Assembly: GCF_964355755.1 (NCBI RefSeq) | Contig: NC_092680.1 | Coordinates: 15,911,001 to 15,975,000 of the forward strand | Length of the DNA stretch: 64,000 nucleotides | Reading direction: 5' to 3' | From: Antedon mediterranea | Lineage: Eukaryota > Echinodermata > Crinoidea > Comatulida > Antedonidae | In this document: positions 1 through 64,000 of the stretch, piece by piece | Layout of the letters: every line of letters starts with the position of its first letter | Numbering within the stretch: the first letter of the stretch is position 1 | Notes under the pieces: model-generated | The model's input: the letters and a program-made list of their open reading frames with translations, nothing else | The model's database searches: none | Told to the model about the DNA's origin: nothing | Position numbers and translations under genes: made by a program

Positions 1-553
1 ATTATAATTGTATTATCTATTATTAGGCCTTCCTTATACCTAGCTGAAATAGGTCCGACAATATTTGTCCTCTCTGTCAATGTCTGAACTAAAATGCTAA
101 GCTAAACCTATACACCTGTCCGTCAGTACAGGCATAGTAGGCTAGCCTAGACCTACTAGTTCCAGGCCTACAGTATTACTAACTAGGAAGGAGCCTAGGC
201 TAGGCCTAGACTGCTGGCAGATTAAAATATAATTATTATTAGGCCTACGAACCTGTTAAAATGTTGGCCACTTCTTCATCTATTTCTCGGATCTTCAACA
301 AAGCGTCTTCCTTCGACATTATATTAGACTAATCTTACTAGGCCTATTGAAGCATTTAATATATAAATTGCGATGAAAGGTGTCTTTTACTTACAAACTC
401 TAGATTTTGAATGATTACTTTAAAAAACCGTTGGCCATGAATCCCGCCGGGAGCTAGGTCATCGACCACACACAGTGTTGTTTTTCAACTATAACCAAAA
501 ATTTATCGCTGGCCTTTTACCCAGAATGTATAAGGTCATTATACTGCTCAACG

Positions 554-853
554 TTAAAGCATGGAGGTATAAACCTCCATGGTGGTTAAAGCAAATCTAT
601 AAAACGTCTGGACCAACAGTAATACGACAGACAATAATAATGACACATGTTTGTTGCAGTCCGAAAAAAAAGCGATAAGTTGGTGCCAGTAAACTGAAGT
701 AGGTACAGTATTTGCTACCCTATTTGCTAAGGCATTATAATTCAATTCATGGAAATACTCCGAATTTTCGAGTAACATGTGGAATTGGTGGTTCGCTGCC
801 CGGCAAGCTTTGGAATTTACAATTCGTTTTACAAGCATGTCATAAGACGCCAT
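554..853 (-). pseudogene. Transposon small ORF B, frameshifted copy
   Basis: This is the counterpart of the ORF at 22865-23131. It begins MASYDMLVKRIVNS and stays parallel to the other copy, with one Ser/Leu difference, until LIAFF. There a run of eight A/T bases (about 664-671) replaces seven in the other copy and shifts the frame, giving a different C-terminus. The protein family is not recognised. The ATG is at 853. It reads divergently from the spliced gene at 1133-1662, and the two share an upstream region of under 300 bp. Which of the two frames is the functional one is not known. Confidence 0.45.
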
Positions 854-1132
854 TTTAAGGACGAGTATAACAATCGGCAACCTCCTGCAGTTGACGATGG
901 AAACATCAGTATATAAGTATGCCTGGAGAAAACGAGGATGCCAATTGAGGATGAAGTAGAACTAGGCCTAGACTAGGAGACTGACGAAGTTAATGAAGAA
1001 AAAAACTATTATAACGGGGATGATTTATCAACTGACGATAGTAGTAGTGATAATTCTAGTATTGTTATACTGTTAATGATTGTTTAATATTAATTATCTT
1101 GTTGATGCTCAGCAAGAAGGCCTACTAACTAG

Positions 1133-1662
1133 AGGATGAACAAGCAGATAATAGTATAAAAAATGCTGATTTCCTTCTACTAAAATTAGAGGAGAGAAAC
1201 AAGATTCCACAGGTAAGCCATTTTGCTTTAAAATTACAACAATTATGCATTTTAAACTATTTTTTATTAGAGAAATACGTCTATTTCCTAGGCCTTGCTG
1301 GTACTGTTATTATACAGGACTATTAGCTATAGTAACTATAGGACTTGGGTACTAGGCCTAGGCCTAGGCATTATACACTCTAAGTTTATGTTGCATTTTT
1401 TTTGTGACCAATTTCATTGTTGCAAATAACATTTTTTTTGTTAGGCTGCATAGCTCCCCAACTAAAGCACAACTTAGTTTTTAAACATATTAAAACTTGA
1501 ATATAAAAAATATTAAATCAATATTATTTTCTTTAGGTTGCAGTGCAATCGATTATTCAAAGCACAAACAGTTTGATTACCCAGATTCTTTCATCAGTTG
1601 AAACTGAAGTGCTAACTGCTCTACCGTTGTGTGAATATAAGGATATTGACAATCTATTTTAA
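1133..1662 (+). CDS. Transposon spliced small gene A, last two exons
   Basis: Two exons can be read: 1133-1212, ending at a GTAAGC donor, and 1537-1662, beginning after a pyrimidine-rich CTTTAG acceptor and ending in TAA. They join in phase across the junction (KIPQ then VAVQSIIQ), giving a leucine-rich stretch followed by a C-terminus ending DIDNLF. An acidic, serine-rich stretch at about 990-1075 (residues like STDDSSSDNSS) may be an upstream exon. The same exons are present in the inverted copy at 22057-22585. I cannot name the protein. It vaguely resembles the helical region of proteins that accompany EnSpm/CACTA-type elements, but this is from memory. The first exon and start are not defined. 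Confidence 0.5.
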
Positions 1663-3180
1663 GTAAAACATTTCTCAAAATAAGTATTTTTAAGAATATT
1701 AAAATAGAATTGACTTCAATTCAAGCAAAAATAGTCTTGATAGGATATAGTATGATATTGACTTCTTATCTTAAGTAAAACATTTCTCAAAATAAGTATT
1801 TTTTAAAATATTGCGAATCTCAATTTAAGCAAAAATAGTCTTGATAAGATAGTATGATATTGACTTCTTATTTTAAGTAAAACATTTCTCAAAATAAGTA
1901 TTTTAAAGAATATTGCGAATCTTGATTCAAGTAAAAATAGTCTTGATAAGATAGTATGATATTGACTTCTTATTTTAAGTAAAACATTTCTCAAAATCAG
2001 AATATTGCGAATCTGAATTCAAGCAAAAATAGTCTTGATAGGATAGTATGATATTGACTTCTTATTTTAAGTAAAACATTTTTCAAAATAAGTATTTTTA
2101 AAAATATTGCGAATCTCAATTTAAGCAAAAATAGTCTTGATAAGATAGTATGATATTGACTTCTTATTTTAAGTAAAACATTTCTCGAAATAAGTATTTT
2201 TAAGAATATTGCGAATCTTGATTCAAGTAAAAATAGTCTTGATAAGATAGTATGATATTGACTTCTTATTTTAAGTAAAACATTTCTCAAAATAAGTATT
2301 TTTAAAAATATTGCGAATCTCAATTTAAGCAAAAATAGTCTTGATAAGATAGTATGATATTGACTTCTTATTTTAAGTAAAACATTTCTCAAAATAAGTA
2401 TTTTTAAGAATATTGCGAAACCTAATTTAAGAAACTTTGTCTTACCTAGAAAAATATTTATTGTTTTAAGTAATTTTTAGAATTCATCAATCTTGATTTA
2501 AGAAAAATTATTCTTGATAGGGATAAATATAATATTGATTTCTTATTTTAAGTAAAATACTTTTCAAATTAAGTATTTTCAAATCTTGTTTTAAGCAAAA
2601 CTATTCTTAATAAGAAGAGAATGATATTGACTTCTTATTTTAAGTAAAATATTTCTTGTAATAAGCATTTTCAAGAATATTGCGAATCTTGATTCAAGTA
2701 AAAATAATCTTGATAAGGGTAGTGTGAAATTGACTTCTTATTTTAAGTAAAATATTTCTCAAAACAAGTATTTTCAAGACTATTGCGAAACCTAATTTAA
2801 GAAACTTTGTCTTACCTAGAAAAATATTTATTGTTTTAAGTAATTTTTATAATTCATCAATCTTGATTTAAGAAAAATTATTCTTGATAGGGATAAATAT
2901 AATATAGATTTCTTATTTTAAGTAAAATACTTTTCAAATTAAGTATTTTCAAATCTTGTTTTAAGCAAAACTATTCTTAATAAGAAGAGAATGATATTGA
3001 CTTCTTATTTTAAGTAAAATATTTCTTGTAATAAGCATTTTCAAGAATATTGCAAAACTTAATTTAAGAAAATGTGTCTTTTCTAGAAAATTATTTCTTG
3101 TTTTAAGTAATTTTAAATCTTGACAAGAAAAAAAATACTTATTTTAAGAATTTTTTCTTAAAACAAGATTTTTTTTTCTT
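1640..3180. repeat. Subterminal tandem array, 102-bp unit plus 370-bp duplication
   Basis: From about 1640 to 2420 a unit containing ATATTGACTTCTTATT recurs every 102 bp (for example at 2161, 2263 and 2365). From 2411 onward the units are more diverged and are arranged in a 370-bp higher-order duplication (TATTGCGAAACC at 2411 and at 2781). The units are built from TTAAG/CTTG motifs. Because the unit length is divisible by three, long artificial reading frames appear on the minus strand; these are repeat artefacts, not genes. Subterminal arrays of this kind are typical binding regions for transposases of the CACTA type; that role is inferred. Confidence 0.85.
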
Positions 3181-3205
3181 GCTTAGAATTTCAAATTTTG
3201 CTGTG

Positions 3206-3417
3206 TAGGTGCTAGATCAGACACACACTGTACGAAAATCGTGTTTGTTTAATTTTCTTTTTGATGCTTTCAGAATATTTAAGGAAATTGATTAATGTCG
3301 TATTATTTTAAACCCACGCACCAAGTTGCTGTTATTTTAATTACTATTTAATAAAACAAAATTCAATGACCAACGTCAGTACAATGTAGTCTACGTTTGT
3401 GACGTCGGGTGTTGTAC
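3206..3417. other. Flank of the left transposon copy, nothing recognised
   Basis: Low-complexity AT-rich sequence directly outside the element end. No ORF, repeat or RNA was recognised. Confidence 0.4.
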
Positions 3418-3560
3418 AGCCCGGCGGAGAGTGATGGTGTAATGATAAGGTAATTAGACTGGTGTGAGATTCGAGCCTTAATGTACTATATCAACTGATG
3501 CACTCTCATTGCCTGTCAGATGGGACGTAGATTCGTTGGTCTTGTACATACAGTGTACAG
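3418..3560 (+). mobile_element. Probable tRNA-derived SINE
   Basis: The segment has an A-box-like stretch (GTGATGGTGTAATGATAAGG, 3431-3450) and a B-box-like stretch (GAGATTCGAGCC, about 3466-3477) at the spacing expected for an internal RNA polymerase III promoter. A body motif, GATGGGACGTAGATTCGTTGG, follows; it resembles the conserved part of several marine invertebrate SINEs as I remember them. No complete tRNA fold can be drawn, so it is a retroposon rather than a tRNA gene. The boundaries are approximate. Confidence 0.45.
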
Positions 3561-3907
3561 GACTTGGTACATTATTTAAAACGAGAACAGCCAGAAAACA
3601 CTAGCCCTTCATCAGTGCAAGTGAAGGAATTTGGATAACGTCAGAGTATAAAGCTGGCAAGTGCTGCCTGGGTGGACAGGAATAAAAGAAATAATTATAA
3701 CAAAGGGAGCCAGGGTGGAGTCTGAATAAGAGTGGAAAACAAAGAAGGTAGCTTGGTAGAGATATAAAAAATTTTGGAATGAGACTAAAAAACAGCTTAA
3801 ATGGTGGTTAATATTGAAACTTAAATTTTGGTAGTTAATGGAATAATTTTACCGATCTGGGAGTATGTTCCTAATGTTAAGTCCAAAAAGTTTTGTGGTT
3901 TTAAGTA
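3561..3907. other. Non-coding stretch, nothing recognised
   Basis: No long ORF, no clear repeat and no RNA gene could be seen between the two SINE-like elements, apart from a short TA-rich run at its right edge. Confidence 0.4.
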
Positions 3908-3937
3908 GTAATATATATATTAATACCAATACTTAGT

Positions 3938-3961
3938 TTATATATATATATATATATATAA
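3938..3961. repeat. TA microsatellite
   Basis: An uninterrupted run of TA dinucleotides abuts the 3' end of the SINE at 3962-4141, as expected for a SINE tail. Confidence 0.8.
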
Positions 3962-4141
3962 ACAAATCAGGCAAAAAACATTAATTCTAAACCGCCCGGT
4001 GATATACTGAAATTTAATTAATTAATTTGAAACGATAAAGATGAGGAAATCTGTGAGAATAAGAAAAAGTCACCCCAACCGAGACTCGAACTCGGACCGC
4101 CTGCTTGATATGCAGATGTCCTAACCATAGACCACTGGGGC
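3962..4141 (-). mobile_element. tRNA-Glu-like SINE
   Basis: Read on the minus strand, 4141-4072 folds as a tRNA: a 7-bp acceptor stem with two G:U pairs, a GTCT/GGAC D stem, a TCTGC/GCAGG anticodon stem with loop ATATCAA, and a T arm containing GAGTTCGAGTC. The 5' half (GTGGTCTATGGTTAGGAC) closely matches eukaryotic tRNA-Glu, but the anticodon would be ATC, which is not a Glu anticodon. About 110 bp of non-tRNA body follows, ending in a TA tract, and the body recurs at 6477-6575. This makes it a SINE of tRNA-Glu origin rather than a working tRNA. Confidence 0.75.
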
Positions 4142-4246
4142 TTTCATGGTATTGTTCGAACACGATTGGATAGCGACTCTTTAACATTCTCGGCGTGGTA
4201 CGGCGGAACAGCACTAGTCCTCAGTTGTACGCACGCGCACCAGAGA

Positions 4247-4312
4247 TCAAATTTATATATATATATATATGTGTGTGATATATATATATATATATGTGTG
4301 TGATGTCAATGC
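4247..4312. repeat. TA/TG microsatellite
   Basis: Two blocks of TA repeats are each followed by GTGTGTGATA/G, giving a compound microsatellite. Confidence 0.85.
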
Positions 4313-5189
4313 ACGTGACGTGGATACACATTATACAGATACACATTATACAAGTAACAGGGCCAACTACAGAACATTAACCGTTCGTATAAAGTGGTAT
4401 TAAGCCGCACAATATACCACAACGGTTAGAATAAAACATGGAGAAACAACCAGTAATCATTATTATTGGTTTAGTTTTTGGAGAAAAAAATAGGCCTATA
4501 GTCATGACTTAATAAATTCAAGTTTACTTTGACCAATCACATGCAACGGATCATCAAAATTGTTGCTGTGATTTGTCAAATCACTTTCGCTATGCGTCTT
4601 TGATTCTAGCTCGTCAGTGGCAACCAATATTTTTACCATGTATAAAATGAAAATTACAAATCAACCAAACTATGTTCTTTACATCAACTTTCGATGTAAA
4701 GTTGCTTCATTCCTTTTCAGCTCATTTAATCTTCTTCTTTCAACATTACATACCTGACTTGAATTGGGTAGAAAGGAAATTTGTCATAAAATCATTGACT
4801 GACTGATTAGCTAATAACTACTTAAAAAACTTAACTACTTTAATAGTTTTGAAATTATTTATGAACTTAAGTGACCAAATAATTATCATTATTATATTAG
4901 TTAAAATGATAGAAACTATTAAACAGTATGATATAAATAGCATGGTGTACAATATTGAATCTATTTCACTTTCATTGACGTTTAATAAGAGATAACTGCA
5001 TAGTAACAGTATTATGGTTCACGAAATCATAACGAAATGAGCATGCGTGAGTAACAGAACAAAAAGGTAACAGGAACAGGAGAAGAATGTAGCTTAAACT
5101 ATGGATCTATTTTGCCAAATTCCTTAAAATAACTTCGAAACAGTCGAAGTACAAATTCACACAATATTCGATGTGAACAATACTAATAA
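4313..5189. other. Intergenic, nothing recognised
   Basis: AT-rich sequence with no convincing ORF or repeat on either strand. Confidence 0.4.
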
Positions 5190-5275
5190 TAATAATAAAC
5201 AGTATATATATAGCGCCTAATGGATCACTGATCCCTCTAGGTGCTTTACATAGGCAAGTAAAACCAGATTAAACA
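5190..5275. repeat. Dispersed repeat with palindromic GCGCCTAATGGATCACTGATCC core
   Basis: An ATA-rich lead is followed by TATAGCGCCTAATGGATCAC and then CCTCTAGGTGCTTTACATA. Sequences of this form are common interspersed repeats in marine invertebrates as far as I remember. No second copy lies in this window, so the call rests on recollection only. Confidence 0.35.
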
Positions 5276-6476
5276 TAAAATCCAGCAACGTGACAAGCCA
5301 GGCCAACCTATTGGACTAGAATTACCAATATCTTACCCCTGTACGCATTATTTGTTGTAAGCTTACAAAACTAAGCCCAACTAAGCTGGGCCTAAACGTC
5401 TACAAAAGAACATTCGACGCGAGCTACTTTGGTAGTGCATTGTTGTTTTTGTGCAAGCATGACATCAGGAGCTCAGGCAAACTGCATTTGCCATTGAAAC
5501 TACAAACAAAGCAAAAGAAGACTGCAAATGGAAAATAGGATGCAAACAATGGAAGATTACAGTACGAAAAGCAAATAGAAAATGCAATAAATAAAAACAG
5601 GAACGATATTGTAGACGCTTTCAACCTACGTTTCGGAGGAGCAATTATACAAAAACCTTACGAGAAGTTACAATCTCTATTCATAAACATTATGATTATT
5701 ATTCCCTCAAATAATAATTCGCAGCAGCAAGTAAAATAATTGTCAGATATCCGTTTTTAGTTTTGTTTTTCATTTACACAAAGGGCGGATTTTTAGATTA
5801 TGATGGAAATAACTAATGCACACTTAGGCCTATAAATAATTGCCGTGGTACGGTAAAGGCCAAACTTTGACGTGATTGTGTTTACTATTGAAGCAGGCAG
5901 GATAATTTGTAATAATACTCATGGAAATTGCTAAATTGGGCTATTCTTTAACACATTTGCATATTCTTTACATACACTTTAATAAAAGTATTTATTACAA
6001 GTCCATGAAGACTGTCCATGATGCTATTTATACTCAAACAGTCACAGGCGACCATTGACAACAAAGTGATTTTCTTCTTTTTTCTCTCTCTCTCGCTCTC
6101 TTTTTTTTTTGTATTCGTCTAGGAGATTGATATAGATTGCTGTTAGTTAGAGCTTTATGTTTAGTACTGATAAGCAATTCCCCGATGATAAGGTGTAATT
6201 TTCTTCACTAGCCGGGAATGACTCATTGAAAACTTTCTGCCGATGTGAACTCAAGATAAATTGAATGATAAAGGACTTAATGGGTCATTTCAACTGCCGT
6301 TTAATAAAACATGTCACTTTTTAAGGTTTTTTTTCTTATATATTGGGCTATCGCGATCATTTTGATGTCAATAGACCTACCAGTAATGAACTAACCCCTA
6401 ACATTATTTTTGCTGACAATCCTTCAAAACAAATAATAGTAAATCTTCCAGTATAAATATATATAAGTAGATTTAT
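5276..6476. other. Intergenic, nothing recognised
   Basis: No gene is supported. It includes a CT-rich run near 6070-6110. A short minus-strand frame near 5424-5624 starts with a hydrophobic stretch but has no further support. Confidence 0.4.
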
Positions 6477-6575
6477 AAGCACATCAGGCATAGAACATTA
6501 ATTCTAAACCGACCGGTGATATACTAAAATTTAATTAATTAATTTGAAACGATAAAGATGAGGAACTCTATGAGA
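6477..6575 (-). mobile_element. SINE fragment lacking the tRNA-like head
   Basis: The segment matches the body of the SINE at 3962-4141 almost base for base (for example ATTAATTCTAAACCG and AATTTGAAACGATAAAG) and stops before the tRNA-related part. It is therefore a 5'-truncated copy of the same family in the same orientation. Confidence 0.75.
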
Positions 6576-6747
6576 AATATATATCATAAACGTTAAAAAC
6601 ATAACAACTCGAAATTTTTTTCTCAACTGGAACGACAGTTTATTTTAAAATTGTTAATCTATTTCAATTGGACTATGATATAGCCTAAGTGGAATATTTC
6701 TCCATGAATGGACATTGAAATAAAAATGCTGATTCAGTACCGTAATC

Positions 6748-6802
6748 CATGGTCGCATCTAAGTTTGATTTGACATGCATGTCAAATTTAGGTGCGACCA
6801 TG
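6748..6802. repeat. Perfectly centred inverted repeat (hairpin)
   Basis: CATGGTCGCATCTAAGTTTG on the left is mirrored by the complement CATGGTCGCACCTAAATTTG on the right, with a TTTGACATGCATGTCAAA core. The arms of about 25 bp differ at only a few positions. It could be a minimal MITE or the centre of a larger decayed foldback. Confidence 0.7.
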
Positions 6803-7259
6803 AATTAGGTTAATGTTCCTTAATTGTTTTTAAATAATATCCCGAACAAGATTTATAAAGTATTATTCTATAGCCCTATGTAGGCCTACGCTTTTTTCCT
6901 TTTTCAATTGTTGAGAATTACAGGCTTTGCCTTTTTATGAAGTTTGTTTGAACTGTTTTAATTAGTATGTTGAATTGATACATATCAATCAATACGCTTC
7001 ATCATAAGTAGTTTATAATAAGATTAAATAACTCACTTCTGTATTATACGATACCAAGTTGATACGTATCTTGTCACGTTAGGCTATATTTTTAATATAA
7101 GAAGAAAATAAATTAAAATTTCTTTCTTAAATAAAAATGTTGAATAATGTTATTGTAATTGCAAATGATATAATAACGTTGTTTATTTTCCGTTCGGAAA
7201 CAATTAATTAAATATTATTGGCTGTTTACATCTGAACGTGCACCTTGCAGATCGTGTTG

Positions 7260-7560
7260 AACCGCAAGACATGTATCGACACTTAGACTCCGCCTTTTTT
7301 AGTGGGTAGTGGCATTTATCTGAAGTGTCAGTTCTGCCATACGAAGAACTATGGATGCAATTATATTATACACTATAGCGAGTAATGACGACATATGTCT
7401 CCGAACCATTTTGGTCTGTATCCAGACGCCTACAAGCAATAGTAATAATATAAAACTATAGAGGGAGCTGAACTGAACTTTTTCAGTACATTAATGTTCC
7501 GAAGTGTGTAATGTTTAGTCAGTCTGGTTGAATTCAGTTGATTGTATACTTTTATCTAGA
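7260..7560. repeat. Diverged duplicate segment, copy 1 (see 14386-14530)
   Basis: ACTTAGACTCCGCCTT followed by TTTTAGTGG.TAGTG is shared with 14387-14420, and AGACGCCTA plus GTCTGGTTG...GAATTCAGTT recur in the same order downstream in both. The two segments are diverged duplicates, or ends of one repeat family, placed on either side of the GPCR gene. Confidence 0.55.
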
Positions 7561-8419
7561 GCAGTTTGAAACATTCTTCAATGTTTTTGAATAAAAGGCT
7601 ATATCAAAACATATTTACAAATAAAAAAAATAAAGTGTGATGCAGCGCAATTTACGCAATAGAAATGTAAATGTATTTGGTTGATGAATAGGATGGACGC
7701 ATGAACAGACCAAAGCTCAAGTTTACAAAGATATTCTGTCTTCTGGTCTCATGCATTGTGTGGCACCCTATCTTGGTTCAGTAAAATAAGAAACATTAGG
7801 ACGAATTATGAAAATTCTTAGCCTTAGAGTATTAAATATACCAGATAGACACTTGCCAGTATAGGCTATCGTAACATACTTTGATTTGCGGGTTTGGCTT
7901 CGACGAATTCATACAAAGCAGTCAAATTCTAATCAACTTTATGTTCACCAAACCTTGTAAGTGTGTTTATTGATGTTTAATTGTATTTGATATGAATTTT
8001 AAAAGCCCATAATATGTCTAATTTGTATATGTATCTTTGAATGATTTTTTCGAAGTAGAAACAATATTTCAGATTTAAAAGTTATTTAAAGTTTACATTT
8101 TTTTTGTGTGTGAATTAAAATTATTTTTACTGTTTTTAACTTCCAATTGCCTATCAAAGAATCATGCATAATACTAGATAACATACCTTATAGAAATAAA
8201 ATGATTAAATAAATTTATTATTTATTAAATTAATTAGTTTATATAAACACTCTTGAAAACTAAAGTGGGGGCTGTACGGTTCAAATAATTATTATGCTTC
8301 TGTTAAACTTTGTCTGGCCTTACAACGTGTGTTCTATGGTGTTTGATTTCACTGTTCAAATCGTGTGTTCGGTGTAATGGATCAAAATTATATAATATTA
8401 TGAACAATCATTTTAGGTG
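7561..8419. other. Intergenic, nothing recognised
   Basis: AT-rich sequence without supported genes or RNA. Confidence 0.4.
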
Positions 8420-8790
8420 AAGTCATTTCAATTGAATATCCTGAAAATGTATAGGCCTATGCACTTGAATTCCTTTTTATTATGCTTCCTTGTGTGTGGG
8501 CGGGGTGTTTTTTTTATTTCCCTTTTATCCAGAAGATAGGGCTGATGAAATTTCGTTTTATGCAAAATATATTGGTCATTTTTGTCTATTAAGTAATGAA
8601 ATCGGATGCAGAGCGTGAAGAAGGTTTCGAGTTTACCAGATACAGTAAGTGGTATAATAATACGGCTTTACCACGTAATGCTTCCTTGTGTGTGGGTGGG
8701 GTGTTGTTTTTTCTTGAATCCAGATGTTTTGTAGTTTATCATTTAATTCGATATAAATTAAGTTGTAAACAGGTAATAAGATAAGGCTGA
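8420..8790. repeat. Two short copies of the ATGCTTCCT...GTGTGTGG repeat
   Basis: ATGCTTCCTTGTGTGTGGG occurs at about 8482 and 8678, each followed by GGGGTGTT and a TTTATTT/TTTTTTC run, and CAGATGTTTTGTAGTTTAT follows the second. The unit is shared with 9263-9895 and 12760-13400. The short frame across 8596-8784 lies inside the repeat and is not considered a gene. Confidence 0.6.
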
Positions 8791-9262
8791 TTTTGTTTCA
8801 GCCAAAATAGGCCTATATTGTTCATTCTTTTTATTATTTAAGTCCAATTTTTAAGATCTAATTTAGCCTAAGATCACAAACTACATTTAATGTAAAAATA
8901 AAAAAATATATATATGATCCCAAATGAGTTAACTTCTTCCGTCTTTAAACGGTTAAAAATGTGAAAAATAAGTCGATTCTAATAATTTAAGCGCCCGCTA
9001 TAAATCACAACATGCATTGCGCGCGGATTGATATTTTCTGTAATTCACCCACTTTTCGATCGCTCCTGAGGCCAAAACAAATAGAAGATTTCTAACTTTT
9101 CAGTGAGTTGTATCAACGGATTCTGGCAAAAACAGAAAGACAATTAATGCAGCAACTATACAACGTCAGACTAGGTCTATTAGCTAGCGTATGATGTTCG
9201 TACGTTACAGATGTTTACCAGCTAGGCCTACAAAACTAAGTCTACAAATATATATGGACAAT

Positions 9263-9895
9263 AATTTTAGGTGCAGTTACTACTTTTCTCATTTCAATTT
9301 AATATCTTCAAAATATGTATGTACTGGAATTATTTTTATTATGCTTCCTGGTGTGTGTGTTGGGTGTTTATAATTTAATTTGATACAAATAAAGTTGTAA
9401 ACACGGGAATAAGATTGGCTGATGAAATTTGGCTTCATTCAAAATATATAGTTTTTGTTTCTTATTAAGTATTGACATCGGATGCAGCGTGAAGACCAGG
9501 TTTTACCAGATAAGTGTTACAGTTGTCAACTGTAATTTTAGCATGCATTCTATAACGCCCTCGCCTCTATATTGGTTATTGATTGATTTCTTTAATCCAA
9601 AATTACGAATAGTGGAAACTGTTTAGTAGGCCTAACCTTAGAATATCGAATTCGATATAAGTGCTGTTGAATATATATAACTACAAAAACACAAAATAAC
9701 AAAATTGAGCTTCAAAGATTATATTATTAACACTCAATGATTTATTACGATATAATAAAATAAGCGTTACAGAATATAGTTTCCAAAAATTATAGCAATC
9801 TATGCACAAGTTGTAATCATCAATTATCCTGGTAAATATATATTATATAATTAAGCCACACAACCTTTAGTAAACTAATTTAAAATAAATATTTG
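9263..9895. repeat. Dispersed duplicate, copy upstream of 12760-13400
   Basis: The segment shares several blocks in order with 12760-13400: TTTTCTCATTTCAA, ATGCTTCCTGGTGTGTG, TTTGATACAAATAAAGTTGT, GGCTGATGAAATTT, CAACTGTAATTTTAGC, and ATCATCAATTA.CCTGGTAAA. Both copies lie in the same direction, about 3.5 kb apart. The short frames inside are repeat artefacts. Confidence 0.75.
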
Positions 9896-10085
9896 TTTAA
9901 AGCTTCACCATCTCTATAGCCTATAGTTTATAGCCTACTAAAGAATAAACGATAAAGAATGACGATAAACATTGTTCTTACCTAAAACTATGTAACCACT
10001 ATAAAATTAGAACATGTTTTTATTCTAGAACTATATAATCGTTTACGCTGTCTGATAAAAATATTAACCAGTGCGCTATAATACG

Positions 10086-10596
10086 GTAGCGGGACGATTC
10101 GGCCCTGGGACGATTCGACCCGGGACTATTTGGCCCGGGACGATTCGGCCCTGAGACGATTCGGCACACTTACCTTTATCGGCTTTGATATGCATTTTTA
10201 TAAGCATAAAACAAACTTTTTTTTCCACAAACTTTATTTTCAGAGAGACTATCATGTAGTACTACTAGGGATTAAGATGCAATAAAGCAAACATTTTGAA
10301 AAAATTTCCGAAAATGATCATTTTTCAGTCACGCGAACAATGTAAACAAGTTACGCCCTCTGTTGGCCGCTTGGCTAATGCACGAAATAAACAAAGTTTT
10401 CGAAGTAATAAATTGAATATAACGTTTTTTTAGTAATTATTTCATATATTACATCAACATAACAATATTATAAGTAAAATACTTTTAAAAATTGGATAAA
10501 TACCAACAAAAATGAATAATGAATTTAGTCTAAAGTCGGACGAACCATCCCACCAAAAGTGGGCCGAATCATCCTGGGCCGAATCGTCCCGGATTC
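10086..10596. mobile_element. MITE with GGGACGATTCGGCCC ends and 10-bp target duplication
   Basis: The left end carries GGGACGATTCGGCCC repeated in variant form about four to five times (10091-10170). The right end carries the complement, GGGCCGAATCGTCCCGG (10576-10592), with more partial units before it. The element is flanked by identical 10-bp sequences, CTATAATACG, at 10076-10085 and 10597-10606. A 9-10 bp target duplication with repeated ends suggests a Mutator-like, non-autonomous element, and no ORF is present inside. Confidence 0.8.
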
Positions 10597-10783
10597 CTAT
10601 AATACGTGTTCATTAAGAAGTATTAAACCATAGTTAATTATTACAATGTTTGCAAAGAATATTATTGTATCCAATTCTTTTGGTCGCCATTTATACTATC
10701 ATCTCCCTATATTGTTACAATCAGTGGGTCTAGTAAGACTGTATTGATCCAACCGTTGTTATCCTTATCCGGTTCGCAACCAT

Positions 10784-11701
10784 TTATTCAGCATTATTTT
10801 GAGCTTGAATAGTGTTTCTCGCTTTGCATGTAAAGTTAGGAATGACACGTTTTTTCAACTTTAAAAATCCTTGCTGAAATTCCTTGAAAGCCATTCCGTA
10901 GATAAATGGATTTATTGTAAAATTCAAAGCAAGAAATACAGATGTTATAGAATACAGAATAGGTTCGAGGCACATTGAGCATAGGCTATCAATTAAAAAA
11001 CAGGTGTAGAGTGGTGAAACTGTTACGAAATACACAGAAGTAACCATCAGTAAAGTTGATAAAATATTATTATTTTTCAATCGACTACCAAAGCTTTGCC
11101 TATCCCTTGAAGCACGAACTACGGACTTCTTATACAGTTTCCATAGAATGTGTCCATAACAGTAGGTCATGATAGTAATTGGTATGATCCAGCAGACTAA
11201 TGACGACACTATTTCATTGATATTTTTCCTGTCCGAATTACAAAAAAATTCTTTGTGCTTATATGCTATTACATTGGACACCACCAGAATACATCCAGGT
11301 AGGTAGGAAACAATACAATATAGTAGCAATGTTTTCTTTAATTTTCTTTGGCGGTAAATGACGGGAAAAAATACAGCAAAATATCGCTCAATTGTTATCA
11401 CAACGAGATTGTATGAAGATGTAACTGCTACATACCAGCCCAATATCCTGATAAGACACTCAAACTTCAATTTAAATAAAGCTAAAGTAAACAGCAAAGA
11501 ACATACCATATCAATGACGGACTGGTGAATTAACAGCTTTATTGGAACATTCTTCTTATAACTTTTGTTGTGTAGAAACACAACAATGACTACTAAATTC
11601 GCAATAACACCAACAGTACTTATTAACAGTCTGATGACAAGAACAACAGCAGAAGCATTGTAAATTGCGCCGGTAAATGTATTTGCTTCGGAGTTATTCA
11701 T
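10784..11701 (-). CDS. Class A (rhodopsin-like) GPCR, single exon
   Basis: The 305-residue protein has seven hydrophobic segments (about 17-44, 52-75, 83-109, 122-146, 164-190, 211-235, 246-270). Class A landmarks visible are N35 in TM1, D64 in TM2, Cys82 before TM3 with Cys154 in the second extracellular loop, ERY at 105-107 at the end of TM3, and NPFIY at 264-268 in TM7. TM6 lacks the usual CWxP and reads TVSP. It should signal through G proteins at the cell surface; the ligand is not predictable, and it may belong to a lineage-specific orphan group. The ATG at 11701 is the first in frame. An AATAAA (10788-10783) overlaps the stop. The gene is intact and intronless, and lies between duplicated non-coding segments. 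Confidence 0.9.
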   Translation of the reverse strand: MNNSEANTFTGAIYNASAVVLVIRLLISTVGVIANLVVIVVFLHNKSYKKNVPIKLLIHQSVIDMVCSLLFTLALFKLKFECLIRILGWYVAVTSSYNLVVITIERYFAVFFPVIYRQRKLKKTLLLYCIVSYLPGCILVVSNVIAYKHKEFFCNSDRKNINEIVSSLVCWIIPITIMTYCYGHILWKLYKKSVVRASRDRQSFGSRLKNNNILSTLLMVTSVYFVTVSPLYTCFLIDSLCSMCLEPILYSITSVFLALNFTINPFIYGMAFKEFQQGFLKLKKRVIPNFTCKARNTIQAQNNAE

Positions 11702-12759
11702 CTTTACACTTTACTATTACAAGTAAACAATTATACTGATATGCACAACATCATTCACTTGCTTTTTTATTTCAAAATTGAAGGAAGTTATAAATAAATT
11801 TTTAAACAAGTAACCAATTACAGATAAACCACCAGAAAGAACAAACAAACTCATCCATATAAGGGCGTAAGTGAAGAAACAAATCATTTTTAACGAATTC
11901 CATGGTTTTATGAAATACGATCATGCATAGTTCACATTTCAACTTGATTTGGATTATAACACTAAACAGCTCTAACAAATATACCTACATCAATGTCTGG
12001 ATCATTAATGGAAAATACAACATTATCACTAAAGTATTTTAACACATTTACAGTCTAATATATTGCACTAAATGGGCTTCGAAATAATATTAATAAAATC
12101 ACACCAAGTATTTAAAACAAACAAATAGTCAACTATCATTAAAAATAAGTAAGATAAATGAGTCTTAAATCAACAGAAAATTCTTAACTTTTAGAGGTGG
12201 CAGTAGCCTTCTTCCACGAAGCAACTTTAGTTAGTTTTATAAATCTAAATTATTGAGAAGTTTGTTAATTCTTAACCGTAATTTGTTATGCAATTTTCTA
12301 CATTTTCTTATGGAGTTTGCCTTTATTTATTTATAGATGTCATGTTTGTTTGCTATTATACGCACACGATTAATAATGACAGGAAATTGAACCATTGAAG
12401 AGATAGAAATAAACTCATTATTTAGTATTGGATCTTCGAATTTCGTGGTAATGTGGGTTAAATGACGCAAATGTTTTCAATCCGTGTGTTTCTAGATCTG
12501 GCAGTTATAGTAATATTATAATATCATAGTAAATATTATATTTATTTGGATTTTATAAACTCACCTACTGTGTGCGATAATGCGATTTGGAATGTACGGT
12601 TGTTATTGTGTAAAAATAGGCGGCGGTGTTGGATTGTACGCGAGGTTTACAGAAAGGCCTTAAGTTAGCATTTTGTTTCTACATAATATTTTTACAGCAT
12701 TGGCATGGGTTGAAAAATATTTAAATGGAATTGTTATTTTAAACAAGATTCCCAGTGTT
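11702..12759. other. GPCR upstream region, nothing recognised
   Basis: No supported ORF. AAATATTATATTTATTTGGA followed by TTTATAA...CACCTACTGT near 12530-12570 recurs near 57400-57435, so it is part of a dispersed repeat. Confidence 0.4.
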
Positions 12760-13400
12760 TACTCTAGTCAAATTAATAATTTTCTCATTTCAAATTTAAT
12801 ACCATCAAAATACGCATGTACTGAAATAAGTTTTATTATGCTTCCTGGTGTGTGGGTTAGGTGTTGTGGTTTTATTTTTATTTTCCTTGATTCCAGATGT
12901 TTTGTAGTTTATAATTTTATTTGATACAAATAAAGTTGTAAACAAGGAAATAATATTGGCTGATGAAATTTCGTTTCATTCAAAATACTTTGCTTTTTTT
13001 ACATCGGATGCAGCGTGAAGACCAGGTTTATGAGTTTAACAGGAAGTGTTACAGTTGTCAACTGTAATTTTTAGCCTATATTCTATAACACCCTCTATTG
13101 GTTCTTGATTGGTTTCTTTAATCCAAAATTACGGATGATGGAAACTGTTTAGTAGGCCTAACTTTAGAATCGCGAATTCGATATTAGGGCTGTTAAATAT
13201 ATCTACAAAAACATAAAATAACAAAATTGCGCTTTAAATATTACCGGTATTATTATTAACACTCGCGTATTTTTCAGCTATCAATGATTTATTACGAAAT
13301 AATAAAATAAGCGTTAAGATACAGAATATAGTTTCTAACAAGTAATAGCACTCTATTTATATGCAAAATTTATAATCATCAATTACCCTGGTAAATATGA
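12760..13400. repeat. Dispersed duplicate, second copy of 9263-9895
   Basis: See 9263-9895; the same blocks occur in the same order. Beyond it, ATTC.TTGGTTTCATG near 13657 resembles ATTCCATGGTTTTATG near 11898 upstream of the GPCR, so the duplicated unit may once have been longer. No second GPCR remains in this copy. Confidence 0.7.
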
Positions 13401-14385
13401 AGTAGTTCATTAACTATGATAAGCTACAATACTTAATTTAAACATAATTGTTCTTATGTAAAACAAAAGAACATAACAAAGTTGATTTAAATTTCAATTA
13501 AATAACGTCATGGTCAATGATAACAATAAAATCGTTCTACCGCACGACATTATTGCTCTTACTAATCACGACGTCTTTTCATTGGACTTATATCATTTTC
13601 ATCAATAGCATTAACTGGATATCCAATAGTTGTAGAATGAAAAAAAACCTTTTTCGAATTCTTTGGTTTCATGTAAGAAAAATGCAAATATATCTATCGT
13701 TTTCGACATAGTATAAATGGGCTTTTAGAATCGCCAGTTCAGAAATTAAAATGTGTTTATAAAAACAATAGGATATGTTTTTTTTTTGTCTTTTGTGAGT
13801 TTATCTCACGTTTATTTAAATTCTCATTGGTGAATATATTATATACATATAAGTACATTTGTGACAATTAAAAGTAAGTGTTTAAAGTAGTTAAAATACA
13901 GGTATATTTACATAATAAGATGATTGAATTCAGTATTAACCATATTTGTTTTCATTAAAATTTTAGATACGATGTTAATTAAAATGTCAAAATGAAAAAT
14001 GGCGGTAAAATACATGATTAAAATTTTCTTGTTAAACTATCTTATTTGTGATCTTATTTGTGTTCGAGTATAGAGGCTATAAACTCAGGGGAGGAAAATG
14101 TAGTATCCTCCCTTTTCACCAAGATAAATAGGATATGTTTATGAAGTATTTAAAGATATATTGTTGTCACCCCCACCACCCCGATCCCAACCCCGAAAAA
14201 AAAGCTAAATGTCTTTGTCGAATATGCCATAATTATTTACCTTTAAAAAAGTGTAATTTAACGCAAAAATAGTCAAATAGTAAAAGGGATTTTGGTTGAG
14301 ATTAACCGTTTATGTTGTTTTTTTTATTAGTGAAAACATTTTTTTTTTTAACGGGAATGAATAATTATTAAACTTTTTTTTTATC
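13401..14385. other. Intergenic, nothing recognised
   Basis: AT-rich sequence; short hydrophobic frames such as the one at 13517-13711 have no support. Confidence 0.4.
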
Positions 14386-14530
14386 CACTTAGACTCCGCC
14401 TTATTTTAGTGGATAGTGACGTTAGTTTATTTATCAAGACGCCTAACAAACAATTGATAATAGAACATTCTTAAGTGCGTTTTAATTCCACTCGAATGTT
14501 CGTCTGGTTGTTATGAATTCAGTTCGTAAA
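14386..14530. repeat. Diverged duplicate segment, copy 2 (see 7260-7560)
   Basis: CCACTTAGACTCCGCCTTAT and the following TTTTAGTGGATAGTGAC match 7280-7312; AAGACGCCTAACAA and GTCTGGTTG then follow in the same order as in copy 1. Confidence 0.55.
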
Positions 14531-15247
14531 AAAACATACAATTATGGGTGGATAATGTAAATCATTTATTCTTTTTTTATTTGTTTTGTTCTATCCATGT
14601 TTTTAGCTGAATGCCTAAGCATACACAAACAATGACATTATATTAGGATTTGGTAATCGATACACAAACATGTTATCTGATCTAGTTATCTGAATAAAAC
14701 ACTATATCAAATTAATTAGGCTATCAATGATTAATATACCTACAACTGATTTGGAAAATAATAATTTTGTTTTTCTATTTCGTATAAAATGTATAATCAT
14801 TACAAAATAAATATTTGTTATTAAACAACTTTTGTTGTTAAATAATATGACTAAAAAATTACAATGTCTGTCCTACAGTTGTAAATAAAATAATTGAAGA
14901 ATCAGGTTCGCTAAATTTTCTAAAAACAATAAAGTTCAATTATTCCAAAATATGAAATCAACAAAGTACAGTTTTAATGATGAAAGAGTAAATTAAAAAG
15001 TTGGGGTTTGAACAGTTATTTGAATGTCGTGAGCAATTCAGCATTCTTGAATGAGTTTGGTTACTTCTTTCTTTTTAAATTAACATGTAATCTTTAGAAA
15101 ATTAGAAAATGAACTTAAAAAGATTATTTAACAACACATTGATTTTACACACATTGGCTTATATGGGGCACTGTATACATAAACAAGATTAAACTTATTT
15201 ATATATAATAATATTTGTGTTACTCTAGCAACCGGACAGGATAATAA

Positions 15248-15491
15248 AAAAAAACAGATCACTGGGTGGAAATGTCATTTATTGTAATGAAGAATATGTA
15301 AACGTGTATATTGGTAAATAAGATGAATTAACACAAATCACTTATAGTGTAAAACTTTGTTTAATAAAAAAAAAACACAGATAAACCATCACTGGGTGGA
15401 AATGTAATTTATTATAATGAAGAATATTTAAACGTGTATATTGGTAAATAAGATGAATTAACACAAATCACTTATAGTGTAAAACTTTGTT
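15248..15491. repeat. 115-bp direct tandem duplication
   Basis: The segment from ATCACTGGGTGGAAATGT through CACTTATAGTGTAAAACTTTG occurs twice (about 15257-15361 and 15388-15490) with only a few base changes. A poly(A)-rich linker separates the copies. Confidence 0.85.
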
Positions 15492-16233
15492 TGTTTGTTT
15501 TATTAGTTTCTCCACACATTTTAAAATAAAAGATACAAATTACAAATTACAAAAAAGATAGACACATATAACTTAAAAATTACAATATATATATATAAAA
15601 CATCAAAAATGTGCAGATGGAGGTCAAAATAAGTTGCGGAAAACTTTAAGTCATGACCACCAGTTGAAAAGGTGGAAAATTACTTATATAATTACATAAT
15701 ATAAAATGGATTACGCCCATACGTCATGTCATCTGAAATCATAAATAAAACACTGCAAAGCGGATATCAGTAATCAGACTATTTTAAAGCAAAGTATAAA
15801 TCAAAGTATTAAACCATATTTAATATTATTATTAACAAATTTGACTTAAGCATCAAATCTATACACATCTACTTCTAGTTCAGATTAAAATAAAATAAAA
15901 TAGGAAATTGGCTGTAGACAAGTAAAGGCAAAACAAATGTGGTCAGGTATGGACAATGTGGCAAGTTACATAATCGATATTGATATGCAATTAACCATTT
16001 TAAAGATGAATGAATCATTGAGGTGATGTCTCAAAGAGAAGGGAAGTTTAGATTATTATTATATTAATAATTTGTTTTAAATTATTAAAATTAAACAATA
16101 TGACAAGTATAAAAGTTAAAACTCTCTTCATCTTTACATTTAAACAAGGTTATGTCGACCGATAGAGAATGGCAAAAGGACTAAACACAATGATCTCTAT
16201 GGCAATATTGCATTGAATTGACATTAATTTATA

Positions 16234-16269
16234 CTGGGCGACCTTTTCAGTCAAAGACTGGTCTCCCAG
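16234..16269. other. Strong stem-loop
   Basis: CTGGGCGACC and GGTCTCCCAG form a 10-bp stem with one mismatch, and AGTC/GACT pair inside the loop. The GC content is higher than the surroundings. It may be part of a dispersed repeat; the following GTTCTTTAAAGTGCACATAA also looks repetitive. No RNA family was recognised. Confidence 0.45.
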
Positions 16270-19200
16270 GGAGCCAAGTTATTATCAGTGGCTGTGATGT
16301 ACACCGTGGTAACCCCCTACTCGTCTCGAAATATGTACTATGTTCTTTAAAGTGCACATAAAGAACACTGGACACACTCACGTCATATTGCGAATTTTGG
16401 ACAAAAAGTGTTTTGAGAGCGCTTTTGATTTAAACATTAGCGCGAGCCTATATTACCGCTGAGAATTGTATTGAGGAACCCGAAGACTTCACGCGAGCGA
16501 GACGAACTGACTAAGAACATTATTACTATAGATTTTCACTTCATACACGCTTATTATTGAACAATAGTTAGTATAAATAACTGCTAGTTAATTAGAGACA
16601 TTCGATGTTACTAAGAATACTAAAGAAATTACTTATAATACAAATTTTAAAGATTTATAACGATTCTAGTTTAGGTAACATTCGCCCATTAACAATGAAA
16701 ACAAACAAATCCTGCGTAGGAAATCGCGGAACTCTAAACATTTTGTTTTAATATCACGCTAAAATTGTTTCCGAATTTTTAAATACATATTTGTAAATAG
16801 TATGTTAAATTTCAATATCTTTACTTTTAATCCTCAAAAAATCAAAATGTTGATATTTTTTAAAAGAATTTTATGACCATTTGAAATCGGGTATATTTAC
16901 TATCGATCGCACTCCGCCCGGTGCCCGAGTAGGTGTGTACGCGTCGCTTTTGCAAGCTCTATTCCCAGTAGCGAGTTTCGGTCGCGCTAACATAAGCAAT
17001 GTTTTCTACATTTACATGCATTAGGGGTAAATTATGTTTAATTGTTTTTACCGCATAACAAAATTCCCAAATTTATTTCTTTTCTTGCCTAACCGTTTCT
17101 GTCACCCTGAAATCAAATACTTTAACTGCATAATTTTAAGCGACAATAACATACAAATAGGCCTACTATAATTTGATCACTTCTTCGCAATACTTTAAAG
17201 TTGTTGTATACAATTATTTTAAGAATATAAATAAAAACACACAGAAACTAATAAAATGGCAACTAATTGAAAAGTCAAACTCATTTATTTCATCAATTAA
17301 ATATTTGAAAAAAATCAAATCAAGTAAGGTACTGCTGTGTAGGCCTTAATGATTACTGTATGTTTTAGTTTTAATTTGTATAATGGCCTAGGCCTAATAA
17401 TATAGTACTAACAACATGTTTATTTCTAAAGGCAAGAATAACAAACAGCTTTATTTATTTACCTTCAATATTAAATCTATGAGAAACCTCAATTATGAGA
17501 ATCATTTAAATTTCTGTCACCGTACATTTCATTATAATGAAAACCTTTAATTTAAAAGACATTTAATTAATAAGAGCTGGTCAAATTTTTTTGAATGTCA
17601 ACATGCTGTCCATAAATAGCCGCTTTCAAGTGATGCAAATGTTTTCTGGAGTCAGATCCTATAAAAAATATAGAAATATAAAAAGTATGTTAATTTAAAT
17701 ATGTATTTGAAAGATGGGCTAGAGGTATACTGCATGATAAATTAGGCTAAAAAACCTAGCATGTGGTCCTAGGCCTACTACAAGGCCTAGCTCAATGTTT
17801 TAAATCCCATAAAACGTTTGAATTTTAAATACAAGTACAAAATCTAATTTATATAGAGTGGTAGAGTGTGGTACATTCAGTACATTAATTAAAATAAATG
17901 AGAATGGGGCCTAATATTAATAAATAAACATGTAAAAAAATTGGCCTAAACGACTACGTGTGTATCTATACGCATTGATTAACACGCAGTACCCGTTGGA
18001 CCATCAAGGCTAGGCCCAGCTTCGCACAAACCACCGTTATACATGTGATTTGTTTACCTATTTCAATGGCCATTAAAAAAATACCTGAAAATATCAACAT
18101 GCCCATTTTTTGTCAAACGAATATTTACATTACATAGTAACTTTTTATTTAGTCACTCGTTTACTAAAAAATTGAGGAATTTTTGTATGGTCTCGTAAAA
18201 ATGTACAATATTATTATTGATAAAAACCGTATAAAATCTAACAAAAAGAAGAGCAAATTCAATGATTACCTGACAGGATCATAACTGCTATCCTGTTCCA
18301 AAAACCAAGTCACATGCTTCTTCAACCCTTGTTTTAATTATTCTCATGAATTATTCATAAGGAACTATAATTTAAGGCTTTCAATTGGTTAAAAGAGTTT
18401 AACCCTATTACAATTTTAAATTCACATCATTTCCGGGTGATGTTGTCGCGCTTCGATGAATCTCAGAAATCACAAATGACCGCTAGAGGGCTCACTACTT
18501 TTTGTCTAGTCTAAATGAATGTGTGGACCTACGGTTTATAGTCATTATCCGAGAAGACTCGTTTATGAGTTTGGGTTAATTGGAAGAAAATTTATTTTGT
18601 TGGGATCCCTTTGAAACTTGTTCAAAGTTCAATGTAATAGTGATCAAGAGCAAAGATTCGAGTTCCTTTACTTCTTTTGAATATGACATCCAGAGCTAAA
18701 GCCAATGAAAACTAATTTATTTGTGCAAGGCAAAATTGGGTTGCCCTGAATCTGAATTTTGCACAGTATTTTTATAGGTTCGAAACAAAGACCAAAGGCA
18801 TGTCAGTTGTTCGTAATTAAACTAAAATTAACATTGAGATTCTGGATAGACATGACACAATACACATGATTTGGAACACAATACATAAGTAATAAGTAAT
18901 ACCATTACAACGTGAAAAAGCAGCCAATGGGCTTCTTTTCAAGATGGGCTGTTTTTAGAGATTAGTCTTCAAAATGAATGCTGGCTGTACATTTTGTGAA
19001 TTTCTACTACAATAATATGATTGTTTAGACATTACATGTCAATTTTACATTTTCAAGTGAATGTACGATGTAAGCCCGATATCTGCATCACAAGTTATCT
19101 GGCATTAAATCACCTTGTTCCTTTGATATTCAAATATTCTTCCTCCAAAAGAAGCCCAATGAGTGAAATTTCGCTCTTCCCTGCTCCAATGATACAATAG

Positions 19201-19993
19201 TGATTTAACAAACATTTCTTTGTCTCCTTTTCATTGACTATAGTTTTGAATGCAAATGATAACTTTGCATTTTGTAGACATAAACCCCTGTAAGTGTAAT
19301 ACAGTAGGCTACTGGTATGCTCATAAGATAGGCCTAGTGTACGGTTTCCAATAACGTCCTATGATTATTATGTCGTCGGGTGTATTTTGGAATTTTACTG
19401 AAGGATACAACATTTGTTATAAACCTACTTTACTACATACATACTAGATACAGTATAATGAAATACAATATAATTATATATTATACTTATTAACTAATGA
19501 CATTGGACAGATATTGTTAAAACTGTATTCAGAATAAAAAAAAATGCTATCCAACAATACAACAATATTTGGTGAAATTAGATTTTTGACCTTTTGACCT
19601 TTACTTGTCATATGATTTATTTAATTGCTAAATAACTATCTAACAATGCATTTTCTGATATGGTTGTAATTGAATAAAATGATCAGTATTATTAATTGTT
19701 TTCCAAATGAAATCATGGATGCCCATGTTGAGTTGTTATTGTTTCCGGCCATTTTGAAATCCTTTCTCCTGACAACATTTTCGACAACCTTTCCATTTAA
19801 TGTTTTGGATACCCCCAATGAACAACTGTGCACAGTTTTAGAATTGTATCACAATTTGAAGAATTTATATCAAATAAGCACATTAACAGGCCTACTACTA
19901 TATTTTGAATCCTTGATCGGATACCGGTAGGCTGTATGGATACGAATCAGCTACGTTTTAGACGAAAGGCAAAACCATACACGTTTGTCACTC
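16270..19993. other. Intergenic, nothing recognised
   Basis: A moderately CpG-containing patch lies near 16900-17000. No ORF above noise and no RNA gene could be supported. The overlapping short frames at 19636-19930 on both strands lack support. Confidence 0.4.
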
Positions 19994-20514
19994 TTACATT
20001 ATTGAAGTTAGGTAAATGTTAAGTGCAATAATATTTTCTTCACCATCATTAGTAGAGAAACTGTTTGAACAAAATGGACATATGGCACGCGACAATGTTC
20101 CTTTGAAGTTTGTGACATTTGTAGTTATTCGACATAAAGGACAACTGAATTCTGCCACTTGTAGGCCTTTCAAATTCGTCATGAGCTTCTCAGCAACGGT
20201 TGATGAATACTTTCGATAGTTATCTTTCTCACTCTCTCTCAAGTCCTCTGAATGCCAATATACATCGAATAATTGTAGCCCTAAAACTTCAGCGTTTTTA
20301 ATTCTGAAGAAACCCATATCTCCCCAGGTTTCCTCCCACGAATTCATAAGACGCAGACATTTACTATTAAAACTTGTCAACACAACTGCATGTCCGCTAT
20401 ATTCTGAAGAATTCTGTGTTTTCATATCGGACTTTTTCAATATACCTGAAGGATTTTTACGGAAAAAACGGTCGAAGTTATCCCATTCGTTCTCATTGAG
20501 GATGAATCTTGCCA
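19994..20514 (-). pseudogene. VWA/papain-like protease gene, 3' piece (His-Asn half and zinc ribbon)
   Basis: This is the C-terminal part of a C1-type cysteine protease. The catalytic His sits in SGHAVVL (about 20392) and the Asn in LRLMNSW (about 20344), as in papain, with NSWG changed to NSWE. A CPLC...CPFC pair (about 20190-20085) forms a zinc ribbon, and the frame ends ALNIYLTSIM then stop. The frame is open up to the transposon boundary at 20515 and has no start codon there; it continues, across the insertion, in the piece at 27468-27794. The residues at the joint become consecutive if the transposon and one copy of its CA duplication are ignored. This piece has no internal stop, but the whole gene is broken. 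Confidence 0.8.
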
Positions 20515-20529
20515 CACAGCAAAATTTGA

Positions 20530-22050
20530 AATTCTAAGCAAGAAAAAAAAATCTTGTTTTAAGAAAAAATTCTTAAAATAAGTATTTTTTTTCTTGTCAA
20601 GATTTAAAATTACTTAAAACAAGAAATAATTTTCTAGAAAAGACACATTTTCTTAAATTAAGTTTGCAATATTCTTGAAAATGCTTATTACAAGAAATAT
20701 TTTACTTAAAATAAGAAGTCAATATCATTCTCTTCTTATTAAGAATAGTTTTGCTTAAAACAAGATTTGAAAATACTTAATTTGAAAAGTATTTTACTTA
20801 AAATAAGAAATCTATATTATATTTATCCCTATCAAGAATAATTTTTCTTAAATCAAGATTGATGAATTATAAAAATTACTTAAAACAATAAATATTTTTC
20901 TAGGTAAGACAAAGTTTCTTAAATTAGGTTTCGCAATAGTCTTGAAAATACTTGTTTTGAGAAATATTTTACTTAAAATAAGAAGTCAATTTCACACTAC
21001 CCTTATCAAGATTATTTTTACTTGAATCAAGATTCGCAATATTCTTGAAAATGCTTATTACAAGAAATATTTTACTTAAAATAAGAAGTCAATATCATTC
21101 TCTTCTTATTAAGAATAGTTTTGCTTAAAACAAGATTTGAAAATACTTAATTTGAAAAGTATTTTACTTAAAATAAGAAATCAATATTATATTTATCCCT
21201 ATCAAGAATAATTTTTCTTAAATCAAGATTGATGAATTCTAAAAATTACTTAAAACAATAAATATTTTTCTAGGTAAGACAAAGTTTCTTAAATTAGGTT
21301 TCGCAATATTCTTAAAAATACTTATTTTGAGAAATGTTTTACTTAAAATAAGAAGTCAATATCATACTATCTTATCAAGACTATTTTTGCTTAAATTGAG
21401 ATTCGCAATATTTTTAAAAATACTTATTTTGAGAAATGTTTTACTTAAAATAAGAAGTCAATATCATACTATCTTATCAAGACTATTTTTACTTGAATCA
21501 AGATTCGCAATATTCTTAAAAATACTTATTTCGAGAAATGTTTTACTTAAAATAAGAAGTCAATATCATACTATCTTATCAAGACTATTTTTGCTTAAAT
21601 TGAGATTCGCAATATTTTTAAAAATACTTATTTTGAAAAATGTTTTACTTAAAATAAGAAGTCAATATCATACTATCCTATCAAGACTATTTTTGCTTGA
21701 ATTCAGATTCGCAATATTCTGATTTTGAGAAATGTTTTACTTAAAATAAGAAGTCAATATCATACTATCTTATCAAGACTATTTTTACTTGAATCAAGAT
21801 TCGCAATATTCTTTAAAATACTTATTTTGAGAAATGTTTTACTTAAAATAAGAAGTCAATATCATACTATCTTATCAAGACTATTTTTGCTTAAATTGAG
21901 ATTCGCAATATTTTTAAAAATACTTATTTTGAGAAATGTTTTACTTAAGATAAGAAGTCAATATCATACTATATCCTATCAAGACTATTTTTGCTTGAAT
22001 TGAAGTCAATTCTATTTTAATATTCTTAAAAATACTTATTTTGAGAAATG
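20530..22050. repeat. Subterminal array of copy R, 102-bp unit and 370-bp duplication
   Basis: This is the reverse complement of the array at 1640-3180. The 102-bp units occupy about 21300-22050 and the more diverged 370-bp duplication lies closer to the element end. Apparent ORFs here are repeat artefacts caused by a unit length divisible by three. Confidence 0.85.
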
Positions 22051-22056
22051 TTTTAC

Positions 22057-22585
22057 TTAAAATAGATTGTCAATATCCTTATATTCACACAACGGTAGAG
22101 CAGTTAGCACTTCAGTTTCAACTGATGAAAGAATCTGGGTAATCAAACTGTTTGTGCTTTGAATAATCGATTGCACTGCAACCTAAAGAAAATAATATTG
22201 ATTTAATATTTTTTATATTCAAGTTTTAATATGTTTAAAAACTAAGTTGTGCTTTAGTTGGGGAGCTATGCAGCCTAACAAAAAAAATGTTATTTGTAAC
22301 AATGAAATTGGTCACAAAAAAATGCAACATAAACTTAGAGTGTATAATGCCTAGGCCTAGGCCTAGTACCCAAGTCCTATAGTTACTATAGCTAATAGTC
22401 CTGTATAATAACAGTACCAGCAAGGCCTAGGAAATAGACGTATTTCTCTAATAAAAAATAGTTTAAAATGCATAATTGTTGTAATTTTAAAGCAAAATGG
22501 CTTACCTGTGGAATCTTGTTTCTCTCCTCTAATTTTAGTAGAAGGAAATCAGCATTTTTTATACTATTATCTGCTTGTTCATCCT
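22057..22585 (-). CDS. Transposon spliced small gene A, last two exons
   Basis: The exon at 22585-22506 ends at a GTAAG donor, and the exon at 22182-22057 follows a CTTTAG acceptor and ends TAA. They join in phase (KIPQ/VAVQ). The last exon encodes 41 residues beginning VAVQSIIQSTNSL. Both exons are conserved without disabling change in the inverted copy at 1133-1662, which supports a real gene. The upstream exon is undefined; an acidic serine-rich stretch lies near 22650-22735. The function is unknown; a transposition accessory protein is a guess from location. Confidence 0.5.
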
Positions 22586-22864
22586 CTAGTTAGTAGGCCT
22601 TCTTGCTGAGCATCAACAAGATCATTAATATTAAACAATCATTAACAGTATAACAATACTAGAATTATCACTACTACTATCGTCAGTTGATAAATCATCT
22701 CCGTTATAATAGTTTTTTTCTTCATTAACTTCGTCAGTCTCCTAGTCTAGGCCTAGTTCTACTTCATCCTCAATTGGCATCCTCGTTTTCTCCAGGCATA
22801 CTTATATACTGATGTTTCCATCGTCAACTGCAGGAGGTTGCCGATTGTTATACTCGTCCTTAAA

Positions 22865-23131
22865 ATGGCGTCTTATGACATGCTTGTAAAACGAATTGTA
22901 AATTCCAAAGCTTGCCGGGCAGCGAACCACCAATTCCACATGTTACTCGAAAATTTGGAGTATTTCCATGAATTGAATTATAATGCCTTAGCAAATAGGG
23001 TAGCAAATACTGTACCTACTTCAGTTTACTGGCACCAACTTATCGCTTTTTTTCGGACTGCAACAAACATGTGTCATTATTATTGTCTGTCGTATTACTG
23101 TTGGTCCAGACGTTTTATAGATTTGCTTTAA
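22865..23131 (+). CDS. Transposon small ORF B, unknown function
   Basis: An 88-codon ORF starts at ATG 22865 (MASYDMLVKRIVNSKACRAA), preceded by AAA, a good start context. It contains no recognised domain. The first about 67 residues are shared with the inverted copy (554-853). After the T7 run near 23046 the two copies are in different frames, so the true C-terminus is uncertain. It may also be a first exon that splices onward. It is transcribed away from gene A, so the 22740-22860 interval could be a divergent promoter. Confidence 0.45.
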   Translation: MASYDMLVKRIVNSKACRAANHQFHMLLENLEYFHELNYNALANRVANTVPTSVYWHQLIAFFRTATNMCHYYCLSYYCWSRRFIDLL

Positions 23132-23403
23132 CCACCATGGAGGTTTATACCTCCATGCTTTAACGTTGAGCAGTATAATGACCTTATACATTCTGGGTAA
23201 AAGGCCAGCGATAAATTTTTGGTTATAGTTGAAAAACAACACTGTGTGTGGTCGATGACCTAGGCCTAGCTCCCGGCGGGATTCATGGCCAACGGTTTTT
23301 TAAAGTAATCATTCAAAATCTAGAGTTTGTAAGTAAAAGACACCTTTCATCGCAATTTATATATTAAATGCTTCAATAGGCCTAGTAAGATTAGTCTAAT
23401 ATA

Positions 23404-25230
23404 ATGTCGAAGGAAGACGCTTTGTTGAAGATCCGAGAAATAGATGAAGAAGTGGCCAACATTTTAACAGGTTCGTAGGCCTAATAATAATTATATTTTA
23501 ATCTGCCAGCAGTCTAGGCCTAGCCTAGGCTCCTTCCTAGTTAGTAATACTGTAGGCCTGGAACTAGTAGGTCTAGGCTAGCCTACTATGCCTGTACTGA
23601 CGGACAGGTGTATAGGTTTAGCTTAGCATTTTAGTTCAGACATTGACAGAGAGGACAAATATTGTCGGACCTATTTCAGCTAGGTATAAGGAAGGCCTAA
23701 TAATAGATAATACAATTATAATGTAACAGTTATTTTGTAATGTAGCCATGAAATATCTACGAAGGATTATATTATATACACATATTCCAATGAGAAATAT
23801 AATGACATTTAAAAACACTTCTTTATATTTAATTAATTGTACACACTAAGTAATCCCCGAAGTGATCACATCGATATTGAAACTTAATGTTTTTAACTCT
23901 AAATTTAAAAAAAACATACTAAAAAAACAAACAAAAAACATACGTACTGCATAACTAAAATTGTTATATTAAATTTCTTTTAAAAAAACTGTGTTATTTA
24001 CAATATCTTAAATTATTTGTTAGGTAATTGAAGAAGTTCGAAGGATACTAATTATTACTAGGCAAAGAGGAATGAAATACAAAAGAAAGCTTTTTAAAAA
24101 AGTGCTTAGCAAATTTTTCCAAAGAAGAGAATAATATAGTTTATTTTGGTATTTTAAAGAGAAACACCAGTCCTCCATCTGGTAAGTACAGTGTATGTTT
24201 TTGTACTTTTATCTATTCATAAATAGTTTTATAATGGACCAATGGTAGTGAGGAAAATACGTGTAAATATTGTGTACGTATTTTTAACAGCTTGGTTCGA
24301 CTCAAGCTAGTGTCATGCACTCCTCCCTTTGACAACTAAAATTAAATAAATGACTTATGAATATTAATTTTTGACATATTAATGCTCTCCTGGCCAGCCC
24401 ACCCTTTCCCCTTCCCTTTACATTGACCACCTACAAAACTGTAGGCTACATTATTAAAAATTTGAGCTACAGTATATCAAGTTTATGTCCATACATTATT
24501 CCACTCATTTAAATAAATTTATATAATATAATGTTTTCAATTTGTTATTTTTGGTTAGGTTCAAAGATAACCCATATGTTGTCAAATCTGTCAAACATAT
24601 TTGTTGGGAAAAACTCATCAAAAAAAGTCTGCCGACCTTGAAGGTATTTAGTGTTTTTTAAAATTTAAAATACAAGTAACATTATGTACATTAAAAAAAA
24701 ATATCTTAAAGTGTTTTTTTAAAATCAAATTTATCTTAGCTTAAAATTCAAGGTATATACTACAGTATGTTTACAATAATTTATTAAAATCAAACAATTG
24801 TTATTATAAACATTGATACGGAATAAAAACATCAATCAGGATTGAGCACCGTTTTGCGTATTGTCTTCCTAAATAGTAATATTAAAAATAAATTTAGACC
24901 CTAATAATTTAACTAAAAATAATAGATACAGCCAGGCCTGTCTTTGGGATCGGTATAAACAGGGCAAAGTTTGTGATTAAAAAGTTCAAATGCATATTCC
25001 ACCCACCCTTATGTCTTATAATGTAAAATTATTCTTACCACCGTTCTAATATTGCGTCATGTTTTTGTGTTTACCGCCCCAGATATAGGACTCTAAAACC
25101 ACACCGTACCCAATTAGTTGATGATGTTACACATATTTTAAATACAGTAATAACTAAAACTATATTAATCTCTTTTCATGTTTAGGAACATGAATAAAGA
25201 TCCAGAATCCTGGTCTTCACGCCGATCAGG
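23404..25230 (+). other. Candidate downstream exons of the transposon
   Basis: Short coding-like stretches with plausible splice sites follow each other. 23404-23470 begins MSKEDALLKIREIDEEVA and ends at a GTTCGT donor. About 24040-24134 encodes a basic stretch (RQRGMKYKRKLFKKV) ending in a stop. About 24561-24640 encodes NPYVVKSVKHICWEKL and ends at an AAG/GTATTT donor. About 25186-25229 encodes NMNKDPESWSSRRS and ends at CAG/GTAAT. Phases do not all match, so either exons are missed or the copy is decayed. No known domain was recognised. Confidence 0.3.
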
Positions 25231-25959
25231 TAATATGCCGGTATTGCTTTTGGACACAGAAATGGCCTACATTAAAGTTTAGCAAACAATTCTAACTACA
25301 AAGAAAGCAAAATTAGATGAGGCTCTAGTTACTCTCCTCTCCACTTTTTACCTTCTGGATTTCGATTATCCAAAATGAAAAGAAGTAGGCCTCACTATCC
25401 TATAACAGTTAGTGATTTGTGATGAAAACACACCTGTACACTTGACAAAGGCTGTTGAATCATCATTAGTATACATTAATAAATTTAAAGACACCTAATA
25501 GTTTAAAGCCCAGGTGCGGGAGAAGAATTTTACGAAATTTGTATTTTACCATTTTAATGTTTTTAAGTTTTCTTTTGATGGCATTTTATTATTAATAAAA
25601 ACAAGTTTGTTTTAAAGAAGTTGTATATATTATTGTACCTAATGTCATGTAAATTGTAGTTCTTAATGAAAATAACAGTATTGTTAATATTATGTTTTAT
25701 AACATTCTTGAATTTATTTGTTTAAGTAAAATATTACTTAAAATGAGTATTCATTTATCGTTCTTAAAATAAATTTTTAATGATTTATATTTTATAGAAT
25801 TCTTGTTTCAAGCAATTTTTTCCCAATATAAGTAAGAATTTACGAATTTTAATTTGATAGAATTCTTGTTTCAAGCAATACTTTTCTTAAAATAAGTAAA
25901 CATTTACTGGTTTTTATTTGATAGACTTCTTGTTTACTTATTTTAAAAAAAAGTTTTGC

Positions 25960-27180
25960 TTGAAACAAGAATTCTACAAATAAAAATCGGAATATTCTTA
26001 CTTATTTTAAGAAATATATTGCTTGAAACAAGAAAACTAAAAATATAAATCGGAATATTCTTACTTATTTTAAGAAAAATATTGCTTAAAACAAGAATTC
26101 GAAAAAATACAAACCGGAATATTCTTACTTATTTTAAGAAAAATATTGCTTGAAACAAGAATTCTACAAATAAAAATCGGAATATTCTTACTTATTTTAA
26201 GAAAAATATTGCTTGAAACAAGAATTCAAAAAATACAAATCGGAATATTCTTACTTATTTTAAGAAAAATATTGCTTGAAACAAGAATTCAAAAAATACA
26301 AATCGGAATATTCTTACTTATTTTAAGAAAAATATTGCTTGAAACAAGAATTCAAAAAATACAAATCGGAATATTCTTACTTATTTTAAGAAATATATTG
26401 CTTGAAACAAGAATATTAAAATTAAAAATCGGAATATTCTTACTTATTTTAAGAAAAATATTGCTTAAAACAAGAATTCTAAAAAATACAAATCGGAATA
26501 TTCTTACTTATTTTAAGAAATATATTGCTTGAAACAAGAATTCTACAAATAAAAATCGGAATATTCTTACTTATTTTAAGAAATATTTTGCTTGAAACAA
26601 GAATTCAAAAAATACAAATCGGAATATTCTTACTTATTTTAAGAAAAAAATTGCTTGAAACAAGAATTCAAAAAATAAAAATCGGAATATTCTTACTTAT
26701 TTTAAGAAAAATATTGCTTGAAACAAGAATTCAAAAAATACAAATCGGAATATTCTTACTTATTTTAAGAAAAATATTGCTTGAAACAAGAATTCAAAAA
26801 ATAAAAATCGGAATATTCTTACTTATTTTAAGAAATATCTTGCTTGAAACAAGAATTCAAAAAAATACAAATCGGAATATTCTTACTTATTTTAAGAAAT
26901 ATATTGCTTGAAACAAGAATTCTATAAAATACAAATCGGAATATTCTTACTTATTTTAAGAAATATCTTGCTTGAAACAAGAATTCAAAAAAATACAAAT
27001 CGGAATATTCTTACTTATTTTAAGAAATATATTGCTTGAAACAAGAATTCTATAAAATACAAATCGGAATATTCTTACTTATTTTAAGAAATATATTGCT
27101 TGAAACAAGAATTCAAAAAAATACAAATCGGAATATTCTTACTTATTTTAAGAAAAATATTGCTTGAAACAAGAATTCTA
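25960..27180. repeat. Subterminal array, 63-bp unit
   Basis: About twenty copies of a 63-bp unit occur, containing TTGCTTGAAACAAGAATTC and CGGAATATTCTTACTTATTT. The inverted pair CTTGAAACAAG within the unit is itself palindromic. The array occupies the end opposite to the 102-bp array, so the two ends of this element carry different repeat families built from related TTAAG/CTTG motifs. The two long plus-strand frames here (about 128 codons each) are repeat artefacts. Confidence 0.9.
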
Positions 27181-27467
27181 TTTTAAAAAATCGATAAATT
27201 GTTACTTATTTTAAGACAGATACTGCTTAAAACAAGAATGAAAAAAGCAATTAAATTCTTGGTAAGAATATTGTTCTTAAAGTATTATTTCTTGGTAAGA
27301 ATAATTTTCTTGATAAGAATTTGTGTGATTCTTGTTAAGAATTTTACGATTCTTGGTAAGCCAAAAAGTATTGAAATACGGACAAGTCAAAATTTACTTG
27401 TTTCAAGAAATATTTTGCTTGAAACAAGTTTTTTTTTTCTTAAAACAAGAATCAGAATTTTGCTGTG

Positions 27468-27794
27468 CACAACTGGACGCTTTTCTGCCACGGCTTTTAA
27501 CGCTCCATTCACATCAACTTCTTTGCACTTTAATCTGTACTGTGGGCATATTTCATGTAACACCTTCAAATTTTGAGCTTCTTTAATGCCGTACTTGCTT
27601 ATCATAATGTCACGAAGCTCTTCAAAACCAGTATAACCATCGTCTCGGCCCCGAATCCTATGCAAATCGAGGTGAATAACTGCTGCGGAAGCATTTGCAT
27701 AACATGTCCCATCCTTTTGTTTATGTGCCTTAAAACTAGATCTGGTCCGATTAATGTAGATATTAAGGTCTATGGAAACTAATAAATGAGACAA
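27468..27794 (-). pseudogene. VWA/papain-like protease gene, middle piece (catalytic Cys half)
   Basis: The frame contains KQKDGTCYANASAAVIHLDL, the papain-type active-site segment: Gln of the oxyanion hole at about 27719 and nucleophile Cys at about 27704. It runs into the transposon boundary at 27467 after RPVV and continues at 20514 as ARFILNENEW. On its upstream side it meets the LINE at 27795. It has no start codon of its own. Together with the other pieces, all four C1-family residues (Gln, Cys, His, Asn) are preserved. Confidence 0.8.
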
Positions 27795-30326
27795 TGTATC
27801 TTGGCAACGGAGTGTATCCCGTGCTAACTTGCATACATCTTTTAGATGGTCGGGGTGATTTACATGAAATCATTATAACATTACACCCTTATCAAAATAT
27901 ACCAAACCGTTCCAAAAACTATGCAAGCCCTAATCATACCTACAGAAATTTTAACGAAACAAATATTTCAAACATAAAAAACGGTTTGTCTAACATGAAT
28001 TGGACTGGTGTTTATGGTACGGATGATCCTAATATTGCTTTACTTTCTTTTGAAACTGAATTTAAACGACTGTATGATAAACATTTTTCAATTCAAGAGC
28101 AGTCTGCAGGGAAAAAAAAAATAAAGACCTGGATGTCGGATGAACTCTTAAATTCAATAAAGCATAAACAAAAACTGTATTCCAAATCCCTCCGCTATCC
28201 GAATGACAAAAACATAAATGAATATAAGCAATTCCGTAACTCCCTTAACTCTTTAATAAAATTAACTAAACGCGATTATTATGAAAAAAAAGTTTAAGCA
28301 GCAGACAGATAATATCAAAGGAACATGGTCAATTATAAATAGTCTCATAAAAACGAATGAAAGTAAGCATTTCGAAGAGTCCACTATAAATTGCGAAGGA
28401 AACTTAACGGAGGATCCCAACATAATTTCAAATCATTTTAATAATTTTTTTGTTAATATTGGACCTACCCTCGCCAAAAATATAGACACATCTAATGCAA
28501 ATTTTAAGGATTACCTCCCTACGCCATCCACAAATTCTTTATTTCTCAATCCTGTGACTGTTTTTGAGATTATGGATATTGTTATGCGCCTCAAAATTAG
28601 TAAAGCACCTGGCATTGATGATATTAACCATTATTAAACAACTTATCCCTTTTATTTCTGAACCCCTCTGCTACATTTTCAATCCTTTTTTTTGTAAATG
28701 GCACCTTTCCTGACACCCTTAACTAGCTAAAGTAACTCCTAACTGGTGACAAATCTGATTCCAGTAATTACCGTCCTATATCAGTGCTACCGATCTTTTC
28801 CAAAATACTTGAACGCCTTATTTATGATCGAACATACAATTATATTCAAAAAAATAATATACTTTACAAAAAACAATTTGGCTTTCGTAAGAACTATAAT
28901 ACATCCACCGCACTTCTTCAATTAACAAATGAAATTGTTGGAGCTTTCGAGAGGGGTGAATTTGCCATTGGTATTTTCATTGACCTCTCGAAGGCCTTTG
29001 ATACAATTGATATCGATATTTTATTATATAAGTTACATAATTATGGAATCCGTGGCCCTGTATATAATTTATTCGAAAGCTACCTTTCAAACCGCAAGCA
29101 ATGCACTAAATTTAAACACACCCTTTCTGATTTTCTTCCTATTATTTGTGGAATCCCTCAAGGTTCCCTGCTTGGGCCTCTATTATTTTTATTATACATA
29201 AATGATATCCATAATGCCTCAAATATGTTTTCTTTTCTGTTGTATGCTGATGACACAACCCTAATTTACACTGATAAAAATACAGATTCCCTAGCCCTTT
29301 TTAAAATATCAACCGAAAATCTACCCAAAATTTTAACATACTTTTCAGCAAACAAACTTTCTGTTAATCTAAAGAAGTGCTGTTGTATGGTGTTCAAAAA
29401 TTCACAAATACCACTAAATACTAGTACTTTTAAACTAAAAATTAAAAATCAATTAATTCCTATTGTTGAGAAAACTAAATTTCTTGGTGTTTATCTGGAC
29501 TGTATAAGCTAAATTGGAAACATCAGATTACTCAAATCGAAAACAAAATATCCAAAAGTTCTGGTATCATATATAGATTATCATCTTTCATCCCTCAAAA
29601 CATACTCCGGATTCTTTACTGTTCACTAATCCTCCCTTACCTCACTTACTGTAATATTATTTGGGGTAATACATACCCGTCCTACTTAAACAAACTGTTA
29701 TTGATCCAAAAGAAAACCGTAAGATACATATCAAATGCTCCTCCTTTATCCCATTCCAATCCTTTATTTTCTTCATTTGGTCTTCTTAAAATCCAGGATA
29801 TTAACCATCTTTAACAAAGTGTTTTCCTCTATTCATGGCTAAACTCGATCCTGCCATCACACTTTGATGATTTATTTAGTTTCAATCTTAATTTTCATAA
29901 CCACAGTACTCGGAGCGCAAATCAAATACGTATTACTTTTTTTAAAACTACTTCTTTTAAACATAGCATTAAGTTCACTGGTCCTAAACTCTGGGATAAC
30001 GTACCAGTTAATATAAAAAGTGCTTTGTCTAAGAAGAGTTTTTCTTTTAAATTGAAACGGCACCTCTTATCTAGTTATGTTTAATTATCCTTTCACTCAT
30101 TGTAGTTTTGATATTTAGTCTTTTCGGTACCCTGAAGTCTTCATTACTGTTTTTGTCCTGTTTCCGGTTCCCGTGTTGTCCTGTTTTTGTTGTTTTTAGT
30201 TTCTATGGGCTGCCTTATACAAGCTTTGCTTTTTAGGAATGTTGCCCCTCTTATTTTAATAATTTTTGCTGTTAATTTTTATTTTCTATGAAAGACAAGA
30301 GAAATAAATGTTACTTTGATTGATTG
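27795..30326 (+). mobile_element. 5'-truncated LINE (L2/CR1/Jockey-like), frameshifted
   Basis: The element enters near the end of the endonuclease domain (frame 27794-28297). It shifts frame at a poly(A) run (28281-28637, with KAPGIDD at the start of the reverse transcriptase) and continues at about 28784-29512 with DLSKAFDT, GIPQGSLLGPLLF and YADD. A typical C-terminal tail (GPKLWDNVP...FKLKRHL) is readable at about 29939-30083. At least two frame breaks and a stop make it inactive. It ends with TTGATTGATTG. Imperfect target duplications ATGAGACAA (27786-27794) and ATGAACAA (30327-30334) flank it. It sits inside the protease gene in the opposite orientation. Confidence 0.85.
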
Positions 30327-31511
30327 ATGAACAAACAATTTTGTTTCATTGTTAGCTATGTCAATTTGCCAACCTTGCTTGATTAGGATCGCTCTGGTGA
30401 CTAACTCTGTTGGAATTATAGAGCTTAAATCGAAAAGAAATTTAGCCCCTGCTTCCCAATCTCTTCCTTGATTACTAAACAGACGCTTTGGTTCAACATT
30501 TGTGGATCTGCAAATGTAGCAACCGACTACCGTCACCTCTGCATCGCTAAGCTTTGATTTAATCAACTCTAAATTGCTTTTGTCTGTTGGATCTCCATCT
30601 GACAGTATGAACAGTAATTTGGAATAGTTTGGGTACGATGTCATTGATATTTGGAACATTTCTGTTGCTTTTGCTAGTGCTGAATATAATGGTGTCCTTC
30701 CGTAAATAAATGGTTCAACAATCTTCAGTAATTATTTTGCTCTTTCTGTCGTAAGCTCATCTTCATTGACACAGCCATGAATAATTGTTGAGGCATCTTT
30801 TACTTTAAATAGAGACTCCTCACTTAATATTTTGAGACAAGATTCTTTAATACAACCTGAAGACATTGCCATTTCAACAACTGTTCTAATGTCTTCGGTG
30901 GTTGCTTCTTTTTCATCAACCGTTTTTGTGATAGCAGAAGAGGCCAGAAATAGAGGTAATCCTGCCATCGGGAACATAAGAGTTGTTACGCCAGATATTT
31001 ATATATAACATTGAACCTTTCCCACATTAACAATTGTATTTTTGTCAATTGATCTACATGCTTTTGGTAAGTACTCATTTACAAATTTTCTTTTAAATGA
31101 CTCGTTTGATTGAAGAGTATTCAAGATTAGCCTTGCATCCCTTTCGGAAACTACTTTCTTTATGGTTTCTTCCTTTGCCCATGATCTTATTGAATGTGCC
31201 CCATTATTCTCAAGTATACAAAAGCATTTTTCAATGGTAGCGTGTTTAGCTGGTCCGGCGTCACCACTGGTATACGTCTGGTTATGTTTAATTGATCCTA
31301 AGACATCGAATATATCTGGCTCTGCATTCGCTCCAACACCAACTGTAAAAACGCGACTACTGTTTGAAACGTCATGTTTAATTAAATCATCTGTCACCTT
31401 AAATACTGAGCGGGCCCAAGATCCTTCTTCGTTGTCAACATAATCTCCAATGCTGTTTTCCATTGAACCAGATACATCTATTAAGACTCCAATACACACA
31501 CAGACATGATG
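30327..31511 (-). pseudogene. VWA/papain-like protease gene, 5' piece (VWA domain) with two stops
   Basis: One frame runs through the piece, interrupted by two TAA codons (30999-31001 and 30732-30734). It encodes a von Willebrand A domain with the metal-binding MIDAS residues: DVSGSM (about 31478-31461), Thr in GRTPLY (about 30695) and Asp in LSDGDP (about 30599). A long helical insert lies between the first and second parts, and PTELVTRAILIKQGWQIDIA follows before the LINE boundary at 30326. The stretch has no ATG at its 5' edge; upstream it is closed by a stop at about 31512, so a first exon may be missing or lost. The neutral reading is a decayed gene rather than alternative decoding. Confidence 0.75.
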
Positions 31512-32626
31512 TCAGATCTTTAAGAATGGTTACAATTAGCAATTTTAATTGAATTGTCGTTATTGTTAATATTACATGATTTTAAATTAAAATGTGTTTA
31601 AACCTGGATATAATAAATATGTATGCAAAATTCCCCACCAAATATGGTGGTCCTTTATGAGAGGAGGTGATCTCTTACGAGATGTGGGCGATTATGAGAA
31701 GCCGTCTCTTAACAGAGATGGTGATCGCTTACGAGATGTCCCTTTTTGAAAGTCGGTCGTTTACGAGAGGTGGATAGACTGATAGCTAAATAAAGAAAAC
31801 ATGGACGTACGTTAAAATACGATCGTAAAATCCCATCCTATAACCTTATGCGTATACGTTTAAAGTTTTGAGTTGTTACAGGACCCACATAATGTTTTCA
31901 CTTTTTGGTATGATGACGTTATCAAAATCAAACATGAAGATGATGAATGATTTTAGAAAAAAAATATAATATTTATAAGAAAATGGAACACTTAAAAGCA
32001 CGCTCTTTTATACTTGTATAACTCTTACGAAAGGAATGCAAAAACTACTGTTTAACTAAAACTGGCCATATGAAAATGTCACAACGGCCGATAGGCACAA
32101 TCTTTATATTCAAATACGGTGAAGGTCAAATTACACGACTTACTTTATTGAAGTTGTTGGGCGTGATGAAGCCGCACATATAGGCATAAAATGGTTTGGA
32201 GCTGAGGTATAAACATTTGTAATTCCTGTACATTGCATTGATTTTTAAGACATTTTTCTTATGTTTCTATCGTTTATCCAACTATTTACTACACACAATT
32301 ATCAGTGCGTTATTTAAAAAAAAAAGATACAGAACTCATGCGCATGCTTTTTGTAATTAACAATATTATATCGATCGTTCGCGTTATGTTTAACGAATTT
32401 GATTTTTATATTTAAAGCTACCACAAGGTTAGTTTGTATGTTTATCATAATTGTTATGTTCTGTTTTCCTGTAGCCATGGCTACTCATTTTATTATCCAT
32501 TGATAATTCTATTGATGTAGGCGTCAAGATGGAAATTCCCATCTTGAAAGTTGTTCAAACATTTATTTAAACCTGTTTGGCAATGGCCCAAATGGACGAG
32601 ACAACAAAAAGTAAAAACGCATAACG
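31512..32626. other. Non-coding region with a degenerate minisatellite
   Basis: About 31650-31775 contains roughly five degenerate units of the form GGTGATC.CTTACGAGATGT. The rest holds no recognisable gene. Confidence 0.45.
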
Positions 32627-33383
32627 TTAAAGATGTATTGTCCCTTGAAACACAAAAAATGGAAAAAAAAAATATTCTAAATTTAAATTGGCCATATCAA
32701 AGTAATATTAAAGTTATTCACTTTAAGTCGAAAATTTGAGCCAAAAACAAGTTGAGGTAATTAACAGGTACATTAATTTAATTACATTTCGTCTGAAAAA
32801 TCGTCACAAGCGAAAGTAAACAAAGATTTCAAACCATGAGTATGCATTATGCATGATGCTAATTAGGATTGTTTACAACTCGTTGCGGTTGAGAAGGTAT
32901 TTTCACACAGATCGCGAAGAAGTTTTTTTATTATGCATACAGAGTAGCCAAACAAGCGCGTTGCATTATGAGATATGTTTTGATCGAAAACCTCGACTAG
33001 AAGTCAAAGTAATTTTTTGAACAAAAAACCGTCTGTATTTCGGTTAAAGATGTATTGTCCCCAAAAAATGAAAAATAAAGATGAAAAAAATCTAATTTTG
33101 AATAGACCGTTCTGTAGTTAACATAAAGTTATTCACTTCCACCGAAAAAAAATCCGAAAAAAATATTGATTTCGCTTATAAAAAATCAAAATAAGTTTAC
33201 CATTTTTTCGAACTCATCGGCTCAGAAATTAGGCCGGTAGAGCTAACTCATACATATGCATGATATGTTAATGAGCATCCACACAGCAGAGATCTGATCT
33301 AACAATGGACGATGCACGTTGTATGTACACAACAACACCACCAGAGATCGACGCGACTCGACTGTGGGTTTCCCTGGCCTGAT

Positions 33384-34261
33384 CGTATAAATATGTAAAG
33401 CTGAGCTGTTAATTTGTCGGTAAGTAGGCCTAGACGGTTATTTTAAATATAATAATACAGTATATATAACGCAATAATAACAGGAAGGTAAATTAATTAA
33501 CTTAGCCTGAAATTTTTTCAGTTCAGGGCTAGGCCTAGAATAATTAATACATGCTGCTGCATATTACTAGGCTAGTAGCAAGCAGACTGTGACAATCGGG
33601 TCCCTGCAGAAGATGCCCAGCTAGGCCCTATACATTGTACTCTTCATAGACTGGCCTAGGCTATATGCCATCAATCTTAGCTACATTCCGAAAATACAGC
33701 CAGCTTGCTGTACCATATATATTTACAGTTGAAGCTTGTTTAACTAATTTTTATGATAAAAATAACATTTTTCAGGGAAAATGGTTGCAATACAAGCCTG
33801 AAATTGAGAACCTTCCAGCAGCACTGTACAAGTAGACAGAGGGGAAAAGCCAGCTTAGCCATTTTACAACACAAACAAATGTTCTCTGTACTGTAGTAAG
33901 TCAAATATTTATTTTCTCTTTTTATAAGTTATAACGTTATAAGTAATGTGTTTTAATTACCATAGAAAGGTAGTATACTTATTTGACTATGTCAAAGTAA
34001 GCAATTTCACTAGCCCAATTTTGCACTAAATAAATACTTTGCTTTTACTTTTTTTAAAGACGTTGAGCTGATGAAGATTGGAACAGAGGTCACCCAAAGA
34101 CAACAATGATAGACTCGGTATTGGAATATGATTGGATATTGCAGGAAAAATATTCCTGACTCTCCTGCTGCATTCGGCCAATATGTTCTTGTCCAGCTTG
34201 TAAAATATTGTATAATTTTTTTTGTATTATATATTATTTTGTAAACATAACATTCAATAAA
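33384..34261 (+). ncRNA. Candidate three-exon transcript inside the TTAA element
   Basis: A TATAAATA box (33385-33392) precedes a GTAAGT donor at 33420. A TTTTTCAG acceptor opens exon 2 (33776-33895), which ends at a second GTAAGT donor. A pyrimidine-rich TTTTTTTAAAG acceptor opens exon 3 at 34060, and AATAAA lies at 34256-34261 followed by an A-run. No convincing protein is encoded; one frame through exons 1-2 is open for about 45 codons but lacks an ATG. The ordered splice and polyadenylation signals suggest a real transcript, possibly a non-coding RNA or decayed cargo gene. Confidence 0.3.
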
Positions 34262-35106
34262 TAAAAAAAAAACTACTACAACAGTACACAGGATAAATTC
34301 TTCAAATTTACTTACACTTCATAATTTTACTGTAAATATTACAGTGCAAAAGGAGTTAATAAAATATATATATACAGTATATCTTATTGAATTCCTGTAT
34401 TGTTTTTTGTGTCAATTTGTCTACTAATTATCAATGTGTTGATTGTGGCAGTAATTACGACAGCTATAGTCTTCTAAGATCGCTCACATCCATTACAAAG
34501 TGTCATTTTAATAGTAAGAAACGTTTCAATAAATTGTGAATGTTGCCACTGTACGATACATTTTATGTTTCTCACTACTTGCTCTTATTGTTCAATCAAT
34601 CAACCTAAAAAAAAAAAGAAATTTGTGTCAAAATATCTGCATAAAATGTTTATTTGCGGAATGCTAATTTGAACCTATTGCATTTGATACAGAAAATATT
34701 TTTAAAATATTGCATCAGTAAAACATCCAAACAATATTTAGATTTTCTTTTTTTTTTTTATTTTCACTGCCGAATAGATAGTTGAAATCTTTAAAAATTA
34801 AACCAATTCATCATGATAGAAACAAAAATACATCCCTTCTGGTGGTGGTCTACTGTAGCCCTAGCTAGCAGTGTACTGCCTAGGCCTACTACACTCTACT
34901 TCTAGAGACAGAAGTAGGCAGCAGTTAGGCTACTCGAGACTGTCAGTGCTAGTATTAGTAGTACAGTAGCAGCAAATTCGGGCCTAGGCCTAGCTAGGCC
35001 TCTCCTGTTAGCGAAACAAAAACTCACCTAAATGAATAAGATTCAACATCAAAGTTACCAACTGTAATTGTAACTTAGCATTCTGCATGCTAGCTATATG
35101 TCTACG
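34262..35106. other. Filler inside the TTAA element, nothing recognised
   Basis: AT-rich sequence, with a dense cluster of the TAGGCC hexamer at 34860-35000. No ORF is supported. Confidence 0.4.
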
Positions 35107-35111
35107 ACCTT

Positions 35112-37010
35112 ATGGATACAAATGATAAAACTGCGATGCTAGCTACTACTCTACAAAATGCATATTATAGTAATTTCCCGACTGAGTTGCTGAAAATGAG
35201 GAGTACTGATCACCCATGGCTTTCGAAAAGAGTGAAACAACTCATAAAGCAACGACAAAAAGCATATGTTAAATTTGGAAAATCTAGCAAGTGGAAAAAA
35301 CTTCGAAATGGGGTACAAAAAGCGATTATGGACGCGAAAAAATCTTACTACCAAGACGCGATTTCTGGCCTTCACAATTCGGACTCCTCCAAATGGCACA
35401 AGAATGTTGGAAAACTTTGTAATCTTAATCAGAAGCAGTCATTTAGCATTCCAGGTCTTAACGAAAAGGAAACCGCTGAGTCAATTAATCAGCACTTTGC
35501 GGATGTCTGTTGCCAATTACCTGCTCTGGACCAAAACAACTTGCCTGCATATCTTCCATCCTCGCAGCCGCCTCCTGAAATCTATCCTGGACAGGTCCAG
35601 AGATTGCTACAATCAATAAAACCCAAAAAGGCAGGACATCCAGAAGACCTGCCTGCTAAACTTTTAAGAGAATGTGCTTTTGAACTAGCGCCCCCCATAA
35701 CCAATGTGTTTAATTGCGCCCTAAAAGCAGGTATTTTCCCTGATAGGTGGAAGCATGCGACAGTAGTACCTGTCCCTAAAATCAAAGGAGCTAATACCTG
35801 TAACGATCTGCGTCCTATTTCACTTACACCCTTATTAGCAAGAAATTTTGAGACTTTTTTAGTTAATTGGATCATAGAGGACATTAGCGTTAAGCTTGAT
35901 AGTAGACAATTCGGGAGCCGCAAGGGTGCATCCACCACCCATTACTTAATTAGTTTAATTGATTCTGTATTGAAGGATACTGATGGTAAACATTGTTATG
36001 TTAATTTATGCGCGGTTGATTTTGCTAAAGCCTTTGATCGGGTTGATCATACTATAATTATTAACAAATTAATAGATATCGGAGTGAGATCATCCATAAT
36101 ACCCATCATCTGCAGCTTCCTTACTAATAGAGGCATCAATACCAGAGTGGGTAAGACCATCTCGGGTACAAGAAAGATCACCTGCGGCGTGCCCCAGGGC
36201 ACTAAATTGGGCCCAGTTTTATTTCTGGTCATAATTAATGATGCCAGTCTAGGAAGCTGCAGAAGATGGAAGTATGTGGATGATCTCACTCTAGGTGAAG
36301 TCGTGAAAAAAAACAATAATTCCCATTTACAGGTCTCCCTTGATGATTTGGATGACTGGTGTAAAGCTAACAATATGTTGCCTAAACCGTCTAAATGCCA
36401 TGTTATGACAATTAATTTTTTGCGTAATGCTAGTGAGTTCCAGCCATTCACCCTCAACAATACTATCCTTGAATGTGTTGGCAACCTCAAATTGTTAGGG
36501 GTTACTATTCAAGATAATATGAAATGGGACATGCATGTCACAGACATAGTCTCTAAGGCATCTCGAAAGATGTTTGCTTTATTTGTGATGAGGAGGTCTC
36601 ACGCGTCTGTGAATGACCTGATCAAGGTGTTCTGTTGCTATATTAGACCTATTCTTGAGTATGCATGCCCTGTGTGGCATGGTGCAATTACTAAAAAATT
36701 AGCACATAAAATTGAAGCTGTTCAAAAAAGAGCTCTAAGAACTATCCTGGGAAAAAATTATATATCGTACGATTTAGCTTTAGAGGAGACGCAACTCCTT
36801 TCGCTTGCGGCAAAGAGGGAAAGTCTGGTGCTTTCCTTTGGTCAGGGTCTCATAAAATCGACTTTGCACAGGGATATGCTCCCTCCTTGCCGCAAGCGAA
36901 AATTAAACCTTAGATCCAATGGTGGAAATCTGGAAGTGCCTAAATGCAAAACCGACAGATATAAACGGTCTGCTGTACCGTATATTGTTAATCTGCTTAA
37001 CTCGAAATAA
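35112..37010 (+). CDS. CR1-like LINE reverse transcriptase, intact frame, 5'-truncated
   Basis: The 632-codon frame has the endonuclease-RT linker (PWLSKRVKQLIKQRQKAY), then the reverse transcriptase motifs: LRPISLTPLLAR, DFAKAFDRVDH, CGVPQGTKLGPVLF, and the catalytic box as YVDD in WKYVDDLTLG. LKLLGVTIQ and a long C-terminal thumb region follow. The endonuclease domain is absent, so the first ATG is probably internal to the original ORF and the copy is dead on arrival. The lack of stops indicates a recent insertion. It ends in a run of AAATAAAT repeats (about 37272-37297), the type of short-repeat tail seen in CR1-like elements. It lies within the inner TTAA element. The clade is assigned from motif style only. 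Confidence 0.85.
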   Translation: MDTNDKTAMLATTLQNAYYSNFPTELLKMRSTDHPWLSKRVKQLIKQRQKAYVKFGKSSKWKKLRNGVQKAIMDAKKSYYQDAISGLHNSDSSKWHKNVGKLCNLNQKQSFSIPGLNEKETAESINQHFADVCCQLPALDQNNLPAYLPSSQPPPEIYPGQVQRLLQSIKPKKAGHPEDLPAKLLRECAFELAPPITNVFNCALKAGIFPDRWKHATVVPVPKIKGANTCNDLRPISLTPLLARNFETFLVNWIIEDISVKLDSRQFGSRKGASTTHYLISLIDSVLKDTDGKHCYVNLCAVDFAKAFDRVDHTIIINKLIDIGVRSSIIPIICSFLTNRGINTRVGKTISGTRKITCGVPQGTKLGPVLFLVIINDASLGSCRRWKYVDDLTLGEVVKKNNNSHLQVSLDDLDDWCKANNMLPKPSKCHVMTINFLRNASEFQPFTLNNTILECVGNLKLLGVTIQDNMKWDMHVTDIVSKASRKMFALFVMRRSHASVNDLIKVFCCYIRPILEYACPVWHGAITKKLAHKIEAVQKRALRTILGKNYISYDLALEETQLLSLAAKRESLVLSFGQGLIKSTLHRDMLPPCRKRKLNLRSNGGNLEVPKCKTDRYKRSAVPYIVNLLNSK

Positions 37011-37271
37011 TTTTTTTATATAGGATTTTTATAAGAAAATAAATAAATTCATTTAAATTAATACTATTGTATTTATTGCTTAAAATAAATTAAAACCTTG
37101 ATAAATATTTTTAAAATACTAGATAAATTTTAATGATAATGTACAGTATATTTATTTTTCTTATGCATATTGTAAATTGTTTTGTATTTTTTATCTGTAA
37201 TGTAATTTTTTTATATAATGTGCTACAATAATTTCAGACTTGTTCTGCTTTTTGTAATGTTTCATATACCG

Positions 37272-37297
37272 AAATAAATAAATAAATAAATAAATAT
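37272..37297 (+). repeat. LINE 3' tail, AAAT repeats
   Basis: AAATAAATAAATAAATAAAT follows the ORF by about 260 bp and marks the 3' end of the retrotransposon. Confidence 0.75.
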
Positions 37298-37799
37298 AGT
37301 TTCCGTGTTTTCTTCAAGATTCGTCTCGCATCACTACTCGACTCTCTCGCACGCATGCATTGCTATCGTTGTTGGCTGTTGATTTGGAAAACATCATCAT
37401 CCACACGATGTATATATCCATACAATATGAATATTTATGAGCTAACTCAGGTCAAGGGTTAAATTAAACCGGAACACATTTGTCTTCCAGACAAATAGCT
37501 TCCGGTTGGTTAATTTTTGCATTAAATTGCGATTTTCCCGTGTAAAAAAATTATTTTTTTCAATCCAAATTGAGGTCAAAGTGAATAACTTTTATGTGCA
37601 ATTAAAATGGCCTATTCAACAAAAATATTGAAAACAAAATTTTTTTCAGGGGGACAATACATCTTTAAATTAAGTTTTTTTTCGACTAATTTTTGGTGAA
37701 AGTTAATAACTATTATGATACTTCAAAATGACCCACTTTTTTTCGAAATAGTTAAAAAAATTTTTTTTTGAATTAGTCAAAGTGACAATACATCTTTAA

Positions 37800-39048
37800 C
37801 ACGCCATGCCTAAATACGAAACAGTACAGAATTCACTTTCTCGTGGTGGGTGCGGGAGTTTTATATTACAATATAAATATTTAAATAGTTTACAGTACTG
37901 TGCTGTTAGTCTGAAATAAATAAACAAATAATGTTTATTTCTTATATTAAGGTTGGTTTGAAAACTTTTTTAACTGATTCTATTATAAAGCCACATTATT
38001 ATCTTTATTAATGAGCACGTTAGCAAAGCTGTCTAAAATATGTTGTTGTAGTTTTTTTTTTCTTTCTTTTGTTTAAAATCGGGTTTTAAATAAAACGGCC
38101 GCTTATGCTTACGCGTTATAATGTTCAGTTAAAATGTACCATTTATATTCGCATTTGCTTACCATGCCGTCATATTTACTGGGATATGCAATACCAGTTT
38201 TCTGCTACCTCTGTACCTTAAATGTGTGATTATAGGCCTAATTAGCCGATAGTTGCCGTCATTCTATTAAAAACATTGGTATACAACCGACATGGTATTG
38301 ATACCATTTAGATATAAATAGTTTGTGGGAATTAGAAGATGCTGCACCTTATTAAAAGATAGACCATAATTTGAAATTTGTGTTTTATTGTTGAAAGTGT
38401 ACAATTAAAAAGTAATTATAAATGTGTTAGGCCTATATTCTGAACAAAACTAAGGAGAGGTATTGTCTCATTTTTTGTTTGTTTGTTTTGTATGTTTAAG
38501 AAATCGAAATTAGAATTATGTTTTATTTTCAGATTGAACAATATAATACCAATGAAATTTACATTCTGGAATGTATAATAAAGTTATTTTGCAATCCTTG
38601 TAACATTATTCATTTGATGTATTGTTGTTATTATATTGTAATTATGAAAGTATCTGAAAATGAGTTACGGGCCTACTCAGATTTACTTTTATTATACTGT
38701 ATATAGTTTATTTATCATGTTATGACTCAGCGGCGTGTGCCGGTCCATCAGGCTGTCAGGTTAACACAGCCCTTAACTCTCTCCCTCTACGCAGGAAATA
38801 TATCAAACGTGAATAAACGTCTTGCCTCACAAATTACATATTCACAGGAAAACTTGCATTTACACAAGCTTAGGCACGAACAGTGCAGTTTCTTTGAATA
38901 CATTATTTCTTTAAATAATGCAGTATTTATTAGTATTTTCTTTGTGCGTAAACTTTTTAGTAGAAAAACAAAAATTTTAAATCATGAACGAGGTTAATTG
39001 CAGATAGTTTTTTTAATGAATTGTCTGATTGATTGAGAAATATCAACA
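37800..39048. other. Upstream region of Ig receptor 1
   Basis: No second gene is supported. Several short frames lack any hallmark. No clear TATA box was found immediately upstream of the ATG at 39049. Confidence 0.4.
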
Positions 39049-40698
39049 ATGGTGACAGTAAGGACCGTTATCGGAATAGTTGCCGTTAATTTTATATTTT
39101 TAGCAGAATGTACTGTCTTTATCAAATTGGGAGGCCAGGATTTGACAGTCACGCATGGAAAGAATGTTTTGCTTTACTGTCGAGCACCTGAAATCACCAC
39201 ACTAAAGATGTTGCTAGGAAAGCAGGGACAAGTTAATTTATCACTTAAGGATACAACATGGAGTCGTTTTATGTTCATGTGGAACGGAATTAATAAAGGA
39301 TTTGGACTGATACCTATTTCAAGACGTGAAACACAATGTCAATATTTACTGAGGTTTATTCGCTCTATCGCTGGCACAGGTTCTGTTACGGTACTGTCAG
39401 CGCCTGAGGTCGGTTCCCCTTCCTGCACGATGGATATCCCATCATCACATCTTCATGTTGGAGAAGAAGTCCGCTTAACATGCACTTCCAGTGGTGGTAA
39501 TCCGCCAGCTGAATTGCAATGGTCTTCCGGAGGACGTCAAATGCAACAAATCGCAACTAGAAAGTCAACCATAACCCATTTACTAGAACCACCTGATAAC
39601 GGCGCTGTATTCACTTGCACTGCGCGTAGTCGCGCAATGGATCGCCCACGCAGCTGCAGCCTGCAACCACTAAATATCCAACCAACAGTAAGTATTAAAC
39701 CTGTTACTAATTTGGTGGAAGTTGAAGAAACGGCCATGTTTAGATGCAAGGGTGATGGTGTCCCTCGGATTGAAAGTTACAAGTGGTATTTTGGTGACCA
39801 GTTAATAACATCGACGACAGGTAGAATAAGAAAAGTAGGCCGAGAGTTGTACATAGACGAAGTTTTTTGGCGGGATCATAACGTCATTGTTCGATGTATA
39901 GTATCAACACAAAATGGATTGACAGCTAACACGACAGGAGTTGTACGAGTAGTTTATGATCTTGAACCAACAGCGCTCCATGCAGTACCAAATGGAGGAG
40001 GCGGATACATACCACCCATGCCCACGGACCATTCGAATACTAAACAAGTTAGTAGCCTCGTAGTACTAATAGGGCTTGGAATAGCTGGATTATTATTTGG
40101 TACGGGTACAATTATGACATATATAGTCTATGTTAAATTATCTAATAAAAAGGAGAATGAAAGATATGGGCCTTCACTATTAAGAAGAGGTCGTATTGAT
40201 AAACAGGCACAGACTAGTACGAGGCATCGAAGTAAAACGTCGGTGTTTAGCATTTCTTCAGCATCAGGTGGCATTAACAACACTATGCAATCATCAACTC
40301 AAATAGAAGAGAAACCCAGGAATAGTGCGTCATGCCGTCTTGAAAGAGTTCCAAGTGAGGCATATAAACGAGGACAGAGTTTAGTAGCAATAAACGAAGA
40401 AGCGAGTTTGTCGTATGAACAGATAAATCATCCGGATGATGCTGGAAGTTCTTATTATGACTTTTCTGGAGAATATCTTCCTGATATTATTGATTACGAT
40501 GATGTCTCTCTAGAATCTCAGCAAAGTCGTGATAATAAAACAGCTGACATGAATGACTTCTATGAAGCTTTGCGTCCAAATTCTGATTTTCTTGATGATG
40601 CGGACATCAATGAAATAATTGAAGCCGCCATGCGACGAGCATCCCTGACGCGCGATGGCCAACTATTTTACGTCAGTTCGAAAAGTTGGGCTCTTTAA
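39049..40698 (+). CDS. Ig receptor 1: three Ig domains, TM helix, ITIM-type tail
   Basis: A single-exon gene encodes 549 residues of a type I membrane protein: signal peptide (1-22), degenerate Ig1 (about 23-117), Ig2 (about 119-210; Cys145, Trp158, Cys190, plus Cys126/Cys203 outside the core), Ig3 (about 213-303; Cys233, Trp246, Cys283), transmembrane helix about 334-361, and a cytoplasmic tail of about 188 residues. The tail holds two matches to the ITIM consensus, LSYEQI (Tyr456) and IDYDDV (Tyr483), and a further FYEAL (Tyr505). ITIMs recruit SHP-type phosphatases after Tyr phosphorylation, so an inhibitory surface receptor is inferred; the ligand is unknown. The start has a good context (AACAATGG). 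Ig1 lacks the usual Trp and YxC. An AATAAA at 40697-40702 overlaps the stop. Confidence 0.88.
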   Translation: MVTVRTVIGIVAVNFIFLAECTVFIKLGGQDLTVTHGKNVLLYCRAPEITTLKMLLGKQGQVNLSLKDTTWSRFMFMWNGINKGFGLIPISRRETQCQYLLRFIRSIAGTGSVTVLSAPEVGSPSCTMDIPSSHLHVGEEVRLTCTSSGGNPPAELQWSSGGRQMQQIATRKSTITHLLEPPDNGAVFTCTARSRAMDRPRSCSLQPLNIQPTVSIKPVTNLVEVEETAMFRCKGDGVPRIESYKWYFGDQLITSTTGRIRKVGRELYIDEVFWRDHNVIVRCIVSTQNGLTANTTGVVRVVYDLEPTALHAVPNGGGGYIPPMPTDHSNTKQVSSLVVLIGLGIAGLLFGTGTIMTYIVYVKLSNKKENERYGPSLLRRGRIDKQAQTSTRHRSKTSVFSISSASGGINNTMQSSTQIEEKPRNSASCRLERVPSEAYKRGQSLVAINEEASLSYEQINHPDDAGSSYYDFSGEYLPDIIDYDDVSLESQQSRDNKTADMNDFYEALRPNSDFLDDADINEIIEAAMRRASLTRDGQLFYVSSKSWAL

Positions 40699-43659
40699 TA
40701 AATGATAGGAGACTGAATTACTAATATGACTAAATTAATTTTGCAGTACACTGCTCTTTCCAAAATGAAGTAAAGTTGAAAATATATCGACGTTGTTGCT
40801 AAACGTCTTCGATTTTGTTTATTCGCCATGAACATCAAACATTATTAGAAAAGAGAAGAGCGAGATTGATGTCACCCTTCCCCTATTATATTATTTACGG
40901 TAGTTTATTCGAAACGAATTATAATTTAGAAAATTTATGTGAAATCAAAAATATTATTTTCTATTTCAAGAAAGCATTATGCTTTTGGTATACACTTCTT
41001 TCACTTTTTTGAACCCACTATTTGACCTTACATTTTTTGTCATTACTGATTTTTAATCAAATTATCCCATAGGCTTAATATTTAAAAAATGTAATTTCGT
41101 TAATACTATAATACTAACAAGACAGCATTCAGACAAGTATACCACCTTAAGGGAAATGTTAAAATTAGAATACGCGATAAACACACAACTTCCCTTCCTT
41201 CGTAACGGGATTTTCCGGTTATGAATATTAATTTTCTTTATTAAATTATTTTAAATATGGAAAATGAAAAGATTTGTTTTTAAAGTCGAAGTATTCTGGA
41301 AATGACTTCGTTAAAATCTGAAAATATATGTATATTATCACCATTTGTGCTATTAAGTAAAACAAAATTAGCAGCCGATGTTTATTGTTGCCAGTAAACA
41401 TGATGGTATTATATTAGAGTACATTTGAAATGTACATTGTGGTTATGTAAATAAGTAAGTAGCAGTAGTAACGTTATTCCAGTTCATTTAATATACTGTA
41501 CAAACAATAAAGATACAGAATGGAAAAAGAAAATGCAAGCAAGAACAACAAAAGTTTTAAACTTGTGGAAAAGAAAACAAAACATTATATATGTACACGA
41601 TGCATGCAGGCGGGTCTTGCATTGGTGCGGGCACTCACTTGAAACTGTAAAAATATTGATATATAAATAAAGCAAATACAATGTTGTTTTATGTGTAAGT
41701 GTGTGTTCATCACGTTATAGTACTGTAGCTTCAGATTTTAAAAAAATAATGGGAAACAAACATAAAAACGAACAATTACAAGGAATGATTTACCTCAAAT
41801 GAGCTCGTCAACCCAATTTTAGGTTTCTTAAAAAGATATATTTTCAAAATTATTGGAAAAGCTGGATGTGGACCGCTGACTTCTTTTTTGTTGTTAAATA
41901 AAACATGTCACCATTTTAAACAGTTACAGCAGAATTTAAAAAAAAACACACACAGTTTGTCTAAATGGATTAGCAAACCGAAAGGTTAACATAATTATTC
42001 ATTTTTTATTCATCATTATGAATAAGTTGAGTAATTTAAAATTTCATTTTAGATATATACATTTAATTACATGATTACTTATTAACTTTATTAGACCTTT
42101 TAATGTTATATGACAATTATGAAACATTTACTCTTTTAATCTTTTAAAATTGGCAAAGATCCATTTTGACGAAGATTGTGTGTGTATGATTTTAAAGGAA
42201 ATGACGCTATTGAATCTAATTCGGCTGTCCCAAACAGGATGCTAAAATTCGATGAACCTGAAATTATTTAACGCAGCAATAATACAAATGTATGCTAGCT
42301 TTGGTTGAAAAGAATAGCCTAGCTCTACATTTTCTCTCACTTTATATCAAAGCGAATACTAGGATAATCAAACTGGCAATTAAATATAATATACGGAAGT
42401 AGATGAATTTACTGAAAAAAGGGGAATTTAAAACAATGAGTATCATGATGGGATATAAAGAACTCTAGTAGTGAGAACGATACCTTGTACTGATAATGTT
42501 TTGCTGAAACAATACAGTATATTAATTCGCACACAACTTGGCAGAATTCGTTTTAACCTCATAAAACAATTACCTACATTTTTAAATGCGCCTTTAGCAG
42601 TCTTGGGTGGTATGTGCGCTATAAAAATCCTGTTATTATTATTATTATTATTATTATTAGTGTTATTATTATTATTACATATATATTATATTGTTTTATA
42701 TAACACCTAAATAAATGCCTGTCATTTCATCCCAATCATAAAAATTAGTTATTTGTGTAATATTAGTCTACTATTGAACTGCTGTTTACATAAAACACTT
42801 ACTTTAAATTCTTACAAATAAATAGGTAGTAATTTAATGACTTTCGATATGGTGATGTGAATTTCTTTTATTACTATTATTATTATTATTATTATTTCGA
42901 ATAATTTCAGTCCCTGGCATGGTCTCATGAACTCTGTTACGATGAAAATACCTATATTCATTATGGCTACGTTGTGTTTTAACAGGACATGAATAAGACC
43001 GTGGTCGTTCCGATACAGGTTTCCGCACTATCTATGACTCAAACGTCTCTATTGCTCTAATAATGGTCTTTCTGTAAACCAGACTTTAAACAAAAAACCC
43101 TGTATCGTATTAGAATTAGTCCTCCCGCCTGTAAACTGTAATAATACAGGTAGTTGTTATAATGAGATGTATTTATTAGAGATAGGAATATACATCCAGT
43201 TCCCTAGATCAATGGTCTTACTGTTGGTTAGTTGACTTCGTTTAAATTAATGTTATTTCATAGGCCTGTCATCGGATGGTATCATAGAACATTAAATGAA
43301 GGCAATATAAACTCATTACTGTATAACAAACACCACGGAAGACGTGTTTTCAAAACAATGGCCATGAATATGTTCAGAAACTGATTTATATGTTCTAATA
43401 ATTATAATAAAAAAAAAGCACAAGAGAATAGCGTATTCATCAAGAAAATCATGAAATGAATCAACAGCGCCACCTACCAACACACAAATAACTAGAGAGG
43501 GCGATATGGTTTTATAAGTAAATAAAGTCAACGTATATAAGAACTTCATCAAAGTAAGTAGGTAGGTCCATTTCATTTAAATTAATTATGTATTTTTTAT
43601 TATTTTATTATCAGCTCAAAGTTTCATTTTTCCTTTATATATATATATATATATATAGA

Positions 43660-43727
<68 letters not shown>

Positions 43728-44039
43728 TACTTTTCTCTATTCCGACATCACCATAATGACTATATTTAATTGTCCTTTTACGTACGGTGATTTAAAGCCG
43801 AATATAAAATTAAGTCTGCCTAAAAGATCCCAACATTGACACTGTAACAGAAACAATTTAGGTCCATTAGCATAAACATACATGCACATCAAGATGGTTG
43901 ATCGTAGACAGACAAAATAAAAGGTGGCGTAGTTTAGATTCGTATCTAGATGACTGGCAATAGTCAGTTAATGTCTACCTAGTGATAGCTGCAGAATTAG
44001 TGTGCAAAATACAAATGAAAGTATTAACAGCACATTGCC
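40699..44039. other. Intergenic with microsatellites
   Basis: It contains ATT/TTA trinucleotide runs (about 42632-42676 and 42868-42895). The first follows TGTGCGCTATAAAAATCCTG, a common tail context of retroposons. A long AT microsatellite spans about 43637-43728. Apparent frames through the AT tract are artefacts. Confidence 0.5.
43637..43728. repeat. AT microsatellite
   Basis: About 90 bp of near-pure TA dinucleotides with rare G interruptions. Confidence 0.9.
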
Positions 44040-44640
44040 TCACAGCCTGCTTCCTATGGTAGACTTATTCGTTGGAAGATCCGCATGGCACTGACGTTAT
44101 CAACAGAAGTGCTGATAACAGTATATTAAGATGGTGACAAAGGGCAACACGACTCGGCCTACCAGGCATATAATAGGTTACTATATAAAAATGGGATGAA
44201 TAAATGAAGTATCCCAATCCATGTTGTATTATTTCCTGCGGCGGAATACCTGCATGGCACTAAGGTAATAAACGGAAGTATTACTGTACATTAAATGGTG
44301 ACAAACAGTGTGGAATAGCCCACTATACAGGTTGCAATTGGAAATAATGAATACGTGTTAATTATGCTTCCTACGCGTTGGAATACCCGCATGGCACAAA
44401 AGTACTAAACGGAAGCATTATGAGATTACTGGTGAAAGACGGTGGTATGGAATTAACTAAAGTATTGCAAGCACATCAATTGGTGACGTAGCATAATTCT
44501 AATTAGTTACTAAACAGGTTGCTATAAAAAAAAACCTCGTTAGAAGATGACACTAAGGTTATGAACGGAAATATTATTATGACATAATATAAAGACAGAA
44601 AAAAAAATGACAAACTAGCAAACAATGAATGACTTCTTAA
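44040..44640. repeat. Degenerate tandem repeat, about 150-170 bp unit, four copies
   Basis: The block TTGGAA.A.CCGCATGGCAC...AACGGAAGTATTA...GGTGACAAA recurs near 44070, 44245, 44380 and, weaker, 44540. Spacing is irregular and identity is low, so it is an old tandem amplification. It lies between Ig receptors 1 and 2. Confidence 0.65.
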
Positions 44641-46497
44641 AATTGTAGGAATTAAATGTATTACACATTCGTGAGGTGTAATAGTGGTAATGTTGGTTGG
44701 GTGGTTAACACACAGAATAATCAGCACATAGTTATTACACAGTATATTGTATTGGTATTATTAACCACTTCAATGACTATATTATACCGGAACACCAGTG
44801 ATACTATTAAACAATTCCTAAAATCATCGTTAATAATAAAGCAACCAAGACCACAATGATAAGATTAGATCAAGGCAAGATAAATCATGTGCATCATGAT
44901 CATACTTAACTTTAATATGATTGTAACTTTACACTAATATTAATATCTGGTTTGTAATACCAGGGAAGCGTTAATAACATATAATACTCTTCCTTGGTAA
45001 TAATACTACCGTACCTGACATTCATGGTTATGGAGAATGTTTCATTGATAATTGCAATCATATCCTACTGGTGGTAGTTATTGTCAAAACAAACACTGGA
45101 ATGTACATAGGTGTCGGAAGATACATTATGCTATTATATCTTTATCATCAGTTTACTATAGTATTATACTATATTATGTTAATAATATATTATATTGGTT
45201 GTAGACTAGACTAATAAAGTTCAGTAACCAGGTTTTTAGTAACTGTAATCTAGGATACAGCTCATAACTCAAGTTGTCGGAGACACCTGTTTGATATTCC
45301 ATATAAGGAAATTGTTACAGCTTCTTACTAAAGATGATGATGTCATTTGAATTTCATCTTCAAGCCAATTTAATCTTCTTTAAGTTATTTGATGAGATCA
45401 TTATGATCACCCCATTTATCCTGCATAAGAATATAAATAGTGGTACCATATTTAATCAGTCCTAATACGAATACTGATATAGCTAAGCTAAATGCTGTTA
45501 AAGTCTATTAAAGTATCTAGAAGTTTGTTTGTTTTGGAACAACTGAAGTAAAACTGTATACTGTATTAGCCTTGGGTTCAGCTACATTTGTAAGTCTTAA
45601 GGGGCGGGGGGGGGGGGGGGTCGTCATCCGGGAAGAACTTGACATTTAACTTTAACTTGAACCATTTTCCTCATCATCCATTCACAAATGCTTGTAATAT
45701 CAATATGTTTATTTTGTTTTGTTAAAATAAAACGTTCTTGATTCTTAACCATCCCTAATTCTCATACACAGTTCCAGAAATCACGCATCTCGCCCTGGAC
45801 AAACAAAAACAAGTATGAGCTTTGTATTTGGTGCCGATCCATCTCATGGGAAAAAATAGCGTTAAGGCAAGTTAACCTCTCAAAAGGCTATCAAGAAAAC
45901 TGACATCGGATGTGAAATATTATTCATGTAAATGTATTTCCCATAGGAACATATGGATGCATTCACTTTAGTTATTATATAGTCTTAACTGTATTAAGTT
46001 ACAGAATAATACGTAATTTGTTTAATCATACTATTTTATATTGGCCTAAACCAGATTGGGCTCAACTGGTCTCTATATTATGACGACGCATTTGTAATAC
46101 ATGTCACATGGTACCTGTACAGATACGAACAAAATAACATGATTAAAGGGGTGATTCAACTGTTAAAGTTATGAGAATAAAAAGCCTTGTTTACGATGAC
46201 TCAACATACGAATCTGACTTAAATCTTGTTTTACCGGTCGGCCTGTCTGTGTAAAATCAGCATCATCGCTAGCTTCACGAATATGCAAAGCGTCCGTGAC
46301 AACCATTATTCTATTCTAAAGGAAATAATATTATAAAACTGCGTTTGGACTTCAATATCAGATCCACCAACCTTATTTGGTTTATCTAGAAGTGACGTCA
46401 TTTAATTGTTCCTACTGTTATACTTATTCGCTACCTGTGCAGTAATTCAACAATTGGTGGTGGAACTAGCTGTATCACGTTTGACTATCTTTTTCTG
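44641..46497. other. Upstream region of Ig receptor 2
   Basis: No gene is supported. A G20-type run lies at about 45602-45620. The final 110 bp contain a consensus CRE site (46393-46400). Confidence 0.45.
46393..46400. promoter_or_regulatory. Consensus CRE palindrome TGACGTCA
   Basis: The full 8-bp cAMP-response/ATF site lies 98 bp upstream of the start codon of Ig receptor 2. A perfect palindrome of this kind in AT-rich DNA is unlikely to be common by chance, and its position suits a proximal promoter; function is inferred. Confidence 0.4.
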
Positions 46498-48327
46498 ATG
46501 ATCAAGATGATGTATAAAGCAATATTATTGACTCTATCAGTGTTTCTTCAGCTAGCAAATGGAATCGATTTTCTAATAAGGCCTTCAAATAAGCGTGTAC
46601 TTGTCGGTATGTCAGTTACACTACGGTGTTCTTTTTCGAATAAAGGTAGTGGTAATACCGTTTACTGGTATAGACCAGAAACAGAAAAATATATATCTAA
46701 CAATGAGAATCTCTACACACAAATGCCACGGTATCAAATAATTGGAAACACGGGTGAGTACTCTCTTCAAATTACCAATATTCAAGTGACAGACGAAGGG
46801 GAGTATAGATGCGGATTCTTTAAGAATGGTATGTTTACTTATGCACGAGCTGTTATTGTTGTACTGGTGACTCCGGCTATGGGAAACCCAAAGTGCTCAA
46901 AGCGCCCATCGTCAATGCTACGGCCTGGGGATTCTGTTAGTCTGATATGTCAATCATCAGGTGGTCGTCCTCCAGCCTCGTTGCGTTGGTTCCGAGGTGA
47001 TCAAGGTATGATCGGTACATCTCGAATATCCCCTAACGAAATTATGACGGTTCTGCAACCGGGTGACAATGGAAGGAAATTTGTTTGCAAACTTACTCAT
47101 GAAACGATAAACGCACAAAGAACTTGTAGCATTATTCCGTTGAAGATTTTACCTGTTGTTATTGTAAATCCTGACGCTCTGACCGTGGACGTCGGACAAG
47201 ATGCTTCATTCCGATGTGACGCAGAGGGAATACCACGTATCAACAAAATAACATGGTTAGTTAACAACACATTGGTAGTTAACGGAATGCACAACCGTTT
47301 CGTACTAAGACAAAACTCAATTGTTCTCATAATTAGGAACGCAACGCTTATGGACGATAACACGGTTGTCACGTGTCGGGCCTCAACACCAAACGGTTTG
47401 ATCGGCTCGGACACTGGGATATTATTTGTAATTAAGGGCTATATACCAAAGACTACTTTGGCAACGACTATAATACAGACAGGCGCATTCACTACAGATT
47501 TAGAAGAGAAAGATTATGTCAACGAAGACGGAAACAACACAAAAGAAATTTTAGGAACATTTTTTGGTGTAGTTTTAGCGTTCCTAATTGTTGCAACTGT
47601 TCTATTCATAACCGTTCGCTTGTGTGAGAAACGGAAAAAAGCCAATGAAATGAATATGTCTCAGTTGCGAGGCAACGGCTCTGTGTATTCGATGACTAAT
47701 GAATATGGCCCAGCACCGACTGTCACAGATCCCGATCCCAGTAAATACAAAACCCTCGGAATCGAGGGAAAGTTACCGTCTGTTTATCAAAACCTGATCG
47801 AGAATACAACGAACCCGGCAGTTGTGTCCCAAATATCCGGATATACAAACGGAGGGCCAATAGTGGATAATTTAACAAGCACTGGACTGCAGCACTATGA
47901 AGTAGTAGTGTCAAAGAATGATTCACTTGATGATGAAGATATTAACGATTATGAAACGCTAGGTCGTGATGGTAACGGTATCGTTGGCCGTGTTCCTCCA
48001 CAGAGACGATATGACACTCCGGCTTCGGTGCTGTCTCCGATTAACAACAATACCCATAATGCAGACATTGGAGAAACCAATGCTTTTGATGGTACGTACG
48101 AGATTCCAACTGCCGTCAAATCGCAAGGTCTTCGAAAATCAGATACTCTTGATAGTAAAGGCTATGTTTGTCCTAAACAACTTTATATTTCGCATTCTAA
48201 AGCAGATTCAACCGATAATTTATTAGAGAGTAGTTGTGACATTGGGGTACAGGATTATGTTGATATGGAAACAAAAACTCGATCAATTATATATCAACAG
48301 TCGATAGAATGTCTCGATCAAACATAA
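46498..48327 (+). CDS. Ig receptor 2: three Ig domains, TM helix, tyrosine-rich tail
   Basis: A single-exon gene for 609 residues: signal peptide (1-22), V-type Ig1 (Cys44, Trp57, DEGEYRC ending at Cys105), Ig2 (Cys151, Trp164, Cys197; extra Cys133 and Cys210), Ig3 (Cys240, Trp253, Cys293), transmembrane helix about 350-374, and a 235-residue tail. Tail tyrosines: SKYKTL (Tyr417) and SVYQNL (Tyr430) match the ITIM consensus; HYEVV (467) and DYETL (485) are near matches; YDTP (505) and YEIP (534) suit Crk-type SH2 domains; YVDM (587) suits PI3-kinase p85. This suggests a receptor with both inhibitory and adaptor-recruiting signals. The first ATG has a weak context; Met4 or Met5 may also be used. 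It is a paralogue of receptors 1 and 3. Confidence 0.9.
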   Translation: MIKMMYKAILLTLSVFLQLANGIDFLIRPSNKRVLVGMSVTLRCSFSNKGSGNTVYWYRPETEKYISNNENLYTQMPRYQIIGNTGEYSLQITNIQVTDEGEYRCGFFKNGMFTYARAVIVVLVTPAMGNPKCSKRPSSMLRPGDSVSLICQSSGGRPPASLRWFRGDQGMIGTSRISPNEIMTVLQPGDNGRKFVCKLTHETINAQRTCSIIPLKILPVVIVNPDALTVDVGQDASFRCDAEGIPRINKITWLVNNTLVVNGMHNRFVLRQNSIVLIIRNATLMDDNTVVTCRASTPNGLIGSDTGILFVIKGYIPKTTLATTIIQTGAFTTDLEEKDYVNEDGNNTKEILGTFFGVVLAFLIVATVLFITVRLCEKRKKANEMNMSQLRGNGSVYSMTNEYGPAPTVTDPDPSKYKTLGIEGKLPSVYQNLIENTTNPAVVSQISGYTNGGPIVDNLTSTGLQHYEVVVSKNDSLDDEDINDYETLGRDGNGIVGRVPPQRRYDTPASVLSPINNNTHNADIGETNAFDGTYEIPTAVKSQGLRKSDTLDSKGYVCPKQLYISHSKADSTDNLLESSCDIGVQDYVDMETKTRSIIYQQSIECLDQT

Positions 48328-48667
48328 GAAAAGTGAATTATCTCAAAAAGTTTCCGTGAAAATTACGCTCAAGGTTTACAGATATAAATACTGTTTTTAG
48401 TAGGCCTACTTAAAACTATTTTACGATTGAGTATTTATTAAGTACGTATTAATTTCATGTTATACGTACATAACCTCTGTGTAGACAAAAAACGAGTAAA
48501 GCACTGTTTACAATATGAAACTTCATGTGGCAACAAATATGCCCATATAATAATGATAATGTCATATCACTAGTTTAGTATATCATATTTGGCAGATCAC
48601 ACTTTTTGTCAAACTAGTTTGATAGTGTAGACAGAGCTTTGTTAAGTAGCCATATTGCATTAATATT
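48328..48667. other. Region downstream of Ig receptor 2
   Basis: No gene. No AATAAA lies close to the stop, unlike in the other single-exon genes. Confidence 0.4.
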
Positions 48668-48943
48668 GATCCCCACTTGGACGCAATGCAATGACGTATG
48701 TACAACCCAAATGTGTTGACCAATCACATGCGATGAATTATTATCGCTAAAGCTTGGTTCCCACTAGAACGCAACGCAAGGACGTAAGCCGCAACGCAAG
48801 CGGATTGACCAATCCAAGCGATGGATTATGCGAACCGTTCCTTGTGATTGGTCAATTCGTTTGCATTGCAGCTTACGTCCTTGCGTTGCGTTCTAGTGGG
48901 AACCAAGCTTTACGTTGCGTTGCGTCCAATAGTGGGAACCAAG
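48668..48943. mobile_element. Older foldback MITE, split by a younger copy
   Basis: Diverged ends, CCCCACTTGGACGCAATGCA (from about 48670) and TTGCGTCCAATAGTGGGAACC (to about 48940), are inverted versions of each other. They resemble the ends of the element at 48748-48912, which lies inside. This is a self-nesting of one MITE family. Confidence 0.65.
48748..48912. mobile_element. Young foldback MITE, 41-bp perfect terminal inverted repeats
   Basis: The left arm 48748-48788 (TAAAGCTTGGTTCCCACTAG...) and right arm 48872-48912 are exact reverse complements over 41 bp. TA is present at both edges, consistent with a TA target duplication (Tc1/mariner-like or related). The internal part is also palindromic in places (TGACCAATC/GATTGGTCA). 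The reading frame 48754-48948 is a by-product. Confidence 0.85.
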
Positions 48944-48995
48944 TATAATTATTCGTACAAGATTACTGTAATTGTTAAATTGCCTTCATTAACTA

Positions 48996-49180
48996 TAAAG
49001 CTTGGTTCCCACTAGAACGTAACGCAAGGACGTAAACGCAACGCAAGCGTTTTAACCAATGACAAGCGAAGTTATAGACAGTTAGCAATCACAAGCGAAT
49101 AAGCCATCGCTTGTGATTGGTCAATTCACTTGCGTTGCGTTACGTCCTTGCGTTGCGTCGCTAGTGGGAACCACGCTTTA
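48996..49180. mobile_element. Second foldback MITE of the same family
   Basis: TAAAGCTTGGTTCCCACTAG... at 48996 and CTAGTGGGAACCACGCTTTA ending at 49180 form terminal inverted repeats with few mismatches. TA flanks the left end and the internal AAGCGA and TCGCTTGTGATTGG stretches pair. It is the same family as 48748-48912, 84 bp away. Confidence 0.85.
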
Positions 49181-49429
49181 CTAAGATAGGATGTGATACA
49201 CCAAACACCTTTAACCTATATTACCAAATCTTACTATTATTGTCTATTTTTTTATATTAACTAACATATAAACAATCTTATATTCACCGGTTAGATGAGT
49301 ATTTTGAATTAGGAATGCGGCGTTGTTTTTACATAACAAATGTGATTAAATCTCCCCAATTGTATATGCACAATTTACATATTATGTTGTTCCATTGTTG
49401 CAGTTGTATGAACGTATGAATGTCTAACT

Positions 49430-49801
49430 ATTTAAAATGATTATACTTAAAATATTGTCATATATTACATATAACTTTTTGTAACGCGTTAATTGTTGTT
49501 TGTAACGCAATAATTGTTGTATCATGTAGGCCCTACTTATAATCATGTATGAATGTCTCGAAGCATTGATCTCCCAATTGTACGTACTAATAGGCCTACC
49601 ATATTATAACACAGCCAAAGATATGATTGTGATTTATGTAATTTGTTATTAGATGATTTATGCGTTAAACGCAACTCATTTAAAATGATTATACTTAAAA
49701 ATATTGTTATAAATTATATAAACTGTTTGTAACGCGTTAATTGTTATTTGTAACGCAATAATTGTTGTTGTATCATGTACTTATAATTATGTATGATCGA
49801 C
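49430..49801. repeat. 125-bp direct repeat, two copies
   Basis: TTTAAAATGATTATACTTAA...TTTGTAACGCGTTAATTGTT...TGTAACGCAATAATTGTTGT...TCATGTA is present at about 49430-49556 and 49678-49801. Confidence 0.8.
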
Positions 49802-52800
49802 ATTATATGCTGTAAATGAATGTACAAATACAATAGTTGTTATTGTTAATGCATTTTTATTAATTAATTGTATTATTCATAACCTGATCACGTTATATTG
49901 TAAACATGTTTTGTTAATTATAAATAATTGAAATAATATTAATAGTGTTACATCAATGGCCTGCTTAGTGTCACAGTATTCCCCTGGAGGGCTCAGTTCA
50001 TGACTCAATACATCGATTGTTAGTCGTGGGAATATTGAAATTCTAAAGAATCAGAAAAGGGGAGTAGAAGAGGTTTAGGCTAACAGCCTACGATAACAAG
50101 ATGAACTGTAACTCAGACGATATATCAATCATTCAAAATGACCCTAAATAAACCGTACTATAACTCCACTAATTAAAAAAATCCGAACACACGGGACACT
50201 ATTTTGAGAAACAAACGAGATGAATATGTCTTTTTTTAATTTTGAAAGTGTGTCCTGAAGCCGATTTTCGATGCACTAGGCAACAGAATAATTTTAGAAT
50301 ATGTGAACTCCAAGGAGGTATTTTCATAATGAATAGCATTTATTATGATACCAGATAACTACAGATATTTTAAATGATTTAAAATCAAGGTAGCATTGTT
50401 ATATAACTGTCCATACGTACGTCAATCCTTTCCCGCGTCCTTCCTGTCAGATAAGTTTAAAGGCTATTCTTCACATTAAAATAATATTACTAAAAGTCAA
50501 ATTGTAATTTCACGAGATACTAGGACTAATACAGTACACAGACTGTGCTAAACTTCCTTCCGAGGTCACAAAAATCCGTTTGTAAGTATATTGTGATATG
50601 AATGTTGGATGTCTATTTAAGTACAGTACTGTGACCATCTATGCCTAATAGCACAATAAAAAATTCTTGTTTAACAGAGACACCACCCCCCCCCCCTCCC
50701 CGCCTCCCACAACCCATTGTGACGTACAGCTGAGGAGTTTATGGGGCCTCTGGTCTCTGCTCTCGAAACACTAAATATTTACTGAATTAAAACATTTTCT
50801 TAAATGGTCTAAGTATGTTGTTTTATACCACAGGTGATAGCAGTGGTATTAAAAACTTCTAATTCATAAATCTTATTCACCCTAGTTTTAAATAATATAG
50901 TAAGTATAGTTATTAATAATAATTATGAGTAGGCCTATAATAAAAAGGCCATATACATGGCTGCAGTCACGTGCTCAAGTTAATGATTACCGACCAACCG
51001 ACCGACCAACCGACATATGAGCTGTAGAGTCGTAAAACCATTATATTTGTAGCTCCTATTATTTTGACAAATTTTATTGTTTATTTAAACAAACTAACAT
51101 GGTAATTAATTGATATATATTGGCGTTTATTTCGAAGTAGCCCTTTTATTATTTAAGTATTAATGAATTAGGCAAGTTTAGTCTCCTTCTATAACAAAAT
51201 GATTAAAGCGAAAATGAAACATAATTTGAACCTGTAGTCGGTATCACCAATAACATCTTTTGGTCATCGGCAATGCGTTTTTTTAATACTTTTTGTTATG
51301 GCCTACTACCTAAATGTCCTACCTTTGATTATTATCGTAAACATAAGCATAAATCTATAAACTGGCAGACAGTTGTAAATTTTAAAACTGATTTCGATGT
51401 GGTGGTGTATAATGGTTCATTTTTAAACGATAACATGCAATATGGTTTTACGCTTTCAAAAATTGGATTCATCAAAAAGGTTAAGTAAGTTACCCTTTAA
51501 CAGAAATACATTTCAAGGGTTCAATTTGCATAATATTGTTCTAGCCCTATTTAACTATGAACTATTATCATTTTAGGAAACCGGAGCACTCCCGAGTTCG
51601 TGCGAACCTCTAGTTGCTTTACTTCCTTCCATGTTAATTGTGCAATGCTTGCTCACAGAAAAACAAGTACATCTGTCAGCTAATCACTAAATAGAACCAA
51701 CCACTTGATAACATTAAGAGAAATCTGCACAAACAACTTTTGAGTCATTGCATCGTTTATGATTAATATAAAGTTCCATTTTCTTGATCCATATTCTAAA
51801 TGTTTCGTTTACCATGTAAGAAATGTGGCCAGTTAACCTATGCTTGTGAATTCATTTCCAGGATATATGGAAGGTGATGTTGACCATGAGTTGATCGTGT
51901 ATCATCTAAAACAATTGAATCTCTGTCGGCCGGGCATAAATAGATTTAGATGAACAATAAATTGCTGTTACATCAGCTGTCCATGTCGCCAACAGGGCAG
52001 GGCTAGTAGCAGTTTGCGCCAATGCGGGATTTGGAAGAAAGTGGTTGTTGCACAGAACAATTGCTCTGGGGTTCCACTCCGTGTACTCTTAAAGCAATTT
52101 TCTATGGTCAATTATAAACCACATACTAATCTACCAAGAGACAGATCACTTATATAAATAATGGTCTTTAACGGATTTAAGTTAATGCAAATCCACCTGC
52201 ATAAGCTTACAAGTATCGTAGTCATGATTTCGGTTGAAGGTTGTTTTTTTAACATGTTTATTTACAAAAAATACCAATAATTTTTAACAAATACCATAAT
52301 AGTATAGCTAAATATACAAGCTTATATTTAGCGTTTTTTTATTAGCAGGAAACTAATCGTTTGTGTCAAAATACAACTTCCGAAAGTAATAATCGAAATC
52401 ACGTCCAAGTGCATTACACCGTTTAAAAACAATACGAATCTAATTCATTTTTAAATTCTTCCAAAATGTATTATCATATGTGGCACATGCAAGAGAAATA
52501 AGTAGATTCGCATCGGTAGATTTGTAGACGGCCAAAACAATATGAGGCTGAACATTTTTTTTTTCGATAATATTTATTTACATTCCCTTGTTGTTTTTCT
52601 ATTTCGAGACAAATGAATGCATGAATTTTGTGTCGTATGTGGTTTAAACATTTTTCCAATGTGTTGATTTTGAAAAAAAAATGTTTGCATAATAATAGAA
52701 CGATAGTTAATGAACGAAGGTTCATTGAAACACAACACTTTTGACAAGGCGTAAACTTAAACGCCCTGTTTATTTTGTTGTACTTTCCTGTTCCTTAATT

Positions 52801-53539
52801 TTATCAGCAATTTGCTCAAAACACTATTATTGTAACAACAAAACTTTAGACTAAAGATATGTTTTCAGCATTTTAAATCTTGGATTATGTAGTTTCTCAA
52901 TTTTGAAAATTCTAATTTATGTCCGATTCCGTTTGCCTGTGATACATATTGCTTTTCGTATGAACTTTTGCAGCTAAAGTTTTCTAATTATTTCTAACAA
53001 GGACTAGGCCTTTATTATATATTACATTGTACCAACAGTGTACGTTCTATTACTTTTTGAATTATCTAAGGATATTAAATCTTAATTTTATTGTTTTCAA
53101 AACTATAACAATTACCAAAAGACAATTAAAGAAGTATCATGATTTTCATTTTATTGCATCCTGACTTTGTGTAAGACATCCTTGGAAAATGATAATAATG
53201 ATGACACCACAAAAATAGCCTGCGATGGCGATAACCACAATGCCTTTCTAACGGAAATGACCATTACCAATAATAACTTTTAATCGTGAAAAATGTCGCC
53301 GATAACAATAGTGTACACTTTTTGGGAAAAGAGTAGACATAAGACTACGGCCAGTTGAATTATTCAATTGCACTTTCCAATATAGGCCTAATAATAACAA
53401 GCAAATCTAATTTGTATGTGATCCGTCCAGAATACCAATATTATTGGTATCACTTGTTGTTTTATAGTGTACACTACAGGTGCTGTTTAATGTCTACCTA
53501 TGGAAATAGCAAATTAATACCTTCGGAGGCTTTTCCGGG
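49802..53539. other. Intergenic, nothing recognised
   Basis: A C-rich run lies near 50687-50705. The frame at 51273-51488 (71 codons) has no recognisable feature and is not called a gene. No RNA gene was seen. Confidence 0.4.
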
Positions 53540-54030
53540 AAGGGTAGAGGGGGGGGGGGGTGGGCTGGGGGTTATTCGAGAGGCGTTTATTTGGGTGTAA
53601 TATGCTAACATGTATACAGTAATCAAATAAATACTGTACCCCCTTATAGATATGAAACAATACAACACCATTAAAATACAGTAAAAATATTTGGTAAATC
53701 ATAGATCACGTCAATCAATGAATTATAACAATAGAAATGTGTTATTATAATACAATATTGTGTGTATGCATGTGGCGGGGCTTTTATTCGAGTGGACGTT
53801 TATTCCAAATGATTTTCTTTAGGGGAGTGGGGGTGTTAATTAGAGGGAGACGTTTATTTAAATTATTATTATTATTATTTATTGCCAAAAACCAGTTACA
53901 AACATACAAAAACACAGAAACTAAGGGAGTAGGCAGGAACCTAAAAGTGAACCTAATCACTATAACAAGAGTTCAGGTTCCGTACTCCCAAAGTAACAAC
54001 AATGATATAGGACGTTTATTCGAATAAATG
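53540..54030. repeat. Degenerate CGTTTATT repeat region with LINE-tail-like stretch
   Basis: (G/A)CGTTTATT(C/T) occurs at about 53583, 53800, 53850 and 54013 within G-rich context. The interval 53865-54000 resembles a retrotransposon 3' tail on the minus strand (ATT repeats, then TGCCAAAAACCAGTTACAAAC). The boundaries are weak. Confidence 0.35.
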
Positions 54031-55331
54031 TAACAACAATTATATAAATTGAACAACACAAAATAAAAAAAAAAACATATAAAAATATTTCCAGTAAATT
54101 GTGTTCATTATGATGAAGAATTTACAAACACTTAGCAAACAAGACTGTGTCGTCGTATAGTTCATTGACTTTTGCAATTCTAAAACTGTAATGTCTAAGT
54201 AAAATAAAACAAAAATACATTTGAAAGTTAAATTTTGAGATTACGATACGTGAACATACTGTACCGAAGTACTGGCGTTTAAAGGAATGACTATATCGTT
54301 TCCTTACTTTAATGGGTTCACAGACACACCGACATCATTGTGGCATGGTCGATGCTGACTAAGGCCCCACGGGAAATCCTACCTTGCAGCTGCGACTACT
54401 GCTAGGAGAACACTAACTGCATTTGGAGTGCCATTTCCTAGGTAAACTACATCACGATGTCACCAATCGAGCCACTAAACTGTGATCTAACAAATTCAAA
54501 ACATTATTATTATAATGTGCTGCATAGGGCCTACTCTCCTAATGTAAAATAATGTCTGTGGAATAATAATATATTATATTCTCTCTTTTGTTTTTTTTTT
54601 ATATGAAATAAAATATTGAACTGATTTTTATAAGACACAGGACATTCGTTGTGTACTGGTTTATTTTATTTAGTGTATCCTTGCTATCTGGTTAGATAAC
54701 ACACCTGTGTAGATTCCTATTATTTGATTATTGGGAGATTGTGGGGCAAATGATATTAATTGATTACTAATGCAGCTAGTAATCAGCGCAAAGTTATTTC
54801 TTGATCTAACCGTCATTTTATTGTCACAAAATAGTTATTTTACCTGTCAGACAATGGTTTTGGGGTTTCTTTTCTATTTTATATGCTGGTCAAGCACATC
54901 ACAAGATGACAGTTTTATACTTTTGCTTTTCCGCTACTCCCCTGTTATACTTATATGTTTGTTTTTTTACTATGTAGAAAGATTGAAAATAAATAAAAAT
55001 AAATAAATATGTGAATAAATATTATTTTGTTGTTACAGAAGTGAATACTCAATTTCACTTTAGTTAATTTTATTGCTGTCTGGGGGTCACTTTATCACCC
55101 TAGATATTTCAAATGTGAATTATCCTATTACAAACACAAACTTTAATGGACTGTTTCGATAATAATTCAATGAATAACTGACAGTGAATTACAGTCAAAA
55201 GTCAGTATTATAGTCAAATAGGACTCATAAATACCAGAAATGCTTTGGGATTTGTAATTTTAGCATGACATGTCCTAATAGACTCTTTTCCCAGACGTTT
55301 TTTGGGTCTAGAAGCTGGAAATCTATAAATT
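54031..55331. other. Intergenic, nothing recognised
   Basis: No supported gene. A 78-codon hydrophobic frame at 54770-55006 has no further support. Confidence 0.4.
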
Positions 55332-55783
55332 ATAGTGGAGTTTCCATTTTCGCAAAACTGTCGTCCTTAGAACTATAACTGCTGCTTACTTTAGCTTCTG
55401 ATTGAGTAGTCCTAATGGGACGTAGCGGGCTAGAGCAGCAGCGTGAAAAATGCAAGGCAAGTGGCAATTTGGGATGATATAATAATATCTTGCGTTTTTC
55501 TTATACCGATATTTAATTTTTATATGCAAAAATAAAAATAAAAATTTGAATAACAATGAAGTTAAAGTTATATGGTAGGCCTACTGTATTTGTGTTATGT
55601 TATATTTTTATATGTACAATAATGATTAAGAAATGATGAATGGATTTATTACATGGTTAAAAATTATAGTGGAGTTTCCATTTTCGCAAACCTGTCGTCC
55701 TTAGAACTATAACTGCTGCTTGCTTTAGCTTCTGATTGAGTAGTCCTAATGGGAGGTAGCGGGCTAGAGCAGCAGCGTGAAAA
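55332..55783. repeat. 120-bp direct repeat, two copies 332 bp apart
   Basis: TATAGTGGAGTTTCCATTTT through GCGGGCTAGAGCAGCAGCGT is present at about 55333-55445 and 55665-55777 with only a few base changes. The high identity implies a recent duplication, or two copies of a short mobile element. Confidence 0.85.
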
Positions 55784-56639
55784 AAAAAACAGAAGCTGAA
55801 GGAATCAAAGTACATTTAAACTCCGGCGTTTTTAGGTCAAAGGTCATCATCACACGATCATGATTTCTTCACTTTTATTTTAAATAAATTTAAATATTTG
55901 TGCAAAATATATAGCAGTTTTAAAAAATAAGAGTATGGAAAAAATGATTATATGACTTCTGAGTAGTAAATGCTTATTAGACTATACAAAAATTAGTAAT
56001 TTATAAAAAGATTCTAATGATCGTCGTCGCATGTAAACAAACATAATAGAGGGCGGTATTTACGATTTTACTTTAGACTCCCGGTTGCTAGGTCGTTATG
56101 AATGTTCACCGACCATGGAGTATCTCCAGGGTTCCTCCGGAGTTTTCCTGCTGAGTTTGATGTGAAACGGGTAGTATTGAACGTAATAAAACCTGATACC
56201 TAACATATTGTTGTTTCTCCTTTTTATTCTTTATAGTTATGAAATATCACACGTCTATCTGATGCTAATTGTAATTTTTCTAGGAGATATTTTCATATAT
56301 CAATTTAACACGAATTTTTTTTAATTTTGATATGCATAGGAGACAAGATACCATATTTTTAACAGGTGAATTCAAACATTAATATAATTATTAATATTGA
56401 TTGTGATGTTTATGTGCATTATTAGTAAAGTCGGTGCTTCTAAGGTAACACAACTGAACCCCGTTCATATTGTCGGTGAACTGGAAATACAATTAGTGAA
56501 CTCGGAGTAGAACCATTTATCGGTATTGACAGTGAATTAACTCACTGGTCTTGGAAATGAACTTGATGCCAGTATTCCGCCTGGGAATACCGCCCTCAAG
56601 ATGATGAACATATTTTAGTTTTATTTTCCAAACGTCCTT

Positions 56640-57085
56640 TGATTGTTGAAGCTATTTTTTTAATTTTTATTTTATTCATTTCGGCAATAAACATAAAATA
56701 ATAGTTACAAAAACATAGAAAAATAAATATATATGAAGGACAACACACGAAGCCGAGGAGAGACAAAAGCATTAAACAAAACGCTGTCACCGGTAAGGTG
56801 TGTGTCTCTCCAACACAAAAATTACAAATAACAAGAATATAGGCCTATACTAAAATAACAGACATTTCACAAGATAGAAAAAAGGATTTAAAAAGTTAAA
56901 AAGTTTCTCTCAGACATTTAAAATAAAGCTTTAGAGATAATTTAAAATTAATAAATGAACCATTAACAAAAATATCGCGAATCTCATTGGGTATGGAATT
57001 CCAAGTTCTAGTGAATCTGGTCGGGATGCAACATTTTGACATATCATTACTGGAGCGAAGATGCTTGAACGTGACTTTTCCTTTA
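56640..57085 (-). pseudogene. LINE 3'-end remnant
   Basis: On the minus strand from about 57085 to a stop at 56896-56898, the frame reads FKHLRSSNDMSKCC, RFTRTWNSIPNEI and LKLYFKCLRETF. The R..R.WNSIP..I motif followed by a basic helical tail is the usual C-terminal end of CR1/L2/Jockey-like ORF2 proteins. A 3' untranslated part with AATAAA and a T-rich (A-rich on minus) end follows to about 56640. The reverse transcriptase itself is absent. Confidence 0.6.
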
Positions 57086-58297
57086 AATATTCACTTTTCT
57101 CCGTTGTTATTTACTTTATTATGATAATTATGTTTTTGTTTTTTATAATTGTTTGTTGATTGTTTCATTTTTGTTGTGTTTGGACACTTTGATTTAAATG
57201 TTTATTGATCGGCCGTCCATACATTTTGACTATAATTTTACACGTGTGGGACATATTTATGCAATTTATAATATACATAACAACTAATTAAATTTCTTTT
57301 ATTTGATTTAACGACTGTGGGTCGTTAAATAGTACCTTTTTCCGTTTGTTGACTAATATTGCAAAACAATTATATATATATTTGTTTTTTTATAATATTA
57401 AATATTATATTTATTTGGATTGTATAAGAACACCTACTGTAGTTATAAGTATGTCAACAAACGACCAAAACACTTCATGCCTAGCTAGGCTAGCCTAACT
57501 ACTAATAGGTCACGTTGAAATATAACCTTTCACCCTTCACATCAGGGCATTACCTGTACCACTACTCATACACATTCATTTGTATATTATTTAATAGACC
57601 TGTATTATTATTATTTCAGATAAATACATATAAGCATGTTTACTATAGAAATTACTAGGCCTACAACATACCCATTACGTAATGAAATACATTCTGACAA
57701 AAGGCCTATATATACGAATATATAACAAAATAAACATTCGTCAAACGTTTTGTCATACATACAAATACAGTAGGTAGGTTAAATTTTCAATAATAAACAT
57801 ATATTAATCAAATTTTAATTAATTATTCAATCCTTACATATTACTAATTAGATATAATTAATTTGACTACTTCTGTTTGTGATTCAGAGAAACTTTAAAT
57901 GATGTCTTCCCCTCAAATAAACGTGTGTCCGGTGAGATTTAAACAAGGACACGTTCATTCTAATTTATATGGCCATTTCTAGAATAGGGAACATTAACTT
58001 GATTGGTGACCTCTGAAATACGTGTGTATAATTGTGTATGTCGTCGTCGCCTGGGCCCGAAACAAACTGTGTCGAGTATTAAACGGTTCAACTTTCTCGC
58101 ATGCGCACAATGCATTGACTTCCTAAATTGTCGTTAGTGAATCCATAAAAATACAATTTTGATTTCCAATTATTTTTATAAATAATACGCAAATGCAGCC
58201 TTTTATTGTATAGCTGGCTAGAACTTAAATCTTATCTACCATGAGTAGATTTATGGACAATACATTAAATGAAATAAATATTTATATCAAGAAAACT
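57086..58297. other. Intergenic, nothing recognised
   Basis: AT-rich with TAGGCC motifs near 57480-57500 and a dispersed-repeat fragment near 57400 shared with 12530. No gene is supported. Confidence 0.4.
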
Positions 58298-60112
58298 TTA
58301 TTTTACACTGTTTCTTATTTCGGCATATTCATTGCCTCGCAATCTGAGCAAAACTTGCATTAATGTAGGTGAATCATACGGTTTTTCTTTAAATTCCAAA
58401 TCTGCGTAAACTAAGACATTTTGCTGATGTATTTTCAACCGTCCAGGATGTGTTTTCCGTTTATCATCTTGTTCGGACATCGCTGCGAGACTCACTTTCC
58501 CAACTGAATCGCCTCTGACACGTCCACAGGTCACCGGATGTGATTCACTCTGACACACAATGCTTTTAACAGAGCAATTGTTTGAACTATTTGTTGTAAT
58601 ATTGTTATATGACCCATCTTCAATTACAATTTTAGGCTTTATGAACAGTTTTTTTTTCGATTTTGGTGATGGTTCTTCATCGATTGCTACTAAATCATAG
58701 AATGGTTCGCAATTACTTTTACCTGCTGTTTTGTTTTCAAGTGCAAATCTAACGCGTTTCTGTTCGTTTGGAGTTGACGAATTTCTATTAAGGTTTCGAC
58801 TTATTCTTGCAAACAGTTGCATGAAACTAAATCTACCATCTACTGTTGAGGCATTTTGTAGGACTGCATCCGATTCTCTGGGCGGTGCATCCCTGCTGAT
58901 AGATTGTTTTTTTTTTCGAATAATTATAACCGCAATTACAACCATTGCCAATATAAGAACACCTCCTCCGGCTAATCCACTCCCCAGTTCAATATTGCTA
59001 CGTAGTCTCCCCTTACTATCAGGTACATACGCGTTAGTAGTGTCCTTGTAGTATACAGATGTACTGTGGGTACGTGGAATAATGTTTTTAATTGTAGTGG
59101 TAGGCGAAGAAGGAATCACCACACTTGGGCTAGGCAAAGACACGTGTAATACAGCATGCGTCGAAACACGTCGTCTGGTGTCGGTAATAACTTCGCACAT
59201 GATGCGGGTTTTGTCGTCACCGGGTTGAATATTTTTTATTTGTAATATTTTACGTTCGTTTATTAACTCAACACGTCGACTAGTTAGTAACATATTGTTG
59301 GTAATTGACCAACTATAACGTGGTCGTTCGGTTGTTTTTAAACCTTGCACATTGCAGGTAAAACGGGCTTCCTCCCCTACTTGTGTTCTGAATATAGATG
59401 GCGAGATATGTACCTTTAACGACGCCTTTTGTGGGAAAATAAGGGGTACAATCCTACATGACTTATATTGACCTGTTATTAAGTCAGTAACGTTGCATAT
59501 AAAAGCAACACCATAATCGTCATGTGATAAAATGAAATTATATGACAGATACTGATCCCCAACTATGTTTACTAGTGTTGCTCCGTGTCTGCTCCACGTA
59601 ATTTGTGTATTAGGGGTTGTTCCTGCCGAACCGGCATCACAATTCAAATCGACTGAATCGTAAGGTGCGATCAAGTCTAGCGATTGATCAGCGTAGCAAT
59701 TGGGATGCACCTCCACCGTTGAGTCCCGAAACACATCTAATTTAGCTGATTGTAGGCTATGTACAGTTGTATTTCTAATGTATCCACATGTATACATCCC
59801 AATATCAGTCACTTGCACATCAACAATGTTAAGATCAAAAGTGTTACCCGATAAAGGTGTTACGGAATAGCGACTTCCAAGTTTAGAATCAAGCAGTCTA
59901 TTAATCTGTCTATCATAGCTTAGTATTGTCTGCGATCCATATTTCCATATAACTAGTTCATTAGATCCTTTATCTGCAATTTCACAACGAAGTCGGACGA
60001 TTTGAGACGGTGACGCAGCGAAGTGTGTAGGTCCTAATATAAGGCGGATGCCGGTACATTCACACATAACCAGAAACACACAGAACAATGTACAAATACT
60101 TGAAGTCTTCAT
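58298..60112 (-). CDS. Ig receptor 3: three Ig domains, TM helix, ITIM-type tail
   Basis: The start is placed at the ATG at 60112 (604 residues); the open frame extends 15 bp further upstream but only to a GTG. The protein has a signal peptide (about 1-20), V-type Ig1 (Cys43, Trp56, TDIGMYTC ending at Cys109), Ig2 (Cys158, Trp173, Cys206; extra Cys139 and Cys219), Ig3 (Cys253, Trp268, Cys306), a Ser/Thr/Pro-rich stalk, a transmembrane helix about 379-398, and a basic-start tail. LVYADL (Tyr569) is an exact ITIM, and EYAEI (Tyr596) near the C-terminus and FYDLV (Tyr472) are near matches; YDSP (579) suits Crk-type SH2. An inhibitory receptor is inferred. AATAAA lies 6 bp after the stop. Orientation is opposite to receptors 1 and 2. 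Confidence 0.9.
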   Translation of the reverse strand: MKTSSICTLFCVFLVMCECTGIRLILGPTHFAASPSQIVRLRCEIADKGSNELVIWKYGSQTILSYDRQINRLLDSKLGSRYSVTPLSGNTFDLNIVDVQVTDIGMYTCGYIRNTTVHSLQSAKLDVFRDSTVEVHPNCYADQSLDLIAPYDSVDLNCDAGSAGTTPNTQITWSRHGATLVNIVGDQYLSYNFILSHDDYGVAFICNVTDLITGQYKSCRIVPLIFPQKASLKVHISPSIFRTQVGEEARFTCNVQGLKTTERPRYSWSITNNMLLTSRRVELINERKILQIKNIQPGDDKTRIMCEVITDTRRRVSTHAVLHVSLPSPSVVIPSSPTTTIKNIIPRTHSTSVYYKDTTNAYVPDSKGRLRSNIELGSGLAGGGVLILAMVVIAVIIIRKKKQSISRDAPPRESDAVLQNASTVDGRFSFMQLFARISRNLNRNSSTPNEQKRVRFALENKTAGKSNCEPFYDLVAIDEEPSPKSKKKLFIKPKIVIEDGSYNNITTNSSNNCSVKSIVCQSESHPVTCGRVRGDSVGKVSLAAMSEQDDKRKTHPGRLKIHQQNVLVYADLEFKEKPYDSPTLMQVLLRLRGNEYAEIRNSVK

Positions 60113-61482
60113 ACTATTTTCAAACACATTAGCAACGTTTACTATCTGCTTCGATGCAGTAATATTTCATGTAGCTGCATAGCGAGACAAATTTCACCGG
60201 CTCGCATTATCACTTTCATATTCTCCTTGCCTCTGACCTGATTATATGGCTGGTTGTGATACGTACAAACTTATCAGACTTTGCTTTAAATACATATTAT
60301 TAATAATTTCCGCATCCTTTAGTGCTAATAAAGGTGTAGGGTAAGAAACCTAGTCTCGGTGAATTAGAACTATAACGGCAGATAATTCATATCTAAATAC
60401 ACTACCTCCATTATCACAGTCGGCTAGCTGTACGTATTACCCAATGGGACGCTGACAAACGTGTCCCAGGGCAAATTTAATTTTGTGGCCGGAAGGTTAT
60501 CTTTGAAAAGGTCTAACGGTGTTGAATCTGTTCATATTCATGAGTAACTTTGGTTATATGTTTAACATTGGACGATTTTAATAGGTCAGTCGAGTCAGTT
60601 CCCAGGCAACACAAAATATAAGTCATGGGTGGTGTGCGTGTGTGTTGTAAGATACGGTATAACATGTCCGAACAATGCATTTTACGTCACGCTTGCATTG
60701 TAATAATAGTGTAGGCTGGTATGTCGTTTATATGAATGTCGTGTATATTTTTTGTTAAAAGCAAACTTTGACTTTATTTCATATCTTGATAATATAAGGA
60801 ATGAAAAAAAATATGTTGCCATTTTTTCAAAAGACCTTTAAAGGACCAAATTCAAGATGGCCGCCAACATTCAAATAACCCTATTAAAAATTAGAATATC
60901 ACCAATAATACAAATTATGAATGTGGAACAAGTCCGTTTTGATGGTATTACTGTACCCATTATACAATCCTAACTATGTAAAGCGATAATCTGTCGGCCA
61001 TCTTGGATTTCAAAATGGCCGCCACTAAAAATTAAATTCTTTAAATAATTTTTTTTTAAATGTGTGCATAAATTGTTGTTTGTACACAATGTTCTAAAAT
61101 TGTTGTCACTTCTCACAGGATTGTAAACTGTAAATATAAGGCTAAAGTTGTCAATGTCCTGTATAACAGATATATAATACCCCACTATGACTATTAAATT
61201 AAATAATCGTTCAAAGTTGGAGTTGCAAAAGTATGGAACAAATTAACAATTTATATCAAATATTCAACATCAATTACGTCTAACTAGAGGGTTAGACCTC
61301 TAGTTCGCTAGCTCCCATCTAGGAAGTGTAAACGAAGGTTCTCGGAAGGATAATGACTCGGGTAAAAATGTTTTAGAAGGACGTTCTCCTTGTACGTTTT
61401 CTGTCGGTTACCATTATTGAAAATGCTTGACATTTGAAAAACTAAACCTACTCTGTTTCACAGTGTCTTAGATGATTAATAA

Positions 61483-61483
<1 letters not shown>
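60113..61483. other. Upstream region of Ig receptor 3
   Basis: No gene is supported. Two CAAGATGGCCGCC-type motifs in inverted arrangement (about 60854-60867 and 60999-61024) look like part of a dispersed repeat. Confidence 0.4.
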
Positions 61484-61516
<33 letters not shown>

Positions 61517-64000
61517 CATTTTTTTTTATTCATTTTAAAAAATACAACCATAACACAAATCACTTAAATATAAAGTAATAGGTATCAAAAAGATATGAAC
61601 GTTTAAATAAAGTAACTTACAGTGATCAAACAATATTAAAAACTATAAATTATTAATTCCATTTTTTTTTTAAAGTAAATAATTAATTAATTTGGTAAAT
61701 GCTGTGTTTTCCACAATTATGTAACTAATCTAACTAAATATAATTGTATTAATCAAATTAGCCAGAGATATACATTTACTAACATATTAATTTTTTTTTT
61801 GTCTTTACATAGCAATAATAAATAATACTCATATCTATACATACACATACATACACACAAATATATCTTAATCTGTACTATTACCAATGAACTATAATAT
61901 AATTGTGTTAATTAAAATCAGATACATACATTTAACAACATAACCATTTTTGTTTCTTTAAAATAATACATATATATTAATAAAATACATATTTTTAATT
62001 ATCTGTATTGTAACCAAGGAACTAATAGTATGCCTATAATAAATACTTAAATATATCTAACAAGTGCAAATAATAATTTCTGGTTTACATTTTAATTTAA
62101 TACAATAATAAAGAGCAAGCGTAATAATAATAATAATACACAAAAGTAAGTCATTTCCTCGAGAAACAGTATCGTTAAGTTATCAAATATAATCTTCTAT
62201 TAATCTCCACTTTTGTCTGAAATTATACAATGTACTTCTTTTAGAAGCAATGTTTTTCTCTACGTTATAATTAAATTTTAACCGATTAAAGAAAACCTGG
62301 AAGACTGGCTTTTTGTGAGTTAATTTGTAACTAAATATAATTTTCTTAATCAACAAAATACATAGATTTAATAACATATCAGGATTTTCTGTATTGTAAC
62401 CAAATAATATGGAGGTTTTATCAAGGTAAATCTTTGTTTTTGAAATGTTTTCCCACCAAGTTGTGAATTCATCCCATAGTTTGGTTGCAATGTTACATTC
62501 AACCAAAAGATGGGTCATAGTTTCACTATTTGATTCACAATAGGAACACATATTACTCGGCACAATATTCATTTTATGTAGTCTACTATTAGTTGACAAG
62601 CAATTCACATTAATTTTATACTGAAATATTCTGGTTCTTACCTCCTGAGAACATTTAAATGGTAATACATAGATATTTTCCCATTTATCGCTATCTACAC
62701 CTAATTCATCCTGCAATTTACTTTGAGATGTTGGTATTTTAAAGATTTTTTTAATTAAGGCTCTGTATATATTTTTTGTACTCATACTTTCTAATTCTTT
62801 CTCTTCATTCTTTACTTCCACTATAAACCCTCTCTTTTTATAATTTGTTCGTAAAAACCCTAGCTTCATGTTTGCTTTCCACTGTGGGGGTATTGCAGAT
62901 ATCGTCATTCTCCAGTGCATGAAATTACTTGTCGATAAGCCTCTCTTTATCCACGTATTAAAGGGAATGATATTACCGTTTTCATAAAAAAGGTCGCTTA
63001 CTAAACATATCCCAACATCTCTGAGGCTCTTGTAATAAAATGGCTTGCCATGTATATGCATGTGCCTATTAAACCATATATATTGGGACCCTTCGTTTAC
63101 TGTATCAGGATGTATTAATTCGAAATAAGCGTTTAACATATCCTTATAAAACAATGGAATATTTTTCCAACTACGGACACAGTCCGCGCTTACATTACAA
63201 TAAAAAATAGTGTCGCCTCCTTGCTTATTTAGGAACCTATGTAGTAGAGATCTCCATGCTGCATTGACATTTATGTTATATCGTTGTATCCATTTTACCT
63301 TTAATGCCTTAAACATACTTTTGATATCTACCATTTTTAAGCCGCCTTCTTCAATATTCCCAATTAATGTTGTTCTTTTTATCATACCTTTACCACCGTT
63401 CCATAAGAAATTAAATAGAATTGTTTCAATTGATTTAACTACATGGGGCGGTATATGTATGACAGATGCTAAATATATAAATTGGGATATTGCGAATGTT
63501 TTAATTAAAATTATTTTTCCTGCTAAGGTTAGTTGTCTGGTTCTCCATATGTTTAATATTGTTTTTAGTTGTTTAATTTTCGTTTCGAAATTACATTTTT
63601 CCCGTTGTCTTTCATTATAAGAAAAGTAAACTCCTAATGCTTTTACTGGTTGTTGTGGCCATTGCATATGTATTGGTTTGTTTTTACATCGCCTATTTGA
63701 ACCAAGCCATATAGCCTGCGATTTGCTTATATTTAATTTCAAGCCCGATATTTTTGAAAATTTCTCTATTAAGTTAATTATATTTTTTGCTGACACTTCA
63801 TCTTTCAAAAAGCATGTGGAGTCGTCTGCATATTGAGTTATTTTAATTTCTCTATTATTTACTGCAATCCCCTTAATAGTTTTATCGTCTCGTATGGCAC
63901 ATGCTAGTAATTCTATTGATAGGATAAATAAGTAAGGGCTGAGGGGGTCACCCTGTCGTACACCCCTTCCAACTGGAAAATAACTTGATGACTGCCCATT
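61484..64000 (-). mobile_element. L1/Tx1-type LINE, 3' part, runs off the window
   Basis: A T-run of more than 30 bases at about 61484-61517 is the poly(A) tail on the minus strand, followed by about 670 bp of AT-rich 3' untranslated sequence and the ORF at 62183-64000. The 5' part lies beyond the right edge. A poly(A) tail rather than a short repeat tail fits the L1/Tx1 group and separates it from the LINEs at 27795 and 35112. Confidence 0.85.
62183..64000 (-). CDS. L1/Tx1-type LINE ORF2 C-terminal part (reverse transcriptase)
   Basis: The frame is open from the window edge to the stop at 62183, 605 codons without an internal stop. At the edge it shows the reverse transcriptase motifs RGVRQGDPLSPYLF and the catalytic box as QYADDSTCF. 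ISGLKLNISKSQAIWLG follows, then LKTILNIWRTRQLTLAGKI of the thumb region and a C-terminal zinc-knuckle-like motif CSYCESNSETMTHLLVEC. This order (RQGDPLSP, YADD, NxxKS, GR, C-terminal CCHC) is typical of L1/Tx1 clade ORF2. There is no start codon in the window because the true N-terminus is outside. The frame could still be functional if the rest is intact. Confidence 0.88.
   Translation of the reverse strand, partial: NGQSSSYFPVGRGVRQGDPLSPYLFILSIELLACAIRDDKTIKGIAVNNREIKITQYADDSTCFLKDEVSAKNIINLIEKFSKISGLKLNISKSQAIWLGSNRRCKNKPIHMQWPQQPVKALGVYFSYNERQREKCNFETKIKQLKTILNIWRTRQLTLAGKIILIKTFAISQFIYLASVIHIPPHVVKSIETILFNFLWNGGKGMIKRTTLIGNIEEGGLKMVDIKSMFKALKVKWIQRYNINVNAAWRSLLHRFLNKQGGDTIFYCNVSADCVRSWKNIPLFYKDMLNAYFELIHPDTVNEGSQYIWFNRHMHIHGKPFYYKSLRDVGICLVSDLFYENGNIIPFNTWIKRGLSTSNFMHWRMTISAIPPQWKANMKLGFLRTNYKKRGFIVEVKNEEKELESMSTKNIYRALIKKIFKIPTSQSKLQDELGVDSDKWENIYVLPFKCSQEVRTRIFQYKINVNCLSTNSRLHKMNIVPSNMCSYCESNSETMTHLLVECNIATKLWDEFTTWWENISKTKIYLDKTSILFGYNTENPDMLLNLCILLIKKIIFSYKLTHKKPVFQVFFNRLKFNYNVEKNIASKRSTLYNFRQKWRLIEDYI

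Follow-up and report, generated by a model that had tools for sequence, protein, structure and literature searches.

Three single-exon Ig receptor genes of a crinoid are members of a large family that includes arrays with divergent outer domains and near-uniform tails

Three intronless immunoglobulin (Ig) receptor genes lie within 21 kb of one another in the crinoid Antedon mediterranea, in a stretch of 64,000 nucleotides of contig NC_092680.1 (the window). What are these genes, and do their tails mark them as inhibitory receptors of an expanding recognition family, as a sequence-only reading of the window had proposed? The explanation we favour, with a probability of about 0.58, is that the trio belong to a large, germline-encoded set of receptors whose tips vary and whose outputs are shared. 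The features of the three genes are as follows.

39049-40698, + strand: gene 1, single-exon receptor of 549 aa, a single open frame of 549 codons
40057-40119, + strand: TM of gene 1 (hydropathy), followed by a 192-aa tail
40408-40425, + strand: LSYEQI, gene 1 tail
40489-40506, + strand: IDYDDV, gene 1 tail
46498-48327, + strand: gene 2, single-exon receptor of 609 aa, a single open frame of 609 codons
46882-47133, + strand: gene 2, part of domain 2 between P-x-C (Cys133) and Cys210, the second of its additional cysteines, both included
47548-47610, + strand: TM of gene 2 (hydropathy), followed by a 238-aa tail
47740-47757, + strand: SKYKTL, gene 2 tail
47779-47796, + strand: SVYQNL, gene 2 tail
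58298-60112, - strand: gene 3, single-exon receptor of 604 aa, a single open frame of 604 codons
58919-58981, - strand: TM of gene 3 (hydropathy), followed by a 206-aa tail with a dual tyrosine motif at its end
58397-58414, - strand: LVYADL, gene 3, first half of the C-terminal dual motif
58316-58333, - strand: NEYAEI, gene 3, second half of the dual motif

All three genes are intact and single-exon, as had been claimed. Their frames of 549, 609 and 604 codons are far above the longest stop-free runs in base shuffles (156, 169 and 162 codons for genes 1, 2 and 3; 500 shuffles per gene). The proposed signal peptide and single TM are seen in each protein as an N-terminal hydrophobic leader and one TM segment, judged by hydropathy only, and the five tyrosine strings first quoted (those listed, NEYAEI apart) were all located. 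Three Ig domains are found in genes 2 and 3, where Pfam matches V-set, Ig_2 and I-set stretches in succession (the middle domain of gene 2 being C2-type), but not in gene 1, whose first domain is degenerate. In gene 1, Pfam Ig_3 matches two stretches only, and domains 2 and 3 are recognisable. The conserved W and D-x-G-x-Y-x-C are absent from its domain 1 in the alignment, and its seven best matches among relatives all begin at residue 94 or beyond. A frameshift behind this odd domain was ruled out because no alternative frame shows an Ig domain there.

The family is far larger than the window. When five proteins were searched against this genome, the 359 match rows merged into 151 loci on nine chromosomes, array neighbours of equal frame length being counted separately. 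The census converged, with 68 matches and no new locus from the fifth query. C3 carries arrays of 52 and 21 loci, and the C11 region of the window has 21. Frames of at least 400 aa are present at 144 of the 151 loci, 140 of these with a stop-free match, and five loci of the family contain stops. The claim of an expanded family is upheld by 151 single-exon Ig receptor-like loci in this genome. The family plan is one coding exon, three Ig domains, a P-x-C ... C pair in domain 2, a TM and a tail. L022 (C11:2.11 Mb) departs from it, with 1048 aa and repeated V-set matches in Pfam, and L058-L060 appear two-domained by eye. Tail length ranges from 7 aa to several hundred, a few members being almost tailless. 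Among the matches listed from the open-access literature, outside which most subscription journals fall, no such family is named.

The suggestion that a retrocopied founder was duplicated locally fared less well. Pairwise identity among the three window genes is 24-33%, and they are not grouped in the family tree, in which most deep forks have weak support. This identity and the scattered positions rule out a recent triplication. Since the single-exon structure is found across the family, a single-exon founder, whether retrocopied or not, is older than the window cluster. No multi-exon parent gene turned up in the protein searches of the genome, and the founder may or may not have been a retrocopy. 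The protein nearest to gene 3 among its relatives (40% identity) stops short of the dual motif; a simple premature stop there was ruled out, as no tail-like stretch was found downstream. BLAST of the gene 1 and gene 2 tails against 39 family tails gave no match, and the gene 3 tail gave none at E 0.01.

A germline-encoded recognition repertoire would look like tandem arrays with divergent outer domains and near-identical TM and tail. Four arrays on C3 (A, B, C and D, with 10, 4, 9 and 11 genes read) were compared; divergence among the three genes of the window is too great for such a comparison. Fourfold-site differences in the signal peptide and domain 1 (D1) are 0.37, 0.56, 0.43 and 0.33 in arrays A to D, and in the TM and tail 0.06, 0.06, 0.05 and 0.18. 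Of 142 gene pairs, 133 differ more in D1 than in the TM and tail. Domain 1 is divergent in all four arrays and domain 2 likewise in three of them. The likeness of the TM and tail extends to silent sites, a sign that the 3' coding part has been homogenised within these C3 arrays, most simply by gene conversion. The flanks of array A, the sole array checked for this, are also divergent (mean identity 0.55 over 250 bases upstream and 0.54 over 200 downstream), which places the homogenised tract within the coding part of the genes. Its edge falls between D1 and D2 in array A only, and within D2 to D3 in arrays B and C; in array D even D3 and the TM have diverged at silent sites.

Purifying selection on the tails is borne out in the four C3 arrays (pN/pS 0.09, 0.13, 0.08 and 0.19 in A to D). 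In D1, where silent sites are near saturation, pN/pS is 0.50, 0.55, 0.64 and 0.41. Positive selection on D1 was looked for by pN/pS in arrays A-D and none was found. With no dN/dS above 1, the divergence of D1 does not demonstrate adaptive diversification. A fuller version of the favoured explanation is possible, if on the doubtful side: a germline repertoire of about 150 single-exon genes with a variable tip and a constant stem, in which repeated conversion within the coding sequence keeps the TM and tail uniform per array and leaves the V-type domain old and varied. Conversion, in place of rearrangement or splicing, would then maintain varied recognition behind a common output, and a given cell might express a single member or a few. 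In array A, the one checked, the upstream flank of the V-type domain would likewise have stayed old and varied.

The tails had been called inhibitory-type. Tested against shuffles of its own tail, the number of ITIM strings has a probability of being equalled or exceeded of 0.02 in gene 1, one of whose three strings is at the membrane edge, 0.27 in gene 2 and 0.30 in gene 3. With two of the three genes near chance, support must come from relatives. The first 25 tails contain 12 strict ITIMs against 9.8 expected, and 572 of 2000 shuffles were as high, so there is no enrichment. In a set of 39 tails of at least 60 aa, which includes 20 of the first 25 and whose members are related to one another, enrichment of strict ITIMs is moderate (29 vs. 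17.6 expected; 10 of 2000 shuffles as high). YxxPhi in general (91 vs. 53.3) and YxxP (42 vs. 22.8) are more prominent, no shuffle of 2000 being as high for either. The part of the claim that stands is an enrichment of SH2-type tyrosine motifs in the 39 tails, with inhibition as a putative role. The ITIM label is weak for genes 1 and 2 and better for gene 3.

The C-terminal dual tyrosine motif occurs in five of the 39 tails, those of gene 3 (C11) and four relatives on C7 and C2. SIRP-alpha and CD33-type Siglecs carry tandem tail motifs like this LxYA[DE]L ... YAx[IL] pair. A comparison of the dual motif with solved proteins gave nothing meaningful (best E 0.19). As in ITIM-type receptors, extracellular Ig domains, one TM helix (by hydropathy) and a cytoplasmic tail are present. 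The family also resembles vertebrate SIRP, Siglec, PECAM and KIR in its long- and short-tailed forms, and the genome has an SHP-type gene, known from exon order alone (two SH2 then PTP exons in order, C3:14.097-14.105 Mb, + strand). It differs from them in that the crinoid genes are single-exon and their tails mostly carry other tyrosine motifs.

Each gene encodes a type I membrane receptor: the signal peptide is followed by a V-type Ig domain at the tip (D1), a second Ig domain that has two additional cysteines, an I-set domain and a TM helix, and the tail is usually long and rich in tyrosines. We infer ligand binding, phosphorylation, docking and an immune role for the family along the following lines. 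The outer domains would contact a ligand on a microbial, self or non-self cell surface, and the tail tyrosines would be phosphorylated by Src-type kinases. SH2 proteins could then dock: in members such as gene 3 the ITIM-like pair would take up an SHP-type phosphatase, and other members would bind adaptors through YxxP. The variety of recognition would come from outer parts that stay different from one tandem copy to the next, while repeated homogenisation of helix and tail in each array would give many specificities a common output. If the genes are expressed in immune cells, they would make up a very large repertoire of invertebrate Ig receptors that signal through phosphotyrosine tails. The family is well suited to testing how variable recognition domains stay separate from a shared signalling output in evolution, and bears on whether ITIM-type inhibition by Ig receptors predates vertebrate paired receptors. 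No splicing is needed, so each gene can be directly cloned and tested.

The ectodomain raises a different explanation. The extra cysteines of domain 2 (Cys133 and Cys210 in gene 2) are conserved without exception in the 25 members aligned and probably form a disulphide, as judged from the alignment; both lie within predicted strands of an AF2 model of the gene 2 ectodomain (mean pLDDT 89). Fold searches matched three-Ig proteins (lowest Foldseek E 5.3e-20; VIA Z 14.3-18), a fold common to many Ig proteins. The best neighbours in both searches are mainly neural adhesion proteins (DIP, IgLON, nectin-like) at 17-23% identity; SIRP-alpha is at Foldseek rank 20 and VIA Z 14.2. By sequence, gene 3 has weak matches to solved structures, mostly antibody light chains (best E 0.0028). 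The genes may be related to a family absent from the Foldseek and VIA matches. The fold neighbours are among the evidence against the favoured explanation, together with the lack of dN/dS above 1 in D1, the shifting tract boundary, the unenriched strict ITIMs of the first 25 tails, the unmatched tails of the window genes and the relative of gene 3 that has no dual motif. These neighbours suggest an expanded set of homophilic or heterophilic adhesion proteins for tissue or nerve patterning, modelled on DIP/Dpr, IgLON, nectins and clustered protocadherins, with tail tyrosines that lead to adaptors and not to immune inhibition. Clustered protocadherins are arrays of single-exon ectodomains with common tails, which the crinoid arrays recall, and YxxP outnumber strict ITIMs in the 39 tails (42 vs. 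29). Strings of three Ig domains are, however, alike regardless of role, identity to the adhesion proteins is 17-23%, and the domain 2 cysteine pair sets the crinoid proteins apart. IgLON and DIP proteins are mostly GPI-anchored, with no long signalling tail, whereas the window genes have a TM segment and tails of 192-238 aa. A family of 151 loci with tails of 7 aa to several hundred would also fit recognition better than fixed wiring. We consider an adhesion code unlikely.

Recognition of self versus non-self tissue, as by Hydractinia Alr or Botryllus fester/FcoR, differs from the favoured explanation only in the ligand. The reviews describe the same broad plan of an Ig tip, tyrosine motifs and clustered genes (PMC11999971, PMC12065747). 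The Botryllus fester co-receptors (FcoR; 53 loci) are, like the crinoid proteins, type I Ig receptors (520-610 aa) of a large invertebrate multigene family, with a V-type tip and a long tail that carries ITIM, hemITAM or core YxxI/L/V motifs (PMC12065747). FcoRs are alternatively spliced and have a sushi domain between the V-type and C2-type Ig domains (PMC12065747), whereas the crinoid family has one coding exon per gene and 151 loci on nine chromosomes; Pfam finds no sushi domain in the three window proteins and six further members. The Alr family (41 members) also comprises invertebrate Ig receptors; their domains are of the V-set and I-set types, and ITIM/ITAM motifs have been reported in them (PMC11999971, PMC12065747). 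Compared by description only, Alr is one allorecognition complex, and the crinoid family consists of dispersed clusters of single-exon genes with homogenised tails. This spread over nine chromosomes, and the lack of an obvious use for tissue fusion if the animal is solitary, make an allorecognition role improbable. The oyster receptor CgIgIT2, with a tyrosine activation motif and reported microbe binding, differs in its five Ig domains and ITAM and is reported as one protein, not as a family this large (PMC11999971). Neutral multigene churn, in which tandem duplication and conversion tracts happen to fall 3' without selection for variable recognition, could draw on the varying tract boundary and on a D1 that may merely sit outside the tract, given its pN/pS below 1 and the equally divergent array A flanks, but is improbable, given that 140 of 151 loci keep a frame of 400 aa or more whose match has no stops, that the tails are constrained and that the contrast has the same direction in four arrays.

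The host had been taken for an invertebrate deuterostome. Eleven chromosome pairs would be unusual for an echinoderm, as most echinoderms have a diploid number of 36-46 (PMC3308324); a literature search gave no crinoid karyotype, and COX1 had no match in the assembly. The gene content of the genome suggests a deuterostome. A hemerythrin search of the genome was without a match, and sialyltransferase matches are many.

The receptor genes in the window are a real finding, and one larger in extent than the sequence-only reading reported. The three intact single-exon frames claimed there were confirmed:

Gene 1: 39049-40698, forward strand, open frame of 549 codons
Gene 2: 46498-48327, forward strand, open frame of 609 codons
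Gene 3: 58298-60112, reverse strand, open frame of 604 codons

When bases were shuffled (500 times per gene), the longest stop-free runs were 156, 169 and 162 codons for genes 1, 2 and 3. Hydropathy bears out the claimed leader and single transmembrane (TM) segment, with one hydrophobic leader and one TM per gene. The claim of three Ig domains each holds for genes 2 and 3, in which Pfam identified three consecutive Ig stretches, and not for gene 1, which has two. The alignment shows neither the central tryptophan nor the D-x-G-x-Y-x-C motif in the first domain (D1) of gene 1, and the best seven BLAST matches of this gene begin at residue 94 or later. A frame change does not explain the defective D1; the other frames restore nothing. 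A tblastn of family members in hand against the window found no additional copy or fragment. Directly upstream of gene 1, a 632-codon frame encodes a reverse transcriptase (RVT_1; 35112-37010, forward strand), and another retroelement fragment, with a zf-RVT domain, lies at 62183-63808 (reverse strand). The window also encodes a single-exon rhodopsin-type 7TM receptor of 305 aa (10784-11701, reverse strand).

An expanding receptor family had been proposed, and the paralogue count gives at least 151 loci in the window's own genome (354 Mb searched, in 11 contigs between 22 and 41 Mb plus 7 small ones), more than first reported. The count merges five protein queries at E ≤ 0.001, gene 2 (70 matches), gene 3 (50), a member on chromosome C3 (95) and two on C7 (76 and 68), and is a lower bound because only the best candidates are scored; the fifth query, the second C7 member, added no new loci. 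Frames of at least 400 aa occur at 144 of the 151 loci, with the match stop-free in 140 of these; seven loci have frames of 273-391 aa, and five contain stops. The loci lie on C3 (90), C11, the window's contig (28), C7 (15), C2 (8), C6 (4), C5 (2), C10 (2), C8 (1) and C9 (1). The largest array, at C3:18.70-18.91 Mb, holds 52 loci (four with stops), the next 21 (C3:11.78-11.90 Mb), and the window sits within a 21-locus group at C11:15.81-16.13 Mb.

Four tandem arrays on C3 (A-D) were read whole. The contrast between outer domains and cytoplasmic tails covers these arrays, the divergence of the window genes being too great for such a comparison.

Table. Mean amino-acid identity, fourfold-site differences and tail pN/pS in the C3 arrays (order A, B, C, D)
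Genes: 10, 4, 9, 11
Identity, signal + D1: 0.54, 0.46, 0.50, 0.64
Identity, D2: 0.92, 0.64, 0.65, 0.69
Identity, D3 + stalk: 0.87, 0.86, 0.89, 0.74
Identity, TM: 0.96, 1.00, 0.99, 0.91
Identity, tail: 0.97, 0.98, 0.98, 0.94
Fourfold differences, signal + D1: 0.37, 0.56, 0.43, 0.33
Fourfold differences, TM + tail: 0.06, 0.06, 0.05, 0.18
Gene pairs with D1 > TM + tail at fourfold sites: 44/45, 6/6, 35/36, 48/55
Tail pN/pS: 0.09, 0.13, 0.08, 0.19

The per-domain identities therefore place much variation in D1 only in array A, and in D1 and D2 in arrays B-D. In array A, which the flank comparison covers, both flanks diverge (250 bases on the upstream side, mean identity 0.55; 200 on the downstream side, 0.54), and thus the two ends of the homogenised tract fall within the coding sequence. 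D1 likeness is no predictor of D3-to-tail likeness in arrays A and B (Spearman 0.08 and -0.26) and is one in C and D (0.66 and 0.56). Conversion inside the arrays would be the simplest cause of the uniform 3′ coding part. The 52-locus array (C3:18.701-18.914 Mb) consists of a block of 25 minus-strand loci, then a block of 27 plus-strand loci, a layout that may be relevant to how conversion runs. Judged by pN/pS, the tails in arrays A-D are under purifying selection. We found no positive selection on D1 in these arrays (pN/pS 0.50, 0.55, 0.64 and 0.41, with silent sites near saturation).

The claim of ITIM tails fared unevenly: strict ITIMs ([SIVLT]xYxx[ILV]) exceed the expectation from 2000 shuffles in a set of 39 tails and show no excess in a first set of 25. 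The first set comprised the 30 loci from gene 2's search minus seven (L012, L015, L021, L023 and L025, cut, broken or duplicate; L027 and L029, near-copies), plus a representative gene from each of arrays A and B; it holds 12 strict ITIMs against 9.8 expected (572/2000 shuffles as high), i.e., no enrichment. With 20 further loci fetched, a gene from array C and another from array D added, and L055 (a near-duplicate) and two loci without a TM segment left out, the second set came to 44 tails. The 39 of at least 60 aa contain 29 strict ITIMs against 17.6 expected (10/2000 shuffles as high); the two tests are not independent because 20 of the 25 tails recur in the second set and the tails are related. 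YxxPhi (91 against 53.3) and YxxP (42 against 22.8) were matched by 0/2000 shuffles, and YAKP has 10 copies across 6 of the 39 tails against 0.1 expected. A YA[KQM]P-type motif, of the YxxP class, recurs across the tails of L054, L062, L063, L064, L066 and L070 (one to three per tail) and is probably an adaptor-docking site. Four members (L005, L007, L011, L024) have tiny tails of 7-17 aa.

A C-terminal dual motif, LxYA[DE]L and then YAx[IL] 21-27 residues on (tyrosine to tyrosine), ends five of the 39 tails: gene 3 (LVYADL, NEYAEI), two C7 members and two C2 members. It resembles the tandem motifs of SIRP-alpha and Siglecs; a profile search against solved proteins gave no meaningful match. 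On the gene tree, which has 39 rows and is well supported at 5 of its 36 inner branches, three changes account for the dual-motif genes, where shuffled labels require a mean of 4.8. Two results count against the motif: the nearest relative of gene 3 (40%, C11:15.98 Mb) stops short of it, and among other tails those of genes 1 and 2 had no match and that of gene 3 none at E 0.01.

Eight positions are invariant across 25 aligned ectodomains, including P131, C133 and C210 (gene 2 numbering). C133, close to where D2 begins, and C210, close to where it ends, are an additional cysteine pair; both lie in strands in the AF2 model of the gene 2 ectodomain (25-row alignment, mean pLDDT 89), and we infer a disulphide between them. 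Departures from the three-Ig plan are L022, which is longer, and L058-L060, two-domained in appearance by eye. The closest solved structures to the gene 2 model are DIPs, IgLONs and nectin-like 4 (17-23% identity; Foldseek E down to 5.3e-20; VIA Z about 14-18). Sequence comparison matched gene 2 to CD276, SYG-2 and neurotrimin (an IgLON), and gene 3 only weakly to some antibody light chains. All these matches are general Ig likeness. The main rival to a recognition repertoire is an adhesion code; we judge a recognition role for the family likely (0.58), slightly lowered because the boundary of the homogenised tract is not fixed. PMC11999971 reviews invertebrate IgSF members, including Alr and oyster CgIgIT2, and PMC12065747 treats Botryllus FcoRs. 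Among the open-access literature matches listed, none names such a family.

A candidate effector is encoded on the C3 plus strand, where SH2 matches (at 14097618, 14098416 and 14100440; two domains) come first and PTP matches (14103067, 14104357) lie downstream of them; this predicted SH2-SH2-PTP order is that of an SHP-type phosphatase. We found no hemerythrin match in the genome, which is no proof that the gene is absent. GT29 sialyltransferases form a very large family (at least 150 exon-level matches, some with stops), partly clustered, e.g., at C7:20.77-20.89 Mb, C9:6.93-7.21 Mb and C5:11.69-11.83 Mb; that the Ig receptors might bind sialylated glycans is no more than speculation. The abundance of GT29 matches and the missing hemerythrin match together point to a deuterostome. 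A complement of 11 chromosomes may suit a crinoid; PMC3308324 puts most echinoderms at 36-46 (diploid), and 11 is the number in two bryozoans (PMC10290214, PMC12902671).

Elsewhere in the genome many Ig_3 matches fall in exon-sized frames, and single exons are therefore no general trait of its Ig genes. One dense group of such frames, at C8:4.70-5.78 Mb, is another expanded Ig family, probably multi-exon. A locus on C9 (22126300-22134400; L075:969-4964) has one 1331-codon frame with a long non-Ig part, Ig-like stretches near the C-end and an Ig_3 match. Frames of 1342-1377 codons occur on C1, C5, C6 and C10 among the Ig_3 matches listed, and such long frames are perhaps a second, dispersed family of intronless Ig-bearing genes.
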